This document shows positions 1 through 64,000 of a DNA stretch of 64,000 bases, one piece after another. Numbering within the stretch: the stretch's first letter is position 1; each line of letters opens with the position of its first letter. Below the pieces are notes generated by a model. That model worked only from the letters and a program-made list of their open reading frames with translations, made no database searches and was not told the DNA's origin. The stretch comes from Sycon ciliatum (taxonomy: Eukaryota; Porifera; Calcarea; Leucosolenida; Sycettidae): assembly GCF_964019385.1 (NCBI RefSeq), contig NC_088655.1, positions 20,754,371 through 20,818,370 of the forward strand, in the 5' to 3' direction. Made by a program: the position numbers and the translations under genes.

Positions 1-529
1 GGTCGCCGTGGCCAGGTGGTCTCTTTATCCAGGTTCAGTGGGTCACGTGACCATATCCACATGTGACACATCATTTTGATCAGTGTATCACAGTGCACAC
101 ACCTATGCTACTCTAGCACGACTCATGTGCCTGGGGTACTCAGACCTGTCAAGTGTCGTGCATGCACCATGTACATCTACACTTCCTGCACTGATGTGTA
201 GATCTACCATGCATGGTGCACCATGCAATGCGTACATTTACATGTACTAGCACTGAGCAACGCGGTCGCGGGTGGGTGGTCGTCGGTTACGTTGAGCGAG
301 TGGTCGCCTTATCCGAGGGGTTTTGAACGTGAATGCGTCTGTGACAAGGAAAAGTGGTCGCCATGGTCGAGTGGTCGCCATATCCGAGTGGTCGCCATGG
401 TCGAGTGGTCGCCATATCCAAGTGGTCGCCATTACAGGTTTTAGTGTATATGGTACACACACGCAGCGTTCAGTATACACTGAGTGTGTAGACCCTGGTC
501 ATCTGACCGGATTTCCATGTCCACGACAG
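1..529. mobile_element. Non-autonomous Tc1/mariner-like element, copy 1 (cut by window start)
   Basis: The right end reads ...CCATGTCCACGACAG followed by TA (530-531), the same terminus as the smaller elements at 57791-57991 and 60264-60467. The interior (about 340-450) holds a 17-bp tandem repeat with the core GTGGTCGCCAT. Bases 1-480 are the reverse complement of about 2112-2625, so a second copy lies in the opposite orientation beyond the gap. The TA flanks and the terminal CTGTCGTGGACATGG suggest a Tc1/mariner-type transposase in trans. No transposase is encoded. The left end lies outside the window. Confidence 0.6.
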
Positions 530-1000
530 TACCTCATTGAGTCATAGTGTGCAGGTAGGGAACAAGAGCAGCTGCAACACACGATCATAAGGGTGTTGAC
601 CCAGGTAGGCCTGGAGCAGTCTCCCTTGGGGCATGGCAGATTTTTACACCCTCGCGTATTACATCGCTTGTCTTGGTCGCGCTCGGGATCAGAAGGTCAA
701 GGCGCTGATATGAAGTTGCATAGACCATGGATTATGTAGAACTTCAAAACACGTTCCAAACACATTTCCCTTCTCAAACACTGATTTGTTTGAGGCATGT
801 CGAACAGTAGGCCTTCCCTATTTGGACACTCCGATCTACCGGGCACTCCTGTCAACATAGCACTCTTACGAGTCTACAAACACAATACATTAATTTGTTC
901 CCGTAGCTATGCAAAAAACGTTACTTCAGTAACGTCTGGCGCTAGCCAGGGTCCACACAGCTTTAATTGTGTTTGTTTGTTTCTTTGTGCCTGACGAGGT

Positions 1001-1340
1001 CGGCATGCCTGGCGCTATCCCGTACATGTCCCGTACCATGGAAGACAGCTGCCCGGCATGCCTGGCGCTATCCCGTACATGTCCCGTACCATCGAAGACA
1101 GCAGCCCGGCATGCCTGGCGCTATCCCGTACATGTCCCGTACCATCGAAGACAGCTGCCCGGCATGCCTGGCGCTAACCCCTACATGTCCCGTACTGTAC
1201 CATTAAAGACGCATCCCCTATGTGTTATGTAACGTAATGTAAATTGTTCCGTTTCATTGTTTGTTTGTGCCTGACGACATCGGCATGCAGTGCGCTATCC
1301 CGTACATGTCCCGTCCCGTACCATCAAAGACAGCTGGCCA
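1001..1340. repeat. 53-bp minisatellite
   Basis: Four head-to-tail copies of a 53-bp unit beginning CGGCATGCCTGGCGCTATCC occupy about 1001-1208. A diverged fifth copy at about 1281-1340 follows a spacer and repeats the flanking TTTGTGCCTGACGA. The unit is not a multiple of three, so the apparent proteins across it are incidental. Confidence 0.85.
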
Positions 1341-1384
1341 CCTTATTCAAATAGGGCTTTCAAATGCAAGATCATAACGTGAAG

Positions 1385-1500
1385 CAACTTGGAAGAAGGT
1401 GTATGTATGCAAAGTTTATCAGGCGAATGCATTTAGTGCGATAGTGCGGGCTCGAATCCCATGGTATGTCTTGAAAAATTGGAGAAATGAAAAAGTATAA
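1385..1500 (+). repeat. Possible truncated tRNA-derived SINE
   Basis: GCGGGCTCGAATCCC at about 1447-1461 matches a Pol III B box, and the A/T-rich downstream stretch resembles a SINE tail. No clear A box or full cloverleaf is seen upstream, so this is at most a truncated copy. Confidence 0.3.
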
Positions 1501-1543
1501 AATCGCTATGCTTTTTTTGCCTAGGTCATCAAGGTTGTAGACG

Positions 1544-1858
1544 GTGTCGTATTATCGCATTACCGCTCGAATGGTTTTGGGTGTGCTGCTAATGGGCCGG
1601 GCATGTCTTACAGCAGAAAGTGTCGACAGGAGTGGCTACACAGAGAGTAGGAGATGCCGCCCCGAGAATCGCCGTGCCTGCGAAAGGCTACGCCGACAAC
1701 AAGAAACAATGGAGCAAGTATCCCGTCGTTTGGAGACCCGCCGATTTCGTGAAAAGATAGGTCGACAGCAAGAGACCGCTGAAAAGGCATCCAGTCGGCA
1801 GGAGAAAAGACGTGATCATGCCCGAACTTGTTCGGTGTGCGGTGACTGCGGTCCGTAG
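1544..1858 (+). CDS. Hypothetical 104-aa Arg/Glu-rich protein fragment
   Basis: I do not recognise this reading frame. It contains two diverged copies of a basic, charged repeat (RRQQET...RRLETRR and GRQQET...RRQEKRR) and ends with a CSVCGD motif before the stop. Repeats of this kind occur at the N-termini of some transposon-encoded helicase-like proteins, so it may be a fragment of a mobile-element protein. It could equally be a chance frame. It lies between the two inverted copies of the 1-529 element and immediately before the assembly gap. No promoter, splice site or poly(A) signal could be assigned. Confidence 0.25.
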   Translation: MSYYRITARMVLGVLLMGRACLTAESVDRSGYTESRRCRPENRRACERLRRQQETMEQVSRRLETRRFREKIGRQQETAEKASSRQEKRRDHARTCSVCGDCGP

Positions 1859-1911
1859 GCATCGGGCCGTCGCATTATCGTTCGAATGTTAGAGAGAGAG
1901 AGAAAGAGAGA

Positions 1912-2111
1912 NNNNNNNNNNNNNNNNNNNNNNNNNNNNNNNNNNNNNNNNNNNNNNNNNNNNNNNNNNNNNNNNNNNNNNNNNNNNNNNNNNNNNNNNN
2001 NNNNNNNNNNNNNNNNNNNNNNNNNNNNNNNNNNNNNNNNNNNNNNNNNNNNNNNNNNNNNNNNNNNNNNNNNNNNNNNNNNNNNNNNNNNNNNNNNNNN
2101 NNNNNNNNNNN
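1912..2111. other. Assembly gap (200 N)
   Basis: Exactly 200 undetermined bases, preceded by an AG-rich microsatellite (about 1890-1911). The round number marks a scaffold gap of unknown true size lying between two inverted repeat arms. Reading frames spanning it are meaningless. Confidence 0.99.
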
Positions 2112-2741
2112 TGTGTACTGAACGCTGCGTGTGTGTACCATATACACTAAAACCTGTAATGGCGACCACTTGGATATGGCGACCATTTGACCATGGCGAC
2201 CACTCGGATACGGCGACCACTCGACCATGGCGACCACTCGGATATGGCGACCACTCGACCATGGCGACCACTTTTCCTTGTCACAGACGCATTCACGTTC
2301 AAAACACCTCGGATAAGGCGACCACTCGCTCAACGTAACCGACGACCACCCACCCGCGACCGCGTTGCACAGTGCTAGTCATGTAAATGTACGCATTGCA
2401 TGGTGCACCATGCATGGTAGATCTACACATCAGTGCAGGAAGTGTAGATGTACATGGTGCATGCACGACACTTGACAGGTCTGAGTACCCCAGGCACATG
2501 AGTCGTGCTAGAGTAGCATAGGTGTGTGCACTGTGATACACTGATCAAAATGATGTGTCACATGTGGATATGGTCACGTGACCCACTGAACCTGGATAAA
2601 GAGACCACCTGGCCACGGCAACCACTTTTTCTCGTCCCTTGAGGGGTCGCCTTAGACAGGTTTCACTGTACGTACTCACGACTGCATGGCCAGCGCCCTG
2701 GGGCCGCCTGACCTCCGATCGAATTTCCATGTCCACGACAG
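2112..2741. mobile_element. Non-autonomous Tc1/mariner-like element, inverted copy 2
   Basis: The sequence is the reverse complement of copy 1 (1-480) and includes the GGCGACCACTCG-type 17-bp repeats (about 2160-2275). It ends at 2741 with CCATGTCCACGACAG followed by TA (2742-2743). Its other end falls in the gap. The two copies face each other across about 1.6 kb, forming a large inverted repeat. Confidence 0.6.
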
Positions 2742-2752
2742 TATATGGGTGT

Positions 2753-2753
<1 letters not shown>

Positions 2754-2799
<46 letters not shown>

Positions 2800-2813
2800 T
2801 GTGTGTGTGTGTA

Positions 2814-2851
<38 letters not shown>

Positions 2852-2852
2852 G
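2754..2852. repeat. (TG)n microsatellite
   Basis: Nearly pure TG dinucleotide repeat interrupted by TATG and TTTG. All six frames are open through it only because of the repeat. Confidence 0.95.
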
Positions 2853-2863
2853 GACACACGTCT

Positions 2864-3057
2864 TTCTTCTCTTTCTCATTCTCCTACCTCTTCTTTCATT
2901 CTCCTGGGTGGTTACCAACAGCCAGTGTATGCCGGAGTATGTTGTGTGGTGTGTGTGTGTGTGTAAAAAGAAAAAGAAAAAAGAAAAAATGAAAAATAGG
3001 GATTCACTGGCCAGAAAAAGCCGCTTCAATCAGCTATGTGGTGGATACCAGGCTAAA
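2864..3057 (+). repeat. SINE 3' part, interrupted
   Basis: 2866-2925 (TCTTTCTTCTCTTTCTCATT...) and 3003-3057 (TTCACTGGCCAGAAAAAGCC...) match consecutive parts of the SINE at 3804-4002. About 77 bases of TG- and A-rich sequence are inserted between them. The tRNA-like head is missing. Confidence 0.6.
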
Positions 3058-3059
3058 AT

Positions 3060-3803
3060 TAGTGGCGGTCAATTCATCAGCCTTGCAAGCTGTTGAATGG
3101 TGTAATCCCAGCACAAGTTGCTATTGTAGTATAGGCCAATGATTACTTATTTCTTACATTTGTATTTCGTATTTCCTGCTCCTGTCCACGTGACGAATCT
3201 CTGGCCTTGTAAGCCGCGCGCATGCCCACGTGTTTCTTGCCTTTCTCTCTCTTCTCCGTCATGACAAGTAACATTAGTTTTACTATCGATATGAACAGTT
3301 GAGTGTCTGATGAAACCAGGGAATAGTCTTGTATTACTATTAGGAAAGGGAATCCTACACTATGTCTAACATAGCTGTTCGCTATCATCGCTTCTTACAA
3401 TCTCTGGGGTTTCTTCTCCCTTTCTGTGCTAATTTCCATCTTTCTATCAATCCATCATTCTATATTTCTCTGTTTAGCTCTTTGCTACACGGTTGGTATG
3501 AGAGCATTTTCGCACGATGGATGGTGAGTGCTTTGTCGGTTTGTCTATAAGTCAAGACTCGTAAAGATCTTGCATTCCTTACTAGTTATGAACGTAAATT
3601 ACATCACTAAGTGTCCGAGTCTTGGCTGGAAATTGAGTGGAATTGCACCTGACCCAAGCGGCAGGATAGTCAGATTATGCTTATTTGGAGGACTCGGTTC
3701 TTTTACTACCCAAGTTGTTCCTGTCACACTTGACTGCAGAGTTAGTACATGATCAGGTTGGTTGTGTGTACACTATTCTTCTCTGCTCCACCATACCAAC
3801 CCG
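3060..3803. other. Non-coding stretch, nothing assigned
   Basis: No splice-bounded open frame, RNA gene or repeat could be supported here. It is probably 5' intron or upstream sequence of the CARD-containing gene. Confidence 0.5.
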
Positions 3804-4002
3804 TATGTGGGCCATATGGTGCAGTGGTAGGTGCAGTCGATTTCTTATTGAGAGGTTGCGGGCGCAATTATCGACGATTATGCTCGCACACGCCTTTCTT
3901 CTCTTTCTCATTCTCCTCGCTCTTCTTTCATTCTTCTGAGCGGGTACCATTCATTGGCCAGAAAAAGCTACTTCAAACACCCGTGTGGAGTAGACCAGGC
4001 TA
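3804..4002 (+). repeat. tRNA-derived SINE
   Basis: A tRNA-like head starts near 3810; GCAGTGGTAGG resembles a tRNA D-arm/A box, and GAGAGGTTGCGGGCGCAA is a degenerate B-box region. A CTTTCTTCTCTTTCTCATTC body follows, ending in GGCCAGAAAAAGCTACTTCA and GACCAGGCTAG. The body recurs at 2864-3057, which supports a dispersed repeat family. Confidence 0.6.
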
Positions 4003-4177
4003 GCAGCACCACCGCCACCACCATAGAACCCCACTTAAATGCTGAAAATCCAGGCCAGAATTTCAGGAGCTCCACCGGGTACCGACACGAACCCTGATCC
4101 GCAGCAACATTACTAGAAATTTACGGTTCCTCACAACACACGAGTGTCTTGTTTGTGATCAACTTCTCTTTCTTCAG

Positions 4178-4483
4178 AAAACCCATTTGATTCTGAAGAG
4201 TTTGTCTGCGATATCCAGCTATGGATTCAACGTCTTGATCCTGATCAATTCCGGAAGCTTGTCCAGCGCCGGGGTTTGATCAAAGACCGCGACCTCATTG
4301 ATGATCTTAAACTTATACAAGCACAACAGGGAGGTGCGGCCCACAATGCAAAAGTCGTTTCAATCCTTGATCCTGGTGAAATGGACACCTATCAGGGTCT
4401 GTGTAATGTCATTCTGAAAATGGGCTACACCGACCGCTATCATCAGATGATTCAACTCTTGCCACAAGACCGCGTTCAACAAG
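4178..4483 (+). CDS. Exon: CARD/death-fold-like domain (102 codons)
   Basis: The exon is bounded by a pyrimidine-rich acceptor (TTCTCTTTCTTCAG, ending 4177) and a GTGAGA donor at 4484, and is phase 1 at both ends. The translation is helical and charged, with the order ...DPDQFRKLVQRRGLI..., DLIDDLKLIQ, ...DTYQGLCNVILKMGYTDRYH..., MIQLL. This matches the spacing of hydrophobic positions in CARD and related death-fold domains, which form homotypic contacts in apoptosis and innate-immune signalling. The CARD assignment is inference from pattern; DEATH or DED is possible. It is the first exon I can support; the start codon and 5' exons are not identified. It splices in frame to the exon at 4816 (codon GTG across the junction). 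No nearby promoter is evident. Confidence 0.6.
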
Positions 4484-4815
4484 GTGAGAGGAACTCTCGT
4501 GAAGAAAATAGATTCTGCACCCATCCTCTCCCTGAATTTCATAACGAAATTGTTCATTGTGCAAATAGTGCACTGGTTATTACATCTCTATTTTCACCTA
4601 CAGATTATAGACAAAGACTGTTATTGCCCTTGATCAGTTGACTTGCATAGCTACTTTTTCCTGTCTTCCACCCCCTTATTTACTACAAACACCCACTCAC
4701 TGGAATCGTATCTTGTACAGTGTCCTGGGTCCCATAGTGCTTTCCTTGTAATCTGGTTTTTTCCTACCGCCCTTTGTGTTTTTCTTGTTTCTATCACTCT
4801 TTCCCCTATGTACAG

Positions 4816-5301
4816 TGACCCCAGCATTGTCCTCGAGTGTTGCTGCTAAGCAACCAGAGTCAGCCAACGCCATAGCAGCCAGAGCAGACCCACCTGTAAC
4901 CATGCCAACTGAAAAAGGCATGACAACAGCGGCTGCATCAGCAGGATATGCAGCGTATCACTCCAATGCAGGGACAAAGAGTTCATGGCCAGATGGACAG
5001 CAATTAGCACCACTGTGTCCACCGATGAAAAGCAGAACTGCAGCAGCAAGACCAGGAGCAGAAGCGGGAGAAGCAGCAGCAACAGCAGCAGTAGCTGGAG
5101 CAGCAGCAGGGGCAATGGCAGGAGTAGCAGAAACAGACGCAGTGGCTTCATCAGCAACTGTATTAACCCCTCAAGTGTCACTCCAGGCAAGGCTTCCAAT
5201 TGGAATTTCAGAACGAGTGCGTGGAGAAACAGCAGAGTCAGAACTAGGAGCAACAGCCACAGTATCAGCTGTACCAGCACTTCATCATTGCCATTATCCA
5301 G
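4816..5301 (+). CDS. Exon: Ala/Thr/Ser-rich linker (162 codons)
   Basis: The acceptor is TATGTACAG (ending 4815) and the donor GTGAGT at 5302; both borders are phase 1. The frame is rich in Ala, Thr, Ser, Gly and Glu, including poly-Ala-like runs (EAAATAAVAGAAAGAMAGVA), and has no recognisable domain. It is probably an extended, disordered linker. It joins in frame with the CARD-like exon upstream and with the first copy of the triplicated exon downstream. The opposite strand also has a long open frame (leucine-rich), but this is an artefact of GCA/CAG-rich composition. Confidence 0.6.
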
Positions 5302-5919
5302 GTGAGTTTTGCTTGCGATATAGTTGACATTCAAAGGGGACGCGGCAGGAAGCAACGTAAGAAGCTACGGGAAGTTGCGGGGATGGTGATGGTCGCAAAG
5401 TACTACATCGACAATGAATGCTAGAAACAGGAATGCAACCGTATTACCGTACACAGTGTGCTATTGATGTCTAATTAGAGATAGGAGTGTGTCAGACGAC
5501 GTCATAAAACAATTCCTATGGTTACCATTTGAATAATGAAAATCAATAATTTAAAAGGCATTGAGTCAACTGATCATGGGCCACAGCTTCATGCCTCACG
5601 ATGAGTTAGGTTGGCTATAGCAATAGCTGCTTCATGTCATACTGTACGGATGGCAAGGCCGTCTGCAGGTCACCCCAGCCATCCATACAGTTGCTACGTC
5701 CTGTCTCGTTAGCTTTATGGTGAATGAGAAATAGACTTGAAAACATTGGTATGTACTGAGGTGTCATGACACCGGCCATTCAAAATGGAAACCTTCTTTA
5801 ATAAAATCAATGGAATTTGATGTATGTGTGTTTGCACGCTTATACAAATGTAGCAACCTGAAATCACATAATCGGTTTGTGGATGCGGACATGTCTCTGT
5901 GCTGGTGTACTTGTGGCAG

Positions 5920-6366
5920 GTGCACAGCCACCTCTTGCTCTGCAGCTCGGTGCAGCCTTAGCTTGCTCCTCCCCTGGTAGATTACCCTCATCAATGTCAG
6001 GTCCTTCTCCTACGGCAGAGACTACAATTGGTCTTAGCCAGACCTGTTTGAGTGCATCCACCCAAGCCACTACAACACATCCCATTGCCAGTTCAGCTAA
6101 CACTAGCACTGGCAGGTGTGCTGCTGTTGGTAATGCTGCTGAGAGAGGAACTGCATTGCAGCAGAGTACACAGCCACCAGCGTCAGTCCACCTTGAAAAC
6201 ACGGCACAGCTGGCAGCAGCTGCAGTAGTAAGACATGCTTCTTCACTGCCTCTCGAGCCGCAGGCCAAGAGGGCCCTACTAAGCAATGTTGGTAGAGCAT
6301 TCACCGAAGAAATGTCCAGGCATATTGACTATGTGTCAGCTCCAAGTATGGCTCGTACCAGTCCAG
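5920..6366 (+). CDS. Exon: Ser/Thr/Ala-rich repeat exon, copy 1 (149 codons)
   Basis: The acceptor is ...TTGTGGCAG (ending 5919) and the donor GTAAGC at 6367. The exon is exactly 447 bp, phase 1 at both ends, so adding copies preserves the frame. The product is low-complexity (many Ala, Ser, Thr, Gln), starting AQPPLALQLGAALACSSPGR and ending RTSPG, with a more ordered stretch RALLSNVGRAFTEEMSRHID. No known domain is recognised. Copies 2 and 3 differ from it at only a few residues. It is probably a spacer between the death-fold and downstream domains. Confidence 0.65.
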
Positions 6367-6768
6367 GTAAGCGGTATGTCCTTGGAAGCTTGTATACCTG
6401 TTGTCTATAATGTGCATGTGCCGGTGGAAGTCATTGACCATGAAGCGGTTACTGTATGAAACATCATTTTGCACCGAGTTCAAACTTTGTATGTGGATCG
6501 CGTTTAGCATTACAGTCTGTTTCAAAAAGATTAGCAATCAAGTTTGGGTCTTAAAAAGTATGAAGATAAGGGAACTTTGGACAGCAAAGTACATAAAACG
6601 GCTTGTTAGGGCACGGCAAATTGTTCTGTGAAGGTTTCGGAACAATTGGACCAACCGTTAAGGAGTTAGTATTTCGGCCAGGTTTCTGGCCTTTTCCCAT
6701 GGTTTATAATTTGCCCTGGAAGCCAGTATCGATTTGTTATAAAAACCCACGATTTATCTCTTCCTTTT

Positions 6769-6840
6769 TGGCCTTGTGGTTATGAATGCTGTCTGCTGAC
6801 CATGAAGTTGTGAGTTCAAATCCCAACAAATCTTCAAGTC
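6769..6840 (+). repeat. tRNA-derived SINE head (unit 1)
   Basis: TGGCCTTGTGGTTATGAATGC resembles a tRNA A-box/D-arm, and GTGAGTTCAAATCCC (about 6810-6824) is a near-perfect B box. A T-rich tail follows. The same sequence recurs at about 9180-9250 in the second tandem unit and is deleted from the third. It is a SINE head rather than a functional tRNA gene. Confidence 0.55.
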
Positions 6841-7847
6841 AAACATTTTTTCTTCATTTTTTCATTATTTTGGTGATCACGCTGGTACAAGACAAAGAAG
6901 GTGGCTGCGCCAAACGACTTGTTGTTGGAGCTCGCGCTTCCTGCCGAACTGACTGACACTTGACTGGCTCACGCCATGTGAAGTTGTGAACACACGCAAC
7001 ACTGAAACCGTGTGAGTGAACACGGAAGTCATTGCGCTGTAGCTACGTGTTGTTGAATACACCGGCACATCGATCGATCGATTTTTGTTTGAGAATTATT
7101 TTAGTATTTGAAGATCGCCAATTTATTTGAATTTAGGAGTCAACGCCGTCTTCTATCAGCTTTCACAGGCGTCTGCTTTTCTTAAAATGTTGTCGAAGCC
7201 ACACGGATAGCTTTGCCACTTCAAGGCCTTGCGAATGAGTCTGTGTCGATGCTGTTTTCGCCACATCGTGAGAGTAAATTGCATCCGCGGCAACTCCAAG
7301 AATCTATTTGGTCACAAAACGGACGCATCCCGCTCGTCAAAATTTACCACACTTTCAACATGTCCTCTCTTGACTCCATATCGATGCGAGGAAGAACTCG
7401 TTTGTTGTATACCAGACGAACATGTACGAGTACCGAGGTCAGTGAGTTGTCATTTTTCATACTTTCGCGCGGAATATTTCTTTGAGTTCACAGTGAGTTT
7501 TTCCAGGCAGCGCTCGAGCGCTCATACGGTAAGACGCAAACTCCCTGGGCGATCGCCAGGATTGCTAATCTTTTTGAAACTAACTACAGGCTGTTGTATG
7601 GTTGCAGCTGAATTTGCATTTATCCCATTCAGCCCTACTGGGCCTTGCCTATGGTACTCTGCATAGAAATGCTAAAAAAGGCAAATAGAAAGTTCTAAAA
7701 CTCTAGGGTTCTGACAACTGGGGTCCTCAATTATTTTGGAAATGATTGCCAAGACTACCAACCACAGGGTGACAGACTCGATACAGTGCCCAAAAGAATA
7801 ACGCTTCACAATAGGGGACGCAAGTTTGCTCAAATTGCGTGAAAGGG

Positions 7848-7885
7848 GGAGGGGAGGGGAGGGGAGGGGAGGGGGAGGGGGAGGG
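7848..7885 (+). repeat. G-rich (GGGGA)n tract, end of unit 1
   Basis: Runs of four or more G separated by A fulfil the simple G-quadruplex pattern. The tract directly abuts the start of the next tandem unit at 7886. Confidence 0.85.
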
Positions 7886-8332
7886 AATTAGAGATAGGAG
7901 TGTGTCAGACGACGTCATAAAACAATTCCTATGGTTACCATTTGAATAATGAAAAACAAGAATTTAAAAGGCATTGAGTCAACTGATCATGGGCCACAGC
8001 TTTATACCTCACGATGAGTTAGGTTGGCTATTGCAATAGCTGCTGCATGTCATACTGTACGGATAGTAAGACCGTCTACAGGTCACCCCAGCCACCCATA
8101 CATTTTCTACGTCCTGTCTCGTTAGCTTTATGGTGAATGTGAAATAGACTTGAAAACATTGGTATGTACTGAGGTGTCATGACACCGGCCATTCAAAATG
8201 GAAACCTTCTTTAATAAAATCAATGGAATTTGATGTATGTGTGTTTGCACGCTTATACAAATGTAGCAACCTGAAATCACATAATCGGTTTGTGGATGCG
8301 GACATGTCTCTGTGCTGGTGTACTTGTGGCAG

Positions 8333-8779
8333 GTGCACAGCAACCTCTCGCTCTGCAGCTCGGTGCAGCCTTAGCTTGCTCCTCCCCTGGTAGATTACCA
8401 TCATCAATGTCAGGTCCTTCTACTACGGCAGAGACTACAATTGGTCTTAGCCAGACCTGTTTGAGTGCATCCACCCAAGCCACTACAACACATCCCATTG
8501 CCAGTTCAGCTAACACTAGCACTGGCAGGTGTGCTGCTGTTGGTAATGCTGCTGAGAGAGGAACTGCATTGCAGCAGAGTACACAGCCACCAGCGTCAGT
8601 CCACCTTGAAAACACAGCACAGCTGGCAGCAGCTGCAGTAGTAAGACATGCTTCTTCACTGCCTCTCGAGCCGCAGGCCAAGAGGGCCCTACTAAGCAAT
8701 GTTGGTAGAGCGTTCACCGAAGAAATGTCCAGGCATATTGACTATGTGTCAGCTCCAAGTATGGCTCATACCAGTCCAG
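8333..8779 (+). CDS. Exon: Ser/Thr/Ala-rich repeat exon, copy 2 (149 codons)
   Basis: This is the second copy of the 447-bp phase 1-1 exon, 2413 bp after the first, with intact CAG acceptor and GTAAGC donor. Differences from copy 1 include AQQPLAL for AQPPLAL, PSTTAET for PSPTAET and MAHTSPG for MARTSPG. The frame is fully open. Keeping frame, length and splice sites agrees with a coding role, though the duplication may be too young to show selection. Confidence 0.65.
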
Positions 8780-9179
8780 GTAAGCGGTATGTCCTTGGAA
8801 GCTTGTATACCTGTTGTCTATAATGTGCATGTGCCGGTGGAAGTCATTGACCATGAAGCGGTTACTGTATGAAACATCATTTTGCACCGAGTTCAAACTT
8901 TGTATGTGGATCACGTTTAGCATTACAGTCTGTTTCAAAAAGATTAGCAATCAAGTTTGGGTCTTAAAAAGTATGAAGATAAGGGAACTTTGGACAACAA
9001 AGTACATAAAACGGCTTGTTAGGGCACGGCAAATTGTTCTGTGAAGGTTTCGGAACAATTGGACCAACCGTTAAGGAGTTAGTATTTCGGCCAGGTTTCT
9101 GGCCTTTTCCCATGGTTTATAATTTGCCCTGGAAGCCAGTATCGATTTGTTATAAAAACCCACGATTTATCTCTTCCTT

Positions 9180-9250
9180 TTGGCCTTGTGGTTATGAATG
9201 CTGTCTGCTGACCATGAAGTTGTGAGTTCAAATCCCAACAAATCTTCAAG
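9180..9250 (+). repeat. tRNA-derived SINE head (unit 2)
   Basis: Second copy of the SINE at 6769, carried along by the tandem duplication. The B-box-like GAGTTCAAATCCC is retained. Confidence 0.5.
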
Positions 9251-10255
9251 TCAAACATTTTTTCTTCATTTTTTCATTGTTTTGGTGATCACGCTGGTAC
9301 AAGACAAAGAAGGTGGCTGCGCCAAACGACTTGTTGTTGGAGCTCGCGCCTCCTGCCGAACTGACTGACACTTGACTGGCTCACGCCATGTGAAGTTGTG
9401 AACACACGCAACACTGAAACCGTGTGAGTGAACATGGAAGTCATTGCGCTGTAGCTACGTGTTGTTGAATACACCGGCACATCGATGGATCGATTTTTGT
9501 TTGAGAATTATTTTAGTATTTGAAGATCGCCAATTTATTTGAATTTAGGAGTCAACGCCGTCTTCTATCAGCTTTTACAGGCGTCTGCTTTTCTTAAAAT
9601 GTCGTCGAAGCCACACGGATAGCTTTGCCACTTCAAGGCCTTGCGAATGAGTCTGTGTCGATGCTGTTTTCGCCACATCGTGAGAGTAAATTGCATCCGC
9701 GGCAACTCCAAGAATCTATTTGGTCACAAAACGGACGCATCCCGCTCGTCAAAATTTACCACACTTTCAACATGTCCTCTCTTGACTCCATATCGATGCG
9801 AGGAAGAACTCGTTTGTTGTATACCAGACGAACATGTACGAGTACCGAGGTCAGTGAGTTGTCATTTTTCATACTTTCGCGCGGAATATTTCTTTGAGTT
9901 CACAGTGAGTTTTTCCAGGCAGCGCTCGAGCGCTCATACGGTAAGACTCAAACTCCCTGGGCGATCGCCAGGATTGCTAATCTTTTTGAAACTGACTATA
10001 GGCTGTTGTATGGTTGCAGCTGAATTTGCATTTATCCCATTCAGCCCTACTGGGCTTTGCCTATGGTACTCTGCATAGAAATGCTAAAAAAGGCAAATAG
10101 AAAGTTCTAAACCTCTAGGGTTCTGACAACTGGGGTCCTCAATTATTTTGGAAATGATTGCCAAGACTACCAACCACAGGGTGACAGAATCGATACAGTG
10201 CCCAAAAGAATAACGCTTCACAATAGGGGACGCAAGTTTGCTCAAATTGCGTGAA

Positions 10256-10297
10256 AGGGGGGGGGGGGGGGAGGGGAGGGGAGGGGGAGGGGGAGGG
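10256..10297 (+). repeat. G-rich tract, end of unit 2
   Basis: A run of more than ten G followed by GGGGA repeats. Same position in the unit as 7848-7885, but expanded and rearranged, as expected for an unstable tract. Confidence 0.85.
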
Positions 10298-10744
10298 AAT
10301 TAGAGATAGGAGTGTGTCAGACGACGTCATAAAACAATTCTTATGGTTACCATTTGAATAATGAAAAACAAGAATTTAAAAGGCATTGAGTCAACTGATC
10401 ATGGGCCACAGCTTTATACCTCACGATGAGTTAGGTTGGCTATTGCAATAGCTGCTGCATGTCATACTGTACGGATAGTAAGACCGTCTACAGGTCACCC
10501 CAGCCACCCATACATTTTCTACGTCCTGTCTCGTTAGCTTTATGGTGAATGTGAAATAGACTTGAAAACATTGGTATGTACTGAGGTGTCATGACACCGG
10601 CCATTCAAAATGGAAACCTTCTTTAATAAAATCAATGGAATTTGATGTATGTGTGTTTGCATGCTTATACAAATGTAGCAACCTGAAATCACATAATCGG
10701 TTTGTGGATGCGGACATGTCTCTGTGCTGGTGTACTTGTGGCAG

Positions 10745-11191
10745 GTGCACAGCAACCTCTCGCTCTGCAGCTCGGTGCAGCCTTAGCTTGCTCCTCCCCT
10801 GGTAGATTACCATCATCAATGTCAGGTCCTTCTACTACGGCAGAGACTACAATTGGTCTTAGCCAGACCTGTTTGAGTGCCTCCACCCAAGCCACTACAA
10901 CACATCCCATTGCCAGTTCAGCTAACACTAGCACTGGCAGGTGTGCTGCTGTTGGTAATGCTGCTGAGAGAGGAACTGCATTGCAGCAGAGTACACAGCC
11001 ACAAGCGTCAGTCCACCTTGAAAACACGGCACAGCTGGCAGCAGCTGCAGTAGTAAGACATGCTTCTTCACTGCCTCTCGAGCCGCAAGCCAAGAGGGCC
11101 CTACTAAGCAATGTTGGTAGAGCATTCACCGAAGAAATGTCCAGGCATATTGACTATGTGTCAGCTCCAAGTATGGCTCGTACCAGTCCAG
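10745..11191 (+). CDS. Exon: Ser/Thr/Ala-rich repeat exon, copy 3 (149 codons)
   Basis: Third copy, with intact acceptor (ending 10744) and donor GTAAGC at 11192, phase 1-1. It shares AQQPLAL and PSTTAET with copy 2 but reads RTSPG like copy 1, and uniquely has QPQASVHL for QPPASVHL. The mosaic of variants suggests unequal crossing-over or gene conversion. It splices in frame to the exon at 13393 (codon GAT across the junction). Confidence 0.65.
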
Positions 11192-11290
11192 GTAAGCGGT
11201 ATGTCCTTGGAAGCTTGTATACCTGTTATCTATAATGTGGATGTGCTAGTGGAAGTCGTTGACCATGAAGCGGTAACTGTATGAAACATA

Positions 11291-11986
11291 GCCAGCAATC
11301 GCATGTCATCTCGTACATTGAAAATCAACATAATTTTGCGAATCGACCTTTTTTTCAGGATTACTTTTCAACGAGGACGAAGCAAAGTCGGCCGAACGAA
11401 GCCTAGAGGACGAAAATCACCCTCTCCACTTCACCATCACGATACTGTCATAGATACGAGATGAAACAACTAAAAAATTCACAAGAAAACTGTACGACCA
11501 TCATCGCGCTGACTTTGGTCTGACTTTGGTCTGAGAATTTCTATCACGATCAAAAATGTACGAGGAGCACTCAAAAATCAGCCACAGACGTACCTTTATC
11601 GCTCTCTACTCCTTTTTCAAGGCACAAAAGTCGACTCTCCACTTTCAAACCAGGAACCAGACATACCAGTGGTCCTTTTCAGCTGCTCCACGAGCGCAGG
11701 AAATGTTCACCAAGGGGCGCAGAGCAGCATCCATTCCAGAAAAATAGCTAAAATACGAGTGAGACTGCATGCCTGAGTACATGCAGAAAATAGTCAATTT
11801 CAGCGTTTCTGCTCCAAACAGCAACTAGCTTCGACTAGAAACAAAGATTACACCAAAGGATCAAACAACAACCATTTTCTGCAGTTTTTTTGCAGATGGC
11901 TTCCTTGTGCTTGGCCCAGCACGCCAAAAATCACACCTCGGAGGAGTACCAAAAATTACAACTCTCAGATGTCCTTGATTGCTGGC
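11291..11986. mobile_element. TIR insertion in tandem unit 3 (family unknown)
   Basis: Compared with units 1 and 2, about 695 bp interrupts the sequence between ATGAAACAT and CATTTTGCACC. The insert starts GCCAGCAATC (11291-11300) and ends with the inverse GATTGCTGGC (11977-11986). No transposase-like frame is seen. The flanks (AAACAT / ATTCAT) do not give a clear target duplication, so the superfamily is not assigned. Confidence 0.55.
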
Positions 11987-12295
11987 CATTCATCATTTTG
12001 CACCGAGTTCAAACTTTGTATGTGGATCGCGTTTAGCATGAGGCTGTTGTATGGTTGCAGCTGAATTTGCATTTATCCCATTCAGCCCTACTGGGCCTTG
12101 CCTATGGTACTCTGCATAGAAATGCTAAAAAAGGCAAATAGAAAGTTCTAAAACTCTAGGGTTCTGACAACTGGGGTCCTCAAATATTTTGGAAGTGATT
12201 GCCAAGACTACCAACCACAGGGTGACAGAGTCGATACAGTGCCCAAAAGAATAACAGTTCACAATAGGGGACGCAAGTTTGCTCAAATTGCGTGA

Positions 12296-12395
12296 AAGGG
12301 GGAGGGGGAGGGGAGGGGAGGGGAGGGGGAGGGTAGGTGGAGGGGAGGGGAGGGGGGAGGGGGAGGGGATGGAGAGGGAGAGGGAGAGGGAGATA
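12296..12395 (+). repeat. Long G-rich (GGGGA/GGGAGA)n tract
   Basis: End of tandem unit 3. Many G runs separated by A, grading into GGGAGA repeats, followed by unrelated sequence. Potential G-quadruplex region. Confidence 0.85.
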
Positions 12396-12451
12396 TGAGG
12401 GTATCGAGCACTCTCTGCACAGAGGAAGTATTCTTGTGTGTGACTTTACTC

Positions 12452-13259
12452 ATATGGGCCTCAACCAGCGAAAACAGCCCTTAGGGTCGAATTTTTCAAA
12501 ATTCCTTTTTGGTTAGAAATTTGTTGAAACACATCTACTGAAGGACCTCAGCCAAGAAAAAGTTCAATATTACGATTCAAAACGGGTGTATACACCAAAA
12601 TACAAGGTGTACTCCAAATTGGTGCAATGTATGTATACATTGTATGTTTACAATAAATATTCAGCATTCTAAGGTGGGTAGGCAGCTTGAATACCTTTGA
12701 AATAGTGCAGTAAGCAGCTAGAATGACAAAGAATAGCTGAAGAGTGCGGAGACATGATCGACTTATTTGTAGCTGCATCCTGCGTGGAGTCGTTCCGCAA
12801 TGTCTTCCATTTCCTCCTCCGCAGCTGACGACACGACGTCGATGCCGTCACTAGCCCCAGACTCAGAATTTATTTCAGGTGCTGACTCCTCATCTTCCGA
12901 CTCTAACGAGTCATCGACCGCCTTGAGCCGCAACGCAGCAGGAGATGACGGCTGCGATCCCGCCTCGCTGTCGACATCGATGTCGGAACCAAAGAACGTC
13001 TCATCCTCACTCTGAACTTCAGCGGCTACTTCAGCATCCACTCCCTACCAGGCTCGAGCTAGCTGTACACAATGACTGTCGCGTGTGCTCTGCGAACAGC
13101 TCTGGCGTCCGCAGCCATCGCAACAAGATCAAGGAACACTAAGAACTCGTCGCGCTGTTTGCAGCGCGATCAAAAAATCGTTGAACGTCACAAATCGACC
13201 TTTTTCTTGAAAAAATTACGAAACCTCTAAGGGTCGTTTTCGCTGATTGCGGCTCATAT
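12452..13259. mobile_element. 808-bp inverted-repeat DNA transposon remnant
   Basis: The left end ATATGGGCCTCAACCAGCGA (from 12452) and the complement of the right end (ATATGAGCCGCAATCAGCGA, ending 13259) are imperfect terminal inverted repeats of about 40 bp. The element carries the acidic minus-strand frame 12763-13041. Its terminal ATATGRGCC also resembles the ends of the 13539-14972 structure. Confidence 0.55.
12763..13041 (-). CDS. Acidic 92-aa protein, transposase N-terminus-like
   Basis: A complete frame from an ATG at 13041 to a stop at 12763. It is very rich in Glu, Asp and Ser (for example SLESEDEESAPEINSESGAS). Acidic, Ser-rich N-terminal regions of this kind are typical of piggyBac-family transposases and their domesticated relatives, and the frame sits inside an element with terminal inverted repeats. 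No catalytic domain follows, so it is probably the leftover N-terminus in a deleted, non-autonomous copy. No TTAA flanks were found, so the piggyBac link is tentative. Confidence 0.35.
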   Translation of the reverse strand: MDAEVAAEVQSEDETFFGSDIDVDSEAGSQPSSPAALRLKAVDDSLESEDEESAPEINSESGASDGIDVVSSAAEEEMEDIAERLHAGCSYK

Positions 13260-13392
13260 ACATTCTCTCTAACTTTAGTTGCCATAACTGGTGACCTGAA
13301 TTCACAGAACATCAGTAGAGAAGATTTCAAACTCTATGCACAAGTGACTGCTCCAATGTGGCTGTTCCGATTTGCTCTTCTGTGTGTTCCAG

Positions 13393-13500
13393 ATTCCCAG
13401 GCCTCTCTGCTGCAGAAGTCTCAGTTCCTCCTGGACAGCCCCGAAATGTCTGAAGGTGACTCAGGGTTTTCCGGCTCTGCTGCTAGCTCAGACACCGAAG
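13393..13500 (+). CDS. Exon: short Ser/Asp-rich segment (36 codons)
   Basis: The acceptor TTCTGTGTGTTCCAG ends at 13392 and the donor GTAAGG starts at 13501. The exon is 108 bp, phase 1-1, and encodes DSQASLLQKSQFLLDSPEMS then EGDSGFSGSAASSDTE. The DSGxxxS pattern resembles the phosphodegron class recognised by F-box proteins of the beta-TrCP type, but this is a short motif and could be chance. It continues in frame from copy 3 of the triplicated exon and into the exon at 15529. Confidence 0.55.
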
Positions 13501-13538
13501 GTAAGGTATGTAGGGCATGCCTTAAGTGGGCATTTAGG

Positions 13539-14972
13539 ATATGAGCCGCGCCAAGCTAAAAAGTGGCTTAGCGTTTTGCCAACAAATCGAGAAAATCACC
13601 AAAACGTCACAGTCGGCAAAATTCTACTCGAGCGCAGTCTCGAAAATATTCACTTTCGAGCATCTTTTCAAGTAAATACAGTCGTCCCTCTCTAATCCGG
13701 CACTTTATAATCCAGCACCCTCGATAAACCAGCACAATTTTCAGTAGCCAAAATGTCCTCTTCATGTACATTGCAGCAGTAAATCAGATTTGTTAATCCA
13801 GCACCCTCCCTAATCCAGCAGATTTTCGTGGCACAAATGGTGCCGGATTATAGAGGGACCACTGTAGTTTGCAAGTGGAGAAGAAGGAAGAGGCCTTTTA
13901 GTTTTGAGCAACACTTCTTCAGTGTTCCCTCTTTCATCGTTGTGGGGATTTCTCGGCGGTGCCAGAGATCGTAATGGAGCGTTCTGGAGGAAGTGGAGGC
14001 GAGCAGGATGACACTCTCTCTCCGTGTGCGCCCAACCCTAGTTGACGAGGAAAACTCGCTCATTCATAGTGCCTGTGGTTCTCATCGTGGCCACGACTAG
14101 AGCGGCTGGTATACCTATGTGAAGACGTCTACAAGCTGTCCGACTATCACTCTGACAAGCTCCCTAGTGAGTTGGATCTTGCTGCGATGTTTCACTTTGT
14201 TTCGGGTACCTTCAAATGTTCATGGCGTAGCGTACTATACTCCAAATTTTCCTCATTTCAAGGCCAATAGTGCTACACGACGAAGCGATGCATTGACCTT
14301 AACCTCTTGCATATCGTCCCGTGGTGCTTGTACCACTACCTACACCAGGGAAGGAGAATGACATGGACTAGGACGGACAAAGAATCAGTGCCGCTTTTTA
14401 GCGATGTGCAATCTGCTGGACCTACGTGCAAGAGACCAATGGAGCTCGATCTCTGGCACAACACTACGAGCTGCAAGAAAGGATTAATTCATGCTGGTGT
14501 AGGTGATTGGAGAGAGGATGATGGACTGTCTTGGTAAGATGCTACATTTCCCAGTCCAGCAAAAATATAGTCACAGACTCCCCAAATCATTGAAGGGTAT
14601 GAAAATTCTTTTTGCGCGATGAAATGACATGAGATACATAGATCAATTATTTCTTCTCTCTTGGATCCTTTAATCAGAACACAAGTGCTCGTTCTTCTTG
14701 TATTGCTTCCACACCTGCTAAGCTTTGTCTCCACTTGGTGTCCCATGTTTTCTGGAGTTTGGGCAGGTGTTCATAATTATGATCTTAGTTTCATTGATAC
14801 CAGGCATGCTGTGACATGTGCGCAATGTATGCTTATTTATGGCACATATACATTGCAGATGGGCACCAAAATTTCCTTGATGGAAGTTGGAGAGGTAGAC
14901 ACTTTGGCATGAAAAAAGAAATTTCCAAAAATTATGCCTAAGCCACCTTTTTGCTTGGCTCGGCTCGCATAT
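13539..14972. mobile_element. Possible 1.4-kb inverted-repeat element
   Basis: ATATGAGCCGCGCCAAGC at 13539 is mirrored by GCTTGGCTCGGCTCGCATAT ending at 14972, an imperfect inverted repeat of about 35 bp. The ends resemble those of the 12452-13259 element. Short open segments lie inside (for example about 14100-14260) but show no recognisable transposase. It contains the nested MITE at 13679-13864. Confidence 0.4.
13679..13864. mobile_element. 186-bp MITE, Tc1/mariner (pogo/Tigger-like)
   Basis: The ends are CAGTCGTCCCTCTCTAATCC and the inverse of CAGTGGTCCCTCTATAATCC, about 24-bp terminal inverted repeats, flanked by TA on both sides (13677-13678 and 13865-13866). The interior repeats AATCCAGCACCCTC. 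The TA target and CAGTNGTCCCTC ends fit the pogo/Tigger group. Non-coding. Confidence 0.85.
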
Positions 14973-15157
14973 TGTGCAAATCCGTGGGCCTGGGATCCGG
15001 ATTCGCAGTCTTTGGACTTGTTTGATCGTTAGAATCCGGATCCAGGTGGCATGAATTCGGATCTGGTCAACCCACCCCCCAAAGAAGGATTGGACAGAGT
15101 CAACGGGTCCATTCTTGCTCTGAACCCAAACTTGCACCAGATGAACATTGATATGAA

Positions 15158-15221
15158 TTAGCCATTCTACGATATCAGTTAGCCATTCTACGATATCAGT
15201 TAGCCATTCTACGATATCCAC
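15158..15221. repeat. Three copies of a 21-bp repeat
   Basis: TTAGCCATTCTACGATATCAG is repeated three times head to tail. The unit is a multiple of three and gives a repeated peptide in one minus frame, but no gene is supported there. Confidence 0.85.
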
Positions 15222-15528
15222 CTTCTTTGACTAGAATGTTTCATACAATACTGCTGTTTGAATGAACTGAGTACCAACGGAAGTGGCACATTAAAACCAG
15301 GTGATTTCTGACTGGAACTAAGGCTGACCAGGACCTAATCATATGCTGGAATATCACAGCTCAGATTCGCCTTGTGTGACGCAGAATACACCTTGATGCT
15401 AAATTCTTGGATCATGAATATTTTGATTCCCAATATTGTGCATCGGCTACTCAGGTTTGCAATAAATTAACGGCGGATGTATGTTGTGCTTTCTTCCATA
15501 TTAATTCCTCAACTATGTGTATGACCAG

Positions 15529-15717
15529 AATGGACAGAAGATGATCTGCGCAATGCTCGAGTCACGGTTTTTATGGACAGCAAACTCAGGACATCTGCTG
15601 ACTGTGATGGAATTATCTTGGACAGTTTATCTAAGCAGCACTTCAATGAGACTAATATCAGAATCAAATCTACGAGCAGAAGAAGTGATCCTGCGCTCAC
15701 ACGTGTTGAAGGAAAAG
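15529..15717 (+). CDS. Exon: 63-codon segment, no known domain
   Basis: The acceptor is ATGTGTATGACCAG (ending 15528), with a somewhat weak GTTTGT donor at 15718. In the phase-1 frame the whole 189 bp is open, giving WTEDDLRNARVTVFMDSKLR then a Ser/Arg-rich tail ending TRVEGKG; the other two frames are not needed. Phase is 1 at both ends, matching its neighbours at 13393 and 17621. I do not recognise a domain. It may form the N-terminal extension of the TRADD-N-like segment encoded by the next exon. Confidence 0.55.
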
Positions 15718-16071
15718 GTTTGTAATATCCCGTTCTCTACCGTTTTCATGTATATCTGAATGTGTACAGCTAAGTAGGACAAATTCTACTACTGTACTCA
15801 GCCACAGGCTTTTAGACCAATACTAGTGTCTGCTCCAGGATGATTTCAAACCAACCATGTACATTTGTACCTGATGTTTAAGTATGGCTACTGCATGTGC
15901 AGTGATCGATGCATGGCTGGTGATAGTAGATATACATAATCATCTTGTACATCAAACGAAGTAGCGGGGAGGCATCCTGCAGCTTTATAAATCGAAGAGA
16001 ATTGGTGAGCACACAAGCTCATTCCCTGGGCACTGCAAATTCACAACTCATTTTATTTTACAGAATCATTT

Positions 16072-16100
16072 TCAACGTTTCCGCAAATTGCCATCATCAG
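16072..16100 (-). ncRNA. Hammerhead-ribozyme-like core, left arm
   Basis: On the minus strand the order is CTGATGA, a short stem (TGGCAATTTGC), then GGAAACG. One base of the usual CGAAAC junction is changed, so this copy is probably inactive. It mirrors the + strand core at 16847. Confidence 0.4.
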
Positions 16101-16336
16101 GATGCAATATGAAGTGGAAGTCTGCCAAGGAGCAGTTATATACACTAATTTGGTGTTCTTAGGTGTTGATAATATTTCTATGACTGCACATGTTACTTCA
16201 GTGCTAGAAATATGACATGTCTAAAACTAGTGAAAGATCACAAGTTTTCGCTGACTCATATGCTGGGTGTTGGTAGTACGTTAGCACAGCGCAGATGTCA
16301 CCAGATAACTTGCGACATGTCTGAACAGGTCCCACT

Positions 16337-16531
16337 GTGGATAAGCCATGGGGTGACCACATGCGAGCTAAGCATGCGGGGATCAACCTAGGTGTCGGGG
16401 ACAGCATCTTCTCGGCAGTGTCTGTGGTTGCAAGAGCCAGTGACAGGGCAAGCCGCAAATTGCGGGAGACAGTAGAGATCAGAAACGAAGGCCCAGAGAT
16501 CAACACCGGTGCTGGATGGTCATTACTCTAA
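16337..16531 (+). pseudogene. Penelope-like polyprotein, GIY-YIG C-terminal remnant
   Basis: The fragment reads DKPWGDHMRAKHAG...ASRKLRETVEIRNEGPEI...GWSLL and stops. It aligns by eye with the last part of the complete protein at 29454-31832 (DKPWGQHFR..., RRKLREAIEIRDA..., GWDLL), which is the C-terminal half of the GIY-YIG endonuclease domain. The GIY and YIG strands and the whole reverse transcriptase are absent, so it is a dead remnant. Confidence 0.85.
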
Positions 16532-16846
16532 AACAGTCACACCACACTGGCTACCTAGGTGACAGTATTTTCTGGAAAACACTGACATGGTCACATTCGT
16601 GTATTGCTTGCGAGAAACCTGTTCAGACATGTCTCAAGTTATCTGGTGACATCTGCGCTGTGCTAACTTATTACCAACACCCAGCATATGAGTCAGTGAA
16701 AACTTGTGATCTTTCACTAGTTTTAGACATGTCATATTTCTAGCACTGAGGTAACATGTGCAGTCATAGAAATATTAGCAACACCTAAGAACGCCAAATT
16801 AGTGTATATAACTGCTCCTTGGCAGACTTCCACTTCATATTGCGTC

Positions 16847-16870
16847 CTGATGAAGGCAATTTGCCGAAAC
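16847..16870 (+). ncRNA. Hammerhead-ribozyme-like core in Penelope pLTR
   Basis: CTGATGA (16847-16853) is followed by a self-complementary stretch AGGCAATTTGCC and then GAAAC (16866-16870), the order of the conserved hammerhead core. Hammerhead motifs are known in the terminal repeats of Penelope-like elements. Stem I/III partners were not fully resolved, so activity is not claimed. Confidence 0.55.
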
Positions 16871-17239
16871 GTTGAAAATGATTCTGTAACATGAAATCAG
16901 TTGTGAATTTGCAGTGCCCAGGGAATGAGCATGTGTGCTCACCAATTCTCTTCGAGATCTTGTACATCAGCCAGGCATCTGCAGAGAGAGAAAAGTGCAT
17001 GATGGCGCTTTGAAATCACTGTGTACTTCAAGTGCAGTCGATGGGAAAGCACAAATTCTAAGCATTGCAAGAAGTTGTTGTATCCATGCAATCAGTACCC
17101 AGACTCAGAAGTTACTAAGAGCGGTGCAGACCACACATAAATGTAGCCATCTTCACGATGAGCTCAGCGCCACCCATGTGCCAACCAGAATTGCTGCTGG
17201 CTTAGGTGTCTGGGTGGGCATGTGCGTGTGCAGACCTAC

Positions 17240-17389
17240 ATTACTCTTAATGCATGTTTATATGGGTGTGATGTGTGTATGTGAGCATGTGTCTGTTTGT
17301 GTGTGTGTGTGTGTGTGATCATGTGTCTGTTTGTGTGTGTGTGTATGTGATCATGTGTCTGTTGTGTGTGTATGTGAGCATGTGTCTGT

Positions 17390-17449
<60 letters not shown>

Positions 17450-17487
17450 TCATGTGTCTGTTTGTATGTGTGTATGTGAGCATGTGT

Positions 17488-17532
<45 letters not shown>

Positions 17533-17600
17533 ATCATGTGTCTGTTTGTGTGTGTGTGTATGTGAGCATGTGTCTGTTTGTGTGTGCGGCCATGCATGTG
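17240..17600. repeat. Interrupted (TG)n array with ATGTGATCATGTGTCTG units
   Basis: TG repeats alternate with ATCATGTGTCTGTTTG and GAGCATGTGTCTG blocks right up to the splice acceptor at 17611-17620. Frames through it are repeat artefacts. Confidence 0.95.
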
Positions 17601-17620
17601 AATCTACATGTGTCCTGCAG

Positions 17621-17923
17621 GAGGAGATATTAGGACATTGGTCAAAATCATCATCAACGGACAACCTGACGACTACACTAAACATAGGATCCGAAGGGAA
17701 GTGATTGAGGACCTGGAGGACCTTACCTTCTCCAAGAATCAAATTCAGGTCATCTACAAAGGCGACTGGGATTCCATCCAGGTGGTACTGCTGCTACCAA
17801 TGAGGACACTGGGTCATCTACTCTTCCTTGCAGTACACTATCCTGGACTGCTGCGAGGCCTGGATATACTTCAAATCATTGACATCTCCTCATTGACCAT
17901 AATTGACTTTCGAGAGATAACAG
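17621..17923 (+). CDS. Exon: TRADD-N-like domain (101 codons)
   Basis: The acceptor is ATGTGTCCTGCAG (ending 17620) and the donor GTATTG at 17924; the exon is 303 bp, phase 1-1. The product alternates beta strands and helices: [20 protein letters not shown], then [49 protein letters not shown]. The order 'strand, acidic helix, strand, xxSIxVxLxLP, helix, GLxIL' fits the TRADD-N-like fold used as an effector or adaptor module in immune receptors. This is a pattern judgement without a profile search. It follows the 15529 exon in frame and lies between death-fold and ankyrin modules, which suits an immune adaptor. Confidence 0.5.
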
Positions 17924-17939
17924 GTATTGCTATTATGTG

Positions 17940-18180
17940 TTGTGTGTTTTTCTGTGTCTCAGGTTGTGTGTGTCTGAGTTTGTGTGTTTGTGTGTGTGTT
18001 TGTGTGTGTGTCTGAGTTTGTGTGTGTACGTTTGTGCACACGTGTATGCACGTGTGGGTGCATGTTTAAGTGTGTGTGTGCATGTATGCATGCATGTGTG
18101 TATGTGTGTATGTCCAACCGTGTGTGTGCGTGCGTGCATGCGTTCTTGCTTGCTTGCCTCTGCGTACATGTGTGTGTGAT
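17940..18180. repeat. Second TG-rich region downstream of the exon
   Basis: TGTGTG runs with TGCATG and TTGTGTGTG variants directly follow the donor at 17924. Both flanks of the TRADD-N-like exon are therefore TG-rich. Confidence 0.85.
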
Positions 18181-18229
18181 GAGTGGACCCCTCGTGTTGC
18201 ATAATCAGTCCTGGGAATTCCTTGTTTAG

Positions 18230-19557
18230 GGAATACTACTGCTGCACTTGACATTGTCTAGTCGCCAAGGTGATCATGGTGATCCGTAGTCCCGCGTAGC
18301 GCCTTCCCAGCCTCGGCCCTTTTTACCTCCGCAGACCGCACCAGAAAAAAGATGACAACGCTATTTTGGTGAATATTTTCTGAGTACAGTCCGTGCGCCA
18401 AATTAAAAAAAAGTCGAAAGCCTTGTCTTGTCAGGGATCGATTTATCCGGGTTCGCATCGCAGTTTGCGAATCAGAATTCACTGGCTGCGATTCGCTTTT
18501 CGTTTTTATCGCCCAAAACAGTGATGTGCTGGCCATGCATACCGGTATGTACAAAGACCATTCTGTACTGTTTGTGTTCAGATTGCATGCGACTGTTGTA
18601 CACACTGCTGACTAGGGAGTAGCATTTTACTACTCCAATCAACTGGCCTGTCCTGCTCAGGCCGCGCTCGGGTCGCGGATCGCGCTCTGTTTGATTTTGG
18701 ACACTGCACTAGCCACTGCTATAGCACTGGTCGACCGGTCGTACAAGACTGCACAGTTTGCAGTCTTTTTAAGTTTTGTACACGGCGGTGACGTTCCCAG
18801 AAGTTCTCCTTTCTTTTTTCACTGTCAAGCTCAATTCAGTTTGTTTCTGTTCGACAAGACACAGTTGAAGTAGATGGTTCTTAGTCTCATGTAGCCAACA
18901 TGTCAGTGAATCTGATCACTGTCCAGAAGCGGGAAAAAGAACTGGACGCGCCAGGAGTGTCGATTTGTTTCGATGAAGAAAAGGAGAAAAGCGAAAGTTC
19001 TGTGCGCTTTGAACGATGTGTCACGATCGTTTGAGCGCTTCCCTGAGCGTTCTTTGTGGAAGGAATAAGTGGAACTGCCCTGTTGAAGGACATTGTGTTG
19101 TGAAGAATTCGAAGTCGGATGGACGCTGAACATGTAACGAGCCCAAGCAAAAACCCTAACGTAAAATATTCAGGTCAACCGTTCGTTTGGAAAAGCAAAT
19201 AGCAACTGCAGCTATTGTCCTCTTCTGTACAAAATCCTGCTATTGTACAGATATACATATACATGTAAACTTTCGATGAAGGAAAACTGCTAATCAATGC
19301 TGGAAGTTGCTAGTCAATTGTAAAACTGTGTAGCAGTGACTGCTATCCAAACAAATTACAGAAAATAGATCCCTGCTTGTTTCTCGAGTGATCAGTGGTG
19401 ATTTTTCAAGCTTCTTCGCAGTGTTCGATATCCGATGGCTCCGGAGAAGAAAAGTCTACATAACGAAGTAACTGGCCTCATTTCAAGTGACAGCAGGAGA
19501 ATAATTCTGAATTTGCGTAATTGGTCATGAAGACTTCGCTTCCTTTGTGTTCTGTAG
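18230..19557. other. Intron, nothing assigned
   Basis: No frame with both splice borders, no RNA gene and no clear repeat was found. Confidence 0.5.
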
Positions 19558-19834
19558 GCCGCAGAGTTGCATGTTGGAAGTGGAGCCAAGGTCTTGGTCG
19601 TGGTGGTCTCTCCTTCTGGAGTTCGACACACGTGCAGCTCGCACCCTGGGGACGAGATTTTGCCCTGCACCAGCTTGACAAGTGTCACAACAGCAACAGC
19701 TCTGCAAAAAGCAGCAGTTCTTATCCCACCTCGATGGCCACCCCAGATCCCACCACGAGCCCGACTGAAGAAATAAAAAATAAAATTGGACTATGCTGGT
19801 CCTTCAAACATCACCTGTTGGATACTTGTTGAGT
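19558..19834 (+). CDS. Candidate alternative terminal exon (weak)
   Basis: A possible acceptor (TTTGTGTTCTGTAG) ends at 19557. In the phase-1 frame required by the upstream exon the sequence is open for about 91 codons, with a Ser/Thr/Pro-rich stretch (SSYPTSMATPDPTTSPTEE), then a stop at 19830-19832. AATAAA occurs at about 19770-19785, so it could be a 3'-terminal exon. A second frame is also open and equally plausible. No in-phase donor is seen, so if real it would end an alternative transcript. Confidence 0.25.
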
Positions 19835-20430
19835 TAAAACACAATAGTCTGGTATCAATTCACCTCAGAATGTCAACATTGAAATAATATTATAAGTGTG
19901 GCATTAGAAATTGACACTTTCTGGACAACAGAACAATGCTAGTAGCCAACAAACATCACACTGAACTATTTTGAATAGGAGCACTGGTATGCACAACATG
20001 AAAATGCACCTCCATAAAATGATCAACTAAGGCAATGTTATACAACTTCTTGCTCCTTATATTGGCACGCACAGAGACATAGACAGCAATAGCGACAACA
20101 CATCAATTGAAGGGTAGTTAGCCGCAGCCAGATGTGAACCAGATAACGAGTTAGGTATGGAAGCAAGGACTGAGAACAGAGTGTCTCAAATGAAAAAAAG
20201 GTGTGCAAGCAGATAGCAGGACCACTTGGGGCCGTCAGATTAATTTGTGCCTTGCTCCCCGCCGAAACATGAACAGCGGAAAACAGTACTGAGTGCACAG
20301 CTCCAGCAGCCAGGAATACGTGTGATTGTCGGTGAACTGCTTGCGCCAAACGAAGCAACCCTCTGCTGAATGGGGTGGGTTGCTGCCAGATCCTGGGCGA
20401 GTACATGCGGCCGCAGAAGTTCGTATTAGG

Positions 20431-21563
20431 CCATACTTTGTTTTTTCTATGTTTCTCGTCGGCAAATTTTAACAAAAGGTGTGCGGGTGGGCGAAAAAAA
20501 CAAAAGCCAAGAAAAAGCTAGAACAATTTCTACTCAAGACTGTGTACATTATGTATGTGTGATTATTACAAGACACTGCCATGTATACTATACAGTACTA
20601 CATTGTACATTGTATAATCATGTGATCCCATAGTACATGATTGCACTACATTATCACATCAGCCCACGAATATCAGCCAAACTGCGACATTGAGAGTATA
20701 AAGTTTCATTGCGAGATGGCGAAGAGAACATACATTTATCTGCTATCGCATCAACAAACGCGTTCCCACTCGTCATTTTCGTTTTGTTACTTCAACGTTC
20801 TTGTATCCGCTTATCAAACTCTTGTCTCCACGCTGCTCATTTTTTCCTTGCCATGTGTCCATTGCTTGGTTTTTCTGCCCACAACATCGTTCCACAGACG
20901 CCAGTTTCCACGGAACTCGTCCGATTTACGGTATTCCTGGGACCCGCGAGGCTCAGGCAGTGAACGACTGAAAGTTTCGTTACGGCAGCCTTCATCGCAG
21001 AGAACGGATAGGGAGTGCTCCTTTGCTGCTAGCTGTGGTGCAAACGTTCACGATTTTGATGGACGCATCTAGCTGCTGCAGCATGTGCAGCGTTCATACA
21101 TGTACATGTACCGTAAGATCCTGCCAGAGCGCCCCTACCTCCTCGACGCTTCAGGTGGGGAGGGGCGGATGGGCGAGTCCTACTTGCCGCATTGAGTACT
21201 ACATGAAAAAGTACTCACCTACGAAAACTGTTCGTGCATCGACCAAAGGTCAAGAGCCAGGAGTCGTACAGACCCATCAAATTTCAGGGTTGTGCGATCC
21301 CTGGTCAAGAGGATTGGCACTGTTGCGTACATTTCCAACGGGGTTGAGCACGCGTCTGCAGTACAGTACGGCATCACAGACTGTGACAGAGTCATACGAG
21401 GATACAATCAATCACTTTCCTGACAAGAAGTCAGGGAGGGGCGGATGGGAGAGACGGGGCGCTCTGGCGGGATTTTACGGTACAAGCATGAACGTTTTTT
21501 TCTTCCGAATTTTCTGAAAACCTACGCGGGCGGTGAGGAGAAACATAGAAAAAACAAAATGTG
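20431..21563. repeat. Inverted repeat pair about 1.1 kb apart
   Basis: CTTTGTTTTTTCTATGTTTC at about 20437 and its inverse at about 21535-21563 form an imperfect inverted repeat of about 28 bp. A small DNA transposon is possible but no target duplication or transposase is visible. Confidence 0.35.
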
Positions 21564-22577
21564 GCTTTACAGCAGCTATCTGTGAAACGGCTCAGCTCAT
21601 CATATGTGCGGTGATGGTTTTTGGCTTTGAAGACTCAATCCAATTGCCTGGAAGAAGACATAGTATATCCCTGGCTAATAGTGAACTCCTATGTAGGCAA
21701 ATAGCCACAGATACTTGACAGTGCACTGAATGATGTTCATCTCCCAGTGCAAGCCATGTGAAATGGGCAGTACTGGAGTACCCAATCAAACTCCCCATCA
21801 GGAATGTTTGTCGGGGCGTCAATTCACCCTTCTCAACCAGATCATCTGAAAACGTTCTCAGCCTCTCACGTAACGTACTCGTGTTCCCTGTTACCCCCAA
21901 GCCTCTTGCACTACATGCACTCTTCAGATCAGCCTTTGACATTGAGTCGACATGCGATATTCCTGCTTCATGGTTAGCCAATTCGGCTGCATTGTGCTTG
22001 GCTCCTCCATCACAGTCAATATGGCAAGCTGTTACACACAACAGTGGGCCATTCCATCACCCCTCGTCACCTAATCATTGTTTTACCCTTGCACGCTTCA
22101 CAACATTGCACAACACAATGCAAACAGCTTCGTGGGAGTAGGGGTAAACAAAATCCAACATCTGCCAGGGACACAAGGGGTACATCTTCACCACTGGTCT
22201 TTGAGGACACTCTGGTCAACGAAACACTGGTACTGCTGTCCACATCCGGTACATACACAAATTCGGTGACTGACTTTCGTGTGCCTGGCTTGGTGACTTT
22301 GGGGTGCTGGGTCGAAACCACTGATTTGCCTTGGTCATCTTGCAATGCCTGCCTAACATTTACCCTGCACGTTGCATTAGGACACAAATGCAGCCTGCGC
22401 TCCATCTGTGTGCAACATTTGGGGCAGATCTTCCGAGGTGCTCAGAAGTGCTAATAGTGAGCCTACACTTTCCTTTTTCAGATTAATTATTTCCTTTTCA
22501 AGTAATTCAATTTTGTAATCCTTGTGGGAATGCATCTTGTACATTGCAGCCGATGCACATTTTGGCCACCAACACAC

Positions 22578-22582
22578 ACACA

Positions 22583-22639
<57 letters not shown>
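22578..22639. repeat. (CT)n microsatellite
   Basis: Pure CT dinucleotide repeat apart from one TC interruption, lying inside the decayed minus-strand gene. Confidence 0.95.
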
Positions 22640-22640
<1 letters not shown>

Positions 22641-22678
22641 AACGCTGCAAGGAATCAGTATTATGAACATTATCAACA

Positions 22679-23338
22679 GTGGACTCAGATGGAGAGCCAA
22701 GGATAAATTTATACAAAAGAAAAAGGACCAAGGAACTACCAGTTACGCTATACTGTCCACAAACACCACCGTTGGTCAGTGTCGTGCAATTCTTTCGTAT
22801 GAGCTGATTGTTTAGTAACTGTTGTTTAGTAACTGGTGGTGTTAGCGGGCAGCGGAGCCAGGTAGAGCGAGGAGATCCGGAGAGGCTGGACGCCGGTTGG
22901 TGACGACGACATTGTTTCAATGCACAAACAAGGGTTGCTGAGATCGTGTGGAGGTACTTCATATCAGGAACCTGATGATGGCGCAAGCTAAAAGTCCACT
23001 GTCGACGTTCCACTGTAGACGACGACATTGTTTCAGGCACCAACAGGCGTCATTGAAGTCTGAATTTGAAACGTAGGGATACGAGAATGCAAGCTTGAAA
23101 GTATAAACGAAAGGAAATTGTTTGGGACCACATGTTCCGCAAGTTGCACGCTCGAAAGTCCAAACAGCAATGACATGCAAGAGACATTGTACAGGATTTT
23201 GAAGGGCGCGTGCCCAAGTGACTCGCGCATGCGTGCAGGTTGGGCCAGCTCGCTGGGCTGGCTGCTAACTCTTGTTAGCATGCTAACGCTCATTTATAGC
23301 GTAACTTGTGGTTCCTTGGTCCTTTTTCTTTTGTATAA
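22679..23338. mobile_element. About 660-bp inverted-repeat element, copy 1
   Basis: It is flanked by a 10-bp direct repeat ATTATCAACA (22669-22678 and 23339-23348). Inside are inverted repeats of about 46 bp, starting TTTATACAAAAG near 22706 and mirrored by CTTTTGTATAAA at the right end. The left end has extra sequence (GTGGACTCAGATGG...) outside the inverted repeat. A 125-bp relative lies at 47939-48063. The 10-11-bp duplication is nearest to Mutator-like elements, but the family is not certain. It splits the minus-strand zinc-finger frame. Confidence 0.6.
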
Positions 23339-23719
23339 ATTATCAACATTATCTACTTCGTTTGAGGCTGAGGAGGTTTTTAGATGGGACTGGCTGGAGA
23401 CATGGGGAAAAGAAGCATCTATATCATCGGTGGATTCGCAGGAGCTTACCTCTGGGAGAGGAACATCATTGCTGGCATCTACAGAATCCCCACAGCTAGC
23501 GCCCCTCGAATGCTCGTACAAAGGGTGGTTGGTGAATAAATCCTTCGAGTCAACCAGTCGTCCGCAACTCCTACAAATTGCAGACACGTCTCATCCAGAA
23601 AGCCCTGATAACACTGTCAGGATACATTTGTCGACCCGAGCATCCTTCGAGCTATGCAGCAGCGATTCTCACTCATCGTGGAATGGATCCTTGCATGTAA
23701 ACTGGCATTGAGAACCTCC

Positions 23720-24500
23720 AGACTTTCTCTTCTTCCTCGATATCTTGGCCATGATGACATAATGTTGAAAATTAAAACGGGTTTTTTCTCATCACTTCTC
23801 TCCCTCGAACGACATGGCAGATATCAAATTTCCTCCGGGCAAAACCTCCTGAAACCCTTTTTAGTAAAGGCTTAAACACTGTACAACCTCCGCAGTTTTG
23901 GAGTTACCTCCGCCAAGTTACCAAAAGAGGGACTGATATTTCAAGGCTAATCGAAATTGTGCCATATCTTTTTCAACGAGAGCAGAAGCCCTTCAGGCGC
24001 ACTCATCTTTCATTTTTTCCGGCCGCGGGCTCACACGGGTGCACGGTGTGATTTCACCGTGCGTACTTGTCAGTCTGCATATCAACGCCTTAAGTTTTCG
24101 TGTAAAAACCTGAATGTTCCCTGAACACGGGATTCCCTCGACTGCCCATAGGTGTGACATTTTCTGTACCAGGAGTGGGTCCCTGTCCGGGAAAGCCCAG
24201 TGCAGTCACTTAGAATGGATGTATCACTGTGCTGTGTAGGAGAGCCACCCAAATGTGTATAGATCCATACAAAAAAGGATCCTAGTGGATCCAAAAGTCT
24301 GAGTTGTCATGGCTCTGGACTGGTTGTGACATAACACTTTCAAGTCCTAATTCTTTCTGAGCACTCCTGGTAGTCTACTGCTCGATTTAACCTCCGGCAA
24401 ACAAGATTGATAGTGTTTGAGTCGAAAACTGGTCCAAACCAGGTTTGGCATACTTCAAAGTAGTTCTGTCTTTGTTCTTGAAATGAAGTCTGTCTTCCTA
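23720..24500. other. Intron, nothing assigned
   Basis: A/T-balanced sequence without splice-bounded frames or repeats that I can support. Confidence 0.5.
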
Positions 24501-24515
24501 CTGTTGTACCCTTAG

Positions 24516-24854
24516 GCAACTCTAGCAGCTCCAATATGGCCTTAGACGAGTTGCTAGATGATGATGGAGAGCTGTCAGAGGACTATGACGATGACGAGGA
24601 TGAGGATGTTGATGTTGAGGATCTACCTCAGGGCTATGACAAGGATAAGTATGGATATGAGAGCGAGGTAAATGAGATGGAGTTTTCGAGGCGCGCTGAC
24701 ACAGCTGATGCTGCTGAACGCCACATTTCGCAGCAGGAATATGATCAGCTGAATGACCGTAGTATGGATTTCCAGTCGGTGCTGGCAGCCATAATGGGGT
24801 CACACAGGAAAGACCAGAATTTCCTGACAGCAATCAGCGCTTCCATTGCTAACA
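24516..24854 (+). CDS. Exon: acidic segment (113 codons)
   Basis: A strong acceptor (TTGTACCCTTAG, ending 24515) and donor GTAAGT at 24855 bound 339 bp, phase 1-1. The product begins GNSSSSNMALDELLDDDGEL and has a long Asp/Glu run (EDYDDDEDEDVDVEDLPQGY), followed by a helical, charged stretch (ISQQEYDQLNDRSMDFQSVL) ending ISASIAN. No catalytic domain is recognised; it is an acidic linker followed by a possible interaction helix. It joins in frame to the exon at 32592 (codon AAA across the junction). Confidence 0.6.
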
Positions 24855-24984
24855 GTAAGTTCATAATAATCATTGCGAGTAGTATAAGAATGGATTACTG
24901 GAAAGGAGAAGGTAAACATTTTAGGAAATTAGAGGCCACATGCCACGTACTGCTCTTTTCTCTCCGAAACTCAACACTTGCAAG

Positions 24985-25087
24985 CCAGATATGAAAGAAA
25001 GAAAAAATCATCAGTCACACCACCGAGACTCGAACCAGGGACCTTGCTATTCGCGAGCAATGCTCTAACCAACTGAGCCACAGTATG
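24985..25087 (-). repeat. tRNA-like SINE head
   Basis: On the minus strand 25087-25016 folds as a 72-nt tRNA cloverleaf: GGCTCAGTTGGTTAGAGC D-arm (A box), TTGCT/AGCAA anticodon stem, and GGTTCGAGTC T-arm (B box). Seven acceptor pairs form, several of them wobble. The base before the anticodon is G instead of T33, and T-stem pairing is poor. A T-rich tail follows (GATGATTTTTTC). I read it as a SINE rather than a working tRNA gene. Confidence 0.6.
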
Positions 25088-25559
25088 ACTCTTATCCACA
25101 GTGATGGTAAATCTATCCTTCTTCGATCAATCCACATCTGGCTTGCATCATGCTGGCAACTCACACCAATCAAGAGGGCCCTCGGCCATTCGCCTGATAT
25201 CATGGGGAGCGCATCAAACTATGTCCACTGCGAGCAAATACAATTTGCAATTTCAAATTTGGACTGCTGTGAAGTCCAAATTTGAAATTGCGAGAAGGTA
25301 AACAGGTGATGAAAATAGGACACTGTGCAGCTGTGCCTGCTTCGCAAAGTGGTTGGAGAAATGACCTTCCAAACATGCGCTTACGGGTTCGATTTCCAGT
25401 TTGATTGAAGATCACTCCCATCCCCAGGAAACCCATCAGGGATTGAGTACCTAACATCTGTTGGGCAGCCAAAGGTGACCAGGGAGAGGGTGTGAGATCT
25501 GCCCTTCGATGTGTACAGCTCATTGTGGTCCGAATTGATAACAGGCTATTTTACCAACA

Positions 25560-26573
25560 GCTATAAACACAATTCTTGCATCTGATATCAACTTCAGACT
25601 CCTGGCGGTCCAGCAGGCAGCTAGGGTCCCTCATTGGCGACAGTGAGGACCTGGAGCGGAGGAAAGATCTCGCTTCGCGTGCATACGGCAGGATGTATAG
25701 CCTCTGGCTGAGGCGTGGGAAGGTCAGTGAGCAGAGGCGCATCCGCCTGTATAATGCCCTGGTTCTGCCCGTTCTTTTGTATAACTGCGGCGCATGGGGG
25801 CTCACGGCAGCACAAGCAGAATCGCTTAACGTTTTCCACCTGAAGCAGCTCCGACGGCTCATTGGCATAGTCTACCCAGCCAGGATATCAAATACTAAGC
25901 TGTATGAGAGGTGCAACACGGAACCACTATCTGACATCGTGGACCGGAGAAGATGGCAGCTAACCGGCCATATTCTCCGTATGGACAGTCAGGGAATTTT
26001 CTAGAACCGCCCCAACCGGTTTTCGACCGGTTGAAATTGTTGGCGACCGGTTGAAAAGTTACAAATCAGTTCCAACCGCCCGTACTTTTCTGTGGGTGAA
26101 TGGAGCTGTGAATGGTCAAACGCTTTTTTCTGGACGGATACTTCCAGGGAAGCCGCGTGGGCTGGTACTAGGGTCACGAGTTTGTACGGTCGAACCGCGT
26201 CATCGAGCTGTAGCAACCATCCATCCATAGTCCATTTCCTCTGCTTATATCTTTGCTACACACCAGCACCAAGAAATCTGTTAAATTGCTGCCCCCCCCC
26301 CCCCCCCCCACTCTTCATTGGACCGTAACCGGTTGGAGATTCGTCCTAGAATATACCCTGGACAGGGATGCGCCGCCATGGATCGCGCTGACGAGCTATT
26401 TTGCAGGAGATGCCAAGGCTGGGCGTGGACGTCCAAGGACATCCATTGCGACGCGCATCACAAGCGACTTACAGAGGAGGAACATCGACTTGAAGCGCAG
26501 CAGTCAGCTGGGGAATGTGAGGGCCATCGCTCTGGACAAGCCTACATGGAGAAATCTGGCCGACAATCCATGA
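25560..26573 (+). pseudogene. LINE, C-terminal fragment (interrupted)
   Basis: 25576-25985 encodes LGSLIGDSEDLERRKDLASR, RIRLYNALVLPVLLYNCGAW, LNVFHLKQLRRLIGI and RRWQLTGHILRMD. This is the region after the palm in reverse transcriptases of LINEs, with the 'LLY..W....L..F....LR.L' pattern. After the insert at 25989-26358 the frame resumes with RDAPPW...GRGRPRTSIATRI and ALDKPTWRNLA, the usual LINE C-terminus (GRP..TW, D...WR.LA). The reverse transcriptase core is missing, so the copy is 5' truncated and dead. An RTE/CR1-like origin is possible but not shown. Confidence 0.75.
25989..26358. mobile_element. 370-bp MITE, hAT-like, inside the LINE
   Basis: The ends TCAGGGAATTTTCTAGAAC and, inverted, CAGGGTATATTCTAGGAC form imperfect terminal inverted repeats of about 32 bp ending in CCAACCGGTT. 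TGGACAG is present on both sides (25982-25988 and 26359-26365). Removing the insert and one repeat restores the LINE frame. CAGGG ends are common in hAT elements, but those normally duplicate 8 bp; only 7 match here. A C-run (about 26284-26309) lies inside. Confidence 0.65.
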
Positions 26574-26779
26574 TCTGGCGTCACAGGTCATCAGTGCGCC
26601 GTGTTAATTATTATCTTGATAATGGAATTTGATCATAGGTGATAGGACAGAAGCGAAACGTATAATTATACCCACATAATTATAATATTACGCGTGCTGT
26701 GGTATTATTATTATTATAAACACAAAGTCCTGTTTGCCATCAACGATACATATATTTTTTATTATAATGAGGTATATAC

Positions 26780-26982
26780 AATGTTGAGTCACCTCCACCA
26801 TTACACTGCGCTCTTTAGCCGACTAGACCCTCCTGCACACAACCATCACCATTGCGAGGACACTTCCGTAGACGATATTGATAAACTCCTTCAGACAGCT
26901 GTTTCGCTAATGGTGATGGTTGTGTGCAGGAGGGTCTAGTCGGCTAAAGAGCGCAGTGTAAGGGTGGAGGTGACTCAACATT
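26780..26982. repeat. Long hairpin: 74-bp arms, 55-nt loop
   Basis: 26780-26853 is the reverse complement of 26909-26982 with about one mismatch (CCACCATT against CCACCCTT). The transcript of either strand would form a long perfect duplex. It may be a foldback transposon or a recent inverted duplication. Confidence 0.9.
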
Positions 26983-27585
26983 TTCTTCAATGGCCGAAAG
27001 CTCTGTCGCACCCTGTAATAGGTATATACAAGTGTAATGTATTGGCCCATTCTGAAGGTGATTGGCGTCCATTTGGAGGGCTTCCAACGGCCTGCTACAT
27101 GTATGTTGACCGTAGTCATGCCACAGGCAACTCACAGGTTTCCAGTCAGCCTGGACATACCAAAAACAGGCGGAACAAAATTGCTCCACAGAAACGGCGA
27201 CAACAAGATACAAGATTCTGGATTCTGGAAGTGGCCAGCAAGAGTACAGTTCCAGGCAGTGCTTATAGCTGAGCGCCGATAGACGGATTTTGATGTGTGT
27301 AATGCATGTACTGAAAAGGGCGCCAATCGTGTTTTGCTTGCACGCATTGATGTTTTCTCTTGGTATTCTGTGTGTCAGACAGTGGTACTGCCATAACTAG
27401 AGTGTACCGCTGTCTGTTATCTGAATTCTTTATTCTCACTATGGCACCATCACCAATAAGAGATAAGTTTATGAGAAGGTGAGATGCTGTGCGTGGGGCT
27501 GGGGGTTATGAAGTGAGAAAGTACTTTACTTCACTTTGAATTTTACAAGTCTGGGAGAGGGTGAGCGCTGCAGGAGCAGATTGAG

Positions 27586-28600
27586 CTAATCAGCAGTGAG
27601 TAAATTCATAATTATTTTCTGGTTTGAAAGCAGGTCAGGAGGGATTGTCACAAATGCTAGCAGGGAGGGCATTGCAGTATTCTGGGGACTTGTAGAGTGG
27701 GGAGTCTTTACAGCGGTCGGTTCTGGTGGATGGGAGTTGCCAAGTGCGTGTGTGTCGAAGGCTATACTGGGGCGGGTATTTTTAAGCATGCGTATGTGTT
27801 GTGGGGGATATTGGTATTTTATGGAGTGTGCAAGAAGGGTGAGCTTCACTTTGCGGCGAGATAACATTGTCAGCCATTTGAGCCGATGGAGCAGTGCTTA
27901 AAATGATTGAGAGGAGTGAAGAGGAAGGGGCGGAGGCAAATTCTGGCCGCCTTGCGCTGGATTCGCTCAAGGCGGTCAAGGGCTGTGATCTAGAACGGGA
28001 TGACAGCAATGCATGCATATTCAATTATAGGCATCAAATGTGTTTTGTGAATGAGAGAGAGAGAGTGATTTAGTGTGTAGAGTTGATTTGAGCCTAAAGA
28101 GAATATTAAATGATTTTCGGCTTTCTTCAGCACAAAGTCAAGGTGGGCTGTCCATCTTTGGTCATGCTGAAAGACAATGGCGAGGTGGCAATGTTGCAGG
28201 ACATTTCTGAGATGTGCATTGTTTAGCTCTATGCTTGCGGAGATGGTGAGGGGGGGGGGGGGGGGGATTTCTGTTGTAGAAGGTGAGGATTACCGTTTTA
28301 GCAGTGTTGATTAGAAGATGCCAGCGCTCGAATCATCCAACGGCGGCTGACACACTGCTCTTCAGTTGCAGTTCGCGGTGTGCGGCAGAGCTGCTGGAAC
28401 AGACGAGGGCTGTGGTGTTGGCAAACTGGCTGCACCTGGTGCTGGCATTTATCGAAAGCGGCAGGCAGCTCGATGGTGTATACCAGAAACAGCAGTGGTC
28501 CCAGGACTGACCCCTGAGGCACTCCTGCCGAGATAGGGAGGAAGGCTGATGTAGTGGTCTTAAACTCGCACTCGCTGCCTGCGCCCAATCAAGTACGCCG
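27586..28600 (-). pseudogene. LINE reverse transcriptase remnant
   Basis: On the minus strand about 28545-28480 encodes ISAGVPQGSVLGPLLFLVYT, the conserved palm segment of LINE reverse transcriptases of the Jockey/CR1 kind. Further down, IEYACIAVIPF and ALDRLERIQRKAARI (about 28030-27930) are the post-palm LINE pattern, and 27867-27586 keeps an open C-terminal stretch. Several frameshifts, stops and a G-run (28249-28267) break it. The catalytic palm DD is not readable in any one frame. Confidence 0.65.
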
Positions 28601-28878
28601 AGTACCGTTGCAGTGCTGCTTCCTGGACAACATAGTGTTTGAGTTAAGCCATCAGTCCCTGATGCCATACCTAGTGAAAGGCTTTGCTCAGGTCAAAACG
28701 GCAAGCTGTGAAGTGCTTTCCCAAGTCACCTTGCATTCTGTATTGCGGCCCAAGTAGCCTTGCCAAATTTATCCAATATAAAAATGAAAACAACATTTTA
28801 CGAAAGGAATTCGGGTGGACACACCCATTCCCATAGCGCTGCACATCACATCCGAACCAGTTCCGTTATTTTTACAAC

Positions 28879-28902
28879 GTTTCGGCACTTGGCCATCGTC
28901 AG
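28879..28902 (-). ncRNA. Hammerhead-like core, 3' pLTR of Penelope element
   Basis: On the minus strand: CTGACGA, the stem TGGCCAAGTGCC, then GAAAC. The core differs from CTGATGA at one base. It lies downstream of the coding frame on the same strand, where a transcript would carry it. Confidence 0.5.
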
Positions 28903-29453
28903 GTAATAGCAATGAATACCGTGGAAGCCACACAAGAGCAGTATATACGCAGAGTGTAGCGCCAAAAAAGATGCGAATTATGTCACCTAGTGTGCAGGAG
29001 GGGGGGGGGGGGGGGACAGAGAGAGAGAAAAGGCCAACTAGCACATCACGGAGGAGAAGCAACAGAAGGTAGCGCGCATTGTGCTCTGTGAATGGCGTTA
29101 CGCAGAGTGTAGCGCCAAAAACTAAAATGATGCGAGTTATGTCACCTCTATACAGAGGGGGGGGGGGGGGGGGGGAGAGAGAAGGTGCAACTGTGCACAT
29201 CAGGGAGAAGAAGAGCGCGCCGTTGTGCTCTACGAAGTGAGGGCACATGCCAAATAATTATGGTGTTAATTCTAGCACAGGAGGGGAGCACGGAGCCCCA
29301 TGTGTCAATGCACTATGAGGTTAAACTTCCATGCCAAACTGTTACCACCAGGGACGCGACGAGGCATCAGGAACAGAATGGATTTGAGTGACCCGCCTCA
29401 TATTATAATTATTCAGTGATATTGAAGTAGCAGCAGGGGAAGGTGAGAAAAAT

Positions 29454-31832
29454 TCACAACAAATCCCATCCGGTGCTTATGTTCACATGGGGCTTGGCAT
29501 CACGAATCTCAATCGCCTCGCGCAGTTTGCGACGGGCTCGATCAGGCTCTCTTCCTATCACTTCAACTGCAGAGAATGCACTTTGCCCATAGTTAAGCTT
29601 ACGTCCAGGGTGAGTGGTACGAAAATGTTGGCCCCATGGCTTGTCGAGTTCCTTTCGTCTTGCCTCACCATTGTGTTCTTCCAGGCGAGTTTCCAGAAAG
29701 CGGCCAGTCTCACCAACATATTGTTCCGGACATTCTTTGCACTTCAGCTGATATACAACTTTCTTCTGCATACATACATCCTGTCCCCCGGATATATACG
29801 AGATACACGGCCCCTTTGGGCGACCTCTCTTTTTCGGTTGTAGCGGATTTGCAGCCTTGACACATAGAGGAGGAACGAGGGCGGAGCGACACAATGTGCG
29901 CCTCAGGCTACCAGTGTGCTCATATACGACTCTAACCGGAATTTTATACTTTCTGATTGCTTTATTCACTGCTTGATGTACTTTATCTGACTTATATGGA
30001 AGCTTTAGAAATGCGCAGCATGGGTTGGCATGGCGACGACGCTTTGGCCTTATGGAGGCAGTGCGTGCCTCTTCAATGATTCTCTCTGGGTAATTGTTCA
30101 ATCTTAATTGTTCATGAACCCTCGCTTCACTTTCTGCACGCATTCTGGTATTCGATGAGAGCCTCTGAGCTCTTAGGAATTGTGACGAAGCAACTGCCAA
30201 TTTGATATGGTGGGGAACTGCCGAAGTATAATCAATGAGTAGACCACTAGCACATGCCTTCTGGTACAGCTTGTGTGCCAGCTTGCCTTCCTGGATGATA
30301 ATTGTGATATCCATATAATTTATGGAGCCACTCACCTCGCTGAGCTCATATGTGAAGTTGATACTTGGGTGTGCAGAGTTGAAATGCTGCACAAACCGCA
30401 TCAAGCTGTCTCTGCCGTGGGTCCATAGCAGCAGGATATCGTCGATGTAGCGTTTGTAGAGGAGCGGTACTAACGGAGAATCCTGCAGAAGCCTGGCCTC
30501 AACCATATGCATAAATAGAATCGCAAATGGGGGTGCAAGATTGTTACCCATTGCAACCCCGTCCACTTGGCGATAGATCTGATGGCCGAATCTGAAATAG
30601 TTGTGGCTGAGAACAAACAGCAACAGATTCCGTACCCCGCTCACACTCAGCCCAAACATGTCGATCCGCTGGAAATACTGCTGCAGCATATCCACCACTG
30701 CCTGAACGCTCTCCCGAATAGGTATGCTCGGATATAGCCCGACTACATCCATGGACATAACAATGGTGCCATCGGGGGCGTTCAATCCCGGACATGCGTC
30801 ACAGATGTGGGTTATAGCTTCCGTCGTGTTAGCCAGGTGGGCCGGGACAAATTGAATGAGCTGCTGTAGGATGCGCTCCAATACAATAGATACTCCAGTC
30901 GTTGGGCTGTCGCACGCTGCTACCACGGGTCGCAATGGTAAGTTCTGCTTGTGGTTCTTTGGAAGACCGTACCACTCGGGGAACTTCGTACTGCTTGGTA
31001 GGATTGACTTTAGGAGTTTTGAATCCATGTTCTTGCACTCTGACAGTATTACTTCTCGTGTCTTGGTATCGTAGGACTCTATGGTCAAATCTACTTTCTC
31101 ATACATGGTCATGTTCGATAATATGTCTTCTGCTTTCTGCAAATACAGCTCCTGTCTCATAGCAACGAGTTTTTTACTTTTATCCGATGGTTTGATGATG
31201 GTTTCTTGGTCTGTGCGAAGTCGCTTCAGCTCCACCCGATCCTCCTGCGTCAGATTGGGCTTGGAGGGTGTGTGTTTGTCATAAGCCCGTAACACCTCGT
31301 CGCGGAAGTTGGCCATGTTCCTTTCGTCTTTGTCGTCCATCTGTGGGGGCTGCTTAAAGCCACGCTTCATCAGCTTCCACAATTTCTTGTCCTGTCTGAT
31401 CTCTGGCGGTGGGTCCTCCTCTTTGAGGTCCACACCCTGAGGCTGGGGCTGTTGCCACCGGAGGGTGAACGCCATCCTCTCTACCGATGTCTCAACATCT
31501 GTTCGTTCTTGCTTGGTGAGCCTCCCCGTCGACGGGACAAAGCTAGGTCCATGTTCCAGCAGACGCCTTGTCTGGTCGGACACACAGTCGTCCACCACCA
31601 ACGCCCGCTCATGGACTGGCTCAGCATTGGCCGTATGCCCACTGGGTGACGCAACACCAACGGCGGCAACAGGAGTTGGGCCGCGGGGTGAGCTGTTGGT
31701 TCCCGCCACACATTGATCCGCCTCTCGAAGTCCAGAAATCTTCCGATTTAGTCTGGCGTTGGAACTTATTCGTTCTTCAGTAACCACTGCACGTTGAAGA
31801 GAACGCTCGCTCTTCTTCTCCGTGATGTGCAC
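29454..31832 (-). CDS. Penelope-like reverse transcriptase / GIY-YIG endonuclease
   Basis: An open frame of 792 codons. The N-terminal third is basic and Pro/Gln-rich without a known fold. The reverse transcriptase palm is intact in the parts I can read: VMSMDVVGLYPSIPI (first catalytic Asp), NNLAPPFAILFMHMVE, and YKRYIDDILLLW with the Asp pair at about residues 464-465. The GIY-YIG nuclease occupies about residues 692-792 (VVYQLKCKE...QYVGETGR, then a conserved ...RRKLREAIEIRD... end and GWDLL). Penelope-like enzymes copy RNA at a nicked chromosomal end. The first codon of the open frame is GTG; the first ATG is codon 120, so the true start or an upstream exon is unresolved. I saw no internal stop, so this copy may be recently active. 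Confidence 0.9.
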   Translation of the reverse strand: MHITEKKSERSLQRAVVTEERISSNARLNRKISGLREADQCVAGTNSSPRGPTPVAAVGVASPSGHTANAEPVHERALVVDDCVSDQTRRLLEHGPSFVPSTGRLTKQERTDVETSVERMAFTLRWQQPQPQGVDLKEEDPPPEIRQDKKLWKLMKRGFKQPPQMDDKDERNMANFRDEVLRAYDKHTPSKPNLTQEDRVELKRLRTDQETIIKPSDKSKKLVAMRQELYLQKAEDILSNMTMYEKVDLTIESYDTKTREVILSECKNMDSKLLKSILPSSTKFPEWYGLPKNHKQNLPLRPVVAACDSPTTGVSIVLERILQQLIQFVPAHLANTTEAITHICDACPGLNAPDGTIVMSMDVVGLYPSIPIRESVQAVVDMLQQYFQRIDMFGLSVSGVRNLLLFVLSHNYFRFGHQIYRQVDGVAMGNNLAPPFAILFMHMVEARLLQDSPLVPLLYKRYIDDILLLWTHGRDSLMRFVQHFNSAHPSINFTYELSEVSGSINYMDITIIIQEGKLAHKLYQKACASGLLIDYTSAVPHHIKLAVASSQFLRAQRLSSNTRMRAESEARVHEQLRLNNYPERIIEEARTASIRPKRRRHANPCCAFLKLPYKSDKVHQAVNKAIRKYKIPVRVVYEHTGSLRRTLCRSALVPPLCVKAANPLQPKKRGRPKGPCISYISGGQDVCMQKKVVYQLKCKECPEQYVGETGRFLETRLEEHNGEARRKELDKPWGQHFRTTHPGRKLNYGQSAFSAVEVIGREPDRARRKLREAIEIRDAKPHVNISTGWDLL

Positions 31833-32111
31833 AGTTGCACCTTCTCCCCCCCCCCCCCTCTGTATAGAGGTGACATAACTCGCATCATTTTATTTTTTGG
31901 CGCTACACTCTGCGTAACGCCATTCACAGAGCACAATGCGCGCTACCTTCTGTTGCTTCTCCTCCGTGATGTGCTAGTTGCGCCTTTTCTCTCTCTCTCT
32001 GTCCCCCCCCCCCCTTCTGCACACTAGGTGACATAATTCGCATATTTTTTGGCGCTACACTCTGCGTATATACTGCTCTTGTGTGGCTTCCACGGTATTC
32101 ATTGCTATTAC

Positions 32112-32135
32112 CTGACGATGGCCAAGTGCCGAAAC
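32112..32135 (+). ncRNA. Hammerhead-like core, 5' pLTR (inverted)
   Basis: CTGACGA (32112-32118), stem TGGCCAAGTGCC, GAAAC (32131-32135), on the strand opposite to the coding frame. Same sequence as the core at 28879-28902. Confidence 0.5.
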
Positions 32136-32591
32136 GTTGTAAAAATAACGGAACTGGTTCGGATGTGATGTGCAGCGCTATGGGAATGGGTGTGTCCACC
32201 CGAATTCTTTTCACAGATGAAGCTGCAGGAAGCCTCAGCCCTTCTTCAAACATTTTACGAGTTATGAATAATGGTTCACCAAAGTAACCAGATAATATAG
32301 AGTCAGATAGAGATAATAAGACGATCAACTCCTAAAATTATGTTCATCCCTGCACCAACAAGTACAATTGGCACACCTTACAAGTCATCACAATATATAC
32401 GGTGGAATTTACGTCTTGTGGAACTACTTGTTGTAGTGCCCAACTTGTGCATCATTCCAGCATCGACCATTTCCATGTTTAATATCTGGTTTCATTGCCG
32501 GACCATTAGTCGTAACTCGTAACATTTTGTCCTTCCCTCTATCCAAGTTCCTTATAGTTTAAAATATTCACTTTGCTTGTCTATTTATCAG

Positions 32592-32698
32592 AAATGCTCA
32601 GCTCGAACACAGCCAGACTGGTGGCACTCACGCACAGACGGAAGAAGGAACTTGCAGCACCTCAAGACAGGCCGGTATTTTTGACATCGCCGGAGCGA
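32592..32698 (+). CDS. Exon: basic linker that changes phase 1 to 0
   Basis: The acceptor is TTGTCTATTTATCAG (ending 32591) and the donor a consensus GTGAGT at 32699. It opens in phase 1 (matching the exon ending at 24854) and closes in phase 0 (matching 33593). The product is MLSSNTARLVALTHRRKKEL then AAPQDRPVFLTSPER. It is only 107 bp, so the call rests on the splice sites and on the phase fit at both ends. Confidence 0.5.
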
Positions 32699-33592
32699 GT
32701 GAGTTAAGAGTTGTTCTATTCATTTTACCTTGGCGTGGTTCCTCATAAGTTTACGGAAAGAGGCGGAAGTTGGTAAGAATATAGGTGTGTCCAGGTACCA
32801 AACAGATACTGGTAATATAGAGCACCCATGATCAGATTTTCTGGGTTTGTCCAAGGGACGATGGCACGAGTGGAAGCCAGCATAGGTCAAGTTTTCACGC
32901 AAAGTTCTAGATGTCAGGATGTGTTGGAAAAGAAAGGATCTTCTTAATGAAGTCATTTGGACGGTGTCACAAGGCAATAGCTAGTCCATGGCGGGACGCA
33001 GGCTTGGACGTGATCTACTCGTGCGATAACAAACTGGTTGGCTTGAGACGAGTACAATCAGGAGTCTTCTCAGTGGGTAAATTGTCGTGAGGCATTTTAT
33101 ACGAAATATTATCAGTCTATCCCGACGAGAGAGCTCTTCCGCTGCTCTCACCCTCCCCCCCCCCCCACACACACACAGAGCAACTGTTCCTCAAGTGGTA
33201 AGGGAAAAGAGTTCTGGAAGAAGCACTTGCGAGAAAGACAACATGAATGTTTGAAAAGCATATAACAGTCCGTGCTTGGCATTACGTGCGTGCAGCGGAG
33301 AACACGGAAGCAAACCGCATGCACACACCAACGACAAAAGGGGATTGGAATATGTAGAGGTCGTAGAAGTCAAAACAGAAACCAGGAGAACTCAGCACCA
33401 TTTGCATTATTTCTTCTGAAAACGGGAATTTGAAAAATTTGTACACCCTTCAACACCCAAGGCCCTCAGCCTCTGTTGTGAGAATGAACTTGAGTCAATC
33501 ACCCGAAAAACATCCTAGGTTGTATTTCTTGGACATCCTCAACCCTAGCAAATCCTATTTGTGTCGTATATCAATTGATTGGCTTCTTACAG

Positions 33593-33781
33593 ATTGAGAG
33601 GCTGACAACAGAGCTGAAGAAAACCACATTAGAGCAGCAGCCTGTAGCAGAAAAGGAACAGATCAGCCCGGTAGAGAAGCCCATCAGCTCGGTAGAGATG
33701 CCCATCAGCCCCAGAAAGAGACACAGGCCCCCAACACAGATACCCTGGAGGACTAGCCGAACACCAAACGAACATTCCGAG
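33593..33781 (+). CDS. Exon: coiled-coil and Pro-rich linker (63 codons)
   Basis: The acceptor is TTGGCTTCTTACAG (ending 33592) and the donor GTGGGT at 33782; phase 0-0. It starts with a short helix with coiled-coil character (IERLTTELKKTTLEQQ), then two copies of a PISxVExPIS-type motif (EQISPVEKPISSVEMPIS) and a basic Pro/Arg stretch (PRKRHRPPTQIPW). It continues in frame from the 32592 exon. The next ankyrin exons are also 0-0, so it fits as the join between the N-terminal part and the ankyrin array. Confidence 0.55.
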
Positions 33782-33784
33782 GTG

Positions 33785-34850
33785 GGTACTTGTTTTATCT
33801 CTCTCCTGTGCACTCAATCTGCAGGTGCAAGTAAACCCGCATGTTTTTGGCTTTCCATGTATATATCTACTCGATCTCCGGACAGAATTGTTTCGTCATT
33901 TGTGGTCTCGTCAGCACAGTGCAGAGAAAACGAGACCCAACATAATAGCAATGAAGAATTAATTCGCTAAGTCCAGACTTACACAAGGCCCAAACGTAGC
34001 TGACCATAGTGCTCCAACTGACCAGTGAGTGAACTGGGCGTAGTGCAGATTTCCAGCTCTGAAAATATTTTGTGGCGCCATAGCGTTGGATATATGCCCT
34101 CTACAGTGGTCAATTGGAGCTTATTCTACTTTGCTCACAGAGGGCTTTCTATTATGCCCAAGATCGTGTAAGTTAGACAACTAAAACTAAAGTTATTCTC
34201 GAAATAAAGTACGAAGTATTGCTTATCCTTTGATGTAAATATATGGGAAGACTCTAAAGGGTGAAGAGTCAATGTCTGTTATGCCCAAACATAGCCGATC
34301 ATGGCCGAATTTCCGACTCCACTGGAAGTGGGCTGCTTCTTTAACCTGGACCGAGTACTTCATTCTCCCACTATTTACGTTTTGATCCAGATATTCTCTG
34401 TTCCTGTTATTTTTGGCAAGGTCAAAAATTCAAATGAAATACACATCAAAACAAGGTACAGTACGAGGGGCCACTGCTTCTCGCAACAATACCACACAGC
34501 CAAGCCAACATTATCCACACTCTGACACAAGTGACTTTGTAATTTTTAGCCATGTAACAGTTGGCTGTCGACTTTCTGAGTCCCTCAAATGAATCCAAAA
34601 AAATCAGCCTATCCAATGGGAATATGCTAGTTTTCTTCAAAACTTGCCAGATTATGCTAGCACGATACTAGTTTGCAGAAAGTGCTAAAAATGCTGGGTA
34701 TAATGCTAGTATTATCCGCTGGGGCCTACTGGCAACACCCAAGGCTCCCAGGCCGTTGGGTGCGTGTGTGAAGAATATAATTGATGCAGACATGGCCAGA
34801 CAACAGCGAGTTTAAGGAATTTTAAAAGAATTTTATTATCCAAAATCGAA
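33785..34850. other. Intron, nothing assigned
   Basis: No gene, RNA or repeat was supported. Ordinary intronic composition. Confidence 0.5.
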
Positions 34851-34869
34851 TTTGGATAATGAAATCGCT

Positions 34870-34985
34870 GGCTACATGCGAGGGGCCCTGGGTCGAGTCC
34901 TAGTGGTGACAGTCAATTAAATATTATTGTTTCTTCCGATTTTTCCCATTTCCGCCTTTCCCTCATACCAGTAAATATTCGATGA
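34870..34985 (+). repeat. SINE, 5'-truncated copy
   Basis: GGGTCGAGTCCTAGTGGTGACAGTCAATT... followed by CGATTTTTCCCATTTCCGCC and CTTTCCCTCATACCAGTAAA matches the body of the fuller copy at 35130-35265. Confidence 0.65.
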
Positions 34986-35129
34986 CTTGGGGCTTCCCGC
35001 GTGCAAGTTTTGTACGTGAAGTGTGTGGGTTACAGTGAGGGCAGCGTCACACCCACCTGTGTGGATTCACAGGAAGTGTGAGTTACGAAGTCTGAAGAGG
35101 ATGTTGAATGGTCTCTGCTGGGATGAGAA

Positions 35130-35265
35130 CTGCACCATACCTCAGTGGTTAGAGCATCCCTGGCTACAAGCTATGGTCCTTGATCCGAGTCCTGGTGGTG
35201 ATAGTCAATTTTTTCTTCAGATTTTTCCCGTTTTCGTCTTTCCCTCAAACCAGTGGGTAATAATT
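35130..35265 (+). repeat. tRNA-derived SINE
   Basis: The head TACCTCAGTGGTTAGAGCAT (A box) and CCTTGATCCGAGTCCTGG (B box) is spaced as in a tRNA. Then comes the body shared with 34870-34985 (GTGGTGATAGTCAATTTTTTC, CCCTCAAACCAGTGGG). It sits about 150 bp from the other copy, in the same direction. Confidence 0.75.
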
Positions 35266-35289
35266 ATAGGTTAGTGCATGGTAGGGAGG

Positions 35290-35735
35290 GCCTTATGGCT
35301 TGTTAGTGCCCGAGACGTTAGCTGGTTCCCCGTAGCATTGTCCTGTGGAGCCGCACACGACCGGCTTGTATCCTCTGGCTTATCAATAATCGGTAAGGAT
35401 GTACGTGTTACTGTAGGCGGCAGTGAAGTAATCACAGTATCGGTATTTGGATGCCCATTGCATTTACACGATGGAGCAGTGGCAAGTTTTTGGGGTGTTT
35501 GGAGATATTTGTGGCCGAATAACAAGAAAAATCGCGGAGCATGGTGATTTTTCAATCGAAACGGGAACCCACCATGCAAGAATGAGCCTGAAGAAGAGCA
35601 TCCATTCTGCTGTGCGTATAGGCTCCGGTATGACCACGGTAGGGGGTTCGTACCAAGGTCAAACACAAAGATGTTATGTTTTCGATGTCAGAAAGGCGGA
35701 CATGAGGCAAAGGACTGTCCAAATCGCCTGACCTA
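35290..35735 (+). pseudogene. LINE ORF1 (RRM/CCHC gag-like) remnant
   Basis: Read across one or two frameshifts, the segment gives an RRM-like fold (VITVSVFGCPL, FGDICGRITRKIAEHGDFSI, ETGTHHARMSLKKSIHS) followed by a zinc knuckle CFRCQKGGHEAKDC (CX2CX4HX4C). This order is typical of ORF1 proteins of I/Jockey-type LINEs, which bind the element RNA. Frameshifts make it non-functional. The endonuclease part at 36856-37550 on the same strand may belong to the same or a related copy. Confidence 0.6.
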
Positions 35736-36741
35736 CACACGGAGTACAAACAAATCCCGTCAGGCGAAATTACTGGTCAGTCGGCGACACGCATTTTTCA
35801 CAAAAATTTGCGTTTCACCTACTGGGAGAGTATGCGTGTACTCGAGTCTCATCCCGAGCACGTTTTTTTCTTCTCTTTTTCAGCTCCAGTATAGCTGTAT
35901 TTTTCATTGCAAAGCCGTCCTCGATTGTTGTGTTCGTTGTTCAAACGAAGTGGACATTCAATCATGAAGGCAGAGGACATAGGAGCCTGATTGGAGTTTC
36001 TCAAGGCATAGGACGGCCACACAGAGACACTTTGGGATTTTCTGAATATAAAATACCGTACGCACGATGCTGAGATCAATTTGTGCGATATCAAATTGTT
36101 TGTGATCTACCACATCGAGCAGAACGGGATCCAAACACAAGCTCACCGACGGTTAGGCTGCCGACATGACTGGACAAATGATCCCTGGCTTCACCAGACA
36201 CCAGAAGTCGGACACCATGTTATTTGCCGCGACGTCCATCTCCAAAAAGAACTCCACAGTCTTTGTCGTGAAAAGGCTTGAAATACTCAATATTCAACCG
36301 AGATTCGCGGACTCGCGCTTTCTCGGATCGATTAATTTCCTGTTGGAACAGTTGCAGGGCAGCTTCCCGCCACTGTTTCAACAGGCGATGGCTCCAAAGC
36401 ATGCCTGGAACAAGCCATATCGAGGTTGCAAGCCACCCTCTCAGCAAAAAATTCGAAGAAATTCGAAATTTCAATGGTGGAAGATATACTATGAAGAGAA
36501 TTTCAAAAAATATGTTTCGCGGAGCGATCGCTCAACCTACGTCATTCAAACTTTGCAGGACGGTTCAGACGTACATGCTAGGCATGGAACCACAGGCGAT
36601 GATGCCATAGCTGACACACAGAGTAACACACACAGCAGATTCGTGTGCACTGATACTAAATTAGTGGACGTCGTCAACTTCTTCCCGCTGATCTCGAATG
36701 TACTATGACGAGCTATTTCGCCTGACGATGGTGTCGGGGTC

Positions 36742-36978
36742 CAACAGCCAACCGCCAACTGGCCAGTGGTGTGGTGTCAGACAAACATGACCCATCTGCT
36801 GTAGGAGGGTCGGATGCGGAAAGAGTAGCAGGACAAAAGGCAAAGTATAAGCTCATTGGACCAACATTCTCCCTCTGGTACGACAACCAACCGCCAGCTT
36901 GCCAGTGCTAGTGGTGTGGGGCTAGACAAACCGTTCTCGTATTCAGCTGCTGTAGGAGGATCGGATGCGGAAAGGGAT
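36742..36978 (+). repeat. Direct duplication of about 85 bp
   Basis: The segment CAACAGCCAACCGCCAACTG...GTCGGATGCGGAAAG (36742-36825) recurs diverged at about 36889-36978. The second copy encodes part of the LINE fragment N-terminus. Confidence 0.7.
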
Positions 36979-38030
36979 GCTTCCGGGGAACCGGAACCTG
37001 CCTCGGCGGTAGGCAATGAAGGTGAGCCCGATTGCACTCTAGCTCTGTCCTCCGACAGCAGCTGGGCTGAGGGGTCAGAGAGAGAGAGGAGCCACCACCC
37101 CCTCCCACAGCAGCCTAACCCCACCACGTCTCTGGCCCACTCTGATCCTACTAGTGAAGAAGACAGAGCAATGGCCTTACTGGCTGAGTGCGGCAAGAGC
37201 AACAGCAACTCGCTTATCCATCATCTCGACGAAATCCTTCCTTTGGCCCGTCAACACGGCTCTAGTCTCATTCTTGCTGGGGACTTTAACGTTCACAACC
37301 GTGCCTGGCTCAACATCTCTAATACCACACTGGCAGGAAAAGCCCTTGAGGACACTTGTGCTGTGCACCTTCTTATGCAGCATGCTCGGACTCCTACTCG
37401 TGGCGACAACACCCTTGATTTCGTGATGTCTACCTTCAACTCTCCAGTATGGACAACCACCACACACCCTGTTGGGCGTTCTGACCACGTTATGGTGCTA
37501 TCCGACTTTGTATGCATATTACCTTGCCACGGGCCTGCAGCAACGTGAACTGTCTGGCGCTACAAGAGCGCGGACTGGCATCGCCTCCAAGATTTCCTTC
37601 ACAACTCTCCATGGCACGACATCATAACTGATGAGTGATGACCCAAACACCTCCTATGAGCGGGTAACCACCACCATCAGAGGTGCAATAGCCAAGTTTG
37701 TCCCATCTAAGGAACATACCACGAGGCCGAGTGATCCAAAATGGTGGACCCCGGAATGTACAGCTGCTACGAGGGAAAATTACAGCCGTTGGCGTTCCTA
37801 GAGAAAATACCCGAACGATCTTCTACTCAAACAAGCTTTCCACCGCTTTGTTACCACAGCCGTCAATATCCTAAGATGACCCTAGCACCTAAGGAGGCCA
37901 GTAGTCGTCATAGCGTCACTCAAGGACAAAGAATGGTGGACAAAGTATGCAAGTGGAGACAGACGCAACAAGGACATTCCTCTCATTGTTGATGCGGACG
38001 GACCGGAGTGGACCAGTTCCGATCACATCA
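36856..38030 (+). pseudogene. LINE: APE endonuclease and start of RT, truncated
   Basis: An open stretch to 37548 encodes HGSSLILAGDFNVHNRAWLN, NTLDFVMSTFN and PVGRSDHVMVLSDF. These are the GDFN, D and SDH motifs of the apurinic-type endonuclease of LINEs. After a frame break, KWWTPECTAATRENYSRW and KDKEWWTKYASGDRRN match the segment leading to the reverse transcriptase. The copy then stops abruptly at about 38020, where it joins ankyrin-module sequence at GGACCAGTTCCGATCACATC. The palm is absent. Losing the 3' part is unusual for a LINE insertion and suggests a later deletion or recombination. Confidence 0.7.
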
Positions 38031-38368
38031 CTGCACTTGCATATGTTTACATCAAGCCGCATTCATACCGCATCATGGGGGTTGATCCAATTTGTACAAC
38101 GACCCAGTGATCCGACAATATGAAATAAACTCATAACTTGTTTACCCGGGCACTGCCCGTAACTTCGAAATGTCCGTTACCCCGAATCACATGCATTTTG
38201 ACGGGGAATGGCCATAAATATGGCATATGTCGCCACTATTTCCACAAAAATTGCCAAAAGAGTAGTAACATTTCCACTGAAACTCTCCCAAAGTTTGCCC
38301 AGTAGCCTGAAATGCCCGTAACTTTGGGGTCTGGATAACCGAGGTATAAGTGTACATGTATGTCTGAA

Positions 38369-38447
38369 CGGTGCCGCCAATGGTGGTAACCTGGATGTGT
38401 GTCAAGCCCTGATCGCTGGAGGCGCCGAGTGTAACATCAAGAATGAG
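38369..38447 (+). pseudogene. Ankyrin-repeat exon, 5'-deleted copy
   Basis: The 3' part of the exon (AANGGNLDVCQALIAGGAEC then NIKNE) with its GTAAAG donor is present. The acceptor and the first third (the GDTPLH part) have been lost by a deletion that fuses intron sequence (TGTATGTCTG) straight to the exon. It cannot be spliced as a normal repeat. Confidence 0.8.
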
Positions 38448-40608
38448 GTAAAGCACAGTAACATTGAGTGTTATGCACCAGGATAATCCTGTTCAGTGTT
38501 TAACCGGAAATGTTCATTTACGGCCTCCTCACGACTATAATGCGTGCAGGTCTTTGCCCCAGGGTGTTGTGTCTATTGTTCTCAAAATCGGCCACGCTCC
38601 CATTGCTTGGTATATCCTTGAGAGACGCCATCATACCAGAATCTTTCACCTGAGCGGGTCCAGACGGAACAATGATTACTATGTTCCATCCATTACACGT
38701 ATGAAGGGTTAGTATGTCGAAGTACTAAAACTCGGAACGACTTCGGAAGGAGTCTACAGGTGGACTTCAGGGGCATGAGCTGAAAACAGAAAAGTATTTC
38801 GAGCTACATGTATATTGTATCTTACATTGCTGCAGGCTAGGGCAGCGCAGGCTCCATCCTCGTGAATAGTAGGCTGTGCATACAGAACATCGAGCATTCC
38901 AGGTGTGAATGCAGGATTTCCATACAAGAACCCTCACGTAGGGTTTTGGTGCACTAGCTGCACAAACTGGTTTCGCGAGCAAAGAACAGAAGCACGGAAG
39001 CTAAGACTTCTGCATGCCTTCCTCCTCCTTTTATTTCTTGCGCCACTTTATATCAACATGTCGGAGACGACGTAAGTGACCTTCAATTCGGCTCCACCGA
39101 CCAAAGGTCTCGGCTTCAATGCCACAAGCACGCACCTGGAAAAACAAACAGAAATGTAAAGCGAAGCTAGATCTAGCTATGGGGAAGTAGAATGGGTAAA
39201 AGTACCGGTAGGTGTTTAGAAAAATAAAAACAAGATACACACTTGCACATGCATGTCCATTGTCACACTGCACTTACTGAATTTCCTATCATTTCTCACC
39301 TCACCTATAGTTTATTACCTGTGCAAATTGTTCCTAGGTTTGTGCTATTTTTCTTACTATGCTTGTATCCTCGCTGTTTCACTCCAAGTGTATAAATTCT
39401 ATTGTAGTTTCATCATTCTCTTTAGTCACGAATTCCATTGATAATTGTGACAAGAAAACGTTCTGGAATACATGATTCGTCCCCATGGTTGTGATATGAG
39501 TGCGCATTTAGTTGTATTCATTGCATTATTAAGATTATTGTCTCCACGTCGCCTTTTTAAGATAAAAAAAAATTATCGGTGTTAGGACTGATGTACCATG
39601 TACATGTACACGTATGCAAAACACAGCTGAGCACTCTGAGCAAGGCCAGGTACGCAGATTAGCGGGTCGGGCAAGCGACGAGCTCGAAAAATTACAGGGA
39701 ATATGTTGCCCAGAACCATTTGCTGTCTCTCAGGTGTAGGTAGACCTTTGTCTTTAATGACTGAAAACGTGTTTTGTGCGGGCGCTGCGACAGCAGCCTG
39801 TCAGGAAGAGAGTTCAGTGCGCCTATACAGCAGTACGGGAACGACCGCTTCACGACGGATGGAGCTGAGACAGGGAGCGTGTCTGACAGTTGATGGGCAT
39901 GGCTAGTGGCATTATTGGGCTCGTTCCTGGTTCTGGGGTTGGCTGGAGAAACGTGATGCGGTGGCAATACAGCAAGTAGCTGAGGAGGACCAGTGATGAA
40001 ATGCAATTTGTACATGCACGAGAGAGCAGCAGCAGTCCGGCGGACAGCCAGACTGAGGAGAATTGCCCCAGGGCCAATGATGCGCAGTGCGTGGCGTTGA
40101 ACATTATCCAGACGTTGGATGTGGCTGGCTGGTGCGCCCATCCACACAAGCGGGGCATACTCCATCAGGGCATGACGAATGCCTTGTAGACAGTCGTTCG
40201 GCCAGCTGGCGTTAGAATGTGGGCCGCTCGTCGGAGAAAGCCGAGGCGCTGCTGGGCGCGGATGGTCACGGTCCTGAGGTGACTAGCGAAGGACAGTTTG
40301 GAGTCAAATCGAACACCAAGCTGGTTTCCTCCGGTACAGAGGTACCACCAAACTGGATTTGGGGTAGGTCTAGGTCAGTGCGTCGGAGGGTAGCAGTCAG
40401 TCATAGCCTGTGACTTGGTGGGCTCGAAAGACACTTTCCACCGGCAACCCCACTTATGCAGGCGGTTTGTAGATACCTGCAAGGTGCATGCAGCGTCCCG
40501 AGGGCACTGAGCTGAGGATACTAGACTGTATAGTGTGGTATCGACCGCGTAGGCCTCAAGCTTAGCATTGCCATCAAGAACATCGGCAGATTCATTCACG
40601 TGTATTAA

Positions 40609-41290
40609 CCCTTTGAGGACGAAGGACGAATATATCCCTTTTTTAAGGTATAGCTGGATTCCTAAAGACGAGTGTATCAGTTTTTGAGAAAATTGCGATA
40701 TCGATATATTTTTAGGTGCTGGTAGTCGCTCATATGTTGCTCAGACGAGTACGATCTGATTCTTCGTCAAGGTAAGACATGTCGCAGTCGATCCGGGTCG
40801 GTCCCGTGGAGAACCGGCCACATTTGAGTATACTCAGAGAATGCGCCGATCGAGAAATTATTTGGAATTTGAAACTAGCTTGTTACTTTGTTGAGAGTGC
40901 CGATGGCACGTAACCTGTCAAGTGTCTCCTTGTCTGAGGCCCTCGGCATTATCTTTATGAGCAGCGATAGTGAGGATGAACAGTGTGATCCTTTTACTTT
41001 TCTGAGGATGTCACTGATATCAATGTCTCTTTAGAATCAAACTTTAGGACACCATATCCAATATTTGTTAAACTCGATTTTTGAGAAAATCGCAACATAC
41101 ACCTTTTTTTGAATTGACCATTCTGACCTCTATAATGAATATATGATGTAGAAACTTTGGTTTTTGTTGACTACTGATGTCTATGTCTCTTTAGAACCAA
41201 ATTTTATGACACTAGATCAATTTTTGAAAATATCGATTTTTCGCCTGAAAATGGTAGGAATCCAGATGGTTTTGGGTAGTCCTCAAAGGG
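40609..41290 (+). mobile_element. piggyBac-type non-autonomous element (682 bp)
   Basis: It is flanked by TTAA (40605-40608 and 41291-41294), with the terminal inverted repeats CCCTTTGAGGAC and GTCCTCAAAGGG. Removing the element and one TTAA restores the LINE reverse transcriptase frame exactly. It retains a short N-terminal transposase frame (40903-41034). Confidence 0.92.
40903..41034 (+). CDS. piggyBac transposase N-terminal remnant (43 aa)
   Basis: It starts ATG, MARNLSSVSLSEALGIIFMS then SDSEDE, and ends at a TAG. A basic start followed by a helical stretch and an acidic SDSEDE box is the usual N-terminus of piggyBac transposases. The DDD catalytic domain is deleted, so the element depends on enzyme made elsewhere. 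Confidence 0.5.
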   Translation: MARNLSSVSLSEALGIIFMSSDSEDEQCDPFTFLRMSLISMSL

Positions 41291-41446
41291 TTAAAAACAG
41301 CGTAGGGCCCAACATACTGCCCTGGGGCACCCCTGCAGAGATTGGGTAGAGAGAAGAAATCTGCCCACCAACTAAGCACTGGAGTGAACTGGCGTCAAGA
41401 TAAGACGATAGCCAGCTATGGAGTTTTTTCTTGCCTGTGCTTCCAG

Positions 41447-41545
41447 CTTGGCGACACTCCGTTGCACGATGCCGCCAGGTTATGTAGAATCGAGATGTGT
41501 AAAGCGCTGCTCGCTGCAGGCGCCGACTGTGAAATGAAGAATGAG
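41447..41545 (+). CDS. Exon: one ankyrin repeat (33 codons), copy A
   Basis: The acceptor GCCTGTGCTTCCAG ends at 41446 and the donor is GTATAG at 41546. 99 bp, phase 0-0. The product LGDTPLHDAARLCRIEMCKA then LLAAGADCEMKNE has the ankyrin signature (GxTPLHxAA, LLxxGAD). One exon encodes exactly one repeat, so repeat number can change without breaking frame. A LINE ends immediately upstream of the acceptor. The donor (GTATAG) is weaker than the GTAAAG of its paralogues. Confidence 0.85.
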
Positions 41546-41712
41546 GTATAGCACAGTGACATCGAGTGTCCTGAACCAGGATGATCCTGTTCTGTGTTTG
41601 CACTGCACAAATAACGTACAAACAATCATGTGTTCCCTGACCTTTACCCGAATGGAATCCTGTCATAACCGGAAAATTCTCATCTACTGCCTCCTCACCC
41701 CATCAATGTGTG

Positions 41713-41876
41713 CAGGTCTTTGGCCCAGGGTGTTGTGTCTGTTGTTCTCAAAATCGGTCACGCTCCCATTGCTGGGTATATTTTTGAGAGACGCCATCAT
41801 GCCAGAATCTTTCACTTGAGCAAGGTCCATGCGGGACAATATTCTGTTCCATCTATTACACGTATGAGGGGCTAGT
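41713..41876 (+). other. Conserved intronic open stretch, module copy A
   Basis: This corresponds to the conserved frames after the other ankyrin exons (SIVLKIG.APIAWYILERRHH...ITRMKG, then TAG). Here it reads GVVSVVLKIGHAPIAGYIFE and ends at the same TAG. The function is unknown; it may be a shared repeat rather than coding. Confidence 0.35.
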
Positions 41877-43083
41877 ATCTCGAGGGAGAAAAACTCGGAA
41901 CGATTTCGGGAGGAATATACAGGTGAACTTCAGGAGCATGAGCTGGAAACAGAAAAGTATTTCGAGCTGAATGTATATTGTATCTTACATTGCTGGAGGC
42001 TAGGGCAGCGCAGGCTCCATCCTCGTGGATAGTAGGCTGTGCATACAGGACCTCGATCATTCCAGATGTGAATACAGGATTTCCTGAACCCTCACGTCGG
42101 GTTTAGGTGCACTAGCTACACAAACTGGTTTCGCGATCAGAGAACAGAAGCACGGAAGCTAAGACTTCTGCATGCCTTCCTCCGTTTTTGTTTCTTGCAT
42201 CACTCTACATCGACATGTCGGAGACGCCGTCAGTGCCCTTCAGTTTGCAGAGTGCATGCTAAAATCCGCTTGGTTTGGCCCTCGGCGGATTCAGTTGATG
42301 GCACCTTTCTCCAGATCATTAGACAGTAACACCGTATGAGGTATGTACTACGAATGTGCAGCTGCGTCAATAGGCTGGGTTTCACTGAACCTGCATTACG
42401 AGTACGATGGAGGATAAAAGGCAAAAACATCCATTTTGAAAATGGCAAAAGCACAAACTCCAAAATTGCCGCTGAATCACCCGGGAGGGATCTTAAGGCA
42501 GCGACGTACAATTCTCTTCACTGAAATGCGACTTAAAGTGCAAAACTGGTACCAGGGACCAGTTCCGATCACATCACTGCACTTGCATATGTGTACGTCT
42601 AGCCGCATTCGTACCGCATCATGGGCGTTGATCCAATTTGTACAACGACACAATGATCCGACAATATTAAATACACTCATAACTTATTTATTCGGGCACT
42701 GCCTGTAACTTCGAAATGTCCGTATCCCCGAATCACATACATTTTGACAGGAAATGGCCATAACTATGGCATATGTCGCCACTATTTCCAGAAAAATAGC
42801 CAAAAGAGTAGTAACATTTCCACTAAAACTCAACCAAAGTTTGCCCGGTAGCCTGAAATGCCCGTAACTTCGGGGTCTGGATAACCGAGGTATAAGTGTA
42901 CATGTATGTCTGTACACTAATGGCAATCATGCAATGTAAATACCAGACAAGTAGTACCATATCCACCAACTGTTGAATTCCACTCTGAATTGTTTTGCTT
43001 TGATCTACAGTTGTGACTGTGTTCTACAATCAAACTCATTGAGAACTTTTTCCTGCACTCTTCTTTCTTGCGTGTGCATCCAG

Positions 43084-43182
43084 CGTGGCGACACTCCGTT
43101 GCACGATGCCGCCTGGAGAGGTAACCTCGAGGTGTGTCAAGCGCTGATCGCTGGAGGGGCCGACTGTAAAATCAAGAATGAG
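43084..43182 (+). CDS. Exon: one ankyrin repeat, copy B
   Basis: The acceptor GTGTGCATCCAG ends at 43083 and the donor is GTAAAG at 43183. 99 bp, phase 0-0. The product RGDTPLHDAAWRGNLEVCQA then LIAGGADCKIKNE fits the ankyrin consensus, with canonical loop residues (GDTPLH). Its nearest relatives are the exons at 46577 and 47751. Ankyrin stacks bind protein partners. Confidence 0.88.
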
Positions 43183-43266
43183 GTAAAGCACAGTAACATT
43201 GAGTGTTATCAACCAGGATAATCCTGTTCTGTGTTTGCACTCTACAATTAACGTACGATAAATCAT

Positions 43267-43518
43267 GTGTTCCCTGACCTTCACCCGATCGAGTGGAATC
43301 CTGTCTTAACCGGAAATGTTCATATACGGCCTCCTCACGACTATAATGTGTGCAGGTCTTTTCCCCAGGGTGTTGTGTCTATTGTTCTCAAAATCGGTCA
43401 AGCTCCCATAGCTTGGTTTATTCTTGAGAGACGTCATCATACCAGAATCTTTCACCTGAGCGGGTCCAGACGGAACAATGATTTCTATGTTCCATCCATT
43501 ACACGTATGAAGGGTTAG
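43267..43518 (+). other. Conserved intronic open stretch, module copy B
   Basis: An open frame ending ...RNNDFYVPSITRMKG, TAG, nearly identical in protein sequence to 38464-38712. Substitutions between copies are few and the stop codon is kept. Confidence 0.35.
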
Positions 43519-44824
43519 TATGTCGAAGTATTAAAACTCGGAACGACTTCGGGAGGAGTCTACAGGTGGACTTCAGGCGCATGAGCTGAAAACAGAAAAG
43601 TATTTCGAGCTACATGTATATTGTATCTTACATTGCTGCAGGCTAGTGCAGCGCAGGCTCCATCCTCGTGAATAGTAGGCTGTGCATACAGAACATCGAG
43701 CATTCCAGATGTGAATACAGGATTTCCATACAAGAACCCTCACGTAGCGTTTAGGTGCACTATCAAATTATACATGGAGGATAAAAGGCAAAAAAATCCA
43801 TTTTGAAAGTGTCAGAAGCACAAACTCCAAAATTGCCGCTGAATTACCCGCTAGGGATCAGATAAAGGCAGCGACGTACAATTCTCTTCACCGAAATGCG
43901 ACTTAACCCTTTGCCGGCAAGTGCATTTTGTATCTGAAATCCATAACATTGAGAAGGATGCCAATAACTCACAACGAGGGCACATTTTGTATGTGCAAGT
44001 TATGTTTTCTTGGAAGTCTGGTACTACTTCTTGACGATGTAAAAAATTATTTTCACATACCACACACATACGCTACTAAATTGGCACCTATACGTCTAAA
44101 CACGGAAATTGTACACAATGCAAATCGTCAGATTCCGACGTTGACATGAAACTGCCAAAACAAGTCGACTTCAGAGCGGAAATGAACGCCATAGCCATCA
44201 CAGACTTCAGTGGCCGTGCCTCGCTCGCAATTTAGAGCAGCATCGCCCCAAAATCGCTGTCCGATGGCTCCGTAAGGTCGTGCGCAAGTCGCGCTGCGCT
44301 GCCGTCACTCAGGTACGTAGAAAGTCGATGGCCTAATATTGCGTCTCTGGAAGACTGTCGACACGGGATCACTCTCCATGGCTTCCACACACCATAAGCA
44401 CCATCAGATTCTTCCAGTTACATCACGACGACATCGTCTTCAGCGGCTGGAGCTCCCGATATTTGCGTGAGAATTTACTCCGCTCCGCAATTTGAAATTC
44501 GCTTGCATCGGCGGCTGGAACGAAGTATTTATCTAACTGTCGTGGGTCCCAGAGCAAAGGTCTGCTAGGTCCTCGTCGGAGAAGTCATCTGAGGAACTCA
44601 CTGCGCAAGAGGAAATGCACCTGACGACGTTTTGACGGAGGCAGATGGCATTGTCGGCGCGCGTGTATTTCCGTAAATTTTCGATCGCGCAGTTCTCAAT
44701 GAAATCAAATGGGACACGCGTAGATCTCTTCAGCTACGGATAGGATCATACCTAGGCTGTGTGAGGGCCACGGGAAATCCCCGTGGGCTGATACTTCCTG
44801 TCATACCAGGCATGGTTTTAGTAT

Positions 44825-44981
44825 TGTTAGGTACCTCCTCCCGTACCTTTTCTAGCTGGCCTGCATGCACTTGCGTACTCACCTTTTGTCTCCTTTTTTC
44901 CGTTGGCCTGGGTAGCTACTTGTGCGCCCATAATTGCCATAGCTAACCAGGCCCTTTATCTTGCCTAATTCATATTCAACA
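44825..44981 (+). repeat. Left LTR of small LTR element (internally deleted)
   Basis: It starts TGTTAGGTACCTCC and ends ATTCAACA. Compared with the right LTR it lacks about 128 bp between ...CTTTATCTTGCC and TAATTC. TGGCGCCC at 44983-44990 follows at once, a typical primer-binding site. Confidence 0.9.
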
Positions 44982-45681
44982 TTGGCGCCCGATTATTGAG
45001 CGACCCACGACCCTGAGATCATCCTATGCCCAGCCGTCCTCAACCGCCATTCGTTTCGTCTATGTCAACCTCGTCTCGTCCATGTCAGTCTCGTCTCTCC
45101 TACGCCAACCTCGTCTCGTCTCTATCACCCTCGTCTCTCCTACGCCAACCTCGTCTCGTCTATGTCAACCTCGTGTTGTTCAAGCCATGCAGGTCAGCTA
45201 CCTTTCTCTCTTTCTCTTTTTTGTATGCGTTCCTTCTTCGTCAAATTTATTTTCGTGAATTTTTTTTAGTGTGTGTGCGCGCGGGTGTCCTTCATTAACA
45301 TTAGGGGTCCGATCATGGTGAGCCACGCTCTCTTATTTATGTCGTATATTAAAGTGTAACTAGGCTCTATTAACCGTGCAAAATACTAGTCATCAGAATA
45401 CAATTCAAGTCCCTCGTCGAACTCCAATAGTTATTTTTTGTGCCATGTTTTGAAGGGGCGTTTGGGCCCGTTATTGGCAATGTACACACTATAGTATGAG
45501 TAGTACAGGAACGTTAACGGTTGTAATGATCTGTAGTGCATTTTTTAGTACACACTTTTGTGAGGCCCGTGCGTTGTGTGTGTGTGTGTTTTTTCTCCTA
45601 CAGTCATTTTTTGAAATCTTTTTCTCTCTCTTTTTTTTTCTCTCCGCGAAGACGCGGGATTTTTTTTCATGGAGGGGGGTA

Positions 45682-45966
45682 TGTTAGGTACCTCCTCCCG
45701 TACCTTTTCTAGCTGGCCTGCATGCACTTGCATACTCACCTTTTGTCTCCTTTTGTTCCGTTGGCCTGGGTAGCTACTTGCGCGCCCATATTTGCCATAG
45801 CTACCCAGGCCCTTTATCTTGCCGTTCAGACTTGATCTCTTCCTCACTTGTCAATAATCACCATGTAGTCGTTTCGTTCGTCTTGGTCTCTTGTCTCGTC
45901 ATCTCTAATAAATGTCGTTCCCACTAACTTGTTCCCGTTGTCCGTTGTCCTAATTCGTATTCAACA
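45682..45966 (+). repeat. Right LTR of small LTR element
   Basis: 285 bp from TGTTAGG to TTCAACA. It includes AATAAA (about 45908) as a likely poly(A) signal. Apart from the deletion in the left LTR it differs from it at only a few bases. Confidence 0.9.
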
Positions 45967-46576
45967 GTATGCATGTCGAATGCGTCGTTTACGACGCATT
46001 CAAGTATGGGGCTGCCGGTAAAGGGTTAAAGCGCAAAACTGGTACCAGGGACCAGTTCCGATCACATCACTGCACTTGCATATGTGTACGTCTAGCCGCA
46101 TTCGTGCCGCATCATGGGCGTTGATCCTATTTGTACAACGACACAATGATCCGACAATATGAAATACACTCATAACTTGTTTATCCGGGCACTGCCCGTA
46201 ACTTCGAAATGTCCATAACTCCTAATCACATACTTTTGACGGGTAATGGCCATAGATAATATAGCATATGTCGTCACTATTTCGAGAAAAATTGCCAAAA
46301 GAGTAGTAACATTTCCACTTAAACTCAACCAAAGGGTGTCCGTAGCCTGAAATTCCCGTAACTTTGGGGTCTGGATAACCGAGGTATAAGTGTACATGTA
46401 TGTCTGTACACTAATGGCAATCATGCAATGTAAATACCAGACAAGTAGTACCATATCCACCAACTGTTGAATTCCACTCTGAATTGTTTTGCTTTTCTCT
46501 ACATTTGTGACTGTGTTCTACAATCAAACTCATTGAGAACTTTTTCCTGTACTGTTGCTTGTTGCGTGTGCATCTA

Positions 46577-46676
46577 GCGTGGCGACACTCCGTTGCACGA
46601 TGCCGTCAGGAGAGATAACCTCGAGGTGTGTCAAGCGCTGATCGCTGGAGGGGCCGACTGTAACATCAAGAATGAG
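46577..46676 (+). pseudogene. Ankyrin-repeat exon, frameshifted copy
   Basis: Same exon family, but 100 bp long. One extra T (ATAACCTTCGAGG against GTAACCTCGAGG in copy B) shifts the frame after the first half and leads to a stop. The acceptor reads ATCTAG instead of ATCCAG. If spliced in, it would break the downstream array, so it is probably skipped or dead, unless the extra T is a sequencing error. Confidence 0.8.
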
Positions 46677-46692
46677 GTAAAGCGCAGTTACA

Positions 46693-46887
46693 TTGATTGT
46701 TATGAACCAGGATAGTCCTGTTCTGTGTTTAACAGGATATGTTCATTTACGGCCTCCTCATGACTATAATGTATGCAGGTCTTTGCCCCAGGGTGTTGTG
46801 TCTTTCGTTCTCAAAATCGGTCAAGCTCCCATTGCTTGGTATATTCTTGAGAGACGCCATCATACCAGAATCTTTCACCTGACGTGA
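46693..46887 (+). other. Conserved intronic open stretch, module copy C
   Basis: Same open segment as in the other modules (RPPHDYNVCRSLPQGVVSFV, LKIGQAPIAWYILERRHH...) up to RIFHL, after which this copy diverges. Confidence 0.3.
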
Positions 46888-47750
46888 GTGCCCTTGAATT
46901 TGCAGAGTGCATGCTAATCCGCTTGGTTTGGCCCTCGGCGGATTCAGTTGACGGCAGCTTTTTTCCCGATCATAAGACAGTAACATCGTATGAGGTATGT
47001 ACTACGAATGTGCAGCCGCATGAATACGCTGGGTTTCACTGAACCTGCATTACGAGTACGATATCAAATTATACATGGAGGATAAAAGGCAAAAAATCCT
47101 TTTTGAAAGTGTCAGAAGCACAAACTCCAAAATTGCCGCTGAATCACCTGAGAGGGATCAGATTAAGCGATACAATTCTCTTCACTGAAATGCGACTTAA
47201 AGTGCAAAACTGGTACCAGGGACCAGTTCCGATCACATCACTGCACTTGCATATGTGTACGTCTAGCCGCATTCGTACCGCATCATGGGCGTTGATCCAA
47301 TTTGTACAACGACACAATGATCCGACAATATGAAATACACTCATAACTTGTTTATCCGGGCACTGCCCGTTACTTCGAAATGTCCATAACTCCTAATCAC
47401 AAACTTTTTGACGGGGAATGGCCATAGATAATATAGCATATGTCGTCACTATTTCCAGAAAAATTGCCAAAAGAGTAGTAACATTTCCACTTAAACTCAA
47501 CCAAAGGGTGTCCGGTAGCCTGAAATTCCCGTAACTTTGGGGTCTGGATAACCGAGGTATAAGTGTACATGTATGTCTGTACACTAATGGCAATCATGCA
47601 ATGTAAATACCAGACAAGTAGTACCATATCCACCAACTGTTGAATTCCACTCTGAATTGTTTTGCTTTGATCTACAGTTGTGACTGTGTTCTACAATCAA
47701 ACCCATTGAGAACCTTTTCCTCTACTGTTGTTTCTTGCGTGTGCATCCAG

Positions 47751-47849
47751 CATGGCGACACTCCGTTGCATGATGCCGCCAGTATAGGTAAACTCGATGT
47801 GTGTCAAGCGCTGCTCGCTGCAGGGGCGGACTGCAACATCAAGAATGAG
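47751..47849 (+). CDS. Exon: one ankyrin repeat, copy C
   Basis: The acceptor GTGTGCATCCAG ends at 47750 and the donor is GTAAAG at 47850. 99 bp, phase 0-0. The product HGDTPLHDAASIGKLDVCQA then LLAAGADCNIKNE is a complete consensus ankyrin repeat. Downstream, the intron carries the 125-bp MITE and then the BEL/Pao element. Confidence 0.88.
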
Positions 47850-47938
47850 GTAAAGCACAGTGACATTGAGTGTCATGAACCAGGATGATCATGTTCTGTT
47901 TTGCACTGTACAATTAACGAGCAAACAATCATCTGTTC

Positions 47939-48063
47939 TCAGATGGAGAGCCATGGTTTAATTTATACAAAAGAGAAAGACCAAGCTGATTGTTTAGTAA
48001 CTGGTGGTGTTAGTGGACAGTAAAGCGTAACTTGTAGTTCCTTGGTCTTTCTCTTTTGTATAA
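47939..48063. mobile_element. 125-bp inverted-repeat MITE, copy 2
   Basis: It is flanked by an 11-bp direct repeat ATCATCTGTTC (47928-47938 and 48064-48074). It has TTTATACAAAAGAGAAAGAC near the left end, mirrored by GTCTTTCTCTTTTGTATAAA at the right, plus the same left extension TCAGATGGAGAGCCA as copy 1 (22679). It is an internally deleted relative. The paralogous modules show the site without it. Confidence 0.75.
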
Positions 48064-48210
48064 ATCATCTGTTCATTGACCTTTATCCGAGTGGAATCCT
48101 GTCCTAACCCGAAAATTCTCATCTACTGCCTCCTCACCCCATCAATGTGTGCAAGTCTTTGGCCCAGTTTGTTGTGTCTATTGTTCTCAAAATCGGTCAC
48201 GCTCCCATTG

Positions 48211-48662
48211 TGTGGAATATTGCATGCTTGTCAATAGTGCATGCTTGTTAGAGATTGCATGCTTGTCAGATATTGCATGCTTGTTAGATAATGCATGCTT
48301 GTTAGAGATTGCATGCTTGTTAGATATTGCATGAATAAGAGTATTGTCACAAACTAATGGTTCGCACCAAGCATACATACAAGCATACAAGCAATCGATT
48401 ATACAGTCTTCTTTCTTCTTTCTATCGTGTCTTCTAAAGTATTTTACTTACCTTTTGCGCCATGGTACGCCTACGACGTTCCCATGGTCTTCACGTACGA
48501 CATACGGTTTTCTAGCCCTTTTTCCTGGAGCTTGTCTCCTCGTGTCGTTTCGGTTTTTGGTTTTACGTTGTCTAATGATAAGCAACAGTTTGTTTGAGTC
48601 TAAGAGAACCCAAGATGCGCTCGCGTTGAGCCAAAGCAGCCTTACAAAGATCATTTTGTAAA
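48211..48662 (+). repeat. 5' LTR of BEL/Pao element (452 bp)
   Basis: TGTGGAATATTGCATG... to ...TCATTTTGTAA. By direct reading it is identical to the 3' LTR (no difference seen in 452 bp), which implies a very recent insertion. Its first part holds six 18-19-bp repeats of TGCATGCTTGTTAGAT (about 48220-48330), a possible enhancer-like array. Confidence 0.95.
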
Positions 48663-48710
48663 TTGGTCCTTCGAGCCGGATCGCCGGATTCGAACCAGAG
48701 AAGACTAGAG

Positions 48711-51700
48711 ATGGCAGATAGTATTGGTCCGCAGCAGAAGATCGCCAAGGCTAAGGCGAAGACGGAATATACTAATGTCCGACGTGGGTTGCTGGTGTCC
48801 ATCGTATCGGAAACCGTGAGTGTCGAGGAGATTAAATATGGGCTACTAATGCTCGAGAACAGGATGAACTCCGTGATGGAGGTTGTTTCAGAGCTGGCGG
48901 ATATATTTTGCAAGAATCCTACTTATTTAGAGAGTTTGGCAAAGGAGACTGCAGAATTAGAGGTGTCGTACACTGAGGCGGTGACGCAGGCCAGCACTAC
49001 TTTAGCAAATATCAGCATGAGTAGATACAACAGTGCACACACAAGCGAAATCACGGGGTTGCGATACACCCGTCACCCAGAGAGAGTTCAGGCATATTTG
49101 GAATCCATTTCAGCTACAGACAAAATACGAACTGCACAGGAGCAGCTCCAGTGGAGTACTAGTAGCATGCAAGAATTAGATACATCCAGCACGAGTCGTA
49201 GTGTACAGGCCAGTGGCCAGAGTGAACCCAGTACTAGTGGTAGTACCGTACACATTCCCGCGTCGGATGCTAACACCGCAGCTACGGAGCTTGTGTTTGT
49301 AGGCCAGGATAGTGCATGCACGAATGTAGTCATGTCCATGCCTGATGTATCTGGTATCCCGTCAGCAGCTACAGGGGCCACAGGGCCAGCAGCGCGCGAC
49401 CTAGACCGGAACAACGTCCCAGCAGAGCAGCGCAAGCAGCAACAACCAGGTGCCGGTGTTGGCGTGAGTACAGATTTGCGTCTGGCTGTGAGCAGTAGTG
49501 ACACCGGTACCAACCCTCGACAGTCGTCAGTCTCGTCACCGTACGACGTCGGACGTCAACAGATCACGCAGAACACGACGAGCACGAGTACACCAGTCTC
49601 GAGTGCTGGTTACACCAACACAACACGAACAAACGACAATCGCACATTCACGATCACAGCTGCAACACCAACGCTGCAATACGGAACAACAACTACACCA
49701 ACACAACAACACAGCCTCAGTTCAGCCCGTACACTAGCTGCGAGTGGTACGTCGTCGAGAGTAAACGCAACGAAATTTGCTCAGGGTTTCGGCACCGCGA
49801 CTGACCCAGCGTCCGCTTATGGTGGTTCAGCAGCATCAGCATCAGCCTCTTTTGGATCACAGTCCCACCTGGCCCCGGCCTCTGCGAGTACGATCCCCTA
49901 CGGTAGCCGCTTGCCGCTCGACGTACTCGGAGTGCCACAATTACAAGCGGCCCAGACGGGCCAGAGTCAAACCCCGCAATGGACGCAGTCAGATACGGCA
50001 GCTAGCCAGTGGCCGCCGCCGTGTAGTACAACGCCTAATTTAGCTGGTTCGACACAGTGGTCACCAGTGCTACCTGCAGCAGTGTCGTCCAACAACGCCG
50101 CTTTTGGGGTACAGAGTCTACAGACGCAGTACAATGTCAGTGGTTTGTACCCATCACCAGCTCTACCTCCACCAGTCAACGCCGTTTTTGGTGGATCGCC
50201 TGCACAGAATGGAAGTGCACTGTACCCAGGCCAACAATCAGCATCCAATTATGGCCCTTATGGCGGCACCCCAAATGGGTATGGATTGACTGGACCAGTA
50301 CCAGGATTCACACCTGGTCCTTCGCATGCATCGCAAGGCAATCCACCATCAGACGTTTACCGCCATTTAGGAAAGATCAAGATACCAACCTTTGACGGCG
50401 ACAAAAAGCTATACGACACATGGCGTACGTCTTTCAACGTCTGCGTCGATCAACAGCCTCTGTCACCGGAGCTGAAGCTGTTGCAGCTCAGGCAATATCT
50501 GTCCGGTCCACCGTTGAAGACTGTCGAGACGTATGGTTACTCGGCAGCGGCCTACGCAGCAGCACTCCAGCGACTTGACCAAAAGTACGGAGGTGAGAAG
50601 CGCAAAACAGCCGTCCACATGTCCGCGCTCCAGGACATGCCAGCAATCCGTGAGCGTGGCACAGCCAAACAGCTTGAGCGTTTCGCAGATCTTGTGCAAG
50701 TCGCCAAGATTAACTTGATTGATGCTGGCCGTCAGAATGAGCTGTCGTACGGTACGTTCTGCACTCAGCTGCAGCAGAAGCTGAGCCAAGATCTGTTAAC
50801 GGCGTACCACCGGTGGCGTTGCGATAACAATATTGTCGAGTCGGTCGACTCGCTATTGCAGTGGTTAGTACGGGAAGCAGATTTCCGCACGGAAGCGGAG
50901 GAGACCCTGCAGAGTGTCTCGCATAGCGTTGCAGCCACACGTCTGATGAGCAAGCCTGCCAAATCAGACATTTCCACAGCAGCAGCTCTTACCGTCACCT
51001 CATCGAGCGTAGAATGTGTGTTTTGCGGCAGCGGACACGAGTCCTCGCAATGTTCGTCCATCACAGACATCAAGCGCCGCAAGGAGCTGATACGCAAGAA
51101 TGGTCGTTGCTTCATCTGTCTGAAGAAGAACCACATGGCTCGCGACTGCAAGTCCAAGCTGAGATGTAGCAAATGCGAGCATCGACATCATACGTCCATT
51201 TGCGAACCCAAGTCGTCAGAGCAGCCTGGGACTGGCGCGAAGACATCATCTCCGCCATCTAGACAAGGCGGAAGTGGAAAATGGTCGAAGCCAGTGTTTT
51301 CGTCAACAACCGCAGCTACTGTCAGCGACAGCGGAGCTGTATTTCTACAAACTGCACAGACCTCGGTGGTCTCGCCTCAACGTCCAGATCGAAAAGTGCC
51401 TGTGCGAGTAATGCTAGACGGTGGGAGCCAACGCTCGTACGCTACATCATCGGTACTGACTCAGTTGGATGTGCGCCGCTCCGGTCAAGAACGTGTAGTG
51501 ATAAACGCGTTTGGCGGCGAACAGCCAAGCCCAAGCACACTCCGGGACGTGGTCGAACTGGACATTCAGTGCGTCGATGGCAACCGGATTCGTGTCAACT
51601 GCATCGTCGTGCCATCAGTCTGTGCACCCGTGCAAAATCAGCACACCGCAGATGTAGTCACAGCTTACGAGTCTCTACAGAATCTCAGTCTCGCCGACAA

Positions 51701-54700
51701 CTGTGGCGGCTCAGCTAGTATCGACATTCTACTCGGCGCTGATGTTTATTGGCAGATCGTCACGGGCGACATCGTTCGTGTAGATGATGGGCCAACTGCT
51801 CTCGATACTCGCCTCGGGTGGGTTCTGTCCGGACCAACAGGCAGGTGTAATTCAGGCATCATCTCCACTAACGTCGCAACCAATCACGCTTGCGATGTCG
51901 AACCATCTACCGTGCAAGATCCAGACGGCGCTTTGGTCCAGTTACTCCAGAAGTTCTGGCAGCTTGAATCCATTGGCATCTTGCCTAATGAACCAGACAC
52001 TCTGCAGCTGTTCCAACAGACCATCCGCTACGATGGGCAGAGGTACACGGTCAGGTTGCCATGGAGGGAGGATCATCGCGCGCTTCCAGACAATTACAGT
52101 CTGTCCGAGAAACGGCTGCAGTCAACACTCAAGAAACTGCAGAAGTCACCAGAAATTCTGAAGGAATACAATGCAGTAATTCAAGAGCAACTTCAGAAGG
52201 GCATCATCGAGGAGGTGCCAACTACAGAGCACGACGTGGTGGGCGAAGTACATTACCTGCCTCACCATCCTGTCATTCGGCAGGACAAGACCACTACGAA
52301 GGTTCGTGTGGTGTACGATGCCTCAGCCAAGGTGAAGACGCATCCGTCCCTGAACGACTGCATCCACACGGGACCACCGCTGCTCGAGCAGATCACCAGC
52401 ATACTGCTCCGGTTCCGAACGCATGCGGTAGCCTTCACCGCAGACATAGAGAAGGCGTTCTTGATGGTTGGGATTGAGGCAGCCGACCGCGACGTCCTAC
52501 GCTTCCTCTGGGTCGACAATCCCACAAGCGCTCAGCCGGTACTCAAGACGTACCGATTCACGCGTGTTGTCTTCGGTGTATCCGCTAGCCCATTCTTATT
52601 GAACGCTACCCTGCAACACCATCTCGCCAAGTTTGATCCCGAGTTCACTACGAAGCTGCTACAGAGTCTGTACGTGGACGATGTTGCGAGTGGCGGCAAC
52701 AGCAATGCCAATGCGTTGGAATCGTTCAACCGTGCCAAGAATCACCTTGCAACAGGCGGATTCAACTTGCGCAAGTTTGTCTCCAACTCCGCTGAGTTGA
52801 ATGAGATCGTCAATGGTACCGCAGCGACACCCCTGTCGACTAACGGTCTGCCTACTGTCGCCGTGGACAACGACTCGTATGCCAAGACCATGTTGAACGG
52901 CTCATCCGCAGCCAACACCAAAGTCCTGGGCATTCCATGGGACAGGACATCTGACCGTCTCACGTTCAGCGTCGACGAAGTGTTCAGCACGACCAAGGTC
53001 GACTCGCCAGTAACTAAGCGCCAAGTCCTATCGGCGTCAGCCAAGATGTATGACCCCCTCGGACTCCTGGCACCTATCACCATCACCCTCAAGGTATTTC
53101 ACCAACAACTATGCCAGTTGAAGATGGGCTGGGATGACCCATTGGAGGGAGAGTGTCTTGGCAAGTGGCAGACGATGATACGGGAATTGAAGGCCATGCC
53201 ACCAGTCTCATTGCCACGGCACTACGCAACAGACGCGAACGGCAACATCACATGTGTCGAGCTACACGGTTTCTGTGACGCGTCCGAGAGAGCCTATGCA
53301 GCAGCCATCTACATTGTGTTTACGACGGAGGTGGGCACTTCAGTACAGCTAGTCGCGGCAAAGGGTCGTGTTGCGCCGCTGAAGCAACAGACCATTCCCC
53401 GCCTCGAGTTGCTTTCAGCACTGGTATTGGCTCGCCTGATGGCATCCGTCTCCTCAACGTTGGCGGAGCTGAAGATTGATCAGATTCACTGCTGGTCAGA
53501 CTCCCAAGTGGCACTGGCATGGATAGCTGGAGTGGAGCAAACATGGAAGCAGTTTGTGGAGAGCCGGGTTACAGAGATCCGACGTCTCGTTCCGACGTCC
53601 TGCTGGAGCTACTGCCCAACAGCTTCGAACCCAGCCGACCTGCCGTCGCGAGGAGTGAAGCCCAGCGAGCTCACCAGTACCATCTGGTACACTGGTCCGA
53701 AGTGGCTACACGAGCCACAACCCCGAGCAGAAGTCGACAGCGGCTCCGCAGCATCGCAGTGTGAAGAAGTCGAGAGAGAGCGGAAGGCAACACCTACCAC
53801 GGTCATGGCAGTCGGCTGCACCTCGCACAGCAGCATCGAGAAGGTCATCGATGTGAATCGATTCAGCTCACTGAGCAAACTGCTGCGTGTGACCGCTTAC
53901 GTCCTGAAGGTCACAGACCTGTTGAAGCGTCGCAGCAAGACCACACATCTGTCTGCGAAGGATCTCCACAGAGCACATACACTGTGGATGGTCAACGCTC
54001 AACAGGATCTGTCCAAGGACAAGAAGTACCCTGGTTGGTGTAAGGAGTTCGGCCTTTTCACCGACGAGAGTGGCATTCTACGGTGTGGTGGACGTCTGCA
54101 AAACGCCGGACTGTCGCATGATCAAACCCATCCGGTTTTGCTGAACGCGAACCACCCGTTGACACGTCTAGCCGTCCTGCAGGCGCATGACACGGTATGC
54201 CACAATGGTGTCAAGGAGACACTAACCGAGCTACGATCCCGTTACTGGATCATTCGTGGTCGGCAATTCGTACGAAAGATTGTCGGCCAATGCACCGTTT
54301 GTCGACGTCTCGAGTCGAAGCCGTACGCTCCGGAAGATTCACCTCCCCTGCCAGAATTCAGGACCAAGGTGGACTTCCCCTTTAGTTACGTCGGTGTGGA
54401 CTTCGCAGGGCCACTGTTTGTCAGGGAAGGAGCAGACACCAAGAAGGTATATATCGCGCTCTTCACCTGCGCCGTCAGCCGAGCGCTCCATCTAGATCTT
54501 GTGCCTGACCTATCAGCGGAAACGTTCCTCCGTTGTTTCAAGCGGTTTACGGCACGATTTGGCATCCCTCGGCACGTTACCTCTGACAACGCCAAGACCT
54601 TCAAGTCAGCGGCTAAGTCACTAGTGGGTTTGTTCGGTCTGCCCGAAGTCACTGACTATCTAACAGCACACGGCATGGAATGGTCGTTCAACTTGGAGAA

Positions 54701-55472
54701 GGCTCCATGGTGGGGTGGATTTTATGAACGGATGGTCCGATGTGTAAAACGCTGCTTGAGGAAGATTCTCGGCCAGGCACGCGTCACGTACGAAGAACTC
54801 CTCACCTTCTTGCTCGAGGTTGAAGCAGTCCTCAACAGTCGCCCTCTGACATTTGTGTCAACTGAAGATGTCGAGGAGCCGTTAACACCGTCCCATCTAT
54901 TGTATGGTCGGCGCGTTCTGTCATTTCCGACAGTGTGTCCTGATGACGTCGATGTCGCGTCAATTCAACGAGATGAGCTTCTACACCGACTCACCCACCT
55001 CAACACGCTCCTGGAGCATTTCTGGTGCAGATGGAGAAGTGAGTATCTACTCGAACTCCGAAAAGCTCACAGGCGAGGCAATCAGCACGACCAAGGAGCA
55101 ACAGTGTGCGTCGGTGATGTAGTAGTCGTGCACGACGACAATGAGAAGCGTGGCCTGTGGAGACTAGCGTTAGTCGAAGACCTCATCCGAGGCAAGGACA
55201 ACAAGGTCCGAGGAGCGGTGATAAAATGCTCTTCCCGCGGAGGACGAGCATCCACCATGCGTCGCCCGGTACAGCGACTGTACCCTGTGGAGGTAGCAAG
55301 ACCTGCACCAGCCGCCGACGTTCTCGACGAACAATCGCAGGCCCACGTTGCGGACACAGCCTCCGCTGTCCAGCAATCTGGTGCGCACCCCGGCGCCATG
55401 CGCCCGAAGAGAGATGCTGCCCGGTCAGCTGATAAGGCCAGACAGCAACTGATTAATGCCGGCTCCTTATAG
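48711..55472 (+). CDS. BEL/Pao Gag-Pol polyprotein
   Basis: A single frame of 2253 codons from the ATG at 48711 (the frame is open from the primer-binding site, but this is the first ATG). Order: Ser/Thr-rich N-terminus; Gag core of the DUF1759 type from about residue 553 (KIKIPTFDGDKKLYDTWR); three zinc knuckles at about 768-830; aspartic protease near residue 903, reading MLDGGS; reverse transcriptase with FTADIEKAF and YVDD (residues 1321-1324); RNase H (FCDAS, Asp about 1523); integrase with a catalytic triad at about D1897, D1959 and E2006; and a C-terminal basic DUF5641-like region. No envelope gene. The polyprotein is presumably cut by its own protease. No stop or frameshift is seen, so it may be active. 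It adds a 7.4-kb frame to an intron of the host gene in the sense direction. Confidence 0.95.
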   Translation: MADSIGPQQKIAKAKAKTEYTNVRRGLLVSIVSETVSVEEIKYGLLMLENRMNSVMEVVSELADIFCKNPTYLESLAKETAELEVSYTEAVTQASTTLANISMSRYNSAHTSEITGLRYTRHPERVQAYLESISATDKIRTAQEQLQWSTSSMQELDTSSTSRSVQASGQSEPSTSGSTVHIPASDANTAATELVFVGQDSACTNVVMSMPDVSGIPSAATGATGPAARDLDRNNVPAEQRKQQQPGAGVGVSTDLRLAVSSSDTGTNPRQSSVSSPYDVGRQQITQNTTSTSTPVSSAGYTNTTRTNDNRTFTITAATPTLQYGTTTTPTQQHSLSSARTLAASGTSSRVNATKFAQGFGTATDPASAYGGSAASASASFGSQSHLAPASASTIPYGSRLPLDVLGVPQLQAAQTGQSQTPQWTQSDTAASQWPPPCSTTPNLAGSTQWSPVLPAAVSSNNAAFGVQSLQTQYNVSGLYPSPALPPPVNAVFGGSPAQNGSALYPGQQSASNYGPYGGTPNGYGLTGPVPGFTPGPSHASQGNPPSDVYRHLGKIKIPTFDGDKKLYDTWRTSFNVCVDQQPLSPELKLLQLRQYLSGPPLKTVETYGYSAAAYAAALQRLDQKYGGEKRKTAVHMSALQDMPAIRERGTAKQLERFADLVQVAKINLIDAGRQNELSYGTFCTQLQQKLSQDLLTAYHRWRCDNNIVESVDSLLQWLVREADFRTEAEETLQSVSHSVAATRLMSKPAKSDISTAAALTVTSSSVECVFCGSGHESSQCSSITDIKRRKELIRKNGRCFICLKKNHMARDCKSKLRCSKCEHRHHTSICEPKSSEQPGTGAKTSSPPSRQGGSGKWSKPVFSSTTAATVSDSGAVFLQTAQTSVVSPQRPDRKVPVRVMLDGGSQRSYATSSVLTQLDVRRSGQERVVINAFGGEQPSPSTLRDVVELDIQCVDGNRIRVNCIVVPSVCAPVQNQHTADVVTAYESLQNLSLADNCGGSASIDILLGADVYWQIVTGDIVRVDDGPTALDTRLGWVLSGPTGRCNSGIISTNVATNHACDVEPSTVQDPDGALVQLLQKFWQLESIGILPNEPDTLQLFQQTIRYDGQRYTVRLPWREDHRALPDNYSLSEKRLQSTLKKLQKSPEILKEYNAVIQEQLQKGIIEEVPTTEHDVVGEVHYLPHHPVIRQDKTTTKVRVVYDASAKVKTHPSLNDCIHTGPPLLEQITSILLRFRTHAVAFTADIEKAFLMVGIEAADRDVLRFLWVDNPTSAQPVLKTYRFTRVVFGVSASPFLLNATLQHHLAKFDPEFTTKLLQSLYVDDVASGGNSNANALESFNRAKNHLATGGFNLRKFVSNSAELNEIVNGTAATPLSTNGLPTVAVDNDSYAKTMLNGSSAANTKVLGIPWDRTSDRLTFSVDEVFSTTKVDSPVTKRQVLSASAKMYDPLGLLAPITITLKVFHQQLCQLKMGWDDPLEGECLGKWQTMIRELKAMPPVSLPRHYATDANGNITCVELHGFCDASERAYAAAIYIVFTTEVGTSVQLVAAKGRVAPLKQQTIPRLELLSALVLARLMASVSSTLAELKIDQIHCWSDSQVALAWIAGVEQTWKQFVESRVTEIRRLVPTSCWSYCPTASNPADLPSRGVKPSELTSTIWYTGPKWLHEPQPRAEVDSGSAASQCEEVERERKATPTTVMAVGCTSHSSIEKVIDVNRFSSLSKLLRVTAYVLKVTDLLKRRSKTTHLSAKDLHRAHTLWMVNAQQDLSKDKKYPGWCKEFGLFTDESGILRCGGRLQNAGLSHDQTHPVLLNANHPLTRLAVLQAHDTVCHNGVKETLTELRSRYWIIRGRQFVRKIVGQCTVCRRLESKPYAPEDSPPLPEFRTKVDFPFSYVGVDFAGPLFVREGADTKKVYIALFTCAVSRALHLDLVPDLSAETFLRCFKRFTARFGIPRHVTSDNAKTFKSAAKSLVGLFGLPEVTDYLTAHGMEWSFNLEKAPWWGGFYERMVRCVKRCLRKILGQARVTYEELLTFLLEVEAVLNSRPLTFVSTEDVEEPLTPSHLLYGRRVLSFPTVCPDDVDVASIQRDELLHRLTHLNTLLEHFWCRWRSEYLLELRKAHRRGNQHDQGATVCVGDVVVVHDDNEKRGLWRLALVEDLIRGKDNKVRGAVIKCSSRGGRASTMRRPVQRLYPVEVARPAPAADVLDEQSQAHVADTASAVQQSGAHPGAMRPKRDAARSADKARQQLINAGSL

Positions 55473-55610
55473 AGCTGCAGCAGCAATATTCTGTGATTAG
55501 ATGAGAGCATCACGTTGCACCATGCTCTGTACTCTAGTAGCATCACGCTGTTGTAGGAACGAGTCGGGTACATGTAGTACACTAATTTCTAAGCTCTCAT
55601 CTGGAGGGAG

Positions 55611-56062
55611 TGTGGAATATTGCATGCTTGTCAATAGTGCATGCTTGTTAGAGATTGCATGCTTGTCAGATATTGCATGCTTGTTAGATAATGCATGCTT
55701 GTTAGAGATTGCATGCTTGTTAGATATTGCATGAATAAGAGTATTGTCACAAACTAATGGTTCGCACCAAGCATACATACAAGCATACAAGCAATCGATT
55801 ATACAGTCTTCTTTCTTCTTTCTATCGTGTCTTCTAAAGTATTTTACTTACCTTTTGCGCCATGGTACGCCTACGACGTTCCCATGGTCTTCACGTACGA
55901 CATACGGTTTTCTAGCCCTTTTTCCTGGAGCTTGTCTCCTCGTGTCGTTTCGGTTTTTGGTTTTACGTTGTCTAATGATAAGCAACAGTTTGTTTGAGTC
56001 TAAGAGAACCCAAGATGCGCTCGCGTTGAGCCAAAGCAGCCTTACAAAGATCATTTTGTAAA
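55611..56062 (+). repeat. 3' LTR of BEL/Pao element (452 bp)
   Basis: Identical to 48211-48662, including the six 18-19-bp repeats (about 55620-55730). Followed by the CATTG duplication. Confidence 0.95.
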
Positions 56063-56124
56063 CATTGCTTGGTATAGTGTAGAGAGACGCCATCATGCCA
56101 GAATCTTTCACGTCAGCATGTCCC

Positions 56125-56978
56125 ACAACAAGCAATCACATCTACACCCATCACCAACGCATCAATTCTCGCCAAGCAGTCGTCCCTTGTGAATCGTCGT
56201 ATACGTGAAGCAATGTTCATTCGTGATAAACGCCCAAGTGTTAACAGGGATCGTGGCTGGAGACTGCTGGACACAGTGTGAAATTATTGTGTTAGATGCT
56301 GGTGTTGTAAATTGTGGTAGACTGTGATGTTGCGAATATATTATGATAATATGTGATATTTGATGTTTATGTGTGCTAGCTGGTTATATGGTTATATGGT
56401 TATATAGTGCTTAGCAAATAGTTGTCGTCATCTTTGTCTTCACACCCATGGACCCAACTACATTGATGCTTTGCATTCTATTCTCCATGTCACTAACACA
56501 TATTCACACTTACAGACACAGCTCTCCACTTGGCTCCTTCACTTTCTACCAACACACTTCACCATTGCTGCTGGTAACCACACTTCTCGTGCTTTCCCTT
56601 CACATCGCACTAACACATATTCACACTTACAGACACAGCTCTCCACTGGTCTCTTTCGCTCCTTCCCTTTCTACCAACACACTTCACCATTGCTGCTACC
56701 CTTCACACATACAAAGATGTCCAGCACTACCGCACCACGCAGCATATATACTCGTTTCAGTTTTTGTTAGCTTTAGTTGAATGGTTTTCTTTTTCACCCT
56801 GAAGATGGGCCATGCCCGAAAATTTGGTGCATTCAATTTATATCTAATATTATTTTATTTTTTTGGAAGTGAAGTGAACATATGCAGCGAAGAGACCGTA
56901 GTTGTAGAGTTTGAAGTGAGGTACCCTATAATGTGTGAATGGCTGCAATGGAGTCTGCGAGTGCTTAGAAAAGTTTAT
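56125..56978 (+). mobile_element. Penelope-like element, 5'-truncated, second lineage
   Basis: 11-bp target duplication CAGCATGTCCC (56114-56124 and 56979-56989). The start encodes the end of a GIY-YIG protein (to 56281). Then come a non-coding part with a duplicated segment of about 110 bp (ACACATATTCACACTTACAG...) and, at 56794-56818, a degenerate hammerhead-like CTGAAGA/GGGCCATGCCC/GAAAA. The sequence differs from the other Penelope copies here, so a separate subfamily is likely. Confidence 0.75.
56171..56281 (+). pseudogene. GIY-YIG C-terminal end of Penelope-like protein
   Basis: The frame reads ...VNRRIREAMFIRDKRPSVNR then DRGWRLLDTV and a stop. It lines up with REAIEIRDAKPHVN...GWDLL of the complete copy at 29454. 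All upstream coding sequence is lost. Confidence 0.75.
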
Positions 56979-57470
56979 CAGCATGTCCCGACAGAACAAT
57001 AATTATTATGTTCCATCTATTACACGAATGAGGGGCTAGTATGTCGAAGTACAAAAACTCGGAACGACTTCAGGAGGAGCATACAGGAGAACTTCTGGAG
57101 CATGAGCTGGAAACAGAAAGGTATTCCGAGCTACATGTATATTGTATCTTACATTGCTGCAGGCTAGTGCAGCACAGACTCTATCCTCGTGGATAGTAGC
57201 AAGAGTGCATAAACAAGAGTATGCAACTGTGCTTATGGGTCAGTGCGCGGCTCTCTGCCTTTATTACGTAACTTACCTTCACCACGCTCTGAAAGTATGC
57301 ACTCAAACCCAAACAGTGAGCAAGTACGGTTGTGAGTGTTGAAATCCGAACTAATAAAGTGCAAAGCTGTCACCCTGGACCAGTTCGGATTACATCGCTG
57401 CACTTGCATATGTGCACGTCTAGCCGCATTCCTACCACATCCTGGGCGTTGATCCAATTTGTATAACAAC

Positions 57471-57713
57471 TCGAAGAGAATTGGTGAGCACACATGCTCA
57501 TTCCCTGGGCACTGCAAATTCACAACTCATTTCATTTTACAGAATCATTTTCAACATTTCATATGCATCCTGATGATGGTAATTTGCCGAAACGTTGAAA
57601 ATGATTCTGTAAAATGTAATGAGTTCTGAAATTGCAGTGCCCAGGGAATGAGCATGTGTGCTCACCCATTCTCTTCGAGTTATGAAGCTGCAGGATGCCT
57701 CACCGCTACTTCG
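57471..57713. mobile_element. 243-bp palindromic Penelope-derived element
   Basis: 13-bp target duplication TTTGTATAACAAC (57458-57470 and 57714-57726). Arms of about 86 bp (57470-57555 and 57594-57679) are inverted copies of each other. The 38-nt loop holds CTGATGA (57570-57576) and GAAAC (57589-57593). The right end carries the asymmetric tail ATGAAGCTGCAGGATGCCTC... also found at the ends of the 15955 and 28804 elements. No coding sequence remains: it is two pLTR ends fused head to head. Confidence 0.88.
57570..57593 (+). ncRNA. Hammerhead-like core in palindrome loop
   Basis: CTGATGA, TGGTAATTTGCC, GAAAC, followed by GTTG, as in the other Penelope terminal repeats of this window. It sits exactly in the loop of the large palindrome, so the long arms could act as an extended closing stem. 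Confidence 0.5.
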
Positions 57714-57790
57714 TTTGTATAACAACACACTGATAAGAAAATATGACATACATATATCTGTACACTAATGACAATCATGCAATGAAAATA

Positions 57791-57991
57791 CTGTCTTGGA
57801 CATGGAAATCCAGGAGAACGACCAGGACCGGCGCCCTCAGTGTACAGAACGTTACATGCAGTGCACATGTTGATCCGATATGACCAGCGCACTGCTTGTG
57901 TGTACCGTAGACAACGCATACCGAGCCAAGGCTACGTGGACAGTGCCCAGGGGCCGCTAGACGTGCGACCGGATTTCCATGTCGACGGCAG
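57791..57991. mobile_element. 201-bp MITE with TA target duplication, copy 1
   Basis: Ends CTGTCTTGGACATGGAAATC and GGATTTCCATGTCGACGGCAG, flanked by TA (57789-57790 and 57992-57993). Paralogous modules have the undisturbed site with a single TA (42941-42942, 46435-46436 and 47608-47609). It shares its terminal repeats with the elements at 1-529 and 2112-2741. Confidence 0.92.
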
Positions 57992-58055
57992 TACCAGACA
58001 AGTAGAACAATATGAACAAACTGTTGAATTCCACTCTGCATTGTTTTGCTTTGAT

Positions 58056-58754
58056 TTACTGCAAAGAGAAAGGCTCGGCAGGGATCCCGTCGTTAACGCT
58101 GGAGCCGGCAGGGCTGGACAGGTGGTGTATCAAGCGTAGCTTGCCATTCTTTTTCGGAACAGCGCCAATGCCAGAGCAGTACATAAATGGGAATGGGGGC
58201 GAGTCAAATGGGCCAGCCGTGTAGCCGGCGTTGCAGGAAGCGGTGAGCTGTGCAGACACAAATGCAGAGTGCTGGAATGCTGATGAGAGGTTGGACGAGT
58301 GCTGGTTAGTTATGCGGTTGCCGGTAAAGCCAATGTCAAAGCCGCAGCGGAGGCCGTTAATAACATACGAAGCCAATGAACTGTCAGGGTGGTTACGGAG
58401 CAGTGATTCGAAGCGAGAAACAGAGAGGGGTGTGTGGACAGCAGGACATGCGCTTGTGAAATCAGTAGAACGTGAAGTGCAGGGAGAAATATGTACAATC
58501 GCGGGAGCTGCAGCCAAAGCAGCAGAGTTACTGGCGCCTACCGCACTTAGATCCGTTGTGGTCCTTGGACCCGCAGCGGTTGCAGACATGGGCGTACTTG
58601 CACGTGCTGAGACTGCAACGCCCAGCGTTGAAGTTCCGGCAGATCGGTTGACCATTAGACACCGTACGGACTCCATTGAAGGCTTGCTGGTTGTTACGTT
58701 GCGGACGAAAGGGACACTGGCCGCCTCCGGGATGGATGAGGCGGCAGGACTCAC
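58056..58754 (-). pseudogene. DIRS-type reverse transcriptase, N-terminal fragment
   Basis: The minus strand gives RFESLLRNHPDSSLASYVIN, GLRCGFDIGFTG, AGPFDSPPFPFMYCSGIGAV and PKKNGKLRLIHHLSSPAGSS, the start of the polymerase of DIRS-like (tyrosine-recombinase) retrotransposons. It overlaps the Gag frame, as is common in that group. The sequence stops at about 58050, where it meets ankyrin-module intron sequence (...TTTGCTTTGATTTA), before the catalytic motifs. The copy is therefore inactive. Confidence 0.75.
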
Positions 58755-59619
58755 ATGTGGGCCTTGATCGGCTAGTCACGGACATTTGCCACAGATTTAT
58801 GTCGATGACGTCAAAGCGCTTGCCTGGCTGAGCAGAAATGGCAGAGCGAAACTGGGTGTCGTACGACAGCCAAGCCTCCGGATAGTATTGCCTGTTGGCT
58901 GCAACTATGGTGGCTTGGTAGGAGAGCATCTCCTGCAGGCGGGACGGGTTGGCAGAACACACGACGTTCATGAAGAGAGTCCATGCCTCCAGCCATGTCG
59001 GCAAGTCGTGGACGCGTCGACGAACGGGCTGCGCCGCTCCACCTTCCACCACCTCCAGAGACTGGCCGCCACTGCTGAACTGCAGGTGAAGCTGGCGTGG
59101 GGCAGAATACGAGGTGGCGATAGTATCGGGCAGCAGCTGGGTGAAATCTACAAAGTCACCCTTCAATATTTTCTCTCGTATAGTCTGGGGAACGGAGAGA
59201 TTACCAGCGTTGGAAGACTCCGCCGAAGGTTGAGTTCCAGCGGATCCAGGGGCAGTGATGGTGGCCAGCATTGGAGCGATCGCCTCCGACAAGGCAACGG
59301 TGACGGCGGAATGTACTTCCTGCCGCACAAACTGGCGCAAATCGTCATTACTGCTCCGGTCCGGGATCTGGGGAGTCGGAGAAGCTGCTGCAGCACTCTC
59401 CAGATCCTGCTCTTGCTCCTGCTCGTGCTCCTGCCGCGAGGATGGCGTGGCCGACGGAGATCGAGGTTCCCGTGCCGCCGAGCTCGACGTGTCCTGGATA
59501 CTGAGCAGCAAACGGGCAAGAAGCTGGGGCTTTGTTCCGCTCGAATTCAGCCCACGGCCTTCCAGCTCGGCCCGCAAGTCCGACACGTTCATACGGCGTG
59601 CTTCAGAGGTAGACAACAT
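58528..59619 (-). CDS. DIRS-type Gag-like protein with SAP and zinc fingers
   Basis: 363 codons. The N-terminus is a SAP motif (MNVSDLRAELEGRGL, then TKPQLLARLLLS), followed by a Gln/Glu/Ser-rich stretch. A central domain (LPTWLEAWTLFMNVVCSANP, REKILKGDFVDFTQLLP) precedes a CCCH finger (CRNFNAGRCSLSTCKYAH) and a CX2CX4HX4C knuckle (CNRCGSKDHNGSKC). This arrangement is known from ORF1 of DIRS-like elements of animals, which packages the RNA. The frame is complete although the downstream polymerase is truncated. The long + strand frames across it are antisense artefacts. Confidence 0.75.
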   Translation of the reverse strand: MLSTSEARRMNVSDLRAELEGRGLNSSGTKPQLLARLLLSIQDTSSSAAREPRSPSATPSSRQEHEQEQEQDLESAAAASPTPQIPDRSSNDDLRQFVRQEVHSAVTVALSEAIAPMLATITAPGSAGTQPSAESSNAGNLSVPQTIREKILKGDFVDFTQLLPDTIATSYSAPRQLHLQFSSGGQSLEVVEGGAAQPVRRRVHDLPTWLEAWTLFMNVVCSANPSRLQEMLSYQATIVAANRQYYPEAWLSYDTQFRSAISAQPGKRFDVIDINLWQMSVTSRSRPTCESCRLIHPGGGQCPFRPQRNNQQAFNGVRTVSNGQPICRNFNAGRCSLSTCKYAHVCNRCGSKDHNGSKCGRRQ

Positions 59620-59688
59620 GTTTGTCGTGCAGTAAACGGCTGCGAGGAATCAACAAGGAGTCTGAATAATTAATTCTATTCTCAACGA

Positions 59689-59982
59689 ACAAATTCCGGT
59701 TGCTGCTCAGTGACACTGCAAAGGAAAAGCCCATAAGTCGATGCGCGCCTGTTCCCTGTCATAAACCGGGCCGTACACTTCTCCCAGCTTGCTCTTCAGG
59801 CCTGGCCAGTCGGAAAACAGCGTGTTTGCCTCCTGAGAGGCGATAAACCAAAGACGAGCGTTGCCCTCCAGAAAACTCGCCGCGTAGCTCAAGCGCTCCG
59901 CCGCGTTGTCCAGCTGCAGGGACTTCATGGCGAGTTCGATGAAACAAATTCCGGTTGCTGCTCAGTGACACTGCAAAGGAAA
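59689..59982. repeat. 39-bp direct repeat, 255 bp apart
   Basis: ACAAATTCCGGTTGCTGCTC...AAAGGAAA occurs at 59689-59727 and at 59944-59982 without difference. It brackets the Gag fragment on the minus strand. Confidence 0.9.
59707..59970 (-). pseudogene. Gag capsid fragment of an LTR-type retroelement
   Basis: A minus frame reads FIELAMKSLQLDNAAERLSY, AASFLEGNARLWF, DWPGLKSKLGEVYGPVY and ARIDLWAFPLQ. The 'A..LEG.A..W......W...K..L' pattern is that of retrotransposon capsid (Gag) proteins of the Ty3/gypsy type. It is only about 75-85 residues and has no neighbouring protease or polymerase, so it is an isolated fragment between 39-bp direct repeats. Confidence 0.6.
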
Positions 59983-59984
59983 GC

Positions 59985-60230
59985 GCAAGCCAAAGTCAGC
60001 GCAGCAAGAGCTACCCAAGGCGATTTGGGCGCGCATGCGCAGCAGTTGAGTGCACGTGTAAAGCCAGCTCGATCGCAGCTAGCATGAGATAGAGAGCAGC
60101 GCATCGGTCTTATCGCTAACTAGGGTTAGCCCAAAAGCTAACCCAACATCTGTACGTTGAGTGTGACTGCAAATCAAAAGAACTTGTCTCTGAGTGTAGA
60201 ATAGCACTACCAGGGCACGTTGGAGCGGCT
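59985..60230. other. Stretch of unknown origin beside DIRS remnant
   Basis: GC-rich stretch with GCGCGCATGCGCAG; no frame or repeat was recognised. It may be the 5' terminal part of the DIRS-like element, whose right border was not found. Confidence 0.35.
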
Positions 60231-60263
60231 TTTGACACTAATTGCAATTATGCAATGTAAACA

Positions 60264-60467
60264 CTGTCGTCGACATGGAAATCCAATTGGATTACTGGAA
60301 ACGGCGCTCTCATTGCGTACAGAACGTTGCATGCAGTGCACATGTTGATCCGATATGACCAGTGCACTGTATGTGTTGTACCGTAGACTACGCGTACCGA
60401 ATCAAGGCTGCATGGACAGCGCCCAGGGGCCGCTAGACGTGCGACCGGATTTCCATGTCCACGACAG
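60264..60467. mobile_element. 204-bp MITE of the TA family, copy 2
   Basis: Ends CTGTCGTCGACATGGAAATC and GGATTTCCATGTCCACGACAG. The right flank is TA (60468-60469) while the left flank is CA (60262-60263), probably a later mutation of TA. It occupies the same position in its ankyrin module as copy 1 (57791), so the two may descend from one insertion followed by module duplication. Confidence 0.9.
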
Positions 60468-60610
60468 TAGCAGACAAGTAGTACCATATGAACAAACTGT
60501 TGAATTCCACTCTGCATTGTTTTGCTTTGATTTACAATTGTGATTGTGATCTAAAATCAGACTTATTGAGAAAGTTTTAGTGTACTGTTGTTTCTTGCCT
60601 GTGCTTCCAG

Positions 60611-60709
60611 CATGGTGACACTCCGTTGCACCATGCCGCCATGAGAGGTAGAATCAAGGTGTGTGAAGCGCTTCTGGCTGCAGGGGCAGACTGCAACATC
60701 AGAGATGGG
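60611..60709 (+). CDS. Exon: one ankyrin repeat, copy D
   Basis: The acceptor GCCTGTGCTTCCAG ends at 60610 and the donor is GTAAAG at 60710. 99 bp, phase 0-0. HGDTPLHHAAMRGRIKVCEA then LLAAGADCNIRDG, a good ankyrin repeat and the most diverged of the set. It shows the array continues beyond the BEL insertion. No stop codon or 3' exon was found after it, so the gene end is outside the window or unrecognised. Confidence 0.85.
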
Positions 60710-60711
60710 GT

Positions 60712-61440
60712 AAAGAACAGTATATAAAGCAGACAATCTGGTAAAAGGAGAGCGATCGCTCTCGCGCGCCTTCGCTCTCCTTATTTTCTTTTAGGGCGCA
60801 CTTTTCGTCACGCGCCTTGAGAATTTCGAGCGCATCCGCATCACTATGAAGTTCTGAAAACAGTCAATTATTTCGTAACTCAGCTTTCCCTGAACGGAAT
60901 CGATTATTAGAAAGATCTATTCGCATTAGAAAGTTCTCAGATGTCGGCTCCAACAAATAAGAAGTCGATCCGAGGTCCAATAGTGGAGTTACGGCACTCG
61001 CAAGGTATTTTACGTACCATTGCAAATTTTCGCTTCCGCACACATAATTTTGACATGAAGGATTTCCCTCTGTTGCGTGACAGTCCGGGCATGCATAGAC
61101 CTGTGTACGTGTGATGCCAGGCACAGGTCTTTAGCCGTCAGCTAAGCCTCAAACTAAAGGAGCGCTCTACGATGAATACTACAAAATACCATGGATCTTA
61201 CTTCTTAGCGAATTGTCTCAATTTCCCATTGCGTGTGTCATTGTCCCTGATGAAGGGAAACTAAAGTTGTGGTCAGAACAGCTTTCATTTGTAGTGCATA
61301 CGGGGATTTTACAGATCGAATTTGGCAGCTATTGGGTATTGAATCCGATTGGGGTATGGCAAGATGTTGAAAAAAACCCGTATTGTGCTCGCCTTGGATA
61401 GATAATAACAATAATAATATTAATACATGGGTTGTGAGCA
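60712..61440. other. Intron, nothing assigned
   Basis: A short palindrome GGAGAGCGATCGCTCTC (about 60747-60763) is present. No gene or repeat could be supported. Confidence 0.45.
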
Positions 61441-61495
61441 ACACTGGCTCACACTCAAATCACTGCTTTTCACCAGAAAAATATTTTATTTCAAC

Positions 61496-61523
61496 GTTTC
61501 GGTCATGAAATAACCATCATCAG
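61496..61523 (-). ncRNA. Hammerhead-like core, 3' part of Penelope element
   Basis: On the minus strand: CTGATGA, TGGTTATTTCATGACC (stem GGT/ACC), GAAAC, GTTGAAA. It lies downstream of the coding frame. Confidence 0.5.
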
Positions 61524-61872
61524 GAATGAAGTGGGCACACCGGTTAGGATGGGTTAATAAATGAGGAGCGCTGCGAACTGATAACAAATCACACCTGCAT
61601 GCACTATGACGAGAGAGAGAACAAAGGACAAAACATCACCAAAAAAAAACCAGGTATAGAAATAACGCAATACGCGACAACTCTAAATATGGCACAGGTA
61701 CAGGCAACAAACAGAATGTACATGTGCACTAGGTGCGTGCAGACATGTAATTGCAGGCGCTAGCAACAACAGTAGTAGTAACAGTTCACTAGTGCAAGGG
61801 GTGCAAAACCACCACTATCCAGGAAGAGCGAGTATCAGGGCCAGAAATAATGACAAGGCTTCACCAGCGACT

Positions 61873-63381
61873 TCACAGGAGGTCCCACCCTGCGTTATTG
61901 TTTATGCTGGGGCTCGTGTCGCGAATTTGTATTGCTTCGCGTATTCTCCTCCTGGCCCGATCCGACTCAGTGGCAAGGACGCGAACCTCTGTGAATGCCG
62001 ACTCGCCAAGCGGCAGTACCTCGCCGCCATGGTGAAGTCGGTAGTGCTCGCCCAGGGCTTTTCCAGACGTCTTGTTGCGTGAGTTATCATTGTGTTCTTT
62101 TGTTCGCGTGGCTACACTACGGCCAGTCTCTCCAACATACTTCTTCGAGCACTTGCAGGTCAGACGATAAACCACGTTGCGTCTTGTGCATTCTACCTCG
62201 CTCGATTGGCATGCAACGCAGGCGGCTTTAGGCCTTCCTCGTCGCCTCGGGGCAGCGGGATCCACCCACTTACGGCAGCAAGGTCCAGTGAGGCTGGACT
62301 TAGTGACGCTGTTGGAAAGCCTTGCATTCTTGTAGATTATCTGTACCTTTAGATTGTATTTGTTTAGAAGACGGAGGACCCTGTAGTGGATGGCATCCGT
62401 TTTGAATGGTAACTTCAACGTGGATCGATAGTCTTTCTTTTGTTTAGCAGGACGTCTGGCTCGTTCATGAGCAGTCGCGATAACTTTGTCAGGAAAGTTG
62501 TTGAATTTTAATGTTTCAATAACCTTTTGCTCACTTCGCTGGCGGGCTGCAGGATCAGAGGAAAGGCGGGCCGCGTGGAGGAATTCCGAAGACGCGATGG
62601 CGAGTTTTTGCTGTTGCGGAACGCACGAGTTGAAGTCTGAGACGAGGCCACTGTGGCAAGCTTTGCGGAACAGCTCGAATGATATTGCACCCTCGGAGGA
62701 GACATGAATAGTCGTGTCCATAAAGTCAACCGACCCAGTTTCCTCCGAAGATTGAAACGTGAACTTGATGCTCGCATTGGCGGTATTGAAGAATGCAATC
62801 AGCTGGCGGAGAAGCGCGGCCCCCAGTGTCCACAGCATAATGATGTCAACAATATAACGCTTGTAGAGTACGGGAGCACCAGGCGAGTTAAGCAACAGCG
62901 AGGTTTCGAGGTCATGCATGAAGATAATCGCAAACGGGGGCGCTAGGTTGTTACCCATGGCGATGCCTTCCCTCTGGTGGTAGACCTTCTCACCAAATCT
63001 GAAATAATTGGATCTTAGAACGAAGGTTAACAGCTCTTCGATCTGCTCCACGCTTAAACCAAATGTGTCAACAGACTCGATGTGCTGCTGCAGGACTCTA
63101 GCAACCGCCTCCACCCCTTCAGCGATAGGGATACTTGGGTAAAGAGCGACCACGTCCATTGTAACGATGATGGTCCCCGCTGGGGCTTGTAGGTCGGGAT
63201 ACACTTGCCGGATATCCTCCAGTGCTTCCAGCGTGTTTTTCAGATGTGCTGGGACATATTTCAGGCATTGGTTGAGTATACGCTCCAGGACAATAGAAAT
63301 ATTGGTCACCGGGCTATCAACAGCTGACACAACTGGCCGAAGCGGTACCGTGGCTTTGTGGTCTTTAGGCAGGCCATACAT
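61873..63381 (-). pseudogene. Penelope-like RT/GIY-YIG protein, catalytic Asp lost
   Basis: 502 codons from an internal ATG; the frame is open further upstream to about 63481 but lacks the N-terminal third. The palm shows VTMDVVALYPSIPI and NNLAPPFAIIFMHDLE, but the catalytic box reads YKRYIVDIIMLW: the first Asp of the pair is Val (codon 62848-62850). The GIY-YIG part is intact to the eye (VVYRLTCKCSKKYVGETGR ... REAIQIRD ... GWDLL). The Asp-to-Val change would abolish polymerase activity. It shares the domain order of the 29454 protein but is clearly diverged, so it is another subfamily. Confidence 0.88.
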
Positions 63382-63481
63382 CTCCGGAAACCTGTTGTCG
63401 CCAGGGAGTATGGCTTGGTACAGGTCCTTCTCTAGTGTACCACCACAGACGCGTTGAAGGATGGTGCGCGTTTGTCCCAGA

Positions 63482-63838
63482 CATTGTGAGTGCCCTTAAA
63501 TTCCGAGACTGTGTAGGGAAATCCGCTTCCTTTGGCCCGCATCAACCTTTCTGAAGATCATAAGTAGTACCGTACCAGGAATATACTATGAATCCGCGGC
63601 CACGTGAATTTGGCGGGGTTTCACTGAACCTGGATTACGAAAGCGATAAAAATTACAGACCCGGGATGAAGAGTTACAATTTGGTTTTTGAAAATGGCAA
63701 AACACAAATCCCGAAATTTCTCCTGAATCATCCTGGAGGGATCAGATTAAGGCTGTCACCAAGTACAGTTGTGATCACTGAAAATCGGTACCAAAGTGCA
63801 AAACTGACACCCTGGACCATTTCCAATAGATGACTTGC
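63482..63838 (+). repeat. Ankyrin-module intron fragment
   Basis: GAGTGCCCTTAAATTCC, GTTTCACTGAACCTG, GAAAATGGCAAAACACAAAT and TGCAAAACTG occur in the same order as at 42225-42550 and 46880-47215. The module therefore continues here, diverged. No exon is visible before the window end. Confidence 0.75.
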
Positions 63839-64000
63839 ACAAAGATTGTCTGGGTTCGAGACGGGGCAAGTGGACCTTCTGACTCTGACTTCCCCACCTT
63901 TTTGAGTTCGTGACTTTCGAAGTTTCGCTTTTTGCCTGACGAACACTGAGCTAGTTTTTTTGGCTCGAGAGTAGAGTTGTTTTGATTCGGCTTGTATCGT

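Follow-up and report, generated by a model that had tools for sequence, protein, structure and literature searches.

A putative sensor-adaptor gene with CARD-like, TRADD-N-like and ankyrin parts in Sycon ciliatum

In the sponge Amphimedon, 357 TRADD-N proteins of the NCOA6 clade have been described, and the majority of architectural types consist of one to three N-terminal death-like domains, a TRADD-N domain and a variable C-terminus (PMC8195603, here and below as far as its accessible text goes). The commonest C-termini are ankyrin repeats, or SH3 plus LRRs. Cnidarians possess DED-TRADD-N proteins with ankyrin repeats, and in vertebrate TRADD the TRADD-N domain comes first and the Death domain is C-terminal (PMC8195603).

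We analysed a stretch of 64,000 nucleotides (the window). Its initial annotation had proposed a single gene with an innate-immune or cell-death role and knew of no described protein with such an order of parts. The latter claim did not hold, as the architecture class of death-like domain, TRADD-N and ankyrins is already known (PMC8195603). The former, including the order of the parts, is supported by the exon chain, the genome-wide order and frame-keeping exon indels. With a probability of about two in three, the locus is a single gene for a CARD-like domain, linkers, a TRADD-N-like domain, an acidic part, a probable coiled coil and an ankyrin solenoid, in this order, and its product would most likely be an intracellular sensor-adaptor.

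Gene model and exon chain

Splice-site and phase chaining over the window yielded a 17-exon model of 1290 codons with no stop. The exon starts and phases given in the initial annotation were confirmed: AG acceptors and fitting donors were found at the 11 named exon starts and at the five intact ankyrin exons, and the phases chain.

3517..3523, + strand: probable first coding exon, ATGGATG; donor GTGAGT, phase 0-1
4178..4483, + strand: CARD-like (death-fold) exon; phase 1-1
4816..5301, + strand: alanine-rich low-complexity exon; phase 1-1
5920..6366, + strand: S/T/A-rich exon, copy 1 of 3; phase 1-1
8333..8779, + strand: S/T/A-rich exon, tandem copy 2 of 3; copy of the 5920..6366 exon
10745..11191, + strand: S/T/A-rich exon, tandem copy 3 of 3; copy of the 5920..6366 exon
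13393..13500, + strand: short acidic/serine exon; phase 1-1
15529..15717, + strand: pre-TRADD-N exon; phase 1-1, donor AAG|GTTTGT
17621..17923, + strand: TRADD-N-like exon; phase 1-1
24516..24854, + strand: acidic, then helical exon; phase 1-1
32592..32698, + strand: linker exon; phase 1-0
33593..33781, + strand: coiled-coil-like exon (label from the first reading of the sequence); phase 0-0
38352..38447, + strand: decayed ankyrin exon, start lost
41447..41545, + strand: ankyrin exon, one repeat; phase 0-0
43084..43182, + strand: ankyrin exon, one repeat; phase 0-0
46578..46676, + strand: ankyrin exon, one repeat; phase 0-0
47751..47849, + strand: ankyrin exon, one repeat; phase 0-0
60611..60709, + strand: ankyrin exon, one repeat; phase 0-0; the array runs on past the window

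Agreement over more than ten exons had been held to exceed chance. The phases do chain, but fewer agreements are independent than were counted, because three of the exons derive from one another by recent duplication. The S/T/A-rich exon sits in a unit of ~2.4 kb that is triplicated at 5467-11289, and the three paralogues read have one such exon each.

Three later exons recur in paralogue B. Exon 24516 kept its acceptor, donor and frame there, with gaps of 15, 6 and 51 bases, and exon 32592 kept its splice sites, with one 6-base gap. For exon 33593, the acceptor and exon start were found, with a 126-base open exon up to AAG|GTGAGT.

Contig 1 carries two intronless, processed copies (L046 and L047). 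They are 95.7% alike over the aligned stretch and hence probably go back to one event, later duplicated. In these copies, the CARD-like, low-complexity, S/T/A, pre-TRADD-N and TRADD-N-like parts follow one another without introns, with the pre-TRADD-N exon fused directly to the TRADD-N-like exon. L047 starts with ATG GCA GGC AAT. In both copies, the frame changes past the CARD-like part, and the TRADD-N part contains a TAG. Sequence has been deleted between the low-complexity part and the S/T/A part, and another piece, of 14 residues, stands in place of exon 13393. The copies stop inside TRADD-N; they support splicing of the 5' half in the modelled order and say nothing about the 3' half of the gene.

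Other frames were also seen in the window. A young retrotransposon, which we take to be of the BEL/Pao type, lies in an intron at 48210-56062 (+). Two pieces of its open frame of 2280 codons were searched and matched RVT_1, integrase core and DUF5641. The frame lies between direct repeats (48210-48662 and 55610-56062) that do not differ at any of 453 bases. The frames at 29454-31889 (-) and 61873-63495 (-) are presumably Penelope-like; pieces of the first matched RVT_1 under and GIY-YIG over the cut-off, and the piece of the second that was searched had no match. An open frame with a SAP domain was located at 58528-59649 (-).

TRADD-N-like and CARD-like domains

The TRADD-N-like exon had 20 matches in the genome: 12 at 77-100% identity (including the window's own exon), two at 72% (the intronless contig-1 copies) and six at 27-40%. 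The window's exon and 11 other intact copies (77-97% identity) were all open with an AG acceptor, and the donor was GT in ten and GC in two (L028 and L031). Their mean pN/pS was 0.56.

The predicted model showed a b-a-b-b-a-b topology of the RRM/ferredoxin-like type at moderate confidence (pLDDT 69.5). A serine at the b2-b3 turn (Ser51) was present in 11 of 11 aligned copies and in all 12 close copies; the two contig-1 pseudo-copies, which are outside both alignments, have a gap and a stop at this position. The published TRADD-N motif comprises a serine in the same turn with a tiny residue, usually Gly, ahead of it (PMC8195603). Here, the residue ahead was Asp in 11 and Glu in one of the 12 close copies, and T, T, G, N, K and K in the six distant ones.

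Profile searches had been proposed as a check in the initial annotation. Pfam Ank was over the cut-off in three of three submitted stretches (32-37 bits versus 21.1). For the TRADD-N-like domain, no Pfam family exceeded the cut-off in 12 close and four distant copies, and PDB sequences gave no match to its profile (A3). Pfam CARD touched two of 25 CARD-like copies, with a best E of 0.045.

From the model and the copies, with weak profile support, we infer that exon 17621 encodes a TRADD-N-type domain. The domains could also be mislabelled: the exon would then encode another ferredoxin-like domain, and the protein would be a nuclear or cytoskeletal scaffold and not an immune or death adaptor. 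The absence of Pfam and solved-structure sequence matches fits this, as does the Foldseek ranking, in which TRADD comes after Nup54 and other ferredoxin-like folds. However, topology and turn serine match TRADD-N, and an N-terminal death-fold-like domain combined with ankyrins is the published sponge pattern (PMC8195603). We regard mislabelling as quite unlikely.

The CARD-like exon has at least 150 relatives in the genome (150 scored of 258 candidates), all with an E of 3.2e-10 or better, and stops were found in one of these 150. In 25 copies with 35-86% identity to the window, P2, F8, W15, R25, L43, H55, N56, Y71 and M90 were fixed. When the profile of these copies was compared with solved structures, the Apaf-1 CARD was the best sequence match and took the top five places; the E of about 1 is not significant, and two hydrolases appeared at the same level. 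Seven other Pfam families, the bacterial death-like domain bDLD2 and six unrelated ones, each touched one of the 25 copies (E 0.058-0.18). The predicted model shows six main helices plus a short additional one, and its pLDDT of 54.5 is too weak to decide the fold. Among the eight weak Foldseek matches were two NLRP3 PYD chains and a design on an Apaf-1 template (1cy5); the other five chains were unrelated. Exon 4178 may be named a CARD-like death-fold domain on weak profile support. Old CARD comparisons gave a dN/dS of 0.22-0.32, and the copies suggest two old CARD classes joined to one recently homogenised body.

A eukprot protein labelled scpid103667 shares 92% identity over 100 residues with the CARD-like exon L064 on contig 5. 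Eukprot holds predicted protein sets, and the match hints that such a domain is expressed. The style of this label is that of Sycon ciliatum, a calcareous sponge, in the accessible part of PMC6526912.

Among the matches listed, large clusters of CARD-like exons were located on contig 1 (11.3-12.8 Mb) and contig 5 (37.2-38.5 Mb). No TRADD-N-like match was listed near these clusters (contig 5 37.15-38.48 Mb, contig 1 11.26-12.83 Mb). Two CARD-like matches lie within open frames, of 2027 codons on contig 7 (24605692, -) and of 1011 codons on contig 1 (12825609, +), and hence possibly belong to intron-poor genes of other architecture.

Genome-wide order and the ankyrin array

A same-strand CARD-like exon was found within 30 kb upstream at 16 of the 20 TRADD-N copies, a count based on 36 of the 150 CARD rows, picked to include those on TRADD-N-bearing stretches. 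The exceptions were contig 14 20344364, 19840681 and 19891288 and contig 8 24177315. All 20 exon indels were frame-preserving.

TRADD-N-like exons also occur in divergent head-to-head pairs: contig 14 20736312-/20771993+ and 21226491-/21245191+, contig 13 19430350-/19452222+ and contig 1 9839501-/9933444+. Some paired plant immune receptor genes are likewise arranged head-to-head. In the window, 200 N at 1912-2111 form an assembly gap separating two head-to-head genes.

The ankyrin query gave at least 126 matches at an E of 1e-6 (150 scored of 425 candidates). Among the matches listed, 82 rows on contig 14, each with at least 61% identity, form eight groups, and all 82 exons lie 3' of a TRADD-N-like exon on the same strand. 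With random strands, a mean of 59.5 and a maximum of 73 were obtained in 2000 trials. As the exons of one array are copied from each other, the eight groups are the fairer count, and one group consists of a single exon. Four of the 12 contig-14 TRADD-N copies had no listed ankyrin exon. Nine listed rows on other contigs (at least 64% identity) are outside the count of 82; the exon at contig 13 19396556 lies on the same strand and 3' of a TRADD-N copy, and for eight exons (64-85% identity; contigs 7, 1 and 260), no TRADD-N copy is listed nearby. In the window's own group, at least 27 exons are listed, reaching 343 kb from its TRADD-N exon; a second gene start in this region that lacks a TRADD-N exon would have escaped notice.

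These eight exons would fit two genes: the first, a CARD-TRADD-N adaptor, would end short of about 41 kb, and behind it would lie an independent ankyrin gene or a field of decaying ankyrin exons. A gap of 7.7 kb separates the last paralogue-supported exons (32592 and 33593) from the array's first exon, and no processed copy spans both parts. On the other hand, the eight contig-14 groups share order and strand, phase 1-0 followed by 0-0 leads into the array, and paralogue B retains 33593 with a phase-0 donor. Two genes are rather unlikely, and one transcript would run through the ankyrin part.

In the ankyrin exons, the framework sites are fixed, and variation falls at positions resembling a binding surface. 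A recently amplified gene family, largely relaxed or decaying, instead of a working receptor is very unlikely: the fixed framework sites speak against it, as do the open TRADD-N exons with their splice sites, their mean pN/pS, the in-frame indels and the old CARD dN/dS.

Every intact ankyrin exon is one repeat with phase 0-0, so any subset of exons keeps the frame. It is an unlikely but conceivable reading that the array serves as a diversity-generating exon library, in which near-identical exons recombine or are alternatively spliced. If so, a single gene would link numerous ankyrin surfaces for recognition to a death-fold output, and a sponge would have an intracellular equivalent of Dscam-like exon arrays. 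Should ankyrin subsets be alternatively spliced, a single gene would supply a large repertoire of receptors near the animal base.

Proposed function and comparison with known systems

The gene looks like a member of a fast-evolving family resembling an intracellular immune or cell-death sensor. As a sensor-adaptor, its product would bind a microbial or damaged-self ligand with the ankyrin surface; the TRADD-N domain, which would hold the protein inactive, would let go, and the CARD-like domain would assemble with partner death-fold proteins, leading to an immune or cell-death output. The TRADD-N switch is adopted from the model in PMC8195603.

In the accessible literature, we did not find a description of single-repeat ankyrin exon arrays (here at least 27 exons, up to 343 kb), of ankyrin variation at binding-surface-like positions or of a recent body combined with two old classes of CARD. 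A route of diversification is suggested in which recognition repeats are gained as single symmetric exons and vary at such positions.

With vertebrate TRADD, the locus shares the TRADD-N-type topology, the serine and the coupling to a death-fold-like domain. Here, the death-fold-like part is N-terminal of TRADD-N, and the far C-terminus lies beyond the model. To our knowledge, vertebrate TRADD has no ankyrins. The proposed order of death fold, TRADD-N and ankyrins is also that of the cnidarian DED-TRADD-N proteins, whereas the domain here is CARD-like (on weak evidence) and not a DED, and the cnidarian ankyrins are said to be Fem1-related (PMC8195603).

The likeness to the proteins in the accessible text of PMC8195603 concerns the death-like, TRADD-N and ankyrin parts. 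In contrast to the 357 Amphimedon proteins, there are 20 TRADD-N-like exon copies here, but at least 150 CARD-like exons. Long A/S/T-rich linkers separate the CARD-like and TRADD-N-like parts, and the ankyrin arrays hold one repeat per exon; the comparison with Amphimedon is one of protein architecture. As in Amphimedon, a death-like part precedes TRADD-N, ankyrins would follow it in the same protein, and the expansion is lineage-specific in a sponge (PMC8195603). The TRADD-N/death-fold expansions are thereby extended to a calcareous-sponge genome.
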